Positions 1-64,000 of a DNA stretch of 64,000 bases are shown here, one piece after another. The DNA is taken from assembly GCF_024323335.1 (NCBI RefSeq), contig NC_066580.1, positions 142,652,188 through 142,716,187 of the forward strand, read 5' to 3'. The position numbers and the translations under genes were made by a program. How positions within the stretch are numbered: position 1 is the first letter of the stretch; every line of letters starts with the position of its first letter. The notes beneath the pieces were generated by a model. That model was given only the letters and a program-made list of their open reading frames with translations. It did not search any database and was not told where the DNA came from. The stretch is from Lathyrus oleraceus (Eukaryota > Streptophyta > Magnoliopsida > Fabales > Fabaceae).

Positions 1-194
1 GTGAGTGTAACTTTATGTTAGATATATTTTGTATGATATCAAAACTAGGATACTTTAGTGTTTATGTATATTTGACAATATCCTCTGAATCTTAATATGC
101 ATCTTAGCATTAAGAAGCATAAAAACATTTTTGAAATTAGTTAGAAAAGGTACCATGCATGAAAAACAAGGTTTTACGGGAAAATCAGTATACG

Positions 195-430
195 TGTCGA
201 AGCATACGTTTTATAGGTCGACACGTAGAAGAAACGTTTTCATATGTGTCGACACATACGAGTTACAAATCGACTCATGTACCTCATTTTTAAAGCCTAT
301 AGATTTTGATTGATGCGCCGCCTATACAGGTCGACACATGACCTATACAGGTTGACACTAACCTATACAGATCGACGCATGCATCGAACAAGTTGACACA
401 TGACATACATAGGTCGACACATGCAACATA
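195..430 (+). repeat. GTCGAC-centred short repeats in copia LTR
   Basis: Short degenerate units of about 20 bp built on CCTATACAGGTCGACACATG are repeated head to tail at about 329-425. Upstream are copies centred on the perfect palindrome TATGTGTCGACACATA (about 243-258). The 3' LTR copy keeps the first part (7710-7800). These may be promoter/enhancer repeats of the LTR; that role is inference. Confidence 0.7.
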
Positions 431-1198
431 TTTTTCCAAAAAATTCATGAACTTTTCAAATCTCTTTCATTCATTTTGCCTCCAACATTCATGCATATAA
501 ATACTTTATACATGCATTATTTCAAGTAAGGTTCTAGAGTAATACACAAAATTAGGATTTCAAAGAGTTCTCATCATCTTCAATCTATATTTTATGCATA
601 CATACAAATAAACTACACATAATCATTCTTTGTTTGGGTGCCATCTATAATTAGAGTTGATAACGTCCAACTTAGGTTGTTAAATTGTAAATTGGGTTGA
701 GAATTTTGAGGGTTTCAAATAAGAAAACCAAGTTGGGGTTTTCCTTCAAGGTCAATTAGGGATTTGAAGGTTTTGGACAAGATTAAGAAATTTGGATCCG
801 ATTGAGTGAAGGATTTGTAGAACAGAAGGTTCTTGCAAATGAGTAGCGTGGGACGGTGGATCATATTGGTAAATCTTGGGTTACAATAATTCGCAATTTG
901 GATTCGATCGAGTGAAGGCTTTGAAGAACGGGAGTTTCTTACAAAGGAGTAGTGTGAGACGGTGAATCAAATTGGAATTGTTGGGTTACTTTATTAAGCT
1001 CATATCAAGGTAAGAGAAAGTGTCAGAATCAACATCAAACTTAGGGCTTGTAGGGTTAGATTGCTACATTTCTATTGTATACTACTTTTGCAAAGTAAAG
1101 TTAATTTCATTATCTCAATTTGAGCTCGAGTTAAGGGCAGTCGTATCCATAGTGAGGTCGATTGGGGAACTACCTAAATAAATCCTTGTGTACTCTTA

Positions 1199-1228
1199 TC
1201 TCTCTCTCTCTCTCTCCCCTCCCCCCCT
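1199..1228 (+). repeat. (CT)n and poly-C microsatellite in copia LTR
   Basis: A run of CT dinucleotides followed by a C run. The same site in the other copia LTR copies also carries a CT run (14899-14942 and 15788-15807) with different lengths. Confidence 0.9.
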
Positions 1229-1700
1229 TACATTTCATTTGCAAATTGTTGAATTCATTGATCATGCGATCAATACGTTTGGCTAAATATTTTGATAACC
1301 TTTTTAAAGAGGTTTTGTTGAGTTGATTATAATCTTTTAGATTGTGGTTGGATTTGAATAACAACAAAACCATATAGATTTCCAAACAAAATCGATTGCA
1401 TACAAGGTGTTCGATAATTCGTCTCAATAGCATTTTTGTGTATTTTACCACTGGGAATAGTCTCTAATTTTAGCATAAAATTAAATTGATTATGGTTGAT
1501 AGCTTTTTGATATAATTTGTGTTCATTATCATATGTTGATTGTAGTTATACATATTCGAGATTTTTGATAGCAGTTCAATTTGATGATCCATCTCGGGTC
1601 ACTTCCACTCGCCAGAAAATTTTCAAAACAGTTTTTCTTAAAGTTTTTAACTTGTGATCTATTCACCCCTCATCTAGATCACATTCTATCATCTAACAAG

Positions 1701-1720
1701 TGGTATCAGAGCTCCGGTTA
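1701..1720 (+). other. Primer-binding site of copia element (tRNA-iMet type)
   Basis: TGGTATCAGAGCTCCGG lies two bases after the LTR end. It is the standard plant Ty1/copia PBS, complementary to the 3' end of initiator methionine tRNA, and it fixes the element's plus orientation. Confidence 0.93.
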
Positions 1721-1751
1721 ATTACATGCTTCAATATTTGCTTATTAGAAA

Positions 1752-3535
1752 ATGGCTTCCGAATCTAAAGGGGCATACAATAGAGCACCCATTTTTACCA
1801 GTGAAAATTGTGGCTATTAGAAAGCTTGTATGTCTATCCATATCAACTCTATTAATAAGGGTGTATGGGACATCATCATCAATGTTCCAAATCAAATTAC
1901 AATGACCATTGGTGAAAGCGTCGTTGTACCAAAACCGGAAGGTTAATGAAATGATAATGATAAGAAATTGTGGTCATATGATTGGAAGTCACACAATATT
2001 ATCATATTTGCACTCCGTGTTGATGAATATTATCGTGTTTCCCATTGTGAAACCGCCAAAGCTATGTGGGACGCATTAGGAGTTGCCCATGAGGGAACTA
2101 ATGAAGTCAAACAAGATAGGATCAATACCTTGAATCAAGAGTTTGAATTATTTCGCATGAAGCATGGTGAAACCATTTCCGACATGCAAAAGAGGTTCAC
2201 ACATCTTATAAATTGATTGAATGCTCCAGGTAAGACTATTTCCAATGATATTGATAATAATAAAGTTTTGAGGTGTCTTAATAGGGAATGGCAACCCAAG
2301 GTCACTGCAATCAAAGAAAGGAATGATCTTAAAATACTTGATCTCACAACTTTATTTGGCAAGCTAGAAGAACATGAGCAAGAGCTCACTTGCTTGGAAA
2401 ACATGAAAAAGAGAATGAGAATAAGGTAAAGAAGGAGAAAGTTAAAGACAAGGAGGTAGAAAATAAGTTTATTGCTATAAAGAATTCAATTTCAAAGTCC
2501 TTAACAATTGAGCAAAGTGATTATGAAATAAGAAATGACAAGAATTCTGATGATGAAGATATGGGATTGTTCGTCAAAAGGTACCAAAGCTATATAAGGA
2601 AAAATAGAGTCAAGCACTCTGACAAGAACCTAATCAAATTTAGAAGGCTATCTAACCCTCAAAGGAAGATGAGAATAAGAAGGATAAGCTTAGAAGTTCA
2701 TGCTACAATTATGGAGTAGTTAGTCATTATAGGTCGGATTGTCCTATGATCAAGAAAGACAAAGAGAAAGGTCATCACAAGAAATCTAGCAAGTCTAGAA
2801 GATCCTATATTGCTTGGGAGAGTAAAAGTGATTCTTCAAGTGATGAAATCTCAAGTTCAAGTGTCGAATCCGCCCAGATTTTCCTCATGGAAAACAAAAA
2901 GAAGAAGAAAAATGTAGGTCTTTCTAAGCTTGAATTTATTAATGAACTATCTTATTCTCAATTACAAAAGGCTTTTGAAAATATACATAGAGAAGTCGTA
3001 GACACTTTTAAAAAGTTAGCTTCACACAAAATAATCTTTTTACACTTAGAAGCTAAAATTTTGGAAACCAAAAACAAGATGGAAGCTCTTAAGAAATCTA
3101 TGATATATATTCAAAAGTACAATAATAAGGATGAAAAACCTTCATGGTTTGGTTGCGAAACTTGTCACATTTGGCAAAAAGAGGTAAATACTCTTCAAAC
3201 TGAATTGGACAAAGCATTACAACAAAAGATTACATTTGTTATTGATCCATCAAAGGTTTAATGGTCTTTGAACCCTTCATATAAAAAGTATAAATATGTT
3301 CAAAAGGAGTGAAATAGCAAAAGTACATCTCATCACAACTTATCTTGTCACCGTTGTTGCAAGAAAGGCCATACTATTGAAAAATGCAAGTTTAGGAGAA
3401 TTTGTGTTCCTAAAGGTGCTTTTTAATGGTTGCCCAAATGCAAACTTGATTTCGCTCACTCTCAAGGACCCAATGAGAATTAGGTACCTATTTCTCTTGT
3501 TCGATTATATAGGTTGAATGTCTTGGCTCTATGGA
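1752..3535 (+). pseudogene. Decayed gag of Sirevirus-like copia element
   Basis: Gag builds the retrotransposon's virus-like particle. The frame opens with the ATG at 1752, shortly after the PBS, but is broken by stops at about 1818 (where the family has Trp), about 1943 and 2214, and by later frame changes. Recognisable blocks are the DEYYRVSH and AKAMWDAL region (about 2020-2080), INTLNQEFELFR (about 2120-2155), LNREWQPKV (about 2277-2303) and LFGKLEEHEQEL (about 2350-2390). A first zinc knuckle at about 2700-2745 has lost its second Cys (Tyr instead). A Lys/Ser-rich and coiled-coil segment follows (2746-3261), then an intact CCHC knuckle CHRCCKKGHTIEKC at 3346-3387. The long C-terminal extension with a second knuckle is typical of Sireviruses. 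It is surely non-functional. Confidence 0.88.
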
Positions 3536-3539
3536 GAAA

Positions 3540-3900
3540 ATGTGGCTTCTCGATAGTGGATGCTCAAGACATATGACGGGTGACATATCTCTACTCATTG
3601 ACTTTGTGCTAAAGAAGAAGGGTTTCATTACCTATGGATACAAAAACAAGGGAGCAATACTTGGAAATGTAGTGTAGGTAATCCCTCATCTACTACTATT
3701 TCCAATGTTAAGTTAGTTGATGATCTTAAACATAACCTTGTTAACATTAGTTAATTATTTGACAAAGACTTTAAAGTTACTTTTACAAATACTTGTTTCT
3801 TATTTGAACATAATGAAAATAAGGATTGTATGTTTAAGGGCTTGAGGGTTAATAACAGTTATATGCTTAACTTAGATGACATTCCTTGGTAGGAACTAAG
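3540..3900 (+). pseudogene. Decayed protease domain of copia pol
   Basis: This is the aspartic protease that cuts the Gag-Pol precursor. The active-site block LLDSGCSRHMTGD is readable from about 3546, with the catalytic Asp-Ser-Gly at 3552-3560, in a frame different from the zinc knuckle upstream. It is followed by the family-typical segment around KGFITYGYKNKGAILG (about 3620-3668). Several stops and a frame change follow before the integrase part, so no product can be made. Order and spacing (gag, PR, IN, RT, RH) are those of Ty1/copia. Confidence 0.82.
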
Positions 3901-3904
3901 TGTC

Positions 3905-4864
3905 TAGTTACCTTGAGTGAAGAGTATTGGTTATAGCATAGACATCTAGATTATGTAAACTTTGATTTACTAAAAAAGTAACTTCAAAATATTTAATAAT
4001 TGGTATACCAAAAATAAAGTTTTCAAAAGACCGTCTATGTGATGCATGCCAAATGGGTAAGCAAACAAAAGTCTCATTTAAATCGAAAAACATTGTTTCA
4101 ACTTCGAGACCTCTTGAGCTTATTTATATGGATCTCTTTGGTCCCTCAAGGACTAAAAGCATAAATGGTAATTACTGTGGTTTTGTGATAGTAGATGATT
4201 ACTCGAGATTTTGTTGGATCATAATTTTGTATAGTAAAGATGAGACTTTTTCAGCTTTCAAACAATTTGCAAGATTATCCAAAAATAAGATGAATTTGAA
4301 AATTGTTCTTATCTGAAGTGATCATGGAGGAGAATTTGAAAACCGCCTATTTGAGAAGTATTGTGATAAACATGGCATTGAACATAACTTATCCACTCTA
4401 AGAACTCCACAACAAAACGGTGTTGTGGAGCGTAAAAATCGCGTTTTAGAGGAGTTGGCTAGAACTATGCTCAATTAGGGTAATCTACCTAAGTATTTTG
4501 GGGCTGATGTTATTAGCACGATATGTTATGTCTTAAATAGGATACTAATACGTCATATTTTAGACAAAACTCCCTATGAACTACTAAAGGGTAGAAAACC
4601 TAATTTATCACATCTTCACATTTTCAGATGCAAATGATTTATTTTAAATAATGGAAAGGAAAATCTTGGTAAGTTTGATGTGAAAGCCGATGAATGTATC
4701 TTCCTTGGATACTCTAAATATAGCAAAGCTTATAGGGTTTATAACAAAAGATTACTTATTGTTGAAGAGTCAGTACATGTCACTTTTGATGGATCTTATC
4801 GAAAAAATGTTGGAAAAGGTGTTTCTTTTCATGATGTAGATGTATCTTCACAAGATATTATTTA
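3905..4864 (+). pseudogene. Decayed integrase domain of copia pol
   Basis: Integrase inserts the cDNA into the host genome. The pre-integrase zinc-binding region is damaged: the His part near 3938 is readable and the Cys pair survives as CDACQMGKQTK (about 4030-4070). The catalytic core shows MDLFGPS (about 4126-4146) and SDHGGEFEN (about 4318-4345, after a stop at the usual Arg), and the Glu in VVERKNR (about 4420-4440). That is the D, D-35-E set of plant copia integrases. The C-terminal part with PYELLKGRKP and FLGYSKYSKAYRVYNK is in one piece to about 4862. At least four stops interrupt the frame. GAG-pre-integrase plus core order is as expected. Confidence 0.88.
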
Positions 4865-5085
4865 AGAACATGGAAAAGGATTTGATCAGCCTAAAGAGGT
4901 GGAACATGAGAAAGAAGAAGATAACAATTATGAAGAGGAGAAGGTTGAAAATCCACTTGTAGTGGACGATCTACCTTTGGCTTAGAGAACCTCTAAAGAT
5001 TATCCAATCGATAACATACATGAAGACATCACCAAAGGCGTGACAACATGCTCCAAGATAAATAACTTTTGTTGTCACTTTGCAT

Positions 5086-5960
5086 TCGTTTCACAAGTTG
5101 AACCTAAAAATGCCAAAGATGCCTTACTTGATGAGCACTGGCTTATGGCCATGCAAGATGAATTAAACCAGTTTAAAAAAAATGATGTTTGGGACCTTGT
5201 CCCTCATCCGATAAATCATTAAGTTATTATGAACCAAATGGGTTTTTAGAAATAAGCTCAACGAAAATGGAGTGATAACTAGGAACAAAGCCCAGCTAGT
5301 GGCTCAAGGTTATAACCAAGAGGAAGGCATTGAATATGAGAAAACTCATGCTCTAGTTGCTCGCCTCAAGGATATACGCCTTTTACTAGCTTATGCTTGC
5401 TCCAAAGATTTCAAGTTATTTCAAATGGACGTGAAAGTGCTTCCTTAATCGATATATTAATGAGGAAGTGTATGTGGCTCAACCTCCCGATTTTGAAAAT
5501 CATGAGTATTCTAATCATGTTTACAAACTAAAACGAGATTTGTATGGTCTCAAACAAGCACCTAGGGCTTGGTATGAGCGACTTAGTAAGCTTTTAATGG
5601 ATCAAGGATACTCTAGGCGGAAGATAGATACTACACTTTTCATTAAGCGTTAAGGAAAACATACTCTTCTAGTTCAAGTTTATGTTGATGATATCATCTT
5701 TGGTTCCACTAACATGCAACTTGTCAAGGAATTTTCTAAGATTATGCAGGGTGAGTTTGAGATGAGTCTCATGGGGGAGTTGAGTTACTTCCTTGGTCTT
5801 CAAATCAAGAAACTCAACAAAGGGACATTTGTGTGTCAAACAGAATATTGTAATGAATTGCTAAAGATATTTGGTATGGAAGATGAAAAATTGATTGACA
5901 CTCCAATGCCCACAAATGGAAACTTGGAAATAAATGAAAATGGTAAGGATGTTGATGTCA
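5086..5960 (+). pseudogene. Decayed reverse transcriptase domain of copia pol
   Basis: This is the RNA-dependent DNA polymerase of the element. The start block (ALLDEHWLMAMQDELNQF, WDLVPHP) is readable from about 5125. Frame breaks near 5222-5250 and 5445 follow. The first catalytic Asp is in FQMDVK (5428-5430). The block LYGLKQAPRAWYERLSK is at about 5540-5590. The YVDD catalytic box lies at 5681-5692, and the thumb-side LSYFLGLQIKKL at about 5780-5815. From 5714 the frame stays open to 6355, the longest open piece of this element. All key RT residues I can check are present, but upstream stops make it a pseudogene. Confidence 0.9.
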
Positions 5961-6630
5961 ATAAGTATCGAGCTATAATTGGTTTTATTCTATATCTTAC
6001 TGCATCTAGGCCAGATATTATGTTTAGCGTGTGTATTTGCGCTCATCATGAGTCGGCTCCTAAGGAATCACATTTAAAATCCATAAAATGCATCCTTAGA
6101 TACCTTAATGGTACATCTAAGTATGGGCTTTGGTATTCTAAGGGAATCGATTTTAATTTTGTTGGTTATACCAGTTCTAATTTTTCCAGTTGCAAATCGG
6201 ATAGGAAAAGTACTAGTGGAACTTTGCACATGTTTTCAAACGCCTTAGTAATTTGGCATAGCAAGAAGCAGGTTTATGTTGCATTATCAACTACCGAGGC
6301 GGAATATGTAGCAGCAGGTAGTTGTTGTGCTCAAATTGTGTGGCTCAAACAATAACTACTTGATTTTGATATTAAACTACAACGTATTCCTATTATATGC
6401 GATAAAACTAGTGTTATTAATCTAACCAAAAATACGGTATTGCATTTTAGCACTAAACATATTGAGATACGTCGCCGCTTCCTACGTATGTTGAAAAAGG
6501 AGATGTCATATTTGAGCATGTTGATAGTAAAAATCAACTTGTAGATATCTTTCCAAAACCTCTTGCGATTGAACCGTTTTTCAACATTCGAAGGAAATTG
6601 GGCATACTTGATATCTCAAATATTTTCTAA
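5961..6630 (+). pseudogene. Decayed RNase H domain and end of copia pol
   Basis: RNase H degrades the RNA strand after reverse transcription. SRPDIMFSVC (about 6007-6035), CILRYLNGTSKYGLWYS (about 6090-6140) and LSTTEAEYVAA (about 6288-6318) are clear matches to the copia RT-RNase H tail. The first catalytic Asp seems lost, as the usual Asp-Ala-Asp reads Ser-Ser-Asn near 6175. A stop at 6353 is followed by readable but shifted remnants to a final TAA at 6628-6630. Confidence 0.87.
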
Positions 6631-7518
6631 ATATAATTTGTTGCATCCACTTTATATACTTTTTCTCTAACTTTATTTGGAAGTTAAATCATATATGAGT
6701 GCATCCTTCATTAATTCATATGTGAGGTAATATTGTTTTATTTTCCCTCTTTGAAAGCAAGCCTTTTATTTTTGCATGTCGTTTATGTTCTAAATGCTTG
6801 ATATGCTTGATGTATGAACTAATTCATGAACTTTAACTTCCAAAAAATTTAATTGATGTATTTTAATGCATATGCTTATAGTGACTTCATGCTATTTTTC
6901 GTCCATACTTTAAAAAAATATGTTCTTGGTGTATAACCATGTTATCTATTCCGGCATGGAATATGTTTGAACATGTTATAATGTCAACAAAATTCTTGTA
7001 GTGTGTCATTGTTATGATAACATGTCTATTTTTGGTTTCAGTGGTGATAAATCTATATATAGCCTTGTTAGAGCACATGCGTGGGCAGCATTCGGGAGCA
7101 CCAAAAGTATATGTCGCGTAATCGTGTCGTTTTTGTAGTAACTCAAGAGTTTTTTATTACGTTGTATCCTTCATCTTTCATGTTTATTGTATATGTTATT
7201 TAGAATAAGTTGTGGCAACCATGTTATATTGTTGTTTTAAATACTTTTATTTATGTTTAAGCATTTTCAATATTTACATCATTCTATGTGAGTGTTGTTT
7301 TATTGATGACCGTATCTTTGCAAACGCCTATGTGTGTTATATTGATATGTGTGTGATATAAGATACTTCTCCTGGATTGCTTTGTCTCTTTTTGAAGTTG
7401 TCAAAGGGGCAGAAGAATCTACAAGATGAAGTTGGGATGTATACATTCAAAGGGAGCCTTCATGAAGACACGAAGCACATTGTCTCATGTTTTTCCATCA
7501 TAAAAAAGGGGGAGTATT
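6631..7518 (+). other. Non-coding 3' region and polypurine tract of copia element
   Basis: About 870 bp between the end of pol and the 3' LTR hold no recognisable gene. I saw no clear remnant of the env-like reading frame that some Sireviruses carry here. The polypurine tract AAAAAAGGGGGAG at about 7502-7514 stands just before the LTR start TGAGTGCAAC at 7519. Confidence 0.75.
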
Positions 7519-7840
7519 TGAGTGCAACTTTCCGTTAGATGTATTTTGCATGATGTCAAAACTAGGATACTTTAACGTTTATGTATATTGGACGGTATCC
7601 TCTAAGCCTTAATGTGCATCTTATAATTTAGGAAGCATAAAAACAATTTGAAATGAGTTAGAAAAGGTTCCATGCATGAAAAACAAGTTTTTATGGGAAA
7701 AAAAACCTACGTGTCGACACATATGTGCTTTAGGTAGACACATAGAAGAAATATTTTCCTATGTGTCGGCACATACGAGTTACAGCTCGACTCATGTACC
7801 TCATTTTTAAAGCATGTAGCTTTTGTTTGATGTGCCACCT
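7519..7840 (+). repeat. 3' LTR of copia element, left piece
   Basis: Matches bases 2-325 of the 5' LTR with scattered substitutions, then stops at CACCT (7836-7840), where solo LTR X1 begins. The LTR resumes at 14563 with CGCCT followed by TATA, as in the 5' LTR. Confidence 0.9.
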
Positions 7841-8014
7841 TGAAGCTAGCGGAAATATACCCGAACATATCACTCACTCGAACATACAACAGAGTCACCA
7901 TCAAACTTTATTTATTCCTGAAGGAAAGGGAAACCATCGATAAAACCCAGGGAAAGAGATATACTAGGTAAGGAAGTCAGTTATGCAAGGGGGAGCTATT
8001 AGCACCCCAAACAT

Positions 8015-8030
8015 CCATGGTACTCCATGG
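8015..8030 (-). other. M1 hairpin, AGTA loop (X1)
   Basis: Sense strand is minus: CCATGG, loop AGTA, CCATGG. The stem has a different sequence in the other LTRs but the loop is the same (see findings). It stands just before the conserved U5 block. Confidence 0.8.
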
Positions 8031-8144
8031 GAACCATTTTGATTGTTCTCGCTTGAATAGGTGTGATATCTAAAGATTACTCGTAAAAGAATGGGGAAAG
8101 GAAATAAATAGTAGAGTGCTCGGTGAGGATTGAGGCCCTCATGC

Positions 8145-8187
8145 CTACATATCCTCATAGTGCAATGAGGAATTTAGAGCTTCGTAG
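8145..8187 (-). other. M2 two-helix module, X1 copy a
   Basis: Inner stem CCTCAT (8153-8158) with ATGAGG (8165-8170) around a six-base loop containing TGCA. Outer CTACG-type arms flank it, with a G-U type pair on the sense strand. Confidence 0.75.
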
Positions 8188-8951
8188 TTCAAAGAACTAG
8201 TGGTAGGAGGTGAAAAGAATTGTGACCAAATTATGGTATTAACCAAATAATAGTGTTTTGAACTCTAACAAGGGTGAAAACATGAACCCAAGAGTAATGT
8301 GGCTACTACCAGTACATGGGTTAGCATGGATGTAGATATAGGGTAATGCTGAAAAGGCGAAGAAATAAGTGTTTGGGCATAATCCCAAACATCTCTTGGT
8401 TCACAGGGGAACGTAAGAAAGAGCACAAAGAGGTAGTGTGTTTGGCTCGAAGAAAACCGGTATATCACATGGAGTGAATGAAGGTAGAATATGAAAGTAT
8501 CATGGAGGTGAATGGAATAAAGTGACCAAAGTCAAAGAAATGAAGGTTTGGTAACAAGTGACTGAAGAAGTATTGTTTAAAACGGAAAGGTGAAAGTGTA
8601 TTGGAATCCATAGGAGAAATGAGATTTGTACCATAGAGGGAAACGACTTTAACCGATAAGTGGACTAGAATAACTTCCACTATGGGGTGATTAGCCAAAA
8701 ACAAAGAATTAAGCGTTTGGGTATAGTCCCAAACAACTCTAGGTAGAAATGTGGACTATTCGCTAGGCGTCCTAAAAGGGTGAATATGGATATCCAAAGA
8801 AAGTGCATTTTGATGTCAAAGAAATAATATGTCATTGGGTGAACGATTTATGATCGAAGGTAGATACTAGATTTTGAAAGATATAAGTGATGCCATAAGG
8901 CGAAGGAGGAATAATTAGAAGTATGCTCGCCAAGGATTCGCATCCTCGTGC

Positions 8952-8995
8952 CTACGTATTCTCATCGTGCAATGAGAAAATCAGAGCAATCGTAG
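8952..8995 (-). other. M2 two-helix module, X1 copy b
   Basis: Inner stem TTCTCAT (8959-8965) with ATGAGAA (8972-8978), loop CGTGCA. Outer arms CTACG (8952-8956) and CGTAG (8991-8995). Confidence 0.8.
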
Positions 8996-9579
8996 TTCGT
9001 GGAACCACGAGAATAGGGAGAGATACATACAGTGATGAAGAGTATAATCTGTACGAATAGAATGGTATCAAAAGGTATTTGTCCAAGCAACGGGAACTCA
9101 CAAGACAAACCCAATGTCAGATATTAACTGCCATGAAACAAAGAGAGAGATATTCGTCTAAGCAACAAGGACTTGCAAGACAAACACAAATTCAAGGAAC
9201 GATTGTAGTACTGTATAGTACACAGAATAATGTATCACTAGATGGGGAAAAATAGTTCGATATCAAAGAAGGACAATATGTTAGATCCAAGAAGGAGATA
9301 AACTCTGAATTGAAGAGAAAGGTAGGCGTTTACCAGTACATGGGCTAGCAAGACCACCACTGTAGGGTAAAGCCGAAAAGAAATGTTGAATTAAGTGTTT
9401 GGGAATATTCCCAAACAACTCTCGATTAATGAGGTGGACTGTCACTAAATCGTCCTAAAAGGATGTACAAGGAGTCCAAGGAGAAGTATAGTTGATCTCA
9501 AAAAGATGGTAATGATTGATGAATAAAGAATGATTGATCAATAAATAGGGTAGCTCACGAAGAAATCGGGTTCTCCTGC

Positions 9580-9623
9580 CTACGTATTCTTATAGTGCAA
9601 TAAGGAAATCAGAGCTTTCGTAG
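9580..9623 (-). other. M2 two-helix module, X1 copy c
   Basis: Inner stem CTTAT (9589-9593) with ATAAG (9600-9604), loop AGTGCA. Outer arms CTACG and CGTAG. Compared with copy b, one stem pair changed on both sides (C-G to T-A). Confidence 0.8.
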
Positions 9624-9739
9624 TTCAGCCCACTAGAGCTGAAAGCAAGGTGATTGAAGCAAGAGGAGATGATAGAATGGTTGAATTGAAATGATAAAAA
9701 TGGATAGTGAAAAAATAATAGACTTGACAGTCGATCGAT

Positions 9740-10170
9740 AGGAATCACACTAAAGTCTATGAATAAGGGCGAACACTTTGAATATTTGGATCCTACGCCC
9801 CATAGCAAAGTCGCTCTAGACAAGGATAGGAGAAAATTTGTCTCATCATTCCCTATTACTTAAGGCTCGTAGCGCATGATACTTCTCTTAACTGACAAGC
9901 TGCTAGTGAAGAATCTTCATTGTTGATCCTTGCGTTGATGTTGTTTTTGTATGAAGAAGACTTGGTAGTTTAATCGATTCGAATTGCACTAAAGTCTATG
10001 AATAAGGGAGAACGCTTTGAATATTTGGGGCCTACGCCCCATATGCAAAGTTGCTCTAGACAAGGATTGGAGAAACTCCATCTCATCATTCCCTACTGCT
10101 TAAAGCTCGTTTCATACAATTTGAATCGTATTTACCAAGTATTGTCCTTTGATTTATCTTGTATAATTCA
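9740..10170 (-). repeat. Tandem duplication of about 235 bp in X1
   Basis: The segment with GCACTAAAGTCTATGAATAA, the CCTACGCCCCAT block and GCTCTAGACAAGGAT occurs twice, at about 9740-9950 and 9975-10170. The same duplication is seen in the X 5' LTR at about 45650-45830 and 45850-46040, so it predates these insertions. Confidence 0.8.
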
Positions 10171-10249
10171 CTTCTTGATGTGACTGAGGATGCCTTGATT
10201 GAAGATCTTGACTTGAGGCCTCGAGCTCCACAGCTTAAAAAAAGTCTTA

Positions 10250-10280
10250 TTAAGTGACCAATGGTCTTTTGGTCACTTAA
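10250..10280 (-). promoter_or_regulatory. Perfect 12-bp inverted repeat near inferred LTR transcription start (X1)
   Basis: TTAAGTGACCAA and TTGGTCACTTAA flank a seven-base loop. The X 5' LTR has the same structure at 46137-46167 with two pairs changed on both arms. It lies 14 bp downstream (minus strand) of a TATAAT box. Confidence 0.75.
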
Positions 10281-10293
10281 ATTAGACTGTGGG

Positions 10294-10299
10294 ATTATA
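10294..10299 (-). promoter_or_regulatory. Putative TATA box of X1 LTR
   Basis: The minus strand reads CTTGTATAATCCCACAG. The same sequence recurs in the X 5' LTR at 46180-46185. Position and conservation suggest the LTR promoter; this is inference. Confidence 0.5.
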
Positions 10300-11583
10300 C
10301 AAGTTCAAAGGATTTAATTGATCAAAATTAATTTTGATTTATTTGAATCGTGGGTTCAGGTTTAGTTTAAAAACTAGGTTAGAACCTAATCTAATTGTTA
10401 GAAACAATCAAACTAATCTAAGGGATCATGCAATTCATGGTCAAAATACCAAAATAACCCCTAAGGGGGAAAATGATGTTTTTACCAAAGGGCCAATTAT
10501 GAACATAAATTTATCTCTAATTAACATCCAATTAGAAAACTACAAATGTATTAATTCCTAAATTCTACAATTAACCTAATGTTCAATCATTAAACAAATT
10601 CTAAAAATAATTAAAATCTAATCACTTTAATTTCTAAACTAACTAAAACTATGTTAAAATTCAATTAAAACTATACAAAAATTCTAATTAATTCCTACAT
10701 TCTAATTAAACTCTAAACCTAATTTTAATATCTAAAAAAACAACTAAAAAAATTAAAATGCAATAAATCCACAAATGGGCCAGGGGGTACTAATAGGAAT
10801 CTGGAGGTGCAACATGAAATTAAGCGCATGGGCCTGGTTCTGGAAGCCCAATGGAATTGCTTTGGCTAGGGGGTGCAGCAAGGAAGTGCATGGTGCATCG
10901 GGAATTCACTTGTGGGCCTAGTCACAAAGCCCACACGAAATGAATCCTTCCCAGGGAGCTGCTAATAGGAATCTGGGTGTTTACTGGATCTGGCCAAATT
11001 AGGCCCACCAAAAATAGGTCCAACACATTTGAAAATGATTCAAACTAACCTTCCCTCTAGAATGTTTCCCCGAACACACCATGGGCCACCGTGCCGGACG
11101 TCTCTCCCGGCGATGGTGGCCACCAAAACATCATATGGAGCTACCACAACATTCACCTCCTCACACTCTATTCGGTTCTTCATTCAATTTCAAGAAGTTG
11201 GAGTTCTATAACCCTAACTGGAACTGATCATTCCAATAACCCTAACATGGAAGTCCCAAATTAAGTTCTACCCTTAACGATTCAAAGCTCCAAGGATGAG
11301 GGCTATGAATCCTCTCCTCACTCTCTACATACTGGTAAACAGGATTTGAAGAAGGGCCAAAGTTTTTCGAATTACCTTGTCGGAATTGGTGACGGCGATG
11401 ACGAGCTTCCAGGTACGTGGTTCTGAATCTTTCTCTTTTTCCTTGGCTTTCGAATTATCTTCTTTCTTCTTCTTCTTATGGACCCGAGAGTAATGATTTG
11501 AGAGAGTTGGTGAAGAGGCTAAGCACAAGCTATATTGAAGCTCTGATGATGAGCTTCAATGGATTCTAAATAGTGCGTGCAGT

Positions 11584-11588
<5 letters not shown>

Positions 11589-11642
<54 letters not shown>
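11589..11642. repeat. (GA)n microsatellite
   Basis: About 27 uninterrupted GA repeats within solo LTR X1. The other X LTRs lack a run at the corresponding place. Confidence 0.97.
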
Positions 11643-11647
<5 letters not shown>

Positions 11648-14567
11648 AAAATGATTTCAATGAGTTAAGAGTGATGATTTCCAAGGACCTGTGAAATAAT
11701 GATGGAGATGAATTATATATGAGCTAGTTTTGGAAATGATGTGGATTGGATTTAGTTATTATCAGGTTAGGCGCTAGCTTAGGAGTTATTTAGAATAAAC
11801 TCAGTGAGTTCAGTTAGTTAACTCACTGAGTTAGAGGTTAGTTGGTGCAATTCAAGTTGGTTAATTGGTTAGTTCATTGGTTTGTTAGATTTTGAGTGAT
11901 TCTTAAACTGGCTAAGACAGGTTGTGACTTAAGTAGTGTTGGCCTTGAAGTTTAAATGATGACCTGTTGAAAAAGTTCCCTTTTTTAATGCCAACTTGGT
12001 TAGTGGACTGAATTAGGCAATGTTATGTTATTGGTTTAGCTGTTATACACCACTTGATGTTGGAATGTAGGTTAAAACATGCTGCCATGTAATTACACCT
12101 CTATTATATTGGACTGTTGGTGTAAGGCATTGGTGTTAATTTGAAATGAATTTAGAGCCAAATTTGCAAATGAATTTGAAGTTGAATTTAGAATGGACTT
12201 GTTGTACTGTGAGTTATCCAACACTTTAACTTAATTTGCCTGCAGTCATAGCTTCAATGTGCTAAACCAGGTCAGTCTGGAATCCCTTCTTGAATTGATC
12301 ATGATTTTTCTTGTTTTCTATGCAATGGTATAACCCTGTTAACTAAACTGGATAATGGATGCAGTGAATAGTCTACTGCAGAACTCCCTTGCTTGGCTTG
12401 GTCATTGATGTTGGATTGCAGGATGTTATTGGCTCACGTTTTGCATCAAGCTGCTACTCTGCTTTGTTTTGGTCTGCTAAGTCCTACTACATACTGCAGA
12501 ACCTAAATTTCCCATGCTTGCTATCTTTACCATGAAGGAATGAATGTTGTTGTTATGTGTTGTTGCTTTAAAAGGTTGGAGGTCTGCACATGAGCTTTGT
12601 TTCCATTTCTTTGCATTAGTTGCTTGACATGCTATGATAATAGCCCTTTGTGGCTTGTGAATGTTGTTATTTGATGTTGAATGCAGGTCAGATGCATAAA
12701 TATGGCCATGTTTAGCATTCTTGGTTTTTTATTGTAACATGAACATCGTGGCCTTATGGCTGATGCATCACAGGATTGCCTTTCAACTTAGCAATGATGT
12801 TTTCATTAGGTCCTCTTTGCTCATGCTCATGGCAAATTCTGGATTGGACATTGACAACCAGCTTGTGGCTTCAGTTTTATAGTATTTCAACACTTCATGG
12901 CTTGGTATTGATGATGTTTCTTGCTGGTTATGGCCTTGGTTGGTAAAGTTGTTCTCTAGGTAAGCTCATGGACTGAATGCATTATGAATGGACCATGTTA
13001 ACCTTTTTCCAATTTAAGTGTGGTGTGGCATTTATGTAGTTTTGTGGTGCAATGTTTAGATGCACTGATGTTGTTATTTGGCTAATGGTATGCAGGAGAT
13101 TGTTATGGCATGGAGCTGGCATGATGACATTTTAGGTCAATGGTGTGTTGCTGCGGGATCACCCAGTATGCATGTAATTCTGTTTTCTATTGATCCATAT
13201 AATGGTCATGTTGCAAGACTGCTTTGTTTGGCTTGAATCTAAAACATGTTTGTGGTATGATGACATGATGCAGTCCAGTTGTGGCTTTAGTTTCATGGCA
13301 AGTGGTTATATTGTGTTGCAAGGGAATCTCATTCTGACTTGGTTGTGGTGAATGCAGGACCGGTTTAGCAGTGTAGAGCTATGGTACTATGGTAGGCAAG
13401 GAAAAAGGTCAAAGTCATGGCATGATGTACATGATTTTGAAAATGGGTCAAGTTACTTGGAAATGAAGAAACAAGGAAAACACACATCAAACATGACCTT
13501 TGGATGATGAATCAATGAAGAAAGGCTAGATTAGGTCTTAGGTGGTCAAAAAATGGGTGAGTTGACTTTGGTCAAAGTGGACCAAAAAGTCAGTTGCTGA
13601 CCAAAGTCAACCATTGGTCAAAGTTGTAAAAATATATATTTTTCTCATGTAATGACTAATGTAATGGCTTGTAATGGTTAACATGGATTGGAAATAGTTT
13701 GAAAATGGGTTTTTTCTTTTTACATATGTATGCTTGACTTTGAACTAAAATGAACATGACTTTGACTTGTAGATGGAATAAGCACACCCCATGGCTCAAG
13801 GACATATATATGACTTGATGAAATAAGCCTAGGACTTGAACATGAATCACTAGGCATAAATTTCAATTGGGTTGTGATACAATAGGTTTTTGGTTGTTTG
13901 GATAGGCAAGGTTATGAATGCACCAACGAGAAGGCATTGAGACCAATATGGACTGAATTCAAGACCAATGACCAAATGAAACCACTCCAAGATTGGACAA
14001 ATGTACATTGATGACAATGGGTGAAAAATGGATGACATTAAGGTTTTGGATGTCACTAGATGGAAAGTCAAGCCACCAAGTCCCTCAGGTTCATTACCTC
14101 TTTGATTAGGGTTTTAGTGAGGCTTACTTCCCCAATCAATCCTCTTTAATCAAACCATATGCTTCAACAACAAATTTCCCAATGCATGAGCCTCCACTAG
14201 GGTTTGGAGAGCCAAGAAAAGGCATAGAGGATCTCCAAAGGATACATCATCACATAATCAAGAATTATGGTTTTGAAGAACCCTGAAGATTACTTAGATA
14301 GCCTCTTGTTGAATCCACACTTCCACCATCAAGGAATTAGGGTTTTGACTTCTACTATGCTTTGATGGATAGTCAAACCAATGCTTTTGAAGTTTGATCT
14401 TTATCCAAACCCTATCCTCACAAGCCAAGATTCTTAGGTCCATGGTGATCCACTGATGTATGAATGATGCATATGAATGCTATTAATGTATGCAACTGAC
14501 CCCTAAGTCAAGCATTTGGATGAGAAGATGAAAAAGTGAAGGGCAAATTTTGGGGTACACCACGCCT

Positions 14568-14895
14568 ATATAGGTTGAGTGAAGGCTTTGAAGAACGGAA
14601 GGTTCTTACAAAGGAGTAACGTGGGACGGTGGATCATATTGGTAAATCTTAGGTTACAATAATTTGCAATTTGGATCCGATCGAGTGAAGGATTTGAAGA
14701 ACGGGAGTTTCTTACAAAGGACTAGTGTGAGACGATGGTTCAAATTGGTATTGTTGGGTTAGATTTCTACATTTCTCTTGTATACTACTTTTGAAAAGTA
14801 AGGTTAATTTCATTATCTCAATTCGAGTTTTAATTTAGGGCAGACATACTTATAGTGAGGTTGATTTGGGAACTACCTAAACAAATCCTTGTGTA

Positions 14896-14944
<49 letters not shown>

Positions 14945-15422
14945 TACATTTCATTTGTAAATTGTTGAATTCATCGATTGTGCGATCAATATGTTTGGCT
15001 AAATATTTTGATAACCTTTTGAAAGAGGTTTTGTTGAATTGATTATAATCCTTTAGATTATGGTTGAATTTTAATATCAACAAAACCATACAAATTTCAA
15101 AAAAAAAAATCGATTGCACACAAGGTGTTCGAGAATTTGTATCAATAGTATTTTTGTGTATTTTATCATTGGAAATAGTCTCTACTTTTAGCATAAAATT
15201 CAATTGATTATGGTTGATAGTTTGTTGATATAATTTGTGTTCATTATCATACGTTGATTGTAATTATGCATATCCGAGCTTTTTGATAGCAGTTCGATTT
15301 GACGATCCAATTTGGGTCACTTCTGCTCATCATAAATTTTCAAAACAGTTTTTGTTAAAGTTTTTAACTTGTGATCTATTTAACCCCCCCCCCCCCTCTA
15401 GATCGTATCCTATCATCTAACA
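14568..15422 (+). repeat. 3' LTR of copia element, right piece
   Basis: Resumes the copia LTR after solo LTR X1 and its duplicated CGCCT (14563-14567). Soon afterwards it jumps to the equivalent of about base 800 of the 5' LTR, so about 470 bp have been deleted. It includes a long (CT)n run at 14899-14942 and ends ATCTAACA at 15422. Confidence 0.88.
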
Positions 15423-15424
15423 AG

Positions 15425-15597
15425 TGGTATCAAAGTTACAGTTAATTTCGTGCTTCAATATTTGCTTATTAGAAAATGGTTACCGAACCTAAAGGGGGCA
15501 CCCATTTTTACTAGTGAAAATCATGGTTATTAGAAAGCTTGTATGTGTATCCATATCAACTCAGTTGATAAGGGTGTATGGGACATCATCATCAAGG
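15425..15597 (+). pseudogene. Second PBS and gag stub between two copia LTRs
   Basis: Two bases after the LTR end stands TGGTATCAAAGTTACAG, a decayed copia PBS. A short stretch matching the first codons of gag at 1752-1872 follows (ATG replaced context, a stop where the family has Trp). At about 15597 the sequence switches directly to LTR sequence equivalent to base 1005 of the 5' LTR. A 3' LTR should be followed by host DNA, not by a PBS, so this shows a tandem LTR-interior-LTR-interior-LTR arrangement whose second interior has almost been deleted. Confidence 0.85.
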
Positions 15598-16284
15598 GAT
15601 AAGAAAGTGTCAGAATCAACATCAAACTTATGGTTTGTAGGGATGGATTGCTGGATTGCTACATTTATCTTGTATACTACTTTTGAAAAGTAAGGTTAAT
15701 TTCATTATCTCAATTCGAGTTTGAATTGAGGTCAGATGTACCTAAAGCGAGGTCGATTCAGGAACTGCCTAAACAAATCCTTGTGTACTCTCTCTCTCTC
15801 TCTCTCTAACTATCTCTTTTACATTTCATTTGCAAATTATTGAGTTCATCGATCACGCGATCAATACATATGGCTAAATATTTTGATAACCTTTTGAAAG
15901 AGGTTTTGTTGAGTTGATCACATCCCTTTAGATTATGTCTAGATTTGAAGATCAACAAAACCATACAAATTTCCAAACAAAATCGATTGCACACAAGGTG
16001 TTCGATAATTTGTCTCAATAGCATTTTTATGTATTTTATTGGGAATAGTCTCTACTTTTAGCATAGTATTCAATTGATTATGGTTGATAGTTTGTTGATA
16101 TAATTTGTGTTCATTATCATACATTGATCGTAATTATGCATATTCGAGCTTTTTGATAGAGGTTCGGTTAGACGATCTGATCCGGGTCACTTTCGCTTGC
16201 TCTATATTTTTCAAAACAATTTTTGTTAAAGTTTTTAACTTGTGTTCTATTCACCCCCTCTAGATCGAATCATATCATCTAACA
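15598..16284 (+). repeat. Third, 5'-truncated copia LTR
   Basis: Matches about 1005-1698 of the 5' LTR including a CT run (15788-15807), and ends ATCTAACA at 16284. This is the right edge of the copia complex. Confidence 0.85.
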
Positions 16285-18710
16285 CGTTCTACCTTTATAT
16301 CCATATGATACATGAGGTAGATTATGGATGGGAGACTCAAACCCTTTTAGCGACTATCGACTTTCATTCAGGCGACCAGACCACCATGGGCACCCAAACC
16401 AACTTTGGGAGGCTATCCCAATTTATATCTTTAGATTGGATTTACCAAAAGCATACTTTTTATGGATCATTCCTTACTAAAGCCCAAATAAATCATCCCA
16501 TTCCATAACCCCTTAAGAATGAGGGATTGGAAAGGACAAAGTGATTTATGTCCCATGTGTTGCCATCCTGAAGCTCCACGAGTTTTCTCTAAAAAAGTAT
16601 AGGGTGAGTCCTTAAAAACAATCATGGGGAGAGTTCCTCAAGCACCATCTAAAGCGAGTCCTTTAAGTTAAGAGAGGAAACTCCCTCAAGCATTACCTAG
16701 GGCAGGTCCCTTAAAAGAAGCATGAGGAAAGTCCCTAAATAGTCATCTATGGCCATACATGAAGCATTAAATTCTCCTAATGATGGATTCTCCTTGGGAA
16801 TCCAAGTCTGATGAAGACCTTTTAATCAACAACACATGTTAGGACGTGAGACGTATGTCGATTCGTTCTATAAATATTGGCGTGTAGCTACTAGAAAGCA
16901 ATAATAGCTTGTGTGGCCTAGGTTTTCTTCCTTTATAAAATAAATCCCTCATATCATTAGTACTCACTTTATCCCAAAGTATCTACTTATAAGAAGTTAA
17001 ATTTGTTCAACCTTTCTCTAAATTTCATCTTCTTTGCAAACTGGTATAATCCTTTCCTTTCTTTATCTAACCTCAATTTTTTAGAAATGTGGATTATTAG
17101 ATATTTAGATTATAGAGGTAATACGATAGAGCCTTCCAAGAGTAAGGATCTCATAAAATTATACGAACATTGCATGAATAATTCTAGATGATTTGATGGA
17201 TCAATTAATTATAGGCTTCTAGAAGCAGGAAAGTTTGAGAGTTACGAGAGCACCTCCAACTCTTGTAACAATAATGGCTCTATTTCTTCTTGTTCTTTCT
17301 CATGAGATCCGGATTTATCAATGCAAACAAATTCATCAAATAGTTTAGGATAAGAGGACTTTGAGACACACTATGATTAATAAGTAGCCTCCTTTAAGAG
17401 ACATCCGACCTTGTTTAGAACTGGCAATTAGGGGGAGGTGATTCTAGAGTCGTGCTCCAAAGCAAAGTGGATTAATATGGTCTCCTTAGAGGATTACCCC
17501 CACAAGTTTTTTTACATGTACTTAACGGTCGTTCGTGACCTAGGGATGCTCATACCTTTCACCCACTTTGAATATGCGGTCCTTGCGACCATCAATATCG
17601 CTCCCTTGCAGATAACTCCCAATGGTCAGACCTTCAAAAGGGCATTTCAAATAATATACCAGTGCCTTGAGGTCAACCCTACCATTGGGACATTTTTTTC
17701 CTTTCTATGATACTAAGACAAGGTTAAAAACTGGTTGAGTGACTATATGGGCCTTGTCTGGAAGAATCTTATTCACCCCCACTTCAACCATTATAAAAAC
17801 TGAAAAATATAGGTTTGTGAGAGTGAGGGATGTGATAGGGCATCCATGGTTACCACTAGGGAAGACGTTGCCCATTACTTTCCCCTATACTAGACAGAGA
17901 GTCCCTTAATCATAATTGGTTATTATTTTGAGTTCTTAACAAAAACATAGAGGGAGGTGGTAAATATCTTGGATTAGTTTAATGTTATGAATACTTGAGT
18001 AAGTTTAATTTTTGTATGCATTATTGATTAGGTCTTTATTATTTCTTAATAACCATATCTTATTTTCCTTTTTTATATAAAAAAATGGCCCATCTTAATG
18101 TTAGTGAGAGAAAGACATGTCCCGTGAATAAAAAATGTCAAAGCTTACACAAAAAGAAAATTCACCAAAAGAAAAAGTTGTAAATGGGAAAAAATAGATC
18201 TTTTGAAAATCAAAGTGATAAACAAATATATTTTACTCTCTTATATACTAGGAACTTTTTGAATCCCAGAAAAACCAAGAATTTTATAGCTCAGCCACGT
18301 TACAACCAAAATAAAGACATTACTGATCTATGACTAATTATGTATCTTGTGATATTGCTTAGATAGAGTGAAAAATATTTTTAAAGATGATGCAATGCCT
18401 GATAATGAGGGAAACACTAACCATTCGAGTGATATTTAGTGATATCATGATTATGAAGAATAATTGACTGATGATCTGAATATGTTTTAAAACCATACTT
18501 TGGTAAAATAAGGTTTTTATCTTCATGCTATAGTTTATGAATGCTTATAATTTTGATTATTAATTTGAATTTTAAGATAATCATGTTATATTTCAAATAT
18601 ATTTAAAAAAAATCGTAATTAAAGTTTTAGAACCTCACATGAACTATGCAAATTGAATTTTTTCTTAACCACTTGTATTGATTTTGTTTGAGGAAAAGCA
18701 AATAGATAAG
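16285..18710 (+). other. Decayed interior of an unclassified retroelement
   Basis: About 2.4 kb without an intact gene. It includes a recognisable protein fragment (17438-17990) and AT-rich sequence leading to a polypurine-like tract at 18711. It probably belongs with the LTR at 18721-19788 as the 3' part of one truncated element. Bases 16285-17000 hold nothing I recognise. Confidence 0.5.
17438..17990 (+). pseudogene. Fragment resembling 'putative gypsy-type transposon' domain
   Basis: The 17438-17710 frame contains FFYMYLTVVRDLGMLIPF, FEYAVLATINIAPLQITPN and a following RAF segment. After a stop and a frame shift the segments YRFVRVRDVIGHPWLPLG and FPLYWTESP (with Trp mutated to stop) are readable to about 17930. 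This order of blocks (an FF-LYD-like start, LNVAP-LHPNSW-like middle, RAFE, then KxFRV and FPLYW) resembles the plant domain annotated as putative gypsy-type transposon (PF04195-like), found in retroelement-associated reading frames. The function of that domain is not established. The match is from memory of the family pattern, so it needs a profile search. The copy is broken and not expressed as a whole. Confidence 0.5.
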
Positions 18711-19788
18711 TTGGGGAGAGTTTATAAGAGTCAAAAATATGTAAAATGCATTAAAAAATTATTAACTTAATTCATAAGTAATTGATGGCTTTCTTAGCAA
18801 GTGTACTAATATAGTCGAAGTAATAAAATATAGATCGTCTCCACAAGGATCGTAAATTTAACAATGTTGTAATTGTGAAATTTAAAGTAACTACAAGGGG
18901 GTTTAGATTGATTTTACGGAAAATAATTACGGGAATTAAATTTTATTAAAGTTAAGATATTGAGAAAGGGTTAAATCGTAATGGAATCTCTTAATTTTCC
19001 TCTGTTGATGATTGAGCATTATTTGAATCAAAATAACTTTATAATTTTACAACGAATTAACATTACTATACCCAATTCTTTGGTGTACAATTCACACATT
19101 TAAACAACAACTCCCTAATTCCTTAGGCAATTTCAAAGTAAAACTAGGCGATCTATGCGCGTTAATTCTATAGTCACAAATTATAATTACCTATTCTCAG
19201 TTAATTACTAAGTTGAATAATTGCTCTATGTTCGATCGGTAGACTTACAGTCAATAATCCCTACTCATCTAATTTCACTTTCCATGTACATCAACACCCA
19301 AACATCATTAAGAATATAAGAAGTTATATAATCAAAATATTCAAATAACATTAAACAATTATAAGATCCAACAGAGTAAAATAAAGTTCATATTCTAAGA
19401 CCTAATCAAGATAAATATAAATACTCATAGTTAAACAATGAAATACCATGAGTTTAGATACAGAGTACATGAAAATCAAGGAAGAATAATGTCTTCAATG
19501 GCTCCAAAACTCTTTAAATCCTTGCTTGAGAACTCTTGGCCATCACTTTCTATCATCCAAATTTGGAACCCCTAAAAAAGCAACATATTTTTCTATTTAA
19601 AGTTGACAAAATGCGTTAAAATTCTGCTCCATCGTGACCACGATAAGCATATTGCAACCGTGATACTTTTCCATCACGTCCACGATGAGGCCCTCACGAT
19701 TGCAAGAAATCCAGGGGCCTTTTATGCTTTTTTCCTTGATTTTTCTTCATATTGTTTCCAAGTCCCCAATATCTCTTTGCTTGGCTCA
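18711..19788 (+). repeat. Polypurine tract and 3' LTR of an unclassified gypsy-like element
   Basis: TTGGGGAGAG at 18711-18720 looks like a PPT. The LTR would begin near 18721 (TTATAAGAGTC, with the usual TG damaged) and end GGCTCA at 19788. At about 18783 it has the stretch TGATGGCTTTCTTAGCAAGT followed by GATCGTCTCCACAAGGATCG, a pattern common in plant LTRs that carry a 'cached' leader. To its right, sequence of element Y starts abruptly with TATGA, matching 60946 onward, so this element was inserted into the Y LTR. Confidence 0.55.
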
Positions 19789-20529
19789 TATGAGTGTGCT
19801 GTTTGTGTTTGATGGAATAAGAAGATGAGGGTTTGGTTTGAAATGGAAGAAGCTTACATGGTTTTGGAGTGAATGGTTACTGTGGAAAAAAATAAGGGTC
19901 CTCTTCGGATTTGCGTCGCGAAAGAAGTTATTCTACTAAGGAATCCACTTTTCACATTTTTGAAATTTTTATCCCTTTCCTCTTCTTCAATTTTATTCCT
20001 TTTTCTTTTGATTTTGGAAAAGTGTACAAGAGAGATTTGTGAGCTGGCTGCTGCTGCCTTGTTTCTTTTTCTTTTTTTTCAATGTTCAAATTTTGAGAGA
20101 TGGGAGGTTGGGTAGGTAGCACAACTTCTGTGTGATTGGTGATGTTAACATTTTGAAGGTGTGGTAGTGTGGGTGAATATATGAGGCTTAGCTATGTGGT
20201 GGTGAGTTGCATGAACATGTGAGGAAGATGGTGTTTACATGAGATTTATGTGGTTTATGAGTATTATGGAATGTGTTGAATGAGAGGGAAAAGTGTGGAA
20301 GGTGTTGTTTGGCTGCAATTTGGAAAAGAGGAAATGGTTTTGTATATGTGACATCAATATGGAGGGGGTATGTATGAGTTACATCAAATATGTAGTGTTG
20401 TATATGTGAGGTAAATGAAAATGATGAACATTAGCATTTTTGTGTTAAGGGAAACAAGGGACCTCAACGTTCAGATTTTCAATTCTTCTCCATGCTTTGA
20501 TATTTTTTTAATATTTGAATTAAATTGGA

Positions 20530-20578
<49 letters not shown>

Positions 20579-21282
20579 CAATGTGATGTGCCATTATGTT
20601 GGTTGTGTATTGGTTCGTTTATGATTTTCATGCATTGACCAATGCTAGTTATTTATAGAGTCATCTTAGGGTTACAATTTTTTTTGTTTCAAAAGTGCCC
20701 TTAGATATTTTGGAGAGTGATTAAGATAAGTTCAAAATGAATGAAAATAAATTTAATCTTTTTTAATAAAAATAAAATGACTACGTATTTGTCTCTATTT
20801 ATTTTTCTCAACATTTTGATAAAAAATAAAAATTAAAAGAAAAAAATGAATAAAAATCGGGGCGAAAATGCGTGAAGAAATATAATGAACGTATTAAAAT
20901 AATCTACGTGAAATAAAGTTCCAGAAAATAGACAGATGCAGATAAACTCTCGCAGTAAAAAGTACCTGGCTGAAAAGGCTCACGCTGATCAAAATGCAAC
21001 CATAAACGGGTCTAAAAAATAAAACGAGGACAACAGGTTGAACTACACGAACCGCAGATAAAAAAAATTGACAGTTGCAGGCCAAACGTTTAAATTTTCG
21101 GCCTGATAATTTTACGTGCAATCGAAAATCGATTCAACCAGTATGTCTATAAAACCGAAATTTCATTCTGGTTGTTTTTAGGCATTATGCTGAAAGAAAT
21201 GCATGCCATGATATGTAGATGATGCAAATGTCATGATGAATGAATGAATTTATTAATTTAGGGGAAAAATTAGAGTACGACA
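19789..21282 (-). repeat. Truncated 3' LTR of Ogre-like element Y
   Basis: Minus orientation. The LTR start on the minus strand is TGTCGTACTCTAATTTTTCC at 21282, directly preceded by the PPT. Bases 19789-20510 match 60946-61675 of the Y 5' LTR at high identity. The part of the LTR beyond 19789 is missing because another element's LTR (18721-19788) abuts. A (GA)n run (20527-20576) is present here but not in the 5' LTR part that can be compared. Confidence 0.75.
20527..20576. repeat. (GA)n microsatellite
   Basis: About 24 GA repeats inside the Y 3' LTR. Confidence 0.97.
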
Positions 21283-21298
21283 GCTGCCCCTATTTAAA
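21283..21298 (-). other. Polypurine tract of element Y
   Basis: The minus strand reads TTTAAATAGGGGCAGC immediately before the LTR start. The same tract (with one or two changes) precedes LTR starts at 39852 (minus), 50471 (plus) and 51171 (plus). A hairpin ATATGAAGAA / TTCTTCATAT stands next to it at about 21314-21339. Confidence 0.85.
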
Positions 21299-21639
21299 TA
21301 TCTCTGACCAGAGAATATGAAGAAGGTCATTCTTCATATGATTGTGGTGGGAGATAGCTAAATACTAAAGGATCCAAATTTTGTCCCTTGATAAAATGAA
21401 ATAAAACGACATGAGATACTATGAGTTAATGAAGGACTCTTTTTTCTTTGTTGGAAATATGATGTGATATGAGATAAAATGTTGTGAGGATTGGTGGAAT
21501 TATTTTATTGGTGAATAGAAATGCAAGGTGGGCTCACTGGGGATCGAAATGATAAACTAATCCAACTATTTATGCTGGTGGGGTGATCGACCAATGTTGT
21601 ACGTTCATTGAGAAAAATCGTCTAAAGAAGTTCTGTTGG

Positions 21640-22310
21640 GGAAAACTACTGCCGAGGTTTCTTATGGAAGATTCAAAATAAACTTACTAGGGAGTCTACT
21701 GTTGAGACTCGCTAGGAGATACCTAATGTAGAGGTTCACATGGAAAATAAATTATACCTGGGTTTATTGGGAAATCTATTGCCGAGATTTACCAGAGTTT
21801 CTACTGCCGAGATTCTATGGGGAAATACCTTCTGTCGAGGTTTACTGTGAAATCTTCTGCCAAGGTTAACAAGGGAATCTACTGCCAAAATTCTGTTGGA
21901 GAAATATACCTTATGCCGAGGTTTGCTGGGAGATCTTTTACTGAAATTAACTAGGGAATTTGCTGCAGAGATTCTTTGTTGAAAAAGACCTTCTACCGAG
22001 GTTAACTAGGAAATCTTTTGTCGAGATTATTCAGGAATCTGCTATCGAGATTCTTGTTGTGGAAATATACCTTCTGCTAAGGTTTCTTGGGAAATCTTCC
22101 GCCTAGATTAACTAGGGAATCTACTGCCTATGTTCATTGAGAAAAAAAACTTTTTTCCGAGTTTTAACTAGAAAATCTTCTTTCGAGATTAACTAGGGAA
22201 TCTACTATCGATATTCTATGATGAATATGCCTTACGCCGAGGTTTAATTAGGAAATCTTTTGCCGATATTAACCATGGAATATATTGTCGAGATTCACTT
22301 GGAGAGAGCG
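21640..22310 (-). repeat. Higher-order tandem array near the Y PPT
   Basis: About 24 related 25-30 bp units built on GCCGAGGTT, GCCGAGATTAACTAGGGAATC and GCCGAGATTC. Three successive types alternate in the same order, giving a higher-order unit of about 78 bp present roughly eight times with much divergence. Tandem arrays in the non-coding region before the PPT are known for legume Tat/Ogre elements. Confidence 0.8.
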
Positions 22311-23474
22311 TAAAGTAGTTGACTGAAGGAAATAATGATTGTCTTCAGATGCACATCAAACATGGTTCATGATATGTTTATGATTTAATATGTTTTGCTA
22401 TGCATTTTGAATGTTGCATGAAATTTTATGGTTACTTGGTGTGGTGCTTTAAACCTGTGGGTATACTACACATATAATGATGCATGAAATATAATTATTG
22501 ATCAATGCATGTATGTGTGCCAATTGGTGTTGGACTTCAGAGAGGTGACGATAACAATTGAACTTTGAGGGGTGCCAATAACAATTGGACTTTCATTTTT
22601 CATGCTCGTTTTTCAAGGCTTCATGTTAGGGGAATATGCCAGTTGAACGTGATGTTATGCATGGCATGATGCTAGAGTGAAGCGACATGATTAATACATG
22701 ACAATGATTTATGCAATTACTTGAGGGTTTCTGAGTGATGTCCCTGTTGGGGGTAATGGATGGATTATTTTGCAGCAAGGTTCCTTGTCGAGGGAAACGA
22801 TTATTTGATTGTAAATGGTTCCAACATGATTTCCCAACACTCATTTTGAACTCAATGCTTACTGATGTATTGTAGGAGTTTTGCTTGAGCATCTTGAAAG
22901 TCTGGAGAGGATTTCCCCCTCTATAGCTCATTTTCCCTAATCTGGACTTCTTTCACATGATCAAGTTCCTCAACTTACTACATATTGTTGGGATTCTCTT
23001 GATTCTAAGTGTCGGCTTACAGATAAATTTTTTCTTTCAAAATGGTAATTTTAATGCAATGCTCATGCAAATTTTGAAATAAAATTTTATTGATATCATT
23101 TTGTTAAAACACAGTGAACGAGTCAATGATTAGAACATAATGTGATATAGACATTCAAAGTGTGAAAGGTGATGCAATCAATACGAATAATTAGCAAAGA
23201 TCTTTGGATTCAGGTTAACACAATCTTGTTGTAGTATGCTCTCAAAATAAACTGTGTCTCAATTAGGTATTTTGAAGGTTGTAATGTGGCCTGGTTCACG
23301 GTTTTTGAAACAAAAAGATATAAGGCTCAAAATTTAATTTTATACCGCCATTCTTCTTGATGATCTCCAATCCCACGTTAAGTTAATTCGGCATACGCAT
23401 TCAACTTCCAATAGAGTTTGAAGGAGTAAGGGTAAAGATGAGGAATAAAGATGAGATTTTATTGAAATGACAAT
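22311..23474 (-). other. Non-coding 3' interior of element Y
   Basis: No gene. Bases 22680-23470 are homologous to 40130-41092 inside element X. The match breaks at GACAAT, where X is inserted (TG at 23475). The corresponding uninterrupted X sequence reads GTGACAATCACTC. Confidence 0.7.
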
Positions 23475-23630
23475 TGAAGCTAGCAGAAATATACCCGAAC
23501 GCATCGCACGCTCGAACATACAACACAGTCGTCATCGAACTTTATTTATTCCAGAAGGAAAGGGAAAACATCGATAAAACCCGGGAGAAAGAGATAACTG
23601 GGTAAGGACGTCGGTTAGCACCCCTCACAT

Positions 23631-23646
23631 CCGTTGTACTCAATGG
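23631..23646 (-). other. M1 hairpin (X 3' LTR)
   Basis: Arms CCGTTG and CAATGG around TACT (AGTA on the sense strand). One pair is mismatched on the sense strand. Confidence 0.65.
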
Positions 23647-23763
23647 GAACCATTTTGATTGTTCTATGCTCGAATGGGTGTTATATCTAAGGTTACTCGC
23701 AAAAGAATAAAGGGAAAGGAAAAGAATAGATAAAGTGCTCGGAGAGGATTAAGGCCCTCATGC

Positions 23764-23806
23764 CTATGTATCCTTATATTGCAATAAGGAATTCAAAGCT
23801 CTGTAG
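23764..23806 (-). other. M2 module, X 3' LTR copy a
   Basis: Inner stem CCTTAT (23772-23777) with ATAAGG (23784-23789), loop ATTGCA. Confidence 0.7.
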
Positions 23807-26800
23807 TTCATAGAACTAATGGTGGGATGTGAAAATAAGTGTGATAACAAATATAGTATGAACCCAAGGATTATGTCGTTTGACTCAAAAAAGGGGATGA
23901 AATCCGAACCCAAGAGTAAAACTGACATTAACCAATATGTGGATAGTCAAAGCATTCACCACTATATGGTACGGCCGAAAACAAAGAGTAAGTGTTTGGT
24001 TTTATATCACAAAAAACTTTTGGTTCAAAAGTAGACACAAGATGGATCTCAAAGAGATACTGTATTGGAATCCATAGAGGGAATGAAATTTGTACCATAA
24101 AGGGAAACATTCATATTGGCCAAAAACTAAAGAATAAAATGTTTGGTTTGATAGCTAAACAACTCTTGGTACCTGTAGCACCTCAAATTTGCACCTCCCA
24201 TTTGTACATTCATTTCATTTTTAGGTCATTAACATTGCATTCACAGCCTAGTGCATTGCATTTCATCAGTCAAAGCTGGTTAGGAGGATTCATCTGTGCA
24301 AGAGAAGCAAGGCATTCCATGAGATAAAGGCCCTATGGTTGTTCTAGAGAGCTTACATGACACAAGGATCATTTTGATGTAACTTGACCAAGGACTAGAG
24401 GCTCAAAGTCCACAGTGCATGACTAGGTCATCTAAGGCCCATAAAAGTCAACTGCAAGTCAATTGAGGGCTAGGAGATGGAGAAATGGTTTGAGACACTT
24501 CATTCATGTCCCAAAGAGGTTTATTCAACATTTCAAACATCTACCTTGAAGATTTTGAAGCCAGATCAAAAGTTTCCAAAAATGGAAAGTGACCTGTAAT
24601 TTGAAAGTTTCCAAAAATGGCAAGTTTTGGACCAACTTCAACTTGACTTTCCAACATCAAAGAAGCTTCAAATGAATTTTTGTCCAACATGAAAGTTGAA
24701 TATCTTTATCTCCCATTTCCAAAACGTACAAGATCATGAATTTATGATGAATGGTTAAAGAGTTATGATCAAATCATTGCCAAGTGTGCTTGAAACTTCA
24801 AATGGCCATATCTTTTGAACCAAAACTCCAAATTTGGTGGTTCTTTTTGCAAAATGTTTCTCATGTCATGAGGTTTCCAAATCAATCATCACATTGCATT
24901 AATTTCCAACATATGATCATTTGCATATTCAAGTCAACTTTGGAGGGAAACTTGGAAATTTAAAATGGATGCATCATGAGAGCTTTCCACCATTGCCATT
25001 GGGTTTGAAAGTTGATTTTGAGTGAAAACAATGAGCTACATGGCACTGTTCACGTGGAAATAGCCATGCACCCTCCAATTTTCAAGTTTTGGTCATAACA
25101 CCTTATCTTGTTTAATTTGAACTAAGCCATGCCTAATGTTGATTAGTATGTGATTAGTGAAGAGTATATATTCCTAATCATAACAGATTTGCACAGAATT
25201 CTGGATCTAGATCTCACATTCTTCTCTCCCTCCAAATTTTTCTCATAATCATAATTCAAAATTCTTCAACATAACACCTTGTTTTTGTTGAAGATTCGTG
25301 ATTAGAGAGTGGAATTGAGTCTGAATTCATCATTAGTTTGAAGATTTCGTGCCAGATTCATGCATGCTTGAAGCTTGAAGGTGTTGACGGCAACTTAAAA
25401 TTAAGCTAGATCTACACGTTTCTAAGCCTCAAATTCTTCATCAATCATCATAACAAGGATTCTAGAGCAGCTTTGGATCATTTAGAGCTTTGGATCGTGC
25501 AAAACCAGAATCTGCTCTTCAAGAGGTAGGATTTTTGACCTTCACAATTCTCCAATTCATGTGTATATTCTTGTAGATCTCTCTTCACTGATGATTCTGA
25601 GCAAAAAATCAATTGAAATGATGTAGTATTGAGTGAATTATGTGTGATTGAAGTTTTCATGTCAAAAATGTTTGTGATCGATTTGCATGATATAGGATGT
25701 TTTAGCATGATTTGACCATGGATTATTAGTGTACATTGCATGAGGATTCGTTTGGTATATTCATTTCATGTTTCTGGACATTTCTGGAAAAATTTGGAAA
25801 TTCGTGGTTGAACCTTCATCATCTTCATCTTCATCTTCATGAAGAAGATGAAGATCTTCATGCATAGCGTCGGATCTTCATGATTAGCGACGGATTCTGG
25901 ATATTCCACGCTGGCCTAGGGCTACTTCTCCATTGGTCCACGTTCAGGCCTCACTAGCAAAATGATAGGTCCACATTCATTCTGACCGAGTCCACATCAG
26001 CATTGACCAGCCAACGCATTAATGAAACGGTGCGTTTCATGCGTTGGCGCGCTTCACTTTCAAATTTCTATTTGGTTCGATTCCCAGCAAGAGCAGTTTT
26101 TCAAATTGCTTCATATTTTTGGCCTTTCCCTCCACTTTGCCATGCCATGCTTCATTTGATTTTTATTTTTTTCTATCAACTTAGAAAAATCATAATTAAT
26201 TGAAAAATGCATCAAATCATTCCCAATTTTTTGCAAATTGATCCTTGAGATGTCTAGTTTTTAATGATGATGAATTTGGAAGTTGTGCATGGCTGGAATT
26301 TTGTTTGCTCTAGGTTGATTGATCATGTGTGCATGTATGACCTTGCTTTGTTCAAACTATCATGAAATGCTTGTCTTTAATCCAATGGACATGAAATTTT
26401 ACATGATGATTCTAGACATGTTAATGGATGTTTTAGGCTTGATTGTGCATTTTCCCATATGCCATTTCTGTTTTATGGACATGTTTGCATGGTTTGACAA
26501 TTTGTGTCACACATTTGGTTGATCAACTTGTGCAATTTGATTTCCATGCCAAATAACCTCTAATGCTTCTGATTTTTTGAATGATGGATGTTTTGGATAT
26601 GTTGAATGCTCATGAATTTTTCCAGAATCATTTGAATCATTTCTGTTTTGATTGGGAATTTTCATTCTTAATGTTCAAATGTGTGCCTTGAATTGGTCAT
26701 TGACTTCTCTTGCCTATTACATGAACTTGCATGATGATTTTGGTTTGGTCCTTTTTAGGACTTGTTCTTAATTGATTAAATATGATCCATGTTGAATATC

Positions 26801-27687
26801 AAGTTCTATTTGGCTTTTTGATCCACTTTTGACCCTAGGCTTTGACCTAGTGGTTTGGACTTACCATTTGATTGTGAATTTCAGGTTCAAGTATGCATCT
26901 TCATGATTGATGTTGCTCCTTCCTTTGAGCTTGATCATTTGTTATTGTTGGCTAACATTTGTTTGTTTTGTAGGTTGAGGATAACTCATTTGTGTTTTCC
27001 TTATGGCTTATGTGTTGCATATTGGGTTGTCTGTTTGATATTGATTGTTGACTGTTGTCTGGATTTTGTACTGATTGGTTTAGTTGTTTCCACAGGTACT
27101 TAAGTTGCTTTAAGTTCATTTGAACTTTGCTTTGCTTGCTTGTAGTTAGCATACCACTTAGGTATAATTCTTTGATCTTCATGTAGTCTGGAAGACCTGT
27201 CATGTTACTTTGGCAGGCACCTGTCTGAAGCCCTCCTTAAGAGGCAATGTTTGTGGATGTTTAATTTTGTGCTAAGCAGGTAAAGTCCTCTTAAGAGGCA
27301 ATTGGCAGATAAAAGGGATGTGCAATCCATCCCCTGCTATTCAGTTGCGTCATTCACTTTGCTCACACGATGTGTTGATGCATCTTGAATAAAAACCCCA
27401 GATCTTGTTGTGTCGGTCATGTGGAGAAGAGTTCCTTCATTCTGAACTCCCACACTTTCTATTTGATTCAAGCTCTCCCAGGCCAGGGATAAGAGCTATG
27501 AGGCATAACCCTCATCTCCATTTCATCTGCTTCACCCTAACTCTCAATGTTAGGGTTAAGAGCTAAAAACACCCCATTCCAGTTGGCTTGTTTCTACAGC
27601 CTAGCCTTGTATGAGCCACTCGTTTGCATATAGTGTGTGTGATTGCTCTCTTGTGCTTGTGTGTCATATTGTGTTGTTTAGGCTAGC

Positions 27688-27706
27688 TTGCTTCTTGTGC
27701 AAGTTA
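27688..27706 (+). repeat. Single CTTGC-GCAAG hairpin unit in LTR A
   Basis: One copy of the unit GCTTGCTTCTTGTGCAAG. LTR B has six to seven tandem copies at 34255-34480. Confidence 0.7.
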
Positions 27707-27832
27707 GGATAGAGACCTCAACATAGGGATCGTATGCATGACAACTTCTAGGCTCGAGTCGTAGTCTCCCTAGTAGCTTGTTATCTCCCTTGTCTCTAGT
27801 TAGGTTAGAAATTCTTTCCCTGTTTAGGGGAA

Positions 27833-27871
27833 CTACGTCGCCCTGATCCTCATACCAGATGAGGTACGTAG
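27833..27871 (+). other. M2 module, LTR A copy 1
   Basis: Outer helix CTACGT (27833-27838) with ACGTAG (27866-27871). Inner helix CCTCAT (27848-27853) with ATGAGG (27859-27864), loop ACCAG. Confidence 0.85.
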
Positions 27872-27925
27872 GCAGGAGATGAGCTGATCTCTCCGGGCGC
27901 CCTTTTTTCTTTTTCAACCCTTTGT

Positions 27926-28090
27926 GTGTGTTTGGAGTCTGACGTAAGTCCAGCGATTGGCAGTTGGTTTCCTGTTCCTGTGTTTGTTGGTTCGGAGTCT
28001 GATGTAAGTCCAACGATTGGAATTCGGTTTCCATGTTTGCCTGTTTATGGGGAGTCTGACGTAAGTCCAGCGATTGGCAGTCGGTTTCCT
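27926..28090 (+). repeat. Three tandem copies of a 55-70 bp unit in LTR A
   Basis: Each unit contains GTCTGACGTAAGTCCAGCGA, then TTGGCAG and TTTCC. Solo LTR B has the same three-copy array at 34795-34985. The 178-codon minus-strand frame over it only mirrors the repeat. Confidence 0.85.
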
Positions 28091-28120
28091 GTTTGTGTTT
28101 TGTGTGGCGTGCGTTAGCCG

Positions 28121-28168
28121 AGCTACGAGTGCTCTGATTCTTCCTCTGGTTAGAGAAGATACGTATGC
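28121..28168 (+). other. M2 module, LTR A copy 2
   Basis: AGCTACG, then CTCTGATT, then hairpin CTTC / GAAG extended by TCT / AGA with a bulge, then ATACGTATGC. The downstream GGGATGCGACATC is where LTR B inserted. Confidence 0.65.
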
Positions 28169-29099
28169 ATGGGATGCGACATCTGTAGCACCTCAAATTT
28201 GCACCTATCATCATACATACATTTTCATATTAGGTCATAGCATATCATGGTCCATTGCATAGCATTGCATTGCCTCTTTTGCCTCAAGTGCAAGCCAATC
28301 AAGAAATTAGGTCAAACTGATCAGGAGATCAGTCAGTCAAGCAAGCAAGTGTGTTTTTCATTGAGCCAAAGCCTTAGGGTTGGTCCAACAAGTTCACATG
28401 ACTTGGGGGTCCATTTGAAGTATTTTGGTCAAGGGTTGAAGGCTCAGAGGTCATCAGTTTGTGCACAGACAGTCTAAAACCCTAAAAAGTCAACTGTCAG
28501 TCAAAGCAGTGGATGGTGGTCATTCTTGTGGAATTTGGGCACCATGATCAATAATCAAGAGTTCATACAACTTGGGACACCATTTGAAGTCAAGTTCTCA
28601 AGGAATTAGGGTTTGGAATTCATCAGTCAATGCATAATCAGTCAGAAACCCTAAAAGTCAACTATTGGTCAACTGTCCATTTAATCAGTGATTGGATGAT
28701 TGGAATTGGTTTGTGAGAGTTCATTCATGTCCAAATAGTCATCATACATCATGCCAAACACCATCATGGAAGAATTTGAAGCCAGATCATAAATTTCTAA
28801 AAATGGAAACTGGGCCTGTAACTGAAACCTGCCATAAATGGAAAGTCTTGATCCTCAAACTTACATTTTGATACAAGCCTCAAATGAATTTTTGCCCAAC
28901 ATGAAAGTTGAAGATCTTGTTCTCCCATTTCCAAAAAGTCCTAGAACTCTCAATTCCCATGTGTGGTTGGCAAGTTATGATCGAATCGATTTCAGAAAAT
29001 CTTGAACTTCAAAGGGCCATATCTCCCAAACCGTTTGGCCAATTTTGGTGGGGTTTTTTTCTACAAGTCACATTTGATCCCCTCTTTCCAAAAATATAA

Positions 29100-31700
29100 A
29101 TTTCATGAGCCAAAACTTCACCAATCAAAATGGCATATTTTGACTTTTCTCATTTAAATGCAAGTTTGACCAAGAGTTGACTTTTTGATATAAACATTTT
29201 TTCAACATTTGGCCAATTGGAACAGCTCAAAAATATCATTTAGAATGTGTTTGCAAAGTCAAAATATGCAGTACATGAGGCCATTGCTTGGTTGCTTGAA
29301 TTGTAAGAAAAGTACAATCTCACCATACTTGTCCATACCATCCACCATGCCTTGCCTTGTACCTCAAAAGAACAGCAATTATGCAGCATTTTTTCTGTCA
29401 CTATGAACACATTTTGCAGCCATAACCAACAGAAAAGAGGCCATGCCCTAGTGGCTTGAAATGTGGAAATGCAAGTACAATTTTCACCAATTACATCCAC
29501 ATTTTCTTGGCTTTGATTCAGCACCACAAGACAGCAGGATAAAGGCATCATTTTCTGTCATGAGCAGTCACTACTGGCAGCCATCACACAAACCAAATTC
29601 ACTCATACTCAAAAACGATTTTGGGGCCATTTTGCAAACAAGAGAAAAAAACAGTAGATGATATCAAACACATTTTTCTGTCATGGAGAACACTGCTAGC
29701 AGTTATCCAACAGCAAAAGTATAGATTCTCTCATTTGGCGTTTGAAGAATTACAATTTCTGTCTTGAACAATAGGCAACTTCTCAACAGCAGGCCTTTAT
29801 CATGATTTTTCTGTCAAACCAATCTTAAGGGCAGACACACAAACCACATGTTTTGACAGCAAAAATATGGAACTTCATCCATTAACATCATCCCACTTGC
29901 ATTGCTAAAAACCTGTCAAAACTCCAAACCACATTAGCAACTTCTAACAGCAGGTTCTATGCTGCATTTTCTGTCATTAAAAAAATCTCATTAACAGCCA
30001 CCACATCAAAAACCAGTAGAACTTCATGGATGCACACTCACTCCAAAACCTCACCTGGCCATTTTGCTTTGCATTTCAAAAACCCTTGCCCCACCACAAA
30101 ACAAACAGAAATTTCTGAACCTAGATGTTCTGTCATGAGCAACCAACATAACAGCTGACCAACCATTTCACTGAGGCAAAGGATTGATTTTCTTGGCATG
30201 CTGTCCAGGAAACTTCAAAGGACAAAAACCTTGTTCTGATTGATACCTTGTTCCCTCACCTTTTTCTGTCATGCTACACACTAATTGCAAACACAATCAA
30301 ACACATTTTTTGGCATACAATCTTTCACTCATCCTAACTCACCCTTGCTATTGGCAGATTTGAAGAAAAAACTGTCAAAGCTAAAGACCACAAAGCAACT
30401 GATAAGAGGGCCTGGTTCAGGAATTTTTCTGTCATTTGGAACACAAAGATTGCAGTCATAAACCAACATAACAAAAACCAAACATTCTCTCAAACTGCAT
30501 CTTGAGGGCATGTGTAATTTTCTGTCAAAACTCAAAAGAGGAAACATTGCACAATACCAAAACAGTAGGACTTTTCATCCTTTTTCTGTCATTTGAAACA
30601 CATGACCAACCATTTTTTGACTCATGCTAAAGACCTTGCTTTTGGCACACTTGCAAAGGCTGTCCAAAAAGCAACATCCAACAGCACAGGATTTTCTGTC
30701 CAAGCTCACAAGTAACCTGAGCCTGGCTTGGCAACATTTCCACCCTTTCCCTGTCATAAACCAGCAGCAGCCCCTAAACCACACTGCATGGCTCACTCCC
30801 TCAAACATGACCTGACTATTTGCCTTGCATTATCAAAAAAAGCTGCCACAACTCCAACAGCAGGAAATTTTCTGTCCAAGCTCAAGAAGAACAAAGTTGC
30901 CTTGCTCAACACAATGTTGCTTCACCATTTTCCTGTCATGTGAGAACCCTGCCTTGCTTCTTCAAATCCTGCTACTAGCATAACAAACAAACTAAAACCA
31001 AACACAAGAGAACAAAACAGCCACAAGCCAACATAACCAACTTCATACACTCTCTCAAACCATCTTGCTGCTTTTTGGCTATTTCTCTCATCTGTCTAAA
31101 CTTCCAATAGTCCAACCTTGCCTTGCTTGATAACAGGACTGCACTCACCCTTGCTATTTGCATCTCACTCCTTCTGTCCAAAACTTCCAATAACCCACCC
31201 TGCCTTGCCAACCAACATGACATAGCAGACCAACAGACCTCATACATTCAAACAAAAATCTCACTTGCATTTTCTGTCCAAAAGCTATCCAAACACACAA
31301 TGAACCTGACCTGGCCTGGCTTGAGATAGTCATCAAACACATAACAAAAACACACTAGCATCATCAAATCAACAAGAATTGCATTGATTCACTCATTCCA
31401 AAAATCACACCTTGCTACTTGCATTTCAATTTCTCCTGTCCCAAAACAAAAAGCACTAAAATCCTGCCTTGGCAACCATAGCATTTTGTTCATCTCAATT
31501 TCTCATCATTGCCAAACAGCAGCCAACCCTCATAACAAAAGCCTTGGCTCTCATTCACTCAAAACCTCACTTTGCTTGCCTCTTCAAACAATCAGTCAAA
31601 CTTCCAAAACCTGAGCCTGGCCATGATTTTTTCTACATCCAAGCAACATGTTGAACCTCTTTTGAACTCCTTTCTTCAACTGTAAGAGCCCCTTGCCTGA
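29100..31700 (+). repeat. Degenerate, G-poor periodic stretch in LTR B
   Basis: About 2.6 kb absent from LTR A. The core TTTTCTGTCAT (or TTTTCTGTCC / CAAA) returns at irregular intervals of roughly 60-170 bp (for example near 29550, 29670, 29970, 30260, 30425, 30585, 30695, 30870). Recurring companions are AACACA, CCAACAGCA and CCTTGCTTGGC. The plus strand is strikingly poor in G, with C outnumbering G about 3 to 1 in lines I counted. Confidence 0.7.
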
Positions 31701-34254
31701 CTGCTACAAGGGACATCTTCCATGACAGTCCAGGTGTGAAGCCATTTCAAACCTTTCCAAGCCAAGGTATCTTCACTATTCTTCATTGTGAGCACAAGGG
31801 AGCATCTGTTTCACATCAAAACCAACAAACCACATCTGTACCGCGACTGCTCATCAAATTTGGTCAGGATTCGACCTCCTTATTTTGTTAAGCTATTACA
31901 TGTTTTAGTTAGGTCTTCTCATGCTGAGCTTAACAATGTTTGTGTTTTTAAAAATGGTTGAGTAATGATCGAGTTATGTTGAAATGAAGATGGATGGTTC
32001 AAACTTATTTTGTTTGTTTCTTATTGTCCAGTTTGCTTTAGTGAAAAACATAGTTGGATTCATATTGCTTGTTGTTTGCTGATCATTTTGGTATATGCAA
32101 TTGCTTTTTTTTGGAGAAAAATTGGTTGGGTCGAATTTGAGAGGGATGAATGTTGTTTCCTGTAGCAGAAACCCTAGCCTTCCAATGCATTTTCCAGGAT
32201 TTTCCTTTGTCTCACGTGTTACTGTACCCGCGCCCCAGAGCCAATCAAATCATTTCATTTTACTGGCCAAAACGCATCGTTTAAGTTAGTGAACCATGGA
32301 ATTACATTTATGCCATTCTTGTTTCATCATTTCATCTTATTTCTTCAATTATTTCATCAAATTTCCAAAATTCATAACTTGCTCATTTTTGATCCAAATT
32401 CAATGGGATTTTTTGTGTTGTGTTCATCATGATCTCTACTTTTTTATCATTATTTTTCCAGAATTTTTGGATGGGTGGTTTTTAAATGGCCTTAGGGTTT
32501 GTGACATGTGACCAAATTTTGTACACCTTGCCAAATCAATTGTGAAATGATGAGAATGTATCCAATGGCTCCCAAATGTTTTGTGCTTAAACTAGACACA
32601 TTCATGGTGATTTTGGTGTAGAGTTTGTGAATTTATCATTTGTGGTTTGTGAGTTATGATTTTTTGAATTAGGGTGTGACAATTTGTGTCACACCATTGA
32701 TGTCCAACTTCATGATTTTCATTACCATGCTTCCTTACATCCAAATGACCCCAAATTTTGCAGGAACCTACTCTTGTATGTCTAGTTGACTTGTGAATTT
32801 TCTTGGATTTAATTGAACTATTTTCCATTTGTTTGAGATTTTTTCTTCCCTGCCTAGTCAAATGTTGACCTTGTGTGACACATGTTCCCATTTCATTTGT
32901 GAAATTCTCATACTTTACTAGATGGACATGAAATTTTGCATGAGATGACTAGACATCCTCATCTTTGCCACGGCTTTAGTCCCATTCATTTATCATACAC
33001 CATCTTTGACTTATGATTTTTCTAAGTTGATGCATGTTTGGTTGACTTCTATGAGCATGTTCAAAATTGCTTTGACTTTCTGATTTTCATTGACTGCCTT
33101 CCACTTGTCCAAATGGGATGAAATTTGACATGCTTACCATGCTATGTGTTAGGTTTGATCATGATTTATTTGGTGATTTTTGGAAAATGTTTAGATTGCT
33201 TTTGATGCAAGTCTTGTTGTTGACTTCTATGAGCTTCTGTTTGCCATGTTTTGACCTAAATGGTTCATGAAATGATGATAGTGATTGATATGGATGTGAA
33301 TCCAATTGGTTGTGTTTCCTAGTGTTTTGAACATGATTTTGGATACTTGACCCTTGCTGTTTGGACTTTCTCATTCACTTTTGACCCTAGGCTTGCCCTA
33401 GTGGTCCTGCTACTCACCTTTGAGTTTGTGTTTTCAGGTTGACCATCAAATGGCCATTAAGACCAATTCTTTTGACTGAGCTTACTCAAGTATCATTACC
33501 TAACCTCTTTGTTTTGTAGGTGGCTTGGCTCACATGCCCTAAGCCTTGTGCCTTGCACATCCATGTGCCTCTAATTGACTGTTGGCCTCTGTTTCCTTTT
33601 ACTTTGTTTGAAGTTGTATACTAACATCTGCTTGACTGTTTCAGGTGCTTTAGTTGCTTAGTTCCTTGTGAACTTTTTGCTTTGCTTTGCTTGTATAAGC
33701 AATTTGCATTGAGGTATGTCTCTTTGTCTTCATGTAGTCTGGAAGACCTGGCCTGTTACTTGGCCAGGCAACTGTCTGAAGTCCTCCTTAAGAGGCAATG
33801 TTTGTGATTGTTTACTTTTGTCCTTGCCTAGAGTCAAAGTCCTCCTAAGTGAAGAGGCAATTGGTGGAAGGTAGGGATATGCAATCTATCCCCCACTATT
33901 CAGTGTGTCATCTGCTTTGCTCACACCACTGTGTTGATGCATTGCAGATACAAACCCAAGATCTTGTGCAATTGCACAGTTGAGTCAGTTTCAAATGTGT
34001 AGAAGGGTTCCCACTTTCTGAACCCACACATTCTTGTCTTGAGCTCTCCCAGGCCAGGGATAAGAGCTGTGAGGTCTCATCCTCACTTCATCCTTTCATC
34101 TGCTTCGCCTTAGCCCCTCAATGGCAAGGTTAAGAGCACATTCACCCCATTCCAGAGGTTTGTTTGTTGAGGTTGATATGACCCCTCGACTAAAACCTAA
34201 CCCTTGTTTGAGCCACTTGCTTGTGTATAGTGTGTGCTATCTGTGCTTGTAGGA

Positions 34255-34480
34255 TTGTTTGACTTGCTTCCTGTGCAAGTTAGGATTGTTTGACTTGCTT
34301 CCTGTGCAAGTTAGGTTTGTTTGACTTGCTTCCTGTGCAAGCTAGGGTTAGTTTAGACTTGCTTCCTGTGCAAGTTAGGTTTTGCTTGGCTTGCTTCCTG
34401 TGCAAGTTAAGTGTGTGTGTGGCTTGCTTCCTGTGCAAGTCATGACTAGGATAGGCTGGCTCCCTGTGCCATTTAGCTAG
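34255..34480 (+). repeat. Tandem array of about 32-bp hairpin units in LTR B
   Basis: Six clear copies of TTGACTTGCTTCCTGTGCAA followed by GTTAGG, plus a degenerate seventh (GGCTGGCTCCCTGTGCCA). Each unit can fold as CTTGC / GCAAG. Confidence 0.88.
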
Positions 34481-34596
34481 AAACCTTAACTTAGGGATGA
34501 TTTGCATGATAACATCTAGGCTCGAGTCGTAGTCTCCCTAGTTGTGTCTCCCTCTGTTATCTGGTTAGGCTAGTCCTTTGTCCCTGCGTAGGGGAA

Positions 34597-34635
34597 CTAC
34601 ATCGCCCTGATCTTCATACCAGATGAAGTATGTAG
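34597..34635 (+). other. M2 module, LTR B copy 1
   Basis: Outer helix CTACAT (34597-34602) with ATGTAG (34630-34635). Inner helix CTTCAT (34612-34617) with ATGAAG (34623-34628), loop ACCAG. Relative to A copy 1, one pair in each helix changed on both sides. Confidence 0.85.
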
Positions 34636-34794
34636 GCAGGAGATTGAGCTGATCTCTCCTTTGTGTGTGTTGTTTGACAGTTGCTAGGCTCGAGTGCCTG
34701 ACTCCTTAGCAATTTGTTGTCCGTTTGTTTGCGTGTGTGCTTGACAGTTATAGGCTGAGTCCCCGACTCCCTATTAACTTGTCGTGTTGTTGTG

Positions 34795-34985
34795 TGCTTG
34801 GAAGCTGATGTAAGTCCATCGAGTGGCATTTGGGTTCCAGTGTGCGTGTGTTTGGTTCGGATGCTGATGTAAGTCCAGTGATTGGCATTTGGGCTCCATG
34901 TTTGCCTCTTTGTGTGTGTTTAGGTTCGGATGCTGACATAAGTCCAGTGATTGGCAGTCGGGCTCCACGTTTGCCTGTGTTTTGT
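34795..34985 (+). repeat. Three tandem copies of a 55-70 bp unit in LTR B
   Basis: Units with GCTGATGTAAGTCCAGTGAT and TTGGCA(T/G)T. Homologous to 27926-28090 in LTR A, with the same copy number. Confidence 0.85.
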
Positions 34986-35009
34986 CTGTTTGTGTGCGTG
35001 TCAGCCGAG

Positions 35010-35051
35010 CTACGAATGCTCTGATTCTTCTCTCGTCCGAGAAGATACGTA
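35010..35051 (+). other. M2 module, LTR B copy 2
   Basis: CTACG, CTCTGATT, then perfect inner helix CTTCTC (35027-35032) with GAGAAG (35039-35044), then ATACGTATGC. Confidence 0.75.
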
Positions 35052-35101
35052 TGCATAGGATGCGATATCCTAGCGAGCATGTGTCGTTTCCCCAGTCCGA
35101 A

Positions 35102-35141
35102 CTACTTCGACTCTGATGTCTATGCCTGATAGACTAAGTAG
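35102..35141 (+). other. M2 module, LTR B copy 3
   Basis: Outer helix CTACTT (35102-35107) with AAGTAG (35136-35141). Inner helix GTCTAT (35118-35123) with ATAGAC (35129-35134), loop GCCTG. A small hairpin GGATG / CATCC with a CGA loop follows. Confidence 0.85.
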
Positions 35142-35262
35142 GCCCAGGATGCGACATCCTGCCGAGTCAGTTTCAGTCAGTTTCTTTTGTCTCTTTCAGC
35201 CAGTATGTGTGAGTATTTGAACAGTGTTTAGCAACCATTTTCCTTTCTATTGTGCGTGGATC

Positions 35263-35278
35263 CCGTAGAGTACTACGG
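35263..35278 (+). other. M1 hairpin (LTR B)
   Basis: CCGTAG, loop AGTA, CTACGG. In LTR A the fifth pair is C-G instead of A-T. Confidence 0.85.
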
Positions 35279-35281
35279 ATG

Positions 35282-35464
35282 CGTAGGGGTGCTAATACCT
35301 TCCCTTCGCATAACCGACTCCCGAACCCATACTCTTTGGTCGCGAGACCATGTTCTTTCCCAGGTTTACTCTGAGCGTTTCCTTTCCCTCTTTTGGGATA
35401 AATAACGCACGGTGGCGGCTCTGTTGTTCTTTCTTTTCCCGCCGGTTTTTCGCGCGATGCGACA
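35282..35464 (+). promoter_or_regulatory. Conserved U5 block and M3 hairpin (LTR B)
   Basis: GGGGTGCTAATACCTTCCCT, then CGCATAACCGACTCCCGAAC. Hairpin M3 follows: GGTC, loop GCGA, GACC at 35338-35349, a GNRA-type tetraloop. Then CCTCTTTTGGGATAAATAA and the LTR end. The same order is seen in LTR A (35684-35865). Confidence 0.8.
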
Positions 35465-35500
35465 ACATCCTAGCGAGCACGTTCCGCTTTCCCCCCCGAA

Positions 35501-35540
35501 CTACGTCGACTCTGATGTCTGTGTCTGACAGACTACGTAG
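35501..35540 (+). other. M2 module, LTR A copy 3
   Basis: Outer helix CTACGT (35501-35506) with ACGTAG (35535-35540). Inner helix GTCTGT (35517-35522) with ACAGAC (35528-35533), loop GTCTG. Confidence 0.85.
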
Positions 35541-35665
35541 GCCCAGGATGCGATATCCTACCGAGTCCCCTTCTTCCGTCTTTTCTGTGTTTCCTTCCAG
35601 CGTGTGTGTAGTGTTTTGAGCAGTTTCTTTAGCAACCTTTCTTCTATTCTTTTTTAGCATGGATC

Positions 35666-35681
35666 CCGTCGAGTACGACGG
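35666..35681 (+). other. M1 hairpin (LTR A)
   Basis: CCGTCG, loop AGTA, CGACGG. Confidence 0.85.
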
Positions 35682-35741
35682 ATGCGTAGGGGTGCTAATA
35701 CCTTCCCTTCGCATAACCGACTCCCGATCCCATCGATTTCT

Positions 35742-35753
35742 GGTCGCGAGACC
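35742..35753 (+). other. M3 hairpin (LTR A)
   Basis: GGTC, loop GCGA, GACC, about 110 bp before the LTR end. Confidence 0.7.
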
Positions 35754-36074
35754 ATGTCCTTTCCAGGTTTACTTCGAGCGTTTCCTTTCCCTCCTTTGGG
35801 ATAAATAACGCACGGTGGCGGCTCTGTTGTTTCTTTTTCCCGCCGGTTTTTCGCGTAATGCGACAGTACCAACATGGACTTCTGATTAAATCGTCCTAAA
35901 AGGGTATGTATGGAATTCCAAAGGAAATGTATTTGGTTTCAAAGAAACAGTATGTCATTGGGGTGAATGGTTCAATGATTGAAGAGAAATGATGGATCAT
36001 GAAAGACATTGATGGTGCCCTAAGGCAGAAGGAATAGTTAGGAATGTGCTCACAAAGGATTCCCATCCTCGTGC

Positions 36075-36118
36075 CTACGTATTCTCATCGTGCAATGAGA
36101 AAGTCAGAGCATTCATAG
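36075..36118 (-). other. M2 module, X 3' LTR copy b
   Basis: Inner stem TTCTCAT (36082-36088) with ATGAGAA (36095-36101), loop CGTGCA. Confidence 0.75.
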
Positions 36119-36707
36119 TTCGTGGAACCAAGAGAACAAAGGAAAGAGAATGAAAGTGATGAAAAATATAACTTGTACCAAAATACAATGGTAGCATGGG
36201 AAACCATAAAGGTAAATAAACTTTGAACCAAAGAGTAAACATGCATATTTGCCACACAAAAAACAGTAATAACGTGTTTGGTTTAACAACCAAACAACTC
36301 TTGGTTCACAAGGTGGACTCCGATTAAATCATCCTAAAAGGATATATATGGGTCCCACAAGAAAGTGTTATTTGGGCACAAGAAATAATATATCACTATA
36401 GGGAAAAAGCAATTTGAAATCAAAGAAGAATGGTATATTGGATCCATTAAGGAATAAACTCTGAACCAAAGAGAAAACATGTGTATTGGCCTAAAAATAA
36501 AGAATAAAGTGTTTGGTTTCATAGCACAAAGATCTCTTGGTTCACAAGGCAGACTCCGATTAAATCGTCCTAAAAGGATACGCATGGAATCCAAGGAAAA
36601 TGCATTTTATCTCAAAAGGATGGTATTGATTGATGAATGATTAAGAATCAGTGAATAGGGTAGGATTAATACATAAGGTAGCTCGAAGAGAATCTGAATC
36701 CTCGTGC

Positions 36708-36751
36708 CTACGTATTATCATCATGCAGTGAGAAAGTCAGAGCTTTCGTAG
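36708..36751 (-). other. M2 module, X 3' LTR copy c (degenerate)
   Basis: Outer arms CTACG and CGTAG are intact. The inner stem is damaged (TATCA against GTGAG). Confidence 0.55.
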
Positions 36752-36769
36752 TCCGGCCTACTACGAAAA

Positions 36770-36772
<3 letters not shown>

Positions 36773-36812
<40 letters not shown>
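36773..36812. repeat. (GA)n microsatellite
   Basis: About 20 GA repeats directly after the third M2 copy of the X 3' LTR, where other X copies have only a few GA. Confidence 0.95.
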
Positions 36813-36816
<4 letters not shown>

Positions 36817-37078
36817 AAAGTGATTAAAAGTATAACTTGTACCAAAAGACAATGGTAGCATGGGAAACCATAAAGGTAAATGAACTATGAAGTAAAGAGT
36901 AAACATGCATAAGGCCCACCAGAAATCAAAATCAAATACACCATTAGAACCGTCTTGGTCTCCTCTCCACTAATCTACAACCAATTTTCCTAGATTTTAA
37001 CCCTAACTCCAAAACCGTATAGATCCGTTCAAGAACCCTAAAATTAAATTCATAAATGAAACCCCAACCATGAGGATT

Positions 37079-37103
37079 CAAAGCCCCTAGGATTGGGGCT
37101 TTG
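37079..37103 (-). other. Perfect 9-bp hairpin CAAAGCCCC / GGGGCTTTG
   Basis: Conserved in the X 5' LTR (47107-47131) with an unchanged stem and changed loop. X1 has a degraded version near 11280-11310. Confidence 0.65.
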
Positions 37104-39851
37104 ATCCTCCTCTCCTAATTCTACATCATCTTAACAAGAATTAAAGAAGTCGGAGAAAGAAAATGAGAACTCACTGGTGGAGCAAACTCGAAAGTCACCG
37201 AAATTCCAGGTAGGTCCTGTGAATCCTTCTGTTTCAACCGTTGAATATTCTTCTTCGTCTTATTCTCATAATTCTTCTGCAAACTTTCTGATTCGTGCGT
37301 CTCAACTGAGGATTCGAGAGAGAGAAAGATAACCATGGATGAGGTCTAGCTCCACTCTTTTGAAGCTTCAAGGTGAAGCTTCAATGAGTATGTCGAAGGA
37401 GCTCTAGGTGAGGGATTGATGAAGGATCTTGAGAGAGAATGAAGCTTGAAAATATGAGAGTGCTGAAAATTGATTTCTAAATCTGAGATTGATGAGTGAT
37501 CGATACTTATAGAATTGGGATCTCAGACTCAGTTAGAAATTGAAATGCAAATGTAGCTGAAATTTCATTTAGTTTGTTAGAATTTAGAAAGATGTTAGAG
37601 TCAAAATTAAATTCGAAATGAAATCCAAATTCAAAATTATTTTAGTGTTGAATGTTAAGTTAAGTTCAGTTAAGTGATGTTAATCCATTGTTGTTAGATA
37701 ATGTTAATTGGTTAAGTACGTGGTGAGGTGATTATTTTGCTTGATCTCATGAAATTGCCATGATACCATTTCCTGAATATGAACATTATGCAAGTTGTGT
37801 GTGTATTACAATGATGTTAGCAGGTTAATGATGATGCAAGATGATGTGGTTGGATGTGGTCTACTAAAAACGAGTGGTTTGCAACCGATGCATTTTCATA
37901 GCAATGAATGTATTGGCCCTGCAGATTTGCTTAAGGATTGAAGGTTAGTGGTCATGACTGAGTTGCTTACTGAATGTTATGATAGTGCACAATGCATGGA
38001 TGTGAATTGATGATGGAATCTGTAGAAGGAAACAAAGTTTGTGCTGATTCCTGCTCCTGTCACATTGAGTAGGATGCTTAGCAGTAAGAAGCTTGTATTC
38101 ATTTTGTTCTTCCTGTCAACTTTTATGCAGGATGCTAATGATTGATGCCCATAAACGTTGCAGTCTTGATTATTGTATATTGTTGTTAATTATATTGGCA
38201 TGATGATGAAGTTCCAAGTTTTTGAATTTGCAAATCTGACCCGTGTGAGCTTGCATGGCATTCATACTGATTATATCAAGAACCAGTGGTAGGTACAAAC
38301 CACAATTATTCTTTGATGCTTGTTGGAAAAGAAAGTTAGTAGTTCTTATGTGTTAATTTAATTGTGTATGGCATCCTAATTTTGAAGTTGAACCATTGAT
38401 GCTTTGGTCATGGTCATGTTGTTAATGTTGAATTGTTAGCCTGATTTCATGGCAGGTTGTATTGTGATACAAGACTGCAACTGTCATGCTTGAGTGAGAA
38501 TTTTGGTTATGGTTGGCATGGATTTAAGGGGTATTCTAACTTGTTATTGGTTCTGTAGGTATAGTTCACCAACATTTCCTCAATTCTGATCTTGGTATAA
38601 CCTCACGTGACATGATTTAACATGCTACAACATGGCTCTGTTTTGATAGGTTTACTTGCTTAAGCTAAGTTCATTGAATGATGGCCTTGAAGATCACGTG
38701 TAAATGGCCAAATCAAAATCAAGATGGAACTAGAAAATGGGGTTATGACTAGGATTGGACATTTAGTGGTTTTAGGATGGAAAAGAATTTGGGTTGACTT
38801 TGGTATGTAATGAACATTTATGGATGATAATGAATAAAATTGACTATTTGAATGAAAAATGAATGGGTTTAATGTATGAACATGTTATTTGAATTTGAAT
38901 GATCATGTAATGAATGTGATTGGACATGTTTGAAATGGCTTGAATAACATCACATTAAAGACCCACAAATGACAAATGAAAGAAAGCCACAAAGTCCTTA
39001 GCAAGACCAATAAAATGTAATGCACTAGGTTATAAACAAAATAATATATAGAATGAATGAATATGGTGAAGTTTGTGAGGCTAAGAACTTGGGCTAGCAC
39101 CAATGTATAGAATCAACACCCAAGGGAACAATCTGAATGCATCATGAACAAGAGGTTATTGGGTGAACCTTGATCAAGTAGGAGAATCAAACCATAATGG
39201 GTGAAGAACCAGATGAAACTAGGGTTATGAGGTCCTCCAATGAAAAGGATACAACATTAGGGGTTTGATGACCTGAGGCATGCCATAATGAAGTCTCTTG
39301 AATCCAAGATCAAGAAATTAGGGTTTCGCTTGTTACCATATGAAAAGTTAAGCCACAAGGCACCTTAGGACCATACCGTCCCTAATTAGGGTTTTAATGA
39401 GGCATACCCTTCAATCAAGGCCTCTGAATCAATCAAGATGCTTCACAGTCAAATCTCCAATGTATGAGCCATCCGTTAGGGTTTTTATAACCAAGACAAG
39501 GCCCAAAAAGTATCCACAAGGTCCCATAACCATATCATCAAGAATTAGGGTTTGAATGACCTGAGGAACACTATGATGAGGTCTCCTTGAATCCACATCT
39601 CAAAGATTAGGAAAATTAAGGTTTTAATTCCCCTATGATCAGATGAAGAACCAAGTCACACCTTTAAGGTTCAATCCACACACAAACCCTAGCTTTGTAC
39701 GCCATAAGCTTTGAATCCATGATGATCAATTGTCAAGTGTTAGCATGAATGAATGATGTATATGAATGAAACTTGAATATGTACACATGAATCTCAAGCC
39801 AAAGGTGAGATGAAAAAATGAAAAAGGAAGGGCAAATTTTGGGGTATGACA

Positions 39852-39866
39852 GCTGCCTCTATTTAA
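39852..39866 (-). other. Polypurine tract of element X
   Basis: The minus strand reads TTAAATAGAGGCAGC right before the LTR start TGTCATACCCC. It shows that 23475-39851 is a 3' LTR and that the interior lies to its right. Confidence 0.85.
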
Positions 39867-42800
39867 TCATCTTAAACCTGAATGCGTGAATTGCACAAGC
39901 TTTTCAGGAATTCGAGGTAGAAGAGGATTAAATACCAAAGTATCCAAAAAAAATCCCGTTGAGAACGGATGCAATGTAGCGAGAGTTTTGTGATTTGCCA
40001 AGCAAAGATTGGGCTTCGGGCGTGCCAATTAGAACTGGATTTCTAACATGCCAATTAAGAACTGGACTTTTGGCTTTTCTCGTTTGCAAGGCTTTATGCT
40101 ATGCCATATGAATGATATGCATGAGTGAAACGACGTGATTTATGCATGATAATGATTTGCGTAATGGTTATACCAGATACTCATATGGAGGTAGGTGGGA
40201 ATTCAGGGCTAGGATAAAGGTCATACAGACGTGATTCTCTGACACCTACTTCAAGCTGAACAGTTTTTATCACACATCTGGACTTGGTATGAAGCATGGG
40301 AAGAGCTTGTACATGCGTATCCTGCCTCTTCCTAATCTGTTGGGTATCTGTATATTGCTCCAATCACAAGTTATGGAGTATTCTCATCTTCTGAAGATTT
40401 CAAATTGGTCTGCCCCAACGTCTTGAAACTGTATCTTCTTGACTAACCATTCCTGGGAGTGATCGATTTCTCGTGCTCTTGAGGTGGCCTGCCCCAATAT
40501 GAGCCTTGAAGTGATTTTGCCCCTGTCTGGCTGATTCAGAGAGATTTGTCGAATCTCGACGTGATTTCCCTAGATTGACTGAATCCTGAAGGCATATGAG
40601 CTTTGGGATATCATAGGAGTTGTTCAATCCTTAGATTGTGTAAGCTTTCTTGATGTCAAGTGCCTATTTGCAAGTAAAATGCTCATTTTGAAAATGATAA
40701 TTGTAATGTCACGCTCACGCAAGTTTTGAAACTCACGTATGTTCACTAAGATTATGACATATAGTGAATGAATCACCAAATAGAATTCCATATCAGTATC
40801 AATAAAAATGATAAGTCAATATTTATGAGTCATCTTGACGCGATCTTACCATAGTATACTTTCGAAATAAACCCTGCTTCAATTAGCTATTTTGAGGGTT
40901 GTAACGTTGCCTGGTTCACAGTTTCAGAAAGAAAGAATATAATTCTCAAAACCTATTCTAACCCATCCATTCTCCGTGATGTTCTCCAGTCCTATGTTTA
41001 GCTAGCTTGAAACAAGCATCCATATTTCAGAAAAGGATTTTGAATATTAGCGATGATGGTTATGGAACCCAATGAGAGTTTGGAGTGACAATCACTCACC
41101 TTCTACTTTTGTTTGCAACCACACAGATTTCCTCTTGCTGAGGAATTTGTTATTGTTCCTTTGTTCTTTTGTTTTGCTTTCCCTTATTTTTGCCTGGACT
41201 GGTCCTTTGGGATTTGCAGTCCATCAGTATGCCCTAACTTTTTCCTTAGCCAATGTTGTTTTCAAGCTTTTGACTTATCGGGCTTTTCTTTTGCTTTTGA
41301 TTTTTTTACTTCTCTTTTTTTTTGTATTGGAATAAATCCTATGACATTTACTTGTTTGATTTGTTGCTAGGATCGTGATTGTCTCACTCCTTTTGTTGGT
41401 AAAGGATAACCAATGTGAATGTGTGATTCTGTCCTCTTGAGAGGGATATGATACGATTGATCCTTTGATGGGATTCTCTCCTTTTCTAAATTTTAACGCA
41501 AGGTCAAACTAACTGAAGACTACCCTGACCCTGGTTAAAATTGAGGGTTTTATGTACAGAAAGAAACTCCTGCTTCAAGGCCCAAAAGAGTTGACTAAGG
41601 ATTATCTTCCTTATAACTCCGGTGTTTAGGGATTTGAAACAATGTCTTACATCATCAACGAGGTTTTGTTCAAAAGCATACAGATAATGATCTTGTGCAT
41701 TTTAATTTGCATCATTCTCTTTTGATTTTACTTGAAAAAAAGCATGATACTGATAAATAAAATATGAGTGAACACTAATGGATTTAATCAAAACATGCAC
41801 GTTTATTTCATTATTATTATCATTTGGAAACCAGAGAAGTTTTACAAATGAACAACAGTTTAACAAATAAGAAAAGATTACAAATGAATGTTGCGAAGTT
41901 TGACAAGCTCGATCTGTTTTAGCACCATTGCCCCAACATTAATCAATATATACAACAAATGTGCATAAGACATAGGAACTGGATCATCTCAAGGATGTCT
42001 CCTTTCTTGATCGTTGTTTCCCTTGCTAATTTGTTTCTGCTTCAAATTCTGATTGCCTTGAGCAGGCCTTTGAAGTGGCAGGAGATATTGTTCTTGAGGA
42101 AGAATCGACAAAATTCCCGCAGTTGCAATCTGTATGATATCTCTCTTTGGAATGTTCTCGAGTCGTTCATCAATTGCAGCCCGATTTAGGAAGTTAGTTG
42201 TCTTGTTTTCCATGAATATCCCCAAGACCATGTCAACTCTGTCTCGATTGTGACCCAAACTCCTTTTGCACATGCTGCTCTCGTACTTACCATGTTCCAT
42301 GATTCTTCGATATCAGATAACCATTGTCTTTCTGGTTAAGGGAAGGATAAGGTGAGATTTTTATGGTTGACATGCATGAGATGCAAATGAATGAATGCAT
42401 ATGTTGGGAATGAAATGCAAATAATTATGCAACATCCATAGATTCAAAGCCTTGATGGTGTCATAAATCAGATTCAAAAGTTCGACATATATACAACAAT
42501 GAAATAATGTATGTTAACAACACATCATAAACTGGATAATTTGCATATACTGCCCGATGCAGGATTAAAGGTTCGACACATCCATGAGAATAAGGTATGT
42601 ATAGTCTATGGTTTCCTAAATAAAAACCCATATCCCCATCATAGGCATGTAATATTCTCCAAAGGTGGTCCTTAAGAGGTCTCCCAGAGTCATCGACTCA
42701 AAATGAAAATACCCTACCGTAGCGAATTCTCGTAGGACAAAAATACTTCCAAATTAATCTAGTATGTGTGTGGCTCTCGTGACAACCCAACGTGCGAAAC

Positions 42801-43058
42801 ACAAGTGAACACGACTATCCATGAGTGTATCCTGCATATGTACTCAGCTCGGGTGTAGAGCTTCTCTCATGTAGCATAACCCCAACCCAACAATAGATAT
42901 ACATATATCTAGAATATACAGAGCATGAATATTTAAAGCAGTAAAGAAATGCGATAAATAAAAATAAAGATAAAGGCAAGTAAAACATGTAAATAAACAC
43001 TCAGACATGCAAGGAAACAAACAAAACTAGGCTCTACTCTCTTAAGCTTGAAGTTAAA
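39867..43058 (-). mobile_element. Short non-coding interior of element X
   Basis: Only about 3.2 kb separates PPT and PBS. No protease, RT, RNase H or integrase motif can be seen. Bases 40130-41840 are homologous to the 3' interior of Y (22690-23470 and 48069-48660). Bases 42300-43058 look like the leader between PBS and gag. X thus seems to be a deletion derivative that would have depended on proteins of another copy. Confidence 0.75.
41989..42300 (-). pseudogene. Possible N-terminal gag remnant of X
   Basis: A 103-codon frame begins about 760 bp downstream of the PBS, where the first reading frame of an Ogre-type element would be expected. It contains a Lys/Arg/Gln-rich tail and a segment HNRDRVDMVLGIFMENKTTN that could be the helical N-terminus of a Tat-type gag. 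I do not recognise it with certainty, and a chance frame is almost as likely. Confidence 0.25.
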
Positions 43059-43076
43059 TCCCCAATAGAGTCGCCA
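43059..43076 (-). other. Primer-binding site of element X
   Basis: The minus strand reads TGGCGACTCTATTGGGGA, two bases after the LTR end GCTTCA. It matches the TGGCGACTC type of PBS reported as tRNA-Arg complementary in Ogre elements; the tRNA was not checked here. It proves minus orientation and that 43079 onward is the 5' LTR. Confidence 0.85.
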
Positions 43077-43251
43077 GCTGAAGCTAGTGGAAATATACCT
43101 GAACGCATCGTATGCTCGAACATACAACATAGTCAACATCGAACTGTATTTATTCCCGAAGGAAAAGGAAAACATCGATAAAACCTGGGGGAAAGAGATA
43201 ACTGGGTAAGGAAGTCGATTATGCAAAGGGAAGATATTAGCACCTCCATAT

Positions 43252-43267
43252 CCGTTGTACTCAACGG
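43252..43267 (-). other. M1 hairpin (X 5' LTR)
   Basis: Sense strand CCGTTG, loop AGTA, CAACGG; perfect stem. Confidence 0.85.
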
Positions 43268-43383
43268 GAACCATTTTGATTGTTCTATGGTCGGATGGTG
43301 TTATATCTAAGGTTACTCGCAAAAGAATAAATGGAAATGAAAATAATGGATAAAGTGCTCGGAGAGGATTAGGGCCCTAATGC

Positions 43384-43426
43384 CTACGTATCCTTATAAT
43401 GCAATAAGGAATTCAAAGCTTCGTAG
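43384..43426 (-). other. M2 module, X 5' LTR copy a
   Basis: Inner stem CCTTAT (43392-43397) with ATAAGG (43404-43409), loop AATGCA. Outer arms CTACG and CGTAG. The X1 homologue has CCTCAT with ATGAGG. Confidence 0.8.
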
Positions 43427-43977
43427 TTCATAGAACTAATTGTGGGAGGTGAAAATAAGTGTGATAGGAAATATGTTTTATGAACCAAAGGATTATGTTG
43501 TTTGACTCCAAAAAGGGAATAAAATCTGAACCCAAGAGTAAAACTGGAATTAACCAATATATGGGTAGCAACCGAAAACAAAGAGAAATAAATGTTTGGT
43601 TTTATAGGACAAACAACTCATGGTTCACAAGCAGACACAAGATGGAGCTTAAAGAGATATTGTATTGGAATTCATAGAGGGAATGAAATTTGTACCATAG
43701 AGGGAAACATGCATATTGGCCAAAAGAGAAAGAATAAAATGTTTGGTTTGATATCCAAACAACTCTTGGCACCAACGTGAACTTCTGATTAAATCGTCCT
43801 AAAAGGGTATGCATGGAATTCCAAAAGAACTGTATTTGGTTTCAAAAAACAGTATGTCACTAGGGTGAATGGTTCAATGATTGAAGTTAGATGATGGGAT
43901 CATGAAATACATCGATGGTTCCTTAAGGCAGAAGGAATAATTAGGAATGTGCTCAACAAGGATTCACATCATCGTGC

Positions 43978-44021
43978 CTACGTATTCTCATCGTGCAATG
44001 AGAAAGTCAGAGAATTCGTAG
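43978..44021 (-). other. M2 module, X 5' LTR copy b
   Basis: TTCTCAT (43985-43991), loop CGTGCA, ATGAGAA. Outer arms CTACG and CGTAG. Confidence 0.8.
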
Positions 44022-44613
44022 TTCATGGAACCACGAGAACAAAGGAAAGAGATTGAAAGTGATGAAAAATATAACTTATACCAAAAGACAATGGTAGCAT
44101 GGGAAACCATAAAGGTAGATGAACTTTGAACCGAAGAGTAAACATGCATATTGGCAAAAAAAACAGTAATAAAGTGTTTGGTTTAATAGCCAAACAACTC
44201 TTAGTTCACAAGATGCACTCCGATTAAATCATCCTAAAAGGATATGTATGGGGCCCACAAGAAAGTGTTGTTTGGGTACAAGGAATAGTATATCACTATA
44301 GGGGAACAAGAAATTTGAAATCAAAGAAGAATGGTATATTGGATCCATGAAGGAATAAACTCTGAACCAAAGAGTAAACATACATATTGGCCTAAAAAGA
44401 AAGAATAAAGTGTTTGGTTTCATAGCACAAACATCTCTTGGTTCACAAGACGGACTCCGATTAAATCGTCCTAAAAGAATATGCATGGAATCCAAGGAAA
44501 AATGTATTCGATCTCAAAAGGATGGTATTGATTGATGAATGATAACAATTGAGGTAGAAATAAATAAGGTAGAAATGAATAAGGTAGCTCCCAGAGAATC
44601 TGAATCCTCGTGC

Positions 44614-44657
44614 CTACGTATTCTCATAATACAATGAGAAAGTCAAAGCTTTCGTAG
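44614..44657 (-). other. M2 module, X 5' LTR copy c
   Basis: TTCTCAT (44621-44627), loop AATACA, ATGAGAA. Outer arms CTACG and CGTAG. Confidence 0.78.
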
Positions 44658-45211
44658 TTCAACCCACGCTGAACGAAACAAAGATAGAAAGATTGACTTG
44701 ATAAGAAGTGATGAAAAGTATAGCTTGTACCAACAGAAATGGTAGCATGGGAAACCATAAGGGTAAATGAACTTTGAGCCAAAGAGTAAACATGCATATT
44801 GGTCAAAAAAGAAGGAGTAAAGTGTTTGGTTTCATAGCCAAACATATTTTGGTTCACAAGGTGGAATCCAACTAAATCGTCCTAAAGGATATGTATGGGG
44901 CCCAAAGGAAAGTGTTGTTCGGTACAAGGAATATTATATCACTATAGGGAACAAACAATTTTAAACCAAATAAGAATGGTAAACTGGATCCATGAAGGAA
45001 TGAAGTCTCAACCAAAGAGTAAAGGAGGATTAAATGTCTGGTTTCACAGCCAAACAACTCTTGGTTCACAAGGTGGACTCCTATTAAATCGTACTAAGAG
45101 TATGTTCCTAGAATCCAAGGAAAAATATATTTGATCTTAAAAAGATGGTATTGATTAATGAATAAGGAAATAATAAATAAGGTAGCTCACAGAGAATATG
45201 AACCCTCGTGC

Positions 45212-45255
45212 CTACGTATTCTCATTGTGCAATGAGAAAGTCACATCTTTCGTAG
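45212..45255 (-). other. M2 module, X 5' LTR copy d
   Basis: TTCTCAT (45219-45225), loop TGTGCA, ATGAGAA. Outer arms CTACG and CGTAG. Confidence 0.8.
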
Positions 45256-45345
45256 TTTGACCCACTACGAACAGAGAAAGGAAGATATTTAAGTGATGAA
45301 GAGTTAATAAATAAGATAGCTCACGGAGAATATGAATCCTCGTGC

Positions 45346-45389
45346 CTACATATTCTCACAGTGCAATGAGAAAGTCAAGGCTTTCGTAG
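45346..45389 (-). other. M2 module, X 5' LTR copy e
   Basis: TTCTCAC (45353-45359) with ATGAGAA, a G-U type pair on the sense strand. Only about 135 bp from copy d. Confidence 0.75.
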
Positions 45390-45497
45390 TTCGACGCACT
45401 ATGAACGGAGAGAAGGAGATATTTGAGTGATGAAGAGTTAATAAATAAGATAGTATTAATAAATATGGTAGCTCGTGGAGAATATGAATCCTCATGC

Positions 45498-45541
45498 CTA
45501 TGTATTCTCACCATGCAATGAGAAAGTCAGAGCTTTCGTAG
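45498..45541 (-). other. M2 module, X 5' LTR copy f
   Basis: TTCTCAC (45505-45511), loop CATGCA, ATGAGAA. The outer left arm is CTATG. Confidence 0.7.
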
Positions 45542-46136
45542 TTCGGTCCACTATGAACGAAACAAAGACAACAAGAGACCGAGGCAAGAGAAATGATGTA
45601 TGATAATGGAGGATGAAGAAGACTTAGGAGTAATTTGATATGAACCACACTAAAGTCTATGAACAAAGGCAAATACCTTGAGCAACTGCGTTATTCATCC
45701 TGTACCCAAGGATACCTTAGACAAGGATATGAATTTTCCACTCTCATCATTATTTGTTACTTAAGGCTCATGGCATATGATTCTCATCATAATTTTCAAG
45801 TTGGTGAATAAGAATCATTGATGCTCCTTGCGATGGTGAATACTTTATCAATCATTCAATTCGAATTGTACTAAAGTCTATGAACAAAGGCGAATACCTT
45901 AAGCAAATGGGTCATTCGTCCCGTACCCAAGGATACCCTAGACAAGGATATGAATTCTCCATTCTCATCATTCTTTGCTACTTAAGGCTCATGGCATACA
46001 ACTCGAATCATGATTGATAAGTTGTTGAATAAACACCTTTGATATGCTTTGTATAATCCACTGCTTGATTTTCCTAGGATGCCTTAAAGTATTAACTTGA
46101 GGCCTTGAGATCCACAACTTTATACAAATAGTCTCA

Positions 46137-46167
46137 TCAAGTGATCAAGGGACTTTTGATCACTTGA
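46137..46167 (-). promoter_or_regulatory. Perfect 12-bp inverted repeat near inferred start (X 5' LTR)
   Basis: TCAAGTGATCAA and TTGATCACTTGA around a seven-base loop, 13 bp downstream of TATAAT (46180-46185, minus). Compared with 10250-10280 two positions differ on both arms in a compensating way. Confidence 0.75.
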
Positions 46168-47106
46168 CTGGACTGTGGGATTATACATGAATCAAAGAAT
46201 TTAGTTAATCAAAAATCTCTTTTGATCAACTTAAATCAAAGGGATTGAGTTAGATTGAAAGTTATGGTAATCATGTACAACCTAATCTAAAGGTCAATAA
46301 CATGTAAAAATCCTAACTAGGGGATCATGCCACAATTAGGATCACATTAACAATCTGCTTAATATCATATGAAAAATCTATTAAAAATGACCAATCATTC
46401 TAAGGCACACCCTAATCTAAGGGAACATGAAAATCTTAAATTAAACCCTAGGATTAAAATGGTCAAATTACATGGGAAAACAACTATGGAATCTATACTA
46501 GAATTAAAATCTAATTTTAATCCTAATTAAATTCTAAAAAATCTAAAATGTTAATACAATTATTCCTAATTAATATAATTAACAAACAATTGACAATGCT
46601 AGAACAATTAAAAAAACAACGATAAAAAGGACAAAAACTCAGCAGGGAGTGTATGCCCTGACTTGGGTGTTCAATGAGCAAGGGGCGTAGAGGCCCATTA
46701 ATGGATAGCCCAACATTTTTCCATGGCATGGGGGTGTAGTGGAAAACTAGAGTGATAATCAGAAAGGTGTTCACCAAGCCCAAATGTCCAAGGCCCGTTT
46801 TTGGAATAATCAATACGTGATAAAAAAACATGGGATTAATCTTGAGTTTAAACAGAAGTGTGCATCATCACCATTTCACCAGCTTAGGCCAACAATAAAC
46901 CACCGTGGACCACGACACCAGAAAACGCTTCTGACAACGGTGTCCACCACAAATTAAAATCAAACACACCATTAGAATCGTGTTTGTCTCCTCTATATTA
47001 ATCTGTAACCAATTTTCCTAGATTCTAACCCTAACTCCAAAACCACATAGATCCGTTTAAGAACCCTAAAATTCAACTCACAAATTAAACCCCAACCATG
47101 AGGATT

Positions 47107-47131
47107 CAAAGCCCCCTGGGTTGGGGCTTTG
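47107..47131 (-). other. Perfect 9-bp hairpin CAAAGCCCC / GGGGCTTTG
   Basis: Second copy of the structure at 37079-37103, with loop CTGGGTT instead of TAGGATT. Confidence 0.65.
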
Positions 47132-48068
47132 ATCCCCCTCTCCTAGTTCTACATCATCATAACAAGAATAGAAGAACTCGACGAAAGAAAACGAGAACTC
47201 ACCAGTGGAGCAAGCGCGAAAGTCACAGGAATTCCAGGTAGGTCCTCCGAATCCTTCTATTTCAACCATTGAATCTTATTCTTCGACTTCTTCTCGTAAT
47301 TCTTATGCAAACTTTCTAATTCATGCGTCTGAACCGAGTATTCGAGAGAGAGAAAGATAACCGTGGATGAGGTCTAGCTCTACTATGTTGAAGCTTCATG
47401 GTGAAACTTCAATGAGTATGTCGAAGGAGCTCTAGGTGAGGGATTGATAAAGGAACGTGATAGATAATGAAGCTAAAAAATCTTAGAGTGGTGAAAATTG
47501 ATTTAGGAATATGAGATTTAGGAATGATCGATACTTATAGAATTGGGATCTCAAATTCAGTTAGAAATTAAAATGAAAATGCAATTGAAATGTTATTTAG
47601 TTAGTTAGAAATTAGAAAGCTGTTGGAGTCAAAATGAAATGCAAATGCAAAACTCTTTTAGTGTGTAATGTTAAGTTAAGTTTAGTTAAGTGATGTTAAT
47701 CCATTTTTGTTAGATGACGTTAATTGGTTAAGTATGTGGTGAGTTGATTATTTTGCTTGATCTCGTGAAATTTCCCAGCTATCATTTCCTGAATGTGAAT
47801 ATTCTGTAGGTTGTGTGTATTGCAATGATGTTAGCATGTTAATGATGATGCAGGATGTTATGGTTGGATGTGGTCTACTAAACATGAGTGGTTTACAACT
47901 AATGCATTTTCATATCAATGAATGTATTGGCCCTGCATAATTGCTTAAGGATTGAAGGTTAGTGGTCATGATTGAGTTACTTATTAAATGTTATGATAGT
48001 GCATAATGTATGGATGTGAATTGATGTGGCATCTGCAGCAGGAATGATAGTGCATAATGTTATGATAG

Positions 48069-48660
48069 TGGTCATGATTTTTGCCTAAGTCATATTTTCT
48101 GGTGTTTGACTTAGCGGACTTTTTTTATTGAAAGATTATGACTGCCTTGTTTTTTGTTATTGAGGAACAACCACTATAAATGTTTGGCTTTTCATGAATT
48201 CTTCGAGACTTCATGATATGTGCAAAGAAGAGCATGTGGTTGAACCTCTTATTGGAGGGTGTATATATGGACTGATTCTTTTGAAGGTTGAATGCATAGT
48301 CAAACTATATGGACAAAATTACCCTACCCCTGGTTAAAATTAAGGGTTTATAATTCCGAAAGAAACACCAACTTCTAGGCTCAAAGTGGTTGACTAGGGA
48401 TTAACTCCTTATCTCTTCGGTGTTTAAATATTTGAAACAATGCCTTACATCATCAAGAAAGTTCTATTTGAAAGCATACCATGGCAATTTTGGTTATTTA
48501 GTTTTCATCATCCTCCCTCCAATCTTTGCTAAAACATCATTTTGATAAAGAAATTGAGTGGGAGAAATATTTATCTTGTTTCTTTTATGTTTTTGGTATA
48601 AATGGAAAATGAATGAATACGAAATGATTGATTCAGAAAATGCATGGTCGCTTCATTTTA
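48069..48660 (-). other. Interior of element Y resumed after X
   Basis: Homologous to 41186-41840 inside X (for example the blocks around CCCTGGTTAAAATT and AAACAATG.CTTACATCATCA). It therefore continues the Y interior left at 23474. No gene. Confidence 0.65.
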
Positions 48661-48699
48661 AACCCAATTGTCGTTGGCATCATTGTCACTCTGTTTGAA

Positions 48700-48905
48700 A
48701 ATACAATCGTAATTAGTATCTGAAGTTTGGTTGTCACCAACATCATTTCAAGTCCAATTGTTGTTGGAAAAATCCATTAAAAGATGGTTGTAATCCATTG
48801 TTTATGATGAAAGTTCAATTATTGTTGACACACATCCATTACAAGATGGTTGTAATCCATTGCTTACGGTCAAAGTCCAATTGTTGTTGGCGCATACATA
48901 AAGTT
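48700..48905 (+). repeat. Tandem array a of fragment Z (about 70-bp units)
   Basis: Three diverged units with CCAATTGTTGTTGG, then CATTA(A/C)AAGATGGTTGTAA and TCCATTG. Confidence 0.75.
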
Positions 48906-49029
48906 TAATTACCCTGTTTTTCCTGATGGTTCCGTGAAAGTCATGAGTGACTCTTCATTTTAAGGAATTCCCATAAGCTTGGATGTTATTCTTGTTGAAA
49001 AACTCCAATGATGTTTGTTTTGATAGATT

Positions 49030-49320
49030 TCTTCATATAGAATCGTCATAGTTTGTTTTGTATGGATGGCTTTCTAATGAGAAAGCTCCAACGTTTTTTG
49101 TGGATGATCTTCTAATGAGAAGACTCCAATGTTTTTTTATGGATGACTTTCTAATGAGAAAACTCCAATGTTTTGTGTGGATGACTTTCGAATGAGAAAT
49201 CTCCAATGTTTTGTGTGGATGATCTTCTAATGAGAAGACTTCAATGTTTTTTATGGATGAATTTCTAATGAGAAAATAACATTGTTGTAATATGGATGAT
49301 CTTCTAATGAGAAGACTCCA
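49030..49320 (+). repeat. Tandem array b of fragment Z (about 42-bp units)
   Basis: About seven units of GGATGATCTTCTAATGAGAA followed by GACTCCAATG, alternating with GGATGACTTTCTAATGAGAA followed by AACTCC. Each folds as CTTCT / AGAAG or TTTCT / AGAAA around AATG. A partial copy recurs at 50600-50780. Confidence 0.88.
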
Positions 49321-49429
49321 ATTTATTCTTATCTTGGATAATTTCCGTGTTAGGAATCTCCAAAATATCTGATTGGATGAATTTCTTATGAGAAATCTTC
49401 AGAACTGACAAATATACTCTAAAGTGTCG

Positions 49430-50110
49430 TCATGTCATGTCTGAACCTGTTGATAAAACTCTCTTTGATTTTTCCCAAGTGTTGTTAGGTCATGTTTGAA
49501 CCTGCGGATGAAACTTTCTTAGAATATCCCAATGTTGAGGTCATTTATGAACCTATTGAAATTTTTCCTTGATTTTCTAGCATTGTCAAGCCATGTTTGA
49601 ACTTGTTGTTGAAACACTTTGGATTTTCCAATGCTGTCAGGTCATGTATGAGCCTGTTGATGGAACTTTCTTTGTATGTTTTTCAGTATTGTCAGGTCAT
49701 GTTTGAATCTGTTGACGAAATCTTTTGATATCCCCTAGCATTGTCAGGTCATGTTTGAACCTGTTATTTAAACTCTGAATATTCCAATGGCCAGGTCATG
49801 TATGAACCTATTGATGGAATTCTTCGATTTTTTTCCCGGTGTTGTCAGATCATGTGTGAACCTATTGAATAAACTTTCCTTGATATTCAGGTTGTCATCA
49901 GGTCAATGTTTGAACCTGTTGTTCAAACATTCTTTGTATGTTCCCTAATGTTGCTCAATCATGTTTGAACCTGTGAATTAAGCATTCTTTGAATATTTCG
50001 GTATTATCAAGTCATGTTTGAACCTGTTGTTGAAAATTCTTTCAATATTTCGGTGTTTGTCAAGTCATGTACGAACCTGGTGTTAAAATATCTTTGCATA
50101 TTCCCCCATT
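49430..50110 (+). repeat. Tandem array c of fragment Z (about 55-65 bp units)
   Basis: About eleven units with TGTCAGGTCATGTTTGAACC then TGTTGATGAAACT and a T-rich spacer. Confidence 0.88.
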
Positions 50111-50410
50111 GTCTTTCCTCCAGCTAGATTGTTATCCCCAACAAGTTTTCATCTTCATTTATGTTTCTTGTGGGCCACCATTATAACATGTCTCCATCAT
50201 TTATGTTTCCTGTAGGCCACCATTATAACAGGTCCATTTTTCATTCTTCGTCCATCACAAAAATCATGCTAGGGTTCATTTTGTCTCACGTCATATCCCC
50301 AACAAAGAAAAAAAGTTTCATGCATTCATAACATCTCATCTCATATCATATAATTTGCATTTTAGGATCAAAATTCGGTTCTTCTTAGTATTTAACTATC
50401 TCCCACTATG

Positions 50411-50441
50411 ATCATATGAAGAGTGTCATGCTTCATATGAT
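50411..50441 (+). other. Perfect 12-bp hairpin before PPT
   Basis: GATCATATGAAG and CTTCATATGATC around a short loop, about 15 bp before the PPT. Element Y has a related hairpin in the same place (21314-21339, minus). Confidence 0.75.
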
Positions 50442-50454
50442 CTGGTCGAAGATA

Positions 50455-50604
50455 CTTAAATAGGGGCACCTGTCACACCCTGATTTTGACCCTACATCAT
50501 CAATCTGATGCATTCATCATAATTTTTACATCTCTGAATATCATAGCATGCATTCCATACTGCATAATGCCTAGCATATCAGTCGAAATAAATTTTTTGA
50601 TCTA
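50455..50604 (+). repeat. PPT and truncated LTR start of fragment Z
   Basis: CTTAAATAGGGGCACC, then LTR start TGTCACACCCTGATTTTGAC at 50471. After about 130 bp the LTR jumps at about 50604 back to array b sequence. Confidence 0.75.
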
Positions 50605-51170
50605 CTAATGAGAAGACTCCAATGCTTTTTATGGATAACTTTCTAGTGAGAAAATCCCATTATTGTAGTATGGATGATCTTCTAGTTAGAAGGCTCCAAT
50701 TTATTCTTGTCTTGGATAATTTCCTTGTTAGGAATCTCCAAAATCTCTGATTGGATGAATTTCTTGTGAGAAATCTCCAGAACTGACAAATATACTTTAA
50801 GATGTTGTTAGGTCATATATGAAACTATTAATAAATCATACTTTGAATATTCCCCAACGTCTTTTCCCCAGTAACTTGTCATCCCCGGTTGTCTTCACCC
50901 GTTGGTCTTTGTCATTTTTCCTACCGATCACCAGTTCCATATTCCTAGTATTTCCCACAAGTCTTCTTGTCATCCATCATAAAAACAAATCATGCTAGGG
51001 TCCATCATATCCCCAGCAAACCAAAAAGAAGTCGGCCAACTCATAGCATAACATGTCATTGCATCTAGGGGCAAAATTCAGGTCTTCTATATTTAAATAT
51101 CTTTCACCCTAATTTCAAGAGGATTACCATCACTCATGTCATCCGATAAAGATATTTAAATAGGGGCAAC
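50605..51170 (+). repeat. Second copy of Z-type 3' interior with PPT
   Basis: Homologous to 49280-50455 but with array c reduced to about one unit. It ends in the PPT ATTTAAATAGGGGCAAC (51153-51170). Confidence 0.75.
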
Positions 51171-53264
51171 TATCATACCCTAAATTTTACCCCGCCTAAT
51201 TCATATGCATCAATTCATCAACAATCATTCATCTGCATTCACTCATTTGTGTCCATTCATTTGCACTCATGATTAACTAGCATTTCATTTTGCATCATGA
51301 TCATTTCATCTTGTTATAAGATCCCATCTACATGCATAGTTTAAAATTCAATAATAAAGGATTAAATATCTTTGTTCATGTTTAGTTTGATAAACTCAGT
51401 TCATTACATTTTATCATAAATCATTTAAGTCATTGGGGTGATTGCTTTGGATGATTCATGACCTTTCTGGATGCCACTTGTGGTTGACTAATGTCTTGAT
51501 TTTCTAATCATAATTACTCATAAATTTGTGATTCACTCATACAAACATCTATCATATATTATGGCATTCATGCATTTGTTCTTCCAAGCATTTCTTTTAT
51601 CATACATCCATAATTTACACTTGTTGCATTATATTTAGTGTTTGAGTAGGTAGAGGTTTTGGCTTGGATTGCATTAAGGTTTAGCTTTACTTATTTAAAA
51701 TTATATCTTGGCATTCCTAAAAATTAGGTTCTAATGGTTTTATCATGATATTGTTCTTAGGTTATAGCATGAAGTTTTTTATGTTGAGTAGAAGTAATAA
51801 TAATAATTAAAACTTATTTTACAATTTAAAATTGAGCTAATAATTTAAAAAAAGGGGTAATCATAGTCATGATAATTTATTTGATCCTATTAATTGGATT
51901 TAAGTAAAATATTTGGTCACATTTTATAAATAGATATCATTGCTCTATCTTAAAATTCAAAAAATAGTAACTATAATTTCACTGTCTTTTACAAAACAAA
52001 TATAAAAAAAAAGATTTCGGTTAAAATTCAAAAAATAGTTACTATAATTTCACTTTGTCTTTTACATCACAAATATAAAAAAAAAAAAAAAGATTTCAGA
52101 AAATATAAAAATAAGTTTTTATATTATAATAAGGTACAAGTTTTTTATAATCATTAAAAAAAGAGAAGAGAATAAGTCCAAAAGAAGTAGATCTCTCAAG
52201 CCTTGAATTGACTAGGCCATACTACCATCCCTATACCTTAACCATAATACCCCTTAACCATAGTACCCCTTTGCACTTGTGGAGCAGAATTTTGTCTTGT
52301 ATATGCAGTAAAACAGAGCATCAAGTTAACATCATTTCAGAATAAGACACAAAGCATAAGAGTCAAACTAACAAAAATGATTTCAGAATAAGACAAAAAG
52401 CATAAGAGTCAAACTAAGAAATGCAATACAGATTAGTAGCAAGTTTTAGCATAGCAGACCTTTTTTTCATAAGAATCTCTGAACATCAAAGAGTTAGCCA
52501 CTGCTGTTACTATCAAAGAGATAAACAGATATATGATGCCATATATGATGCCATAAACAAACATTCAAGAAAAAATAGATATTCAAGTACCTCATGATAA
52601 TCCAAATATATGATGCCATAAACAAATATTCAAGAAAAAACAGAGTTACTGCAAGGAGAAAACACAGACTACATCAAGAAGAAGAGGTGTAAAATTAGCT
52701 CAGAATTAAAACCTAACACGTCGTCGCCGTACCTGAGGATAACCACCGCGCCAAAAGAATCTGTTGCTCTTTTCGGTATATTTCTTCATTCTCCCTAGTA
52801 ATTTATTTAGCATCTATATCAAATGTCATGAGGACATGAGTTTTGAGTAATAATTGTGCTCCATTTCAGTTTATTCCTGGACTTTCCCATCGTTAACTTT
52901 CGAACACTGAGAGTCTCCGATCCGGATCCCTAGCTTAGGTTTTGTGAAAAAAATTATGGATTCGGTTCAGGATAAGGTTTAGTGTAAGATTGTTCTTGAG
53001 GTCTTGTTGATTTGAACAAGGGTTATGGTTACGATTTTTGCCTTTTGTTGATTTATCAGCCATTGTTCTTCGTGTTTAAAAAGAAAAACTATGTTCTGAG
53101 AGTTAGAACAAAACGACCGTGTTTATTCTCTTTTAGGGGTTCACCATGTTATTTCATTAAATGCTATAATCGGGTCAGCACAACCGACCCGTCCATCCAT
53201 GTTTGGAGTGCCCCATTGGACTTTTAGTGCTGGACCTTCGTGCCTTTAATTCACCCACATCCAG
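51171..53264 (+). repeat. LTR-like sequence W, 5' part
   Basis: Starts TATCATACCCTAAATTTTAC after the PPT (TG changed to TA). No gene. It contains three small tandem duplications: about 51950-52005 with 52023-52092, 52337-52375 with 52382-52420, and 52530-52575 with 52608-52650. The U5 block expected at the end of such an LTR was not found up to 57840, so W is truncated or rearranged. Confidence 0.55.
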
Positions 53265-53399
53265 AGATCCATCTCAGGCCCATTCATTTTGTTATTAAAA
53301 ATTAATTTTGCTTTTTTTTTTTATATAATAGCAAATAGTTTAGTTTTTTTTTAAACGAATATTTTAAGGTAAAGAGAAAAAAAGAGTTTAAGTTTTAGT
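53265..53399 (+). repeat. Direct repeat D left of giant inverted repeat
   Basis: CTCAGGCCCATTCATTTTGT through GAGTTTAAGTTTTAG. A second copy D' lies at about 54702-54837 between the arms. Confidence 0.85.
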
Positions 53400-54565
53400 T
53401 TTTTTTATATTTTTATAACATAATTTGAAATAATAATGAAAATAACTAAATTAACTTTTTTTTTAAATATTCTTATAACACAATCTAAAAATAATGATGA
53501 AAATAACTAAATTATTATTTTTTAATATTTTTATAACACAGTCTAAAAATAATAATGAAAACAACTAAACTAGCGTTTTTTAAATATTTTTATAACACAA
53601 TCTAAAAATAATGATGAAAATAACTAATTAATCATTTTTAATGATTTTTATAACATGATTTAAGCTAGAATAAAATAAATGGTAAACTTATATTTTTTTG
53701 ATTTTTTTTATGACATGATCTAAAATTAAAAGAAAATAAATATTAAACTTATCTTTTGGAATTTTATGACATGATCTAAAATTAAAAGAAAATAAATGGT
53801 AATTTTTTTTTAAAGTTTTTATGCCATGATCTAAAATTAAAAGAAAATAAATGGTAAACTATTTTTTTGGAATTTTTATGACATGATCTAAAATTAAAAG
53901 AAAATAAATGGTAACCTCTTTTTTTAGAATATTTTTTTAATCTAAAATTAAAAGAAAATAAATGGTAAACTATTTTTTTGGAAATTTTATGATATAATCT
54001 AAAATTAAAAGAAAATAAATGGTAAACCTCTTTTTTGGAATATTTTATGATATAATCTAATATTAAAAGAAAATAAATGCTAAGCTTATTTTTTATTTTA
54101 TTTTATGACATAATCTAATAATAATAGAAAATAAATGTTAAATTTAATTTTTTTATGACATAATCTAATAATAAATAATGAAAATAACTAAATTAACTTT
54201 TTTTTTAAAAAATTATAACATAATCTAAAATACAAAAAAATAAATGGAAAACTCTTTTTGTGATTTTATTATTATGATTTCTATGTATTTTTATTTATTT
54301 TTTAAAGAAAGAAATAAAGAGAATTTCTAAACATCCACTAAAAAAATTAAATAAAACTAAAATTAAGTAGATATAAAGAAAAAAAATCTAAGTTTATACT
54401 AATATTCATCTTATTTTGTTTTTTCCCTTAAAAAAAATTAATTCAAATTATATTTTTATGAAAATGTTGATTCTACTTTATTTAATAATAAAAAGATTTG
54501 ATCTTTTATTTTTATTCATTTTTATCTTGTTAAAAATGTATTGAAATAATAATAAAACACACCAT
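53400..54565 (+). repeat. Left arm of giant inverted repeat
   Basis: About 1.17 kb, over 80 percent A+T by eye. It is built of diverged 50-60 bp units such as ATGACATGATCTAAAATTAA followed by AAGAAAATAAATGGTAAAC, then other segments including AAAGATTTGATCTTTTATTT. The reverse complement of the whole order is found in 54948-56155. Confidence 0.85.
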
Positions 54566-54947
54566 TTTTACTAATTATTAAATAACATCTTTGTTTCTTT
54601 TATTAAAAAAATTATATATATGGTTTAGATTTTCAATTTATCTCCTTTTAATTTATTTTAAACAAAAATCAATTTCTTATTAAAAATTAATAAGATAAAA
54701 ATGAATCCACCTCAGGCCCATTCATTTTGTTATTAAAAATTAATTTTGCATCTTTTTTTTTATAATAGCAAATAGTTTAGTTTTTTTTAAACGAATATTT
54801 TAAGGTAAAGAGAAAAAAAAAGAGTTTAAGTTTTAGCTTTATTTTAAATAACATCTTTGTTTTTTTTATAAAAAAAATTATATATATGGTTTAGATTTTC
54901 GATTTATCTCATTTTAATTTATTTTAAAAAAATAATTTCTTATTTAA
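54566..54947. repeat. Spacer of inverted repeat with direct repeats Q, D', Q'
   Basis: Q (about 54575-54680, ATAACATCTTTGTTTC then TTATATATATGGTTTAGATT) is repeated in the same direction at about 54843-54945. D' (54702-54837) stands between. Confidence 0.8.
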
Positions 54948-56155
54948 TAATTAGTAAAAAATGTGTGTTTTATTATTATTTCAATACATTTTTAACAAGA
55001 TAAAAATGAATAAAAATAAAAGATCAAATCTTTTTATTATTAAATAAAATAGAATCATCATTTTCATAAAAATATAATTTGAGTTTAATTTTTTTAAGGG
55101 AAAAAACAAAATAAGATGAATATTAGTAGAAACTTCGAATTTTTTTCTTTATATATACTTTTAATTTTAATTTAATTTTTTTTAGTGGATGTTTAGAAAT
55201 TCTCTTTATTTCTTTATTTAATAAATAAATAAAAATACATAGAAATCATAATAATAAAATCACAAAACGAGTTTTCCATTTATTTTTTTGTATTTTAGAT
55301 TATGTTATAATTTTTAAAAAAAAATTAATTTAGTTATTTTCATTATTTATATTAGATTTGTTATAAAAAATGAAAGAAATTAAGTTTAACATTTATTTTC
55401 TATTATTATTAGATTATGTTATAAAAATAAAAATAAAATAAGTTTACTTTTATTTTCTTTTAATTTTAGATCATATCATAAAATATTCCAAAAAAAGAGA
55501 TTTACCATTTATTTTCTTTTAATTTTAGATTATATCATAAAATTTCCAAAAAAAGAGTTTACCATTTATTTTCTTTTAATTTTAGCTTATATCATAAAAA
55601 TATTCTAAAAAACAAGTTTACCATTTATTTTCTTTTAATTTTAGATCATGTAATAAAAATTCCAAAAAAAAATAGCTTACCATTTATTTTATTTTAATTT
55701 TAGATCATATCATAAAACCTCCAAAAAAAAATATACCATTTATTTTCTTTTAATTTTAGATCATGTCATAAAATTCCAAAAGATAAGTTTAATATTAATT
55801 TTCTTTTAATTTTAGATCATGTCATAAAAAAAATTCAAAAAAAATAAGTTTACCATTTATTTTATTTCAGTTTAAATCATGTTATAAAAATCATTAAAAA
55901 TGATTAATTTAGTTATTTTCATAATTATTTTTAAATTGTGTTATAAAAATATTTTTAAAAAGTTAGTTTAGTTGTTTTCATTATTATTTTTAGATTGTGT
56001 TATAAAAATATTAAAAAAATTAATTTAGTTATTTTCATTATTATTTTTAGATTGTGTTATAAGAATATTTAAAAAAAGTTAATTTAGTTATTTTTATTAT
56101 TATTTCAAATTATGTTATAAAAACATAAAAAAAAAGTTAATTTAGTTATTTTTAT
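54948..56155 (-). repeat. Right arm of giant inverted repeat
   Basis: Reverse complement of 53400-54565 in the same order of segments, with substitutions and small indels. The 50-60 bp units appear as GTTTACCATTTATTTTCTTT, then TAATTTTAGATCATGTCATA. Confidence 0.85.
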
Positions 56156-57840
56156 TATTATTTTTAGATTATGTTAGAAAAAATAAATTAAAAAAATAGT
56201 TACGTTTAATTTATTTGCTTTTATTATTACTTTAGTTAGATTTTAAAGAGAAGAAAAAAAATTATTTATTTGTTTTATCATCATACTTTTTTTAAATTAG
56301 TTATTTAAAAGAGTTTTAATTTTCAATGTTATTTTACAATTGTGTTGTAACTAATGCTACTTCTACAATTTCAATTCAAAATTTTCTATTTTGCCTTTAT
56401 TAAGATAAATACATCAATATCAATAAATAAGTAAACTAATTTTTAAAAACATATCCCTCTTTTGTTTATTTTTTAATCGGTACGTGAATAAGTCAACTAA
56501 TTAACTTGTTTAATAATAAAAATTTCAAATAAATTTTTTTCCAACCATAGTAATCCAATAAATGTAAATTAACGGGGGAGTGAATGAATGACATGGAGTT
56601 CAACAGTGACAATGTATTATTTTGAAACAGGTTACATTTATGGTTTAGTTTTGATTATGATATTAGTTTAAATTTTTCGATTCATGATATTAGTTTGAAA
56701 AGATGATTTATGATATTAGTTTAAAAAGTTTGATTTATGGTATTAGTTTTTATTTCTACAAGCATGCAACATAACAATACAAAGATGAATATTAAAATGT
56801 GTGGGTTTTATCTAAAGTTGGTTTTACTTGTTTATTTACAGAAAAATTTCATCGCAAGAAATATACAATCGAAGCACTTAACAAAATATAGAGATGGAAA
56901 AAAAGATGAAGAGTATACCAATTCGAAAGTTATCGGAGGAAGAATCCATAGGGATGGACCCTCCCTTTCTCTTGTTATTTCTCCTTCGGTTAATGCTTTT
57001 TGTTCCTTGCTGCGAGGTTGCTTTGGATTGGTGATTGGACTTTACAAATGGAGGTTAGGGTTTTAAGACTTAGTTGTTGTTGTTCTTCGATGTGAAAAAT
57101 AACAACTTTAGGGATATTGATCGTGGATGAATTTTCTGTGCAAATGTGTATGTTATTTATAGTGTAAGCATTAGGTCAAGAACTAAATTTGATTTATCTG
57201 ATTAGGAAGTTTTGTATGTGATTTGATCTGATTTGTTTCTTTGTGAAAGAGTTCATGAATATGGATGGATTCATGGACTATGCAAATGTAATAGCAAAAA
57301 ATATGAAGGCATTTGATTATTTTTTATAATTTTTAATGTTATAATAATAATGTAATAATTTAAAATAATAACAAAAAATAACTAATCAACTTCAATAATA
57401 GTAATAATAAAAAATAAAAAAAATATTTTTTATTTTTTATTTTTTTGGACTAAAGTACATTAAAATAAAAAAATACTAATTATTAAAAGGATGATGGTGA
57501 TGAATCGGTGTAAAAAATTTTACACTGACAGTGTATAGTAATTAATCTCTATTAAAAAATAATTTAATTAAAAGTCGAAAATAAAAAATAAAAAATAAAT
57601 AAGTGCAATTTTTAATTTTAAAATAATGTAAATGAAGGTAAAACACAAAAATGAGAAAAAAAACTCTAAAATTGGGAAATGTAGGATTCAAACCCAAGAC
57701 CTTATGCTTGTACCTCTTTGAATTCTTACTTCACTAGCAAATAAGCTATCTCATGTATATAAAATAGAATATGATTAAAACCTATATAATAGTAAAATGT
57801 TTGGATAAAATTTGGGTATAACAAAAATGTTTCATTGTTC
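56156..57840. other. AT-rich sequence without recognisable gene
   Basis: Flank of the inverted repeat. A frame at 56737-57066 (109 codons) shows no family I know. At 57508-57536 two small hairpins overlap (GTGTAAA / TTTACAC and ACACTG / CAGTGT), a pattern seen at ends of some plant miniature transposons, but no partner end was found. Confidence 0.5.
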
Positions 57841-58907
57841 TTCAGTATCTACCACGAGGTTGATATGGGTGATAGGAAGTCAGCTTATTGGTTATGGACA
57901 AAAGATGAATAAATTTTTTTTTTGGAAAAATTATATGCACGTTGATGAATGCAGAAGCATAATTTTGTTTTGTTTTTGAGATGCAAAAAAATGTAATGTC
58001 ATGTTTATGCATGTTTTTTTGTTTATTTTTAGGCAATATGGTTTCAAAGGTCAAGGTATGTATGACGGACAGTTTTGGTTGATCTTCACATAAGTTTCTC
58101 ACCAGGTAAAATCTAGGGTTATAAAGGCTCATAGAGTCATGAATCCAACACAAAAATATTTCCTCTTACTACAAATTACTCGTTGTGCGTCAATTCCTCA
58201 CGATGATCTCTTCTAGGCGAGGTTCTCATGCCAACCAACATGAGATATACATCTTGCGGACAATACTATGCAACCATCGACTTCAGGGTTCTAGTAAACG
58301 CTTCCCAAAGTCACAGATTCAACATGAATAGGTTCTCACTTACATAAAATTACTTACTGGGCGTCAATTCCTTAAAGGGAATAATATTCTAGGTGAGGTT
58401 CTCGTATCAACCCTATGAGATATACATCTCGTAAGCCATACTACGCAACCATCAATACTAGTAGGCCACGAGTTAAATGTTCTAAAAGAAGGTTCTTAGA
58501 GTCACAGACCCATCAAGAAAATATTGTCGCTTACGGTAAATTACTTGTCGGGTAACAACATCCTCAAGAGGATCTACTCTAAGTGATTTTTTCATGTCGA
58601 CCCCACGAGATATACATCTCACAAGCCCAAACTATACAACCATCGTCATATCTTATGTTTGTTCTCTAGAATCGGGTGAAGAGTGTTTCCCACATTGTGT
58701 TGAAGCAATCAGAGTATCCATACCAACAACACATGGAAACCCTATAGATATAGTAAATATAACACATGAGATAAATAGAAACAAATGAAAGAGGAAAGTC
58801 AAACACAAGAGATAAATAGAAACAAATGATAGAGGAAAGTCAAACACAAAAATCAAACAATAGCACAAAACAAATTAAACTAGGTTTGACTTTCTTTAGG
58901 GAACCAG
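57841..58907 (-). other. 5' leader interior of element Y with about 180-bp tandem repeats
   Basis: Between the PBS and (lost) coding part of Y. Three units (about 58114-58299, 58300-58476 and 58480-58650) share AGAGTCACAGA, AAATTACTTGTCGGG, GAGGTTCTCATGTCAACCC, GAGATATACATCTC and ACTATGCAACCATCG. The GAGAT / ATCTC hairpin is in each. No gene. Confidence 0.75.
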
Positions 58908-58927
58908 GATCCCCAACAGAGTCGCGA
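58908..58927 (-). other. Primer-binding site of element Y
   Basis: The minus strand reads TCGCGACTCTGTTGGGGATC two bases after the LTR end ATGCGACA. This is the X-type PBS TGGCGACTC with one change (second base G to C). Confidence 0.82.
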
Positions 58928-59131
58928 GCTGTCGCATCTCAAAAAATATGACCTTGCGAGTGCATCGCACGCTCACAAATGACTATCAGATTCGCCATCA
59001 AATTTTATTTATTCCTAAGAGGGAAGGAAAAATATCGATAAACCCCTAAAAATGACAAAGATGTGGTCGTTGCAACCAAATTGAGTTCGGGAATCGATTA
59101 TGCAAGGGGAAGGTATTGGCACCCATCACAT

Positions 59132-59147
59132 CCGTTGTACTCAACGT
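59132..59147 (-). other. M1 hairpin (Y 5' LTR)
   Basis: Sense strand CGTTG, loop AGTA, CAACG, with a terminal mismatch. Confidence 0.8.
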
Positions 59148-59288
59148 GAATCGTTTACTTAGTTTTGTGCATAAGTGTTAGCTTTAAAATGTTTGCTTTC
59201 CTCAGGTAATTAAGAATTTGAGAAAAAGAGAGAAGGACTAAAAAATAAGTTTTTATCAGGGTGCCTGACGAGACTTTGAATCTCGCTC

Positions 59289-59330
59289 CTACATATCTCC
59301 AGGTGCAGTGGAGAACTCAAGGCTACGTAG
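59289..59330 (-). other. M2 module (Y 5' LTR)
   Basis: Inner stem CTCCA (59297-59301) with TGGAG (59309-59313), loop containing TGCA. Outer arms CTACA and CGTAG (G-U type pair on the sense strand). Confidence 0.78.
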
Positions 59331-61676
59331 TTATGGGTAGAAAATTCTTATTTGTGGGTCGATTTTAGCGAAAGATGTTTTGTCTCAATCGAACGGAAAA
59401 CATTGCTTACCAAAAACAGTTAGAGGATGAGGCATTTTAAACACGGCATAATAGATTAACAAATCAGCATTCGCGGGAAAATTTTGCTTAGTTCACTCAT
59501 ACATATAAATGAACAAAGTGTTGATTTACATCGCCTCGAGATGAAACATCTTTCGTTTAAAAAAGATTTTAAAGTTGAAAGACAAAAGGTAAAATATTTG
59601 GATGTGTTTGATTGTTTTTAGGGTTGGAAGACGAGTATTTGGACTTGCAGACTATTACGATCTGGGTCTAATACTCAGGAATATGATTGGATATTACACC
59701 CAAGTAGTCTTTTTAATCCTTTTCATTATGAATTGAAATATTTACAAGTGTTTTAAGTGGAAGACAAAAACTTGGACTTACAAGCTATTACGACTTTGGT
59801 ATAGTATTTGAGACTAGTATTGGATATTACACCCAAGTAGTCTTTTTTAATCCAATTTATTATGAAATAAATACATATTTCAATTTTTGGAGGAAGAAAA
59901 GTATTTGGACTTGCAAGCTATTACGACTTGGGTATAATACTCGGGACAATGATTAGACATTACACTCAAGTAGTTTTTTTCTTCCATTATTGTTGAAAAT
60001 GGCCAAAATGTTTAAGTTAGTCATTTTGGATTTTATTTGAGAAAATAGCTTGATGTTCGGTCAAGCCTTTGATTCATGTGGCGAAATGATTTGAAAAATA
60101 AAAGTTGAGTTGAGTTTGAAAATATGGTTCATAAAATATGAAAAAAAAGGATTCCATTCTTAATAAGAGAGAAATATCATTTTTATTCATTATTGATAAC
60201 TTTAATCAATCAATCTATTTAATTATCAAAAATAAAACAAAATCAATAAAGGGGTGCAAACATAAAGGAGAGTGTGCAAATATTGCATGACAAATTACCA
60301 ATTTTTAGCCCAAAGCCCACTTGCCATTGTCTAATCAAAAACTGCTCCCCCTTTTTCAATAAATCCCCACTCAGTTTTTTCCAATTTTCTAAGACATTCA
60401 CATTGTGACACATGGCTAGTAATATTTAAATAAAATAAATTAAATTAAAAACTAAAAAACAACCAGGGAACGAAATGAAAGAGTCAGAATCAATTTCTCA
60501 AACTCCCTTCCCTTCTCATGATCTCATCTCTCTATCTCAACATTGTTTTTCTCTTATTTTCGTTGCGGTCCACCATCAACAATAACAAAATTCATCCCTC
60601 TTATTCATTTCAATGAAATTTCGAGAACAAAAAAAACTCTTTCTCTTATGGCAGTGTATTAAAAAAACCATAAAAATCAAAACAACAATATCAATCAATG
60701 CTTTCATGAATCTAAAATGAAAAAGGGAAGATAGAGCTACCACAACCAGAAGTCGACCGACATTGGCGGTATGCGGAGTTGTGTGCAGCTTTGCGCTTCG
60801 AAAGGAGTTTCATGTGGTGTGCCGCAGCTGCGTTTGTGCATCGGCGGTGTTGGGAAACGAATGGTGGTCGGAGAAGTGTTGCATGAATGGTGTTGTTGTT
60901 GTAAGTTTATCGGAGTTATTACCGTGGGGAGCTTCATGGAGATCGTATGAGTGTGTTGTTTGTGTTTGGTGGAAAAAGAAAATGATGGTCTGGTTTGAAA
61001 AGGAAGGAGCTTACATAGTTTTGGAGTGAATGGTTACTGTGCAAAAAAATGAAGAAAAGAAGGGTCCTCTTTGGATTTACAATGCAAAAGAAGTTATGCC
61101 ACTGAGGAATCCACTTTTCATGCTTTTGAAAGAAGCTACCCCTTACTATTTCTTCAATATTTTTCCTTTTTATTTTGATTTTGAAAAAATGTACAAGAAA
61201 TATTTATGAGCTAGACATTGCTACCTTGTTTTTTTTTCAATGTTCAAATTTTGAGAGATGAGAGGTTGGGTAGGTGGAGCAACTTCGGTGTGATTGGTGT
61301 TGTTAATGTTTTGAAGGTGTGGTAGTGTGGATGAATTTATGAGGCTTAGCTACATGGTGGTGAGTTACATGAACATGTGAGGAAAATGGTGTTTACATGA
61401 GATTTGTGTGGTTTATGAGTATTATGGAATGTGTTGAGTGAGAGGGGAAAGTGTGGAAGGTGTTGTTTGGCTGCAACTTGGAGAAGAGGATATAGTTTTT
61501 TATGTGTGGATGTAGGAGAAAAATAAATGACGGGGTATGTATGAGTTACATCAAAGATGAAGTGTTGTATATGTGAGGTAAATGAAAAAGATGAACCATA
61601 GCGTATTTGTGTTAAGAGAAAAAAGGGACCTCAACGTTCAATTTTTCAATTATTCTCCCAACTTTGTTATTTCTTG

Positions 61677-61880
61677 GATAGCATAACTGAACCATAACTA
61701 ACCTTTAGTTAGTTATCAATTAGTTTGATGGATGTTCATGTTGGTTACAAGTTACTTGTTATATATGTAACCACATTCACGTGTATGCATGCATGATGAT
61801 GAGTAATGAAAATTTTGCAACATATCTTCCTTCTTCACTATGTTTTATGAATTTTTACATGCTTAAATTGATTTTTAACA
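61677..61880 (+). repeat. 5' LTR of Ale/Retrofit-like copia element (start unresolved)
   Basis: It ends TTTTTAACA at 61880, just before a decayed PBS. The left edge is where Y homology ends. An LTR of at most 200 bp fits this lineage. An exact TG start or duplication could not be fixed. Confidence 0.6.
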
Positions 61881-61898
61881 TGATATCATTGAACTGTG
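61881..61898 (+). other. Decayed PBS of second copia element
   Basis: TGATATCATTGAACTGTG, close to the copia TGGTATCAGAGC start and directly after the LTR end. Confidence 0.65.
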
Positions 61899-62001
61899 AT
61901 AAAGCCTCCACCGCTGCATTTCATTAATCTCATCTTATACATCTTAGTTTTCTCTTTTTTTCCTCTATCAATTTTTTCAACTTTGTTTTTCCTTGTTAAC
62001 C

Positions 62002-63760
62002 ATGTCAGGAGCTAGCTCTACAAGTAGCATCAATGACAGAACACCATCACATGCCAATAACAAAATTAAAATGATACCATCAATTCTTATTTCATGCATC
62101 CCAATGAAAATCTAGCTTTGGTCCTTATTTCTCCTTTCAAGCAGAAATTATCATTATTGGTCAAGATCCTTGACAATGGCTCTAAGATCCAAGAATAAAC
62201 TTCATTTCTTTGATGGAAGCTTACCTCGACCACTAGATGAAGAGCACAATTCCATTTCTTGGGATCAGTGTAACACCATGATCATGACAAGGATTCACAA
62301 TTATGTTTTATCAGAAATTGCTCAAAGTGTATTATGGATGGATATTGCAGCTGAAATTTGGAACCAACTAAGAGACTATTTTTTTTATCAAGGTGATGTA
62401 TTCAGAATTTCATATCTTTAAAAAGAAATATGAAAATTGAAACAAGGTGATTCATATATTTCTTTTACTATATAAATCTTAGGAAATTGTGGCAAGAATT
62501 GGACAATTTTCATCTAATTCTTGAATGTTCATGTGACACTACTTGTCAAGTTGTTACTAAGATTCGTGCCTACAGAGATGGTGATCAAGTTATTGAAGGT
62601 GTGAAAAACACAAGAAAGAGGGGTTTGAATTGGGTTTTACAAGCAAAACCTTTTTCCAAAACAAGAACACCACTAACAAATTAATAATAAAGAGATAAAA
62701 ACACAAGTATTTTTATCATGGTTCGCTTGAAACTCAAAGCTACTCCAGTCCACCCGCCAATGTGATTTTTCCTTATACACAAGGACTTAATCCACTATAA
62801 TCAGCATATTACAATAATCACAAAGAATAACCTTATTTGTCTTCTCAAGAATCCAGCTATACCCTAGTCTCTTTAAGGACTCACAAAGAACAACCTTCTT
62901 TGTCTTCTCAAGGATAACCTCCTTAAGGACTCACAAAGAATAACCTTCTTTAGTCTTCTCAAGGACTCAGAGTCTTCAAAATCTTCAATTATAACCTTGA
63001 TAATTTCAATCGTTTGGCTTAATATCTTCATAATCTTCAGCTACATAATACAACTTCAAAAGCTTGCCATTCTTCAGAAGTTTGGTGATCAGAGTCACGT
63101 CCAGAAGCATGAATTGAGAGAACATTGCAGCAACAACATAATGTCTCCTTCGAAGCTTCTCAGGAGTGAATCAGTACAGAAGCAAAAAGATCATTGCAGC
63201 AACAATATTGAACATCTTTCATAACTTCTAATATCTGGCACAAAAGAGGATTTGGAACACGTAGTTCAGAAATTGATGATGTTGCACATGATATATTCAA
63301 AATCAGAATTGGTTGTTAAATATAAACAATAACAAACCATTAGGGTACCAAAATTTTTCTCACACAAATAAAATATTTTTATCATCAAAACTCAAGGTAT
63401 AAATGCAGAATCAAATCTTGTTCTAACAGTTATTAGATTCCTCAAAGGATTGAATGATCAATATTCAGCAGTGAGGTCTCAAAAAATGCTGATGGAACCA
63501 CTTCCAACCATTTGAAGAGTTTACTCTCTCCTTGTTCAATAAGAAAGACAAGCTATTTTACCTATTGATGAATCAAGGGTATTAACTTTTCCTAACCTGA
63601 ACCAACCTCAGACTCATTCCTCCAAACCTAATGTCAATTCCCGTGGTAGAGACATTAGAGGTGGTCGATCTTTTGCTCAAAGAGGTCGAGGCTCACGGAT
63701 TTGCACTCATAGTGAAACTGACCATGTTTACCACACAAAGTATTTTCTTCAGTGCATCAA
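62002..63760 (+). pseudogene. Decayed gag of Ale/Retrofit-like copia element, split by a solo LTR
   Basis: The ATG at 62002 (MSGASSTSS) opens a gag typical of this copia lineage: a SRSLTMALRSKNKLHFFDGS block at about 62160-62219, then WDQCNTMIMTRIHN (about 62262-62303), AAEIWNQLRDYF (about 62350-62385) and KIRAYRDGDQVI (about 62558-62595). The next residues, RFLKGLNDQYSAVRSQ, come only at about 63434, after an 835 bp insertion. The second part shows LVQ.ERQAILPIDES (about 63535-63580), an Arg/Gly-rich stretch and a zinc knuckle missing its second and last Cys (about 63700). There are stops at about 62113, 62419, 63514 and others. Non-functional. Confidence 0.88.
62594..63428 (-). mobile_element. 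Solo LTR inside copia gag
   Basis: An 835 bp segment starting TGAAGGTGTG and ending TTCTAACA on the plus strand. It is flanked by a perfect duplication GTTAT (62589-62593 and 63429-63433). Removing it and one GTTAT restores the gag frame at DQVI-RFLKG. On the minus strand it begins TGTTAGAACAAG, a start common among legume copia LTRs. It has tandem repeats of CACAAAGAACAACCTTCTTT, then GTCTTCTCAAGGA at about 62818-62965, and two copies of CATTGCAGCAACAA near 63125 and 63193. Confidence 0.88.
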
Positions 63761-63977
63761 AAGAGTCAATCCCATAACCATCAAATTGTCAAATGGAGCA
63801 CTTGTCACTACTAATTATGTTGGAACCATACACTTTGATCAATATTTGCATATCACTGATATTTTATACATGCCTGATTTCTCTTTTAATCTCATATTTG
63901 TTTCCAAATTAACCAAAACTTTGAATTTCCAATTGATGTTTAATTATACTGATTGTATAATACATGATACTCACTGA
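63761..63977 (+). pseudogene. Partial protease region of copia pol
   Basis: TIKLSNGALVTTNYVGTIHF, then LHITDILYMPDFSFNLIFVS and LTKTLNFQLMF match the segment downstream of the active site in plant copia proteases. The preceding part with the Asp-Ser-Gly active site is missing: sequence jumps from the knuckle end (about 63750) to this block, so there is an internal deletion. A stop is at 63975-63977, and the window ends 23 bases later. Confidence 0.8.
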
Positions 63978-64000
63978 AGAGGATTGAAACAACTAAATTG

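Follow-up and report, generated by a model that had tools for sequence, protein, structure and literature searches.

A small repeated RNA domain, apparently a pseudoknot, in the LTRs of giant plant retrotransposons

Introduction

Structured leaders are already known from retroviruses, whose packaging and dimerisation hairpins bind Gag, and from the yeast LTR retrotransposon Ty1. The leader of Ty1 contains a 5'-terminal pseudoknot that is bound by the C-terminal region of Gag; breaking it interferes with retrotransposition, and a role in packaging could not be shown, according to the pertinent passages of PMC4974528. HDV-like ribozymes occur in non-LTR retrotransposons (PMC4035085). In plants, a survey of structured RNA classes across 130 genomes described 16 motifs with covariation support (PMC12218528, main text, where retrotransposon, transposable, LTR and pseudoknot are never mentioned). 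The main text of a paper on the Ogre lineage of retrotransposons (PMC6317226) lacks the term "secondary structure", and the passages of it consulted mention no leader RNA domain; in the accessible parts of the open-access literature we found no leader RNA fold of such kind for plant LTR retrotransposons.

Here we describe a small RNA domain, repeated in the LTRs of giant plant retrotransposons, whose sequence varies between families while its shape, apparently a pseudoknot, is kept. We consider it very probable that the domain is a selected fold of the sense-strand RNA.

Results

Copies of the module in the window

The window, by which we mean the whole 64-kb stretch of DNA analysed, contains 19 copies of the module (Table 1). 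An initial annotation had reported about 19 copies of a two-helix module within 27833..59330. The number was borne out: the regular expression AACTACG...TACGTAGGC, with 1 and 2 mismatches allowed, gave 21 matches, 19 of which are the copies and two of which (6430+ and 7705+) were judged by inspection to be chance, whereas 30 first-order Markov windows yielded 0–4 matches each. Similarly, there are 48 occurrences of CTACGTAGGC when up to 2 mismatches are allowed, compared with 9.85 ± 3.07 in shuffles. The range holds for 15 of the copies, but four on the minus strand lie upstream of it (8187-8145, 8995-8952, 9623-9580, and 23806-23764). The orientations were correctly assigned, with A and B sense on the plus strand and X and Y on the minus strand, and the compensatory arm pairs quoted for A1 to B1, A3 to B3, X, and Y read letter for letter as claimed. 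The supposed third A copy (35501-35540) does pair in the manner described, but it sits in a duplicated B LTR end, where 35467-35865 is a head-to-tail copy of 35067-35464 with 85% identity; the A LTR ends before any third copy, and A2 is truncated at its 3' side where another LTR starts, at ~28190.

A covariance model built from the 13 minus-strand copies (R1) retrieved as its next-best matches five of the six plus-strand copies (E 0.0009 to 0.041; the following match has E 0.48), and the A/B and X/Y copies are therefore homologous. A second model, built from A/B-type copies (R2), recovered Y1 and every one of the 12 X copies of the window.

Table 1. Modules and associated features in the window, with scores from covariance model R2
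Feature	Position	Strand	R2 (bits)	Remarks
Module A1	27830..27900	+	75.4	H1, H2, H3; PK 5' GCCC, PK 3' GGGC
Module A2	28120..28191	+	47.9	H3 incomplete, PK 3' strand missing
Module B1	34594..34665	+	62.9	fifth outer pair A-U (CTACA/TGTAG); without PK 3' strand
Module B2	35007..35080	+	80.9	PK AUGCUC/GAGCAU
Module B3	35099..35169	+	82	fifth outer pair U-A (CTACT/AGTAG); PK ACUC/GAGU
Module in duplicated B LTR end	35498..35568	+	81.2	initially "A copy 3"
Module X, first of six in stretch	45469..45544	-	37.4	
Module X, second of six	45317..45392	-	34.5	PK imperfect
Module X, third of six	45183..45258	-	27.7	PK not formed
Module X, fourth of six	44585..44660	-	35.9	
Module X, fifth of six	43949..44024	-	42.1	PK 3/4 pairs
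Module X, sixth of six	43355..43429	-	34.3	closest to primer-binding site
Module X, degraded	36679..36754	-	35.3	
Module X	36046..36121	-	42.5	
Module X	23735..23809	-	25.4	two H1 mispairs
Module X	9551..9626	-	53.1	
Module X	8923..8998	-	60.2	
Module X	8116..8190	-	40.3	UAA replaces UGA
Module Y	59261..59333	-	32.9	PK GCCU/AGGC
Putative primer-binding site TGGCGACTCTATTGGGGA of X element	43059..43076	-		279 nt 3' of last X module
TATA-like CATATAG	27627..27633	+		inferred promoter, ~200 nt upstream of module A1

Fold of the domain

The domain is ~72 nt long and comprises four helices: an outer helix H1, a hairpin H2, a hairpin H3 immediately 3' of H1, and PK, a helix of 4–6 bp in which the linker before UGA pairs with bases 3' of H3. 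Its first half consists of the H1 5' arm CUACG, a linker, the PK 5' strand (GCUC and variants), UGA, and H2; its second half consists of UA, the H1 3' arm CGUAG, GC, H3, a short junction, and the PK 3' strand (GAGC and variants). Since H1 and PK interleave, the domain would be a pseudoknot of the H type, two of whose loops contain hairpins, provided that both helices form at once. The two helices initially described do exist, but as part of this larger domain; H3, PK, and the UGA conserved ahead of H2 had been missed, as had the scale of the repeat across the genome. Pairing is kept in the cases quoted at the time but not everywhere, with one or two mispairs in H1 or H2 of A2, B2, X45.5, X23.8, X36.7, and X9.6.

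PK was proposed by RNAalifold unprompted. All four of its pairs (G.U allowed) are present in 14 of the 19 window copies, and it is absent or partial in A2, B1, X44.0, X45.4, and X45.25; UGA is found in 18 of the 19, although it was not demanded in the search. H1 has 5–7 bp and begins with C, its first pair being absent in 13 of 100 alignment rows that have letters on both sides. H2 has 6–7 bp and variable loops (ACCAG, TCTGGTTAG, TTGCAC..), in which, by eye, the bases after H1 have no constant partner. The junction before the last strand is often NC, and is CAA in a diverged lineage with the linker GTGT. In this lineage, ACAC lies 3' of H3 in all eight fetched copies. Among 20 copies that were selected because their linker is unusual, 12 lack an exact PK complement at the expected place.

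Folding energies, which are mildly below those of shuffles (mean z −1.27 sense and −1.00 antisense), hardly single out the sense strand, for which the energy is lower in 61 of 100 cases. The H1 5' arm can alternatively pair upstream over at least 6 bp in 26 of 96 copies, compared with 7 of 96 shuffled ones. Several further elements were considered and rejected: an additional hairpin just 5' of the module (H0; 38 of 96 copies versus 32 of 96 shuffled), a kissing loop with the palindrome TGCA as a general feature (present in most X copies and in Y, absent in A and B), and a hammerhead core and a kink-turn, both absent by eye.

Covariation and genome-wide counts

All covariation and count data come from one genome. 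Seventy distinct regular-expression matches in fetched loci, less nine dropped by eye as chance, reverse-strand, or nested matches, left 61, of which 56 are distinct. From 118 rows, two cut by the locus end and one weak partial match were removed, and the remaining 115 gave 100 distinct rows: 55 around pattern matches, 20 chosen for unusual linkers in PK, 19 from the window, four from L077–L080, and two from random stretches. Because the fetch patterns fix most of H1, UGA, and GGC, the conservation of these elements and part of the H1 pairing arise by construction. X and Y copies were aligned by covariance model.

A plain MAFFT alignment that was not fitted to any structure (A5) was restricted to 38 A/B-type copies, 33 fetched and five from the window, because MAFFT places the inner arm of X one column out of register. 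In it, 97.7% of 646 cells in H1–H3 pair, compared with 82.4% in shuffles and at most 46.1% in slides, and 110 cells are doubly changed versus 28.7. For PK alone, 92.2% of 180 cells pair (77.3% in shuffles) and 35 are doubly changed versus 12.4. Two of five count measures fail to separate structure from shuffles on A5, namely the count of pairs with two-sided changes (75/500 and 450/500 shuffles as high) and the pair-type count (224/500 and 481/500). In A7, which has 22 pairs in 103 distinct rows, 93.4% of 2,201 cells pair and 463 are doubly changed versus 138.1; PK is paired in 84.7% of cells, and slide controls drop to 29–47%. The PK of the GTGT lineage is probably misregistered in A7.

The 100 rows were further compared with a tree-based null of 150 simulated alignments, using our own R-scape-like script rather than R-scape itself. 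The 11 top-scoring of 2,346 column pairs all fall inside the proposed helices, and five of them have E < 0.05, so that the claim of a selected structure survives the covariation test. Windows of five pairs score 465 in H2, 333 in H3, and 226 in PK, versus at most 148 anywhere in the 150 simulations; as whole helices, H2, H3, and PK covary above all null alignments. No single PK or H1 pair reaches E < 0.05 in these rows. H1 varies little among them, yet it covaries genome-wide.

A pattern in which the outer arms and CTGA are fixed has 101,740 exact matches in the 3.8-Gb host genome in its G..C form and 26,339 in its compensated A..U form, together more than 128,000, while reversed-pattern controls gave 0 for both forms and 0 or 1 across all patterns. 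At the fifth H1 pair, both sides are changed in 44,414 matches (the A..U form among them), and matches changed on one side comprise 2,550 with G.U versus 3,329 with A.C, the latter being commoner. Full modules were found in one of eight random 10-kb stretches (L051).

These data bear on two readings in which the RNA fold plays no part. That the pattern is chance similarity or an alignment artefact is suggested by the facts that A6 and A7 were fitted to H1–H3 and that copies were picked by motif; the plain alignment A5, the slide values, the empty or nearly empty reversed-pattern controls, and the covariation of PK, which was outside the model that produced the 100-row alignment, leave this reading a negligible probability. 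The modules might instead be DNA palindromes, their arms kept complementary by template-switch repair or serving as bZIP sites, with no RNA function. The arms are indeed short inverted repeats, and bZIP factors bind TACGTA, which is palindromic. The initial annotation had allowed for either RNA or DNA, and RNA is favoured because, on internal branches, changes from Watson–Crick pairs to G.U outnumber those to A.C (17.0 versus 3.4; 19.0 lead to other mispairs). Most G.U cells are located in H3, however; PK cells contain more A.C than G.U (15 versus 8), and the decay of single copies at one H1 pair, counted genome-wide, gives no surplus of G.U; both of these results speak for palindromic DNA. 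Against such palindromes, an interleaved H1 and PK are impossible in any single cruciform, and UGA recurs without having been required; we consider this explanation very improbable.

Carrier elements

Four insertions with two LTRs have their modules within the 3' part of the LTR, 0.3–1.0 kb before its end, in 2–4 copies; one window stretch of X has six. Directly after the 5' LTR of these four insertions stands GCTGGCGACTCTGCTGGGGA or a near variant (GCTAGCG.. in one copy), a putative primer-binding site that is nearly identical to the putative site of the X element. The modules are thus 5' of the putative primer-binding site, as initially claimed. A TATA-like motif similar to that ahead of A1 precedes the modules in L041 and L045 (three LTRs in all), and a stricter TATA pattern has no match near modules. 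Judged from the position of this motif, which suggests the start site, the modules would be transcribed and lie in the leader of the genomic RNA. The core of the initial reading, a selected structure reiterated in LTRs between promoter and primer-binding site, is supported.

A protein domain search covered nine frames, one of which had no match. Downstream of its modules, L045 encodes Retrotrans_gag, Asp_protease_2, and RVT_1; gag is present in L040 and L047 and RVT_1 in L048. At two loci where LTR pairs are unmapped, an ORF with PF24924 (DUF7745) lies between the modules and gag (L047) or reverse transcriptase (L048): the order after the modules is DUF7745, gag, and protease in L047, whose protease match is just under the cut-off (24.0 versus 24.3), and L048 has DUF7745 and reverse transcriptase. 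DUF7745 is absent from the searched frames of L040, L041, and L045. Gag, protease, and reverse transcriptase mark these as Ty3/gypsy elements, and the extra ORF as Ogre-like. Ogre elements have a tRNA-complementary primer-binding site directly behind the 5' LTR and an intron between protease and reverse transcriptase; in L045, these are encoded in separate frames (7392-8339 and 8531-10000). The carrier of the modules is likely the Ogre lineage of Ty3/gypsy.

Database searches

Rfam 15 gave no match in the whole window at the gathering threshold and none in 34400-36000 at E ≤ 1. In 43000-45700, the only match at E ≤ 1 was SCARNA7 on the plus strand (E 0.13), which lies opposite to the X modules and scores 18.1 bits versus the required 65; none of the families matched a module. 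One pattern scan of viral contigs returned two stretches and another none, and a scan of bacterial and archaeal contigs returned four; by eye, none of the stretches has the inner hairpin. One 399-base LTR end has no DNA similarity to plasmids and phages. A sequence string was matched in the literature, and the one case inspected is a maize actin primer.

Discussion

We propose that every module in the sense strand of an Ogre-like LTR codes for an RNA domain, ~72 nt long, that is complete in itself. Transcription would place these domains in the leader of the genomic RNA, where H1 and PK would form simultaneously and the domain would act as a cis-acting signal, most likely as a multi-copy binding site for the Gag of the element or for a host protein; binding would serve packaging, dimerisation, or the start of reverse transcription. 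Taken as a whole, RNA fold and leader signal together, this explanation has in our estimate an even chance of being right. The function itself, a reiterated cis-acting signal of genomic RNA such as one for Gag recognition, is putative and proposed tentatively.

Three other functions have to be weighed. The structured leader might bring ribosomes to the first ORF without scanning, by an IRES-like mechanism or by shunting. In L041 and L045, the first long ORF lies 2.0–2.4 kb beyond a point ~30 nt downstream of the TATA-like motif, and the intervening sequence contains 46 ATG versus 33.6 ± 5.5 and 54 versus 42.0 ± 6.3 in mononucleotide shuffles (in an arbitrary stretch of L037, 941 nt long, the count is 9 versus 12.8 ± 3.2); plain scanning is unlikely over a stretch so long and not depleted of ATG. 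Plant pararetroviruses shunt (PMC5902531). A translation element would nevertheless be expected as a single element beside the ORF rather than as many copies scattered across the LTR, and we regard this function as unlikely. Viral xrRNAs are compact pseudoknots that stall 5'–3' exonucleases, and a small domain whose helices interleave, and which often recurs several times, could similarly stabilise the RNA. No xrRNA family was found at E ≤ 1 in the two searched stretches, however, and the partner in PK is the linker before H2, whereas in the better-known xrRNAs it is a hairpin loop; such a role is decidedly unlikely. Finally, the order H1, PK, H2, H1, H3, PK matches that of HDV-like ribozymes (P1 5', P2 5', P3 hairpin, P1 3', P4 hairpin, J4/2, P2 3'), and the last strand frequently has a C ahead of it, which raises the possibility of a self-cleaving ribozyme or a non-cleaving descendant. 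In HDV-like ribozymes, P1 has ~7 bp and starts with G at the cleavage site, P3 is short and its loop pairs with bases after P1 (P1.1), and J4/2 has the catalytic C followed by A residues. The module differs in the length and first base of H1, in the occasional loss of its first pair, in the longer H2 with no conserved P1.1 partner, and perhaps in its junctions. Moreover, if several modules of one LTR were cleaved, the genomic RNA would be severed, and no Rfam ribozyme matched; judged by sequence features, this reading is highly improbable. We think it quite unlikely, too, that the modules are a new RNA class in which a pseudoknot of HDV order, be it a ribozyme, a ribozyme derivative, or a reiterated recognition unit, was multiplied and diversified by LTR retrotransposons.

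The exact matches in this one genome form a collection of natural mutants that is unusually large and from which compensatory changes can be read off directly, and the fold defines compact RNAs suited to tests of Gag binding, exonuclease resistance, translation, and cleavage. If confirmed, the domain would offer a handle on self-recognition of the RNA of plant retroelements that are among the largest and most abundant; it would also merit a family of its own in Rfam and inclusion in LTR annotation.

Comparison with known systems

Like the modules, the packaging and dimerisation hairpins of retroviruses are structured leader elements, but their fold differs. Ty1 has, in the passages cited above (PMC4974528), a single long-range pseudoknot linking R with sequence past the primer-binding site, in contrast to self-contained 72-nt domains repeated inside the LTR; no sequence relation is claimed. 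With the classes described in the main text of PMC12218528, the modules share that they are plant RNA structures supported by covariation. With the Ogre lineage (Ty3/gypsy; non-chromovirus, OTA, Tat, Ogre), the carrier shares long LTRs, a Ty3-type reverse transcriptase, an additional ORF ahead of gag (at two loci), and, behind the 5' LTR, a putative primer-binding site.

Copies and helices of the module

The window contains 19 copies of the module, in agreement with the roughly 19 of the initial annotation and far over chance (0–4 matches in each of 30 random windows). A window search with a model built from the minus-strand copies returned five of the six plus-strand copies as its next-best matches. 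Four copies lie upstream of the range 27833..59330 originally assigned to them, the rest inside it, and the copy listed as the third of family A is actually inside a duplicated B LTR end. The compensatory arm changes quoted for these copies were correct on re-inspection.

Both helices of the two-helix module first proposed, the outer helix H1 and the inner hairpin H2, are present, but the structure is bigger. A second hairpin, H3, follows the 3′ arm of H1, and its arms are compensatory as well. A further helix, PK, was indicated by RNAalifold on A5, a MAFFT alignment made without structure of 38 A/B-type copies (33 from the genome, 5 from the window); it would join the four linker bases preceding UGA to a stretch 3′ of H3. 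Since PK interleaves with H1, the module would be a pseudoknot if both formed together. A full PK is found in 14 of the 19 window copies, and in 80 of 100 aligned rows the copy's own PK strands form at least 4 bp, versus 35% of 2,000 random pairings. Of the 19 window copies, 18 have UGA ahead of H2, all have UA ahead of the 3′ arm, and 18 have GC after that arm; the unpaired GA, UGA, UA and GC are 95–100% conserved in the 100-row set, most of which was fetched by patterns fixing these letters. The module's 5′ arm could pair upstream instead in 26 of 96 copies versus 7 of 96 shuffled ones, so a switch between two states is possible. Such upstream pairing could form at loci L033, L043, L025 and L015 of the same genome (e.g., CGTAGTT..AACTACG).

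Features of the module, its carrier elements and the window
Feature	Location	Strand	Details
H3 arm variants			GAGGAT/ATTCTC, GAGGAT/ATCCTT, GGAGAT/ATCTCT, CAGGAT/ATCCTG, TAGGAT/ATCCTA, CGAGAT/GTCTCG
PK variants (including)			GCUC/GAGC, ACUC/GAGU, GCCC/GGGC, GCCU/AGGC (the single Y copy), GUUC/GAAC (L047)
DUF7745 ORF (Pfam)	L047:3956-5506		E 5.8e-133; ahead of gag
DUF7745 ORF (Pfam)	L048:4570-2939		E 4.7e-94; ahead of RT
Head-to-tail duplication	window 35067-35464, 35467-35865		85%; 3′ LTR unit including its module
Interruption of A LTR	window ~28190		apparent start of another LTR, TGTAGCACCTCAAATTTGCACC; like LTR start in locus L041
Separate hairpin	window 35263-35278, 35666-35681	+	88-98 nt 3′ of last module; compensatory arms CCGTAG/CTACGG, CCGTCG/CGACGG, CCGTTG/CAACGG; loop AGTA, then GGTGCTAATAYCTTCCC
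Separate hairpin	window 43267-43252	-	as above
Inverted repeat	window 53399-56303		1.2 kb, 92% identical; built of ~58-bp A/T-rich tandem units
Tandem units	window 49036-50102		~38 and ~52 bp
Fragments resembling Ty1/copia gag, integrase, RT (by eye)	window 2378-6352	+	

Covariation

On A5, 97.7% of 646 cells in H1–H3 are paired versus 82.4% after shuffling, with 110 doubly changed cells versus 28.7; for PK the values are 92.2% of 180 cells versus 77.3%, and 35 versus 12.4. Two weaker measures on A5, pairs with two-sided change and the count of pair types, were no better than shuffles. In A7, a covariance-model alignment of 103 distinct rows fitted to H1–H3, 93.4% of 2,201 cells in 22 pairs are paired and 463 are doubly changed versus 138.1; two-sided-change pairs were equalled by 34 of 500 shuffles and pair types by 1 of 500. 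Sliding the partners by 1–3 columns lowered pairing to 29–47%.

The covariation check suggested at the outset was performed on 100 distinct rows with our own R-scape-like script, not R-scape; it used a FastTree tree and Fitch states, dealt the substitutions anew on each branch and ran 150 simulations. The top 11 of 2,346 column pairs all fall in the proposed helices, and the 12th and 13th outside them. Five pairs reached E < 0.05 (four in an earlier run on 77 rows); no individual PK or H1 pair did, and H1 has one covarying pair. Five-pair window scores were 465 for H2, 333 for H3 and 226 for PK, the highest anywhere in the simulations being 148.

Exact patterns fixing the H1 arms and CTGA, with H2, H3 and PK free, were counted over the 3.795-Gb assembly that contains the window, probably from a legume of tribe Fabeae. 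The fifth H1 pair is G..C in 101,740 matches and changed on both sides in 44,414 (A..U in 26,339), counts that are not independent events because changes are inherited between copies. Single-side changes are less common (G.U 2,550, A.C 3,329). A..U occurs with at least three linker types and U..A with a further one; at least one place among the two-side-changed matches listed has neither (C1:10428777). A purine at PK position three is rare (293 matches). Among 20 copies with such a purine, eight have the linker GTGT, and each of these carries ACAC where PK predicts it; the remaining 12, which lack an exact PK complement there, we read as dead copies with uncompensated mutations.

Carrier element and position in the LTR

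LTR pairs were located in four insertions, with LTRs of 1,668 and ~4,750 bp in two. Their terminal bases are ..GCGACA, except for GCAACA at the end of a single 5′ LTR. The putative primer-binding site, GCTGGCGACTCTGCTGGGGA or a close variant of it, directly follows all four 5′ LTRs. As originally placed, the modules lie inside the LTR and 5′ of this site, two to four per LTR, starting 0.36–1.04 kb before the LTR end; the X element of the window has six, 0.28–2.47 kb before its putative primer-binding site. A TATA-like CATATAG or TATATAG stands ~200 nt 5′ of the first module in the window's A element and in loci L041 and L045; a stricter TATA pattern had no match near modules. Gag, protease and RT lie downstream of the modules in L045, and DUF7745 ORFs were found at two further loci. 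These features fit an Ogre retrotransposon, in the classification of PMC6317226.

Selected form and possible role

Changes from Watson–Crick pairs on internal branches comprise 17.0 to G.U, 3.4 to A.C and 19.0 to other mispairs (22.0, 13.0 and 27.3 at the tips). By cells, the G.U:A.C ratio is 80:5 in H3, 12:5 in H2, 7:3 in H1 and 8:15 in PK. Because G.U exceeds A.C, chiefly in H3, the data favor sense-strand RNA as the selected form. Against this stand single-copy decay at one H1 pair, where A.C exceeds G.U genome-wide, and folding energies that barely distinguish the sense from the antisense strand.

Reiteration, conserved single-stranded letters and a place before the primer-binding site are as expected of a multi-copy recognition site, and our best guess is that the module would serve as such a site of the genomic RNA. 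Less probable alternatives are a role in translation, in line with the lack of ATG depletion in both long leaders examined, and one in RNA stability.

The Rfam search proposed initially, over the window at the gathering threshold and over 34400-36000 and 43000-45700 at E ≤ 1, gave no family match on any module. No description was found in the open-access literature searched, which probably does not include the original Ogre papers. The helix order is that of HDV-like ribozymes; we do not class the module with them because its helices differ from theirs in length. Retrotransposons go unmentioned in the main text of a 2025 survey that covered structured RNAs of 130 plant genomes (PMC12218528). 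Ty1 offers a precedent for a leader pseudoknot bound by Gag, though the study of it was unable to demonstrate a role in packaging (PMC4974528).
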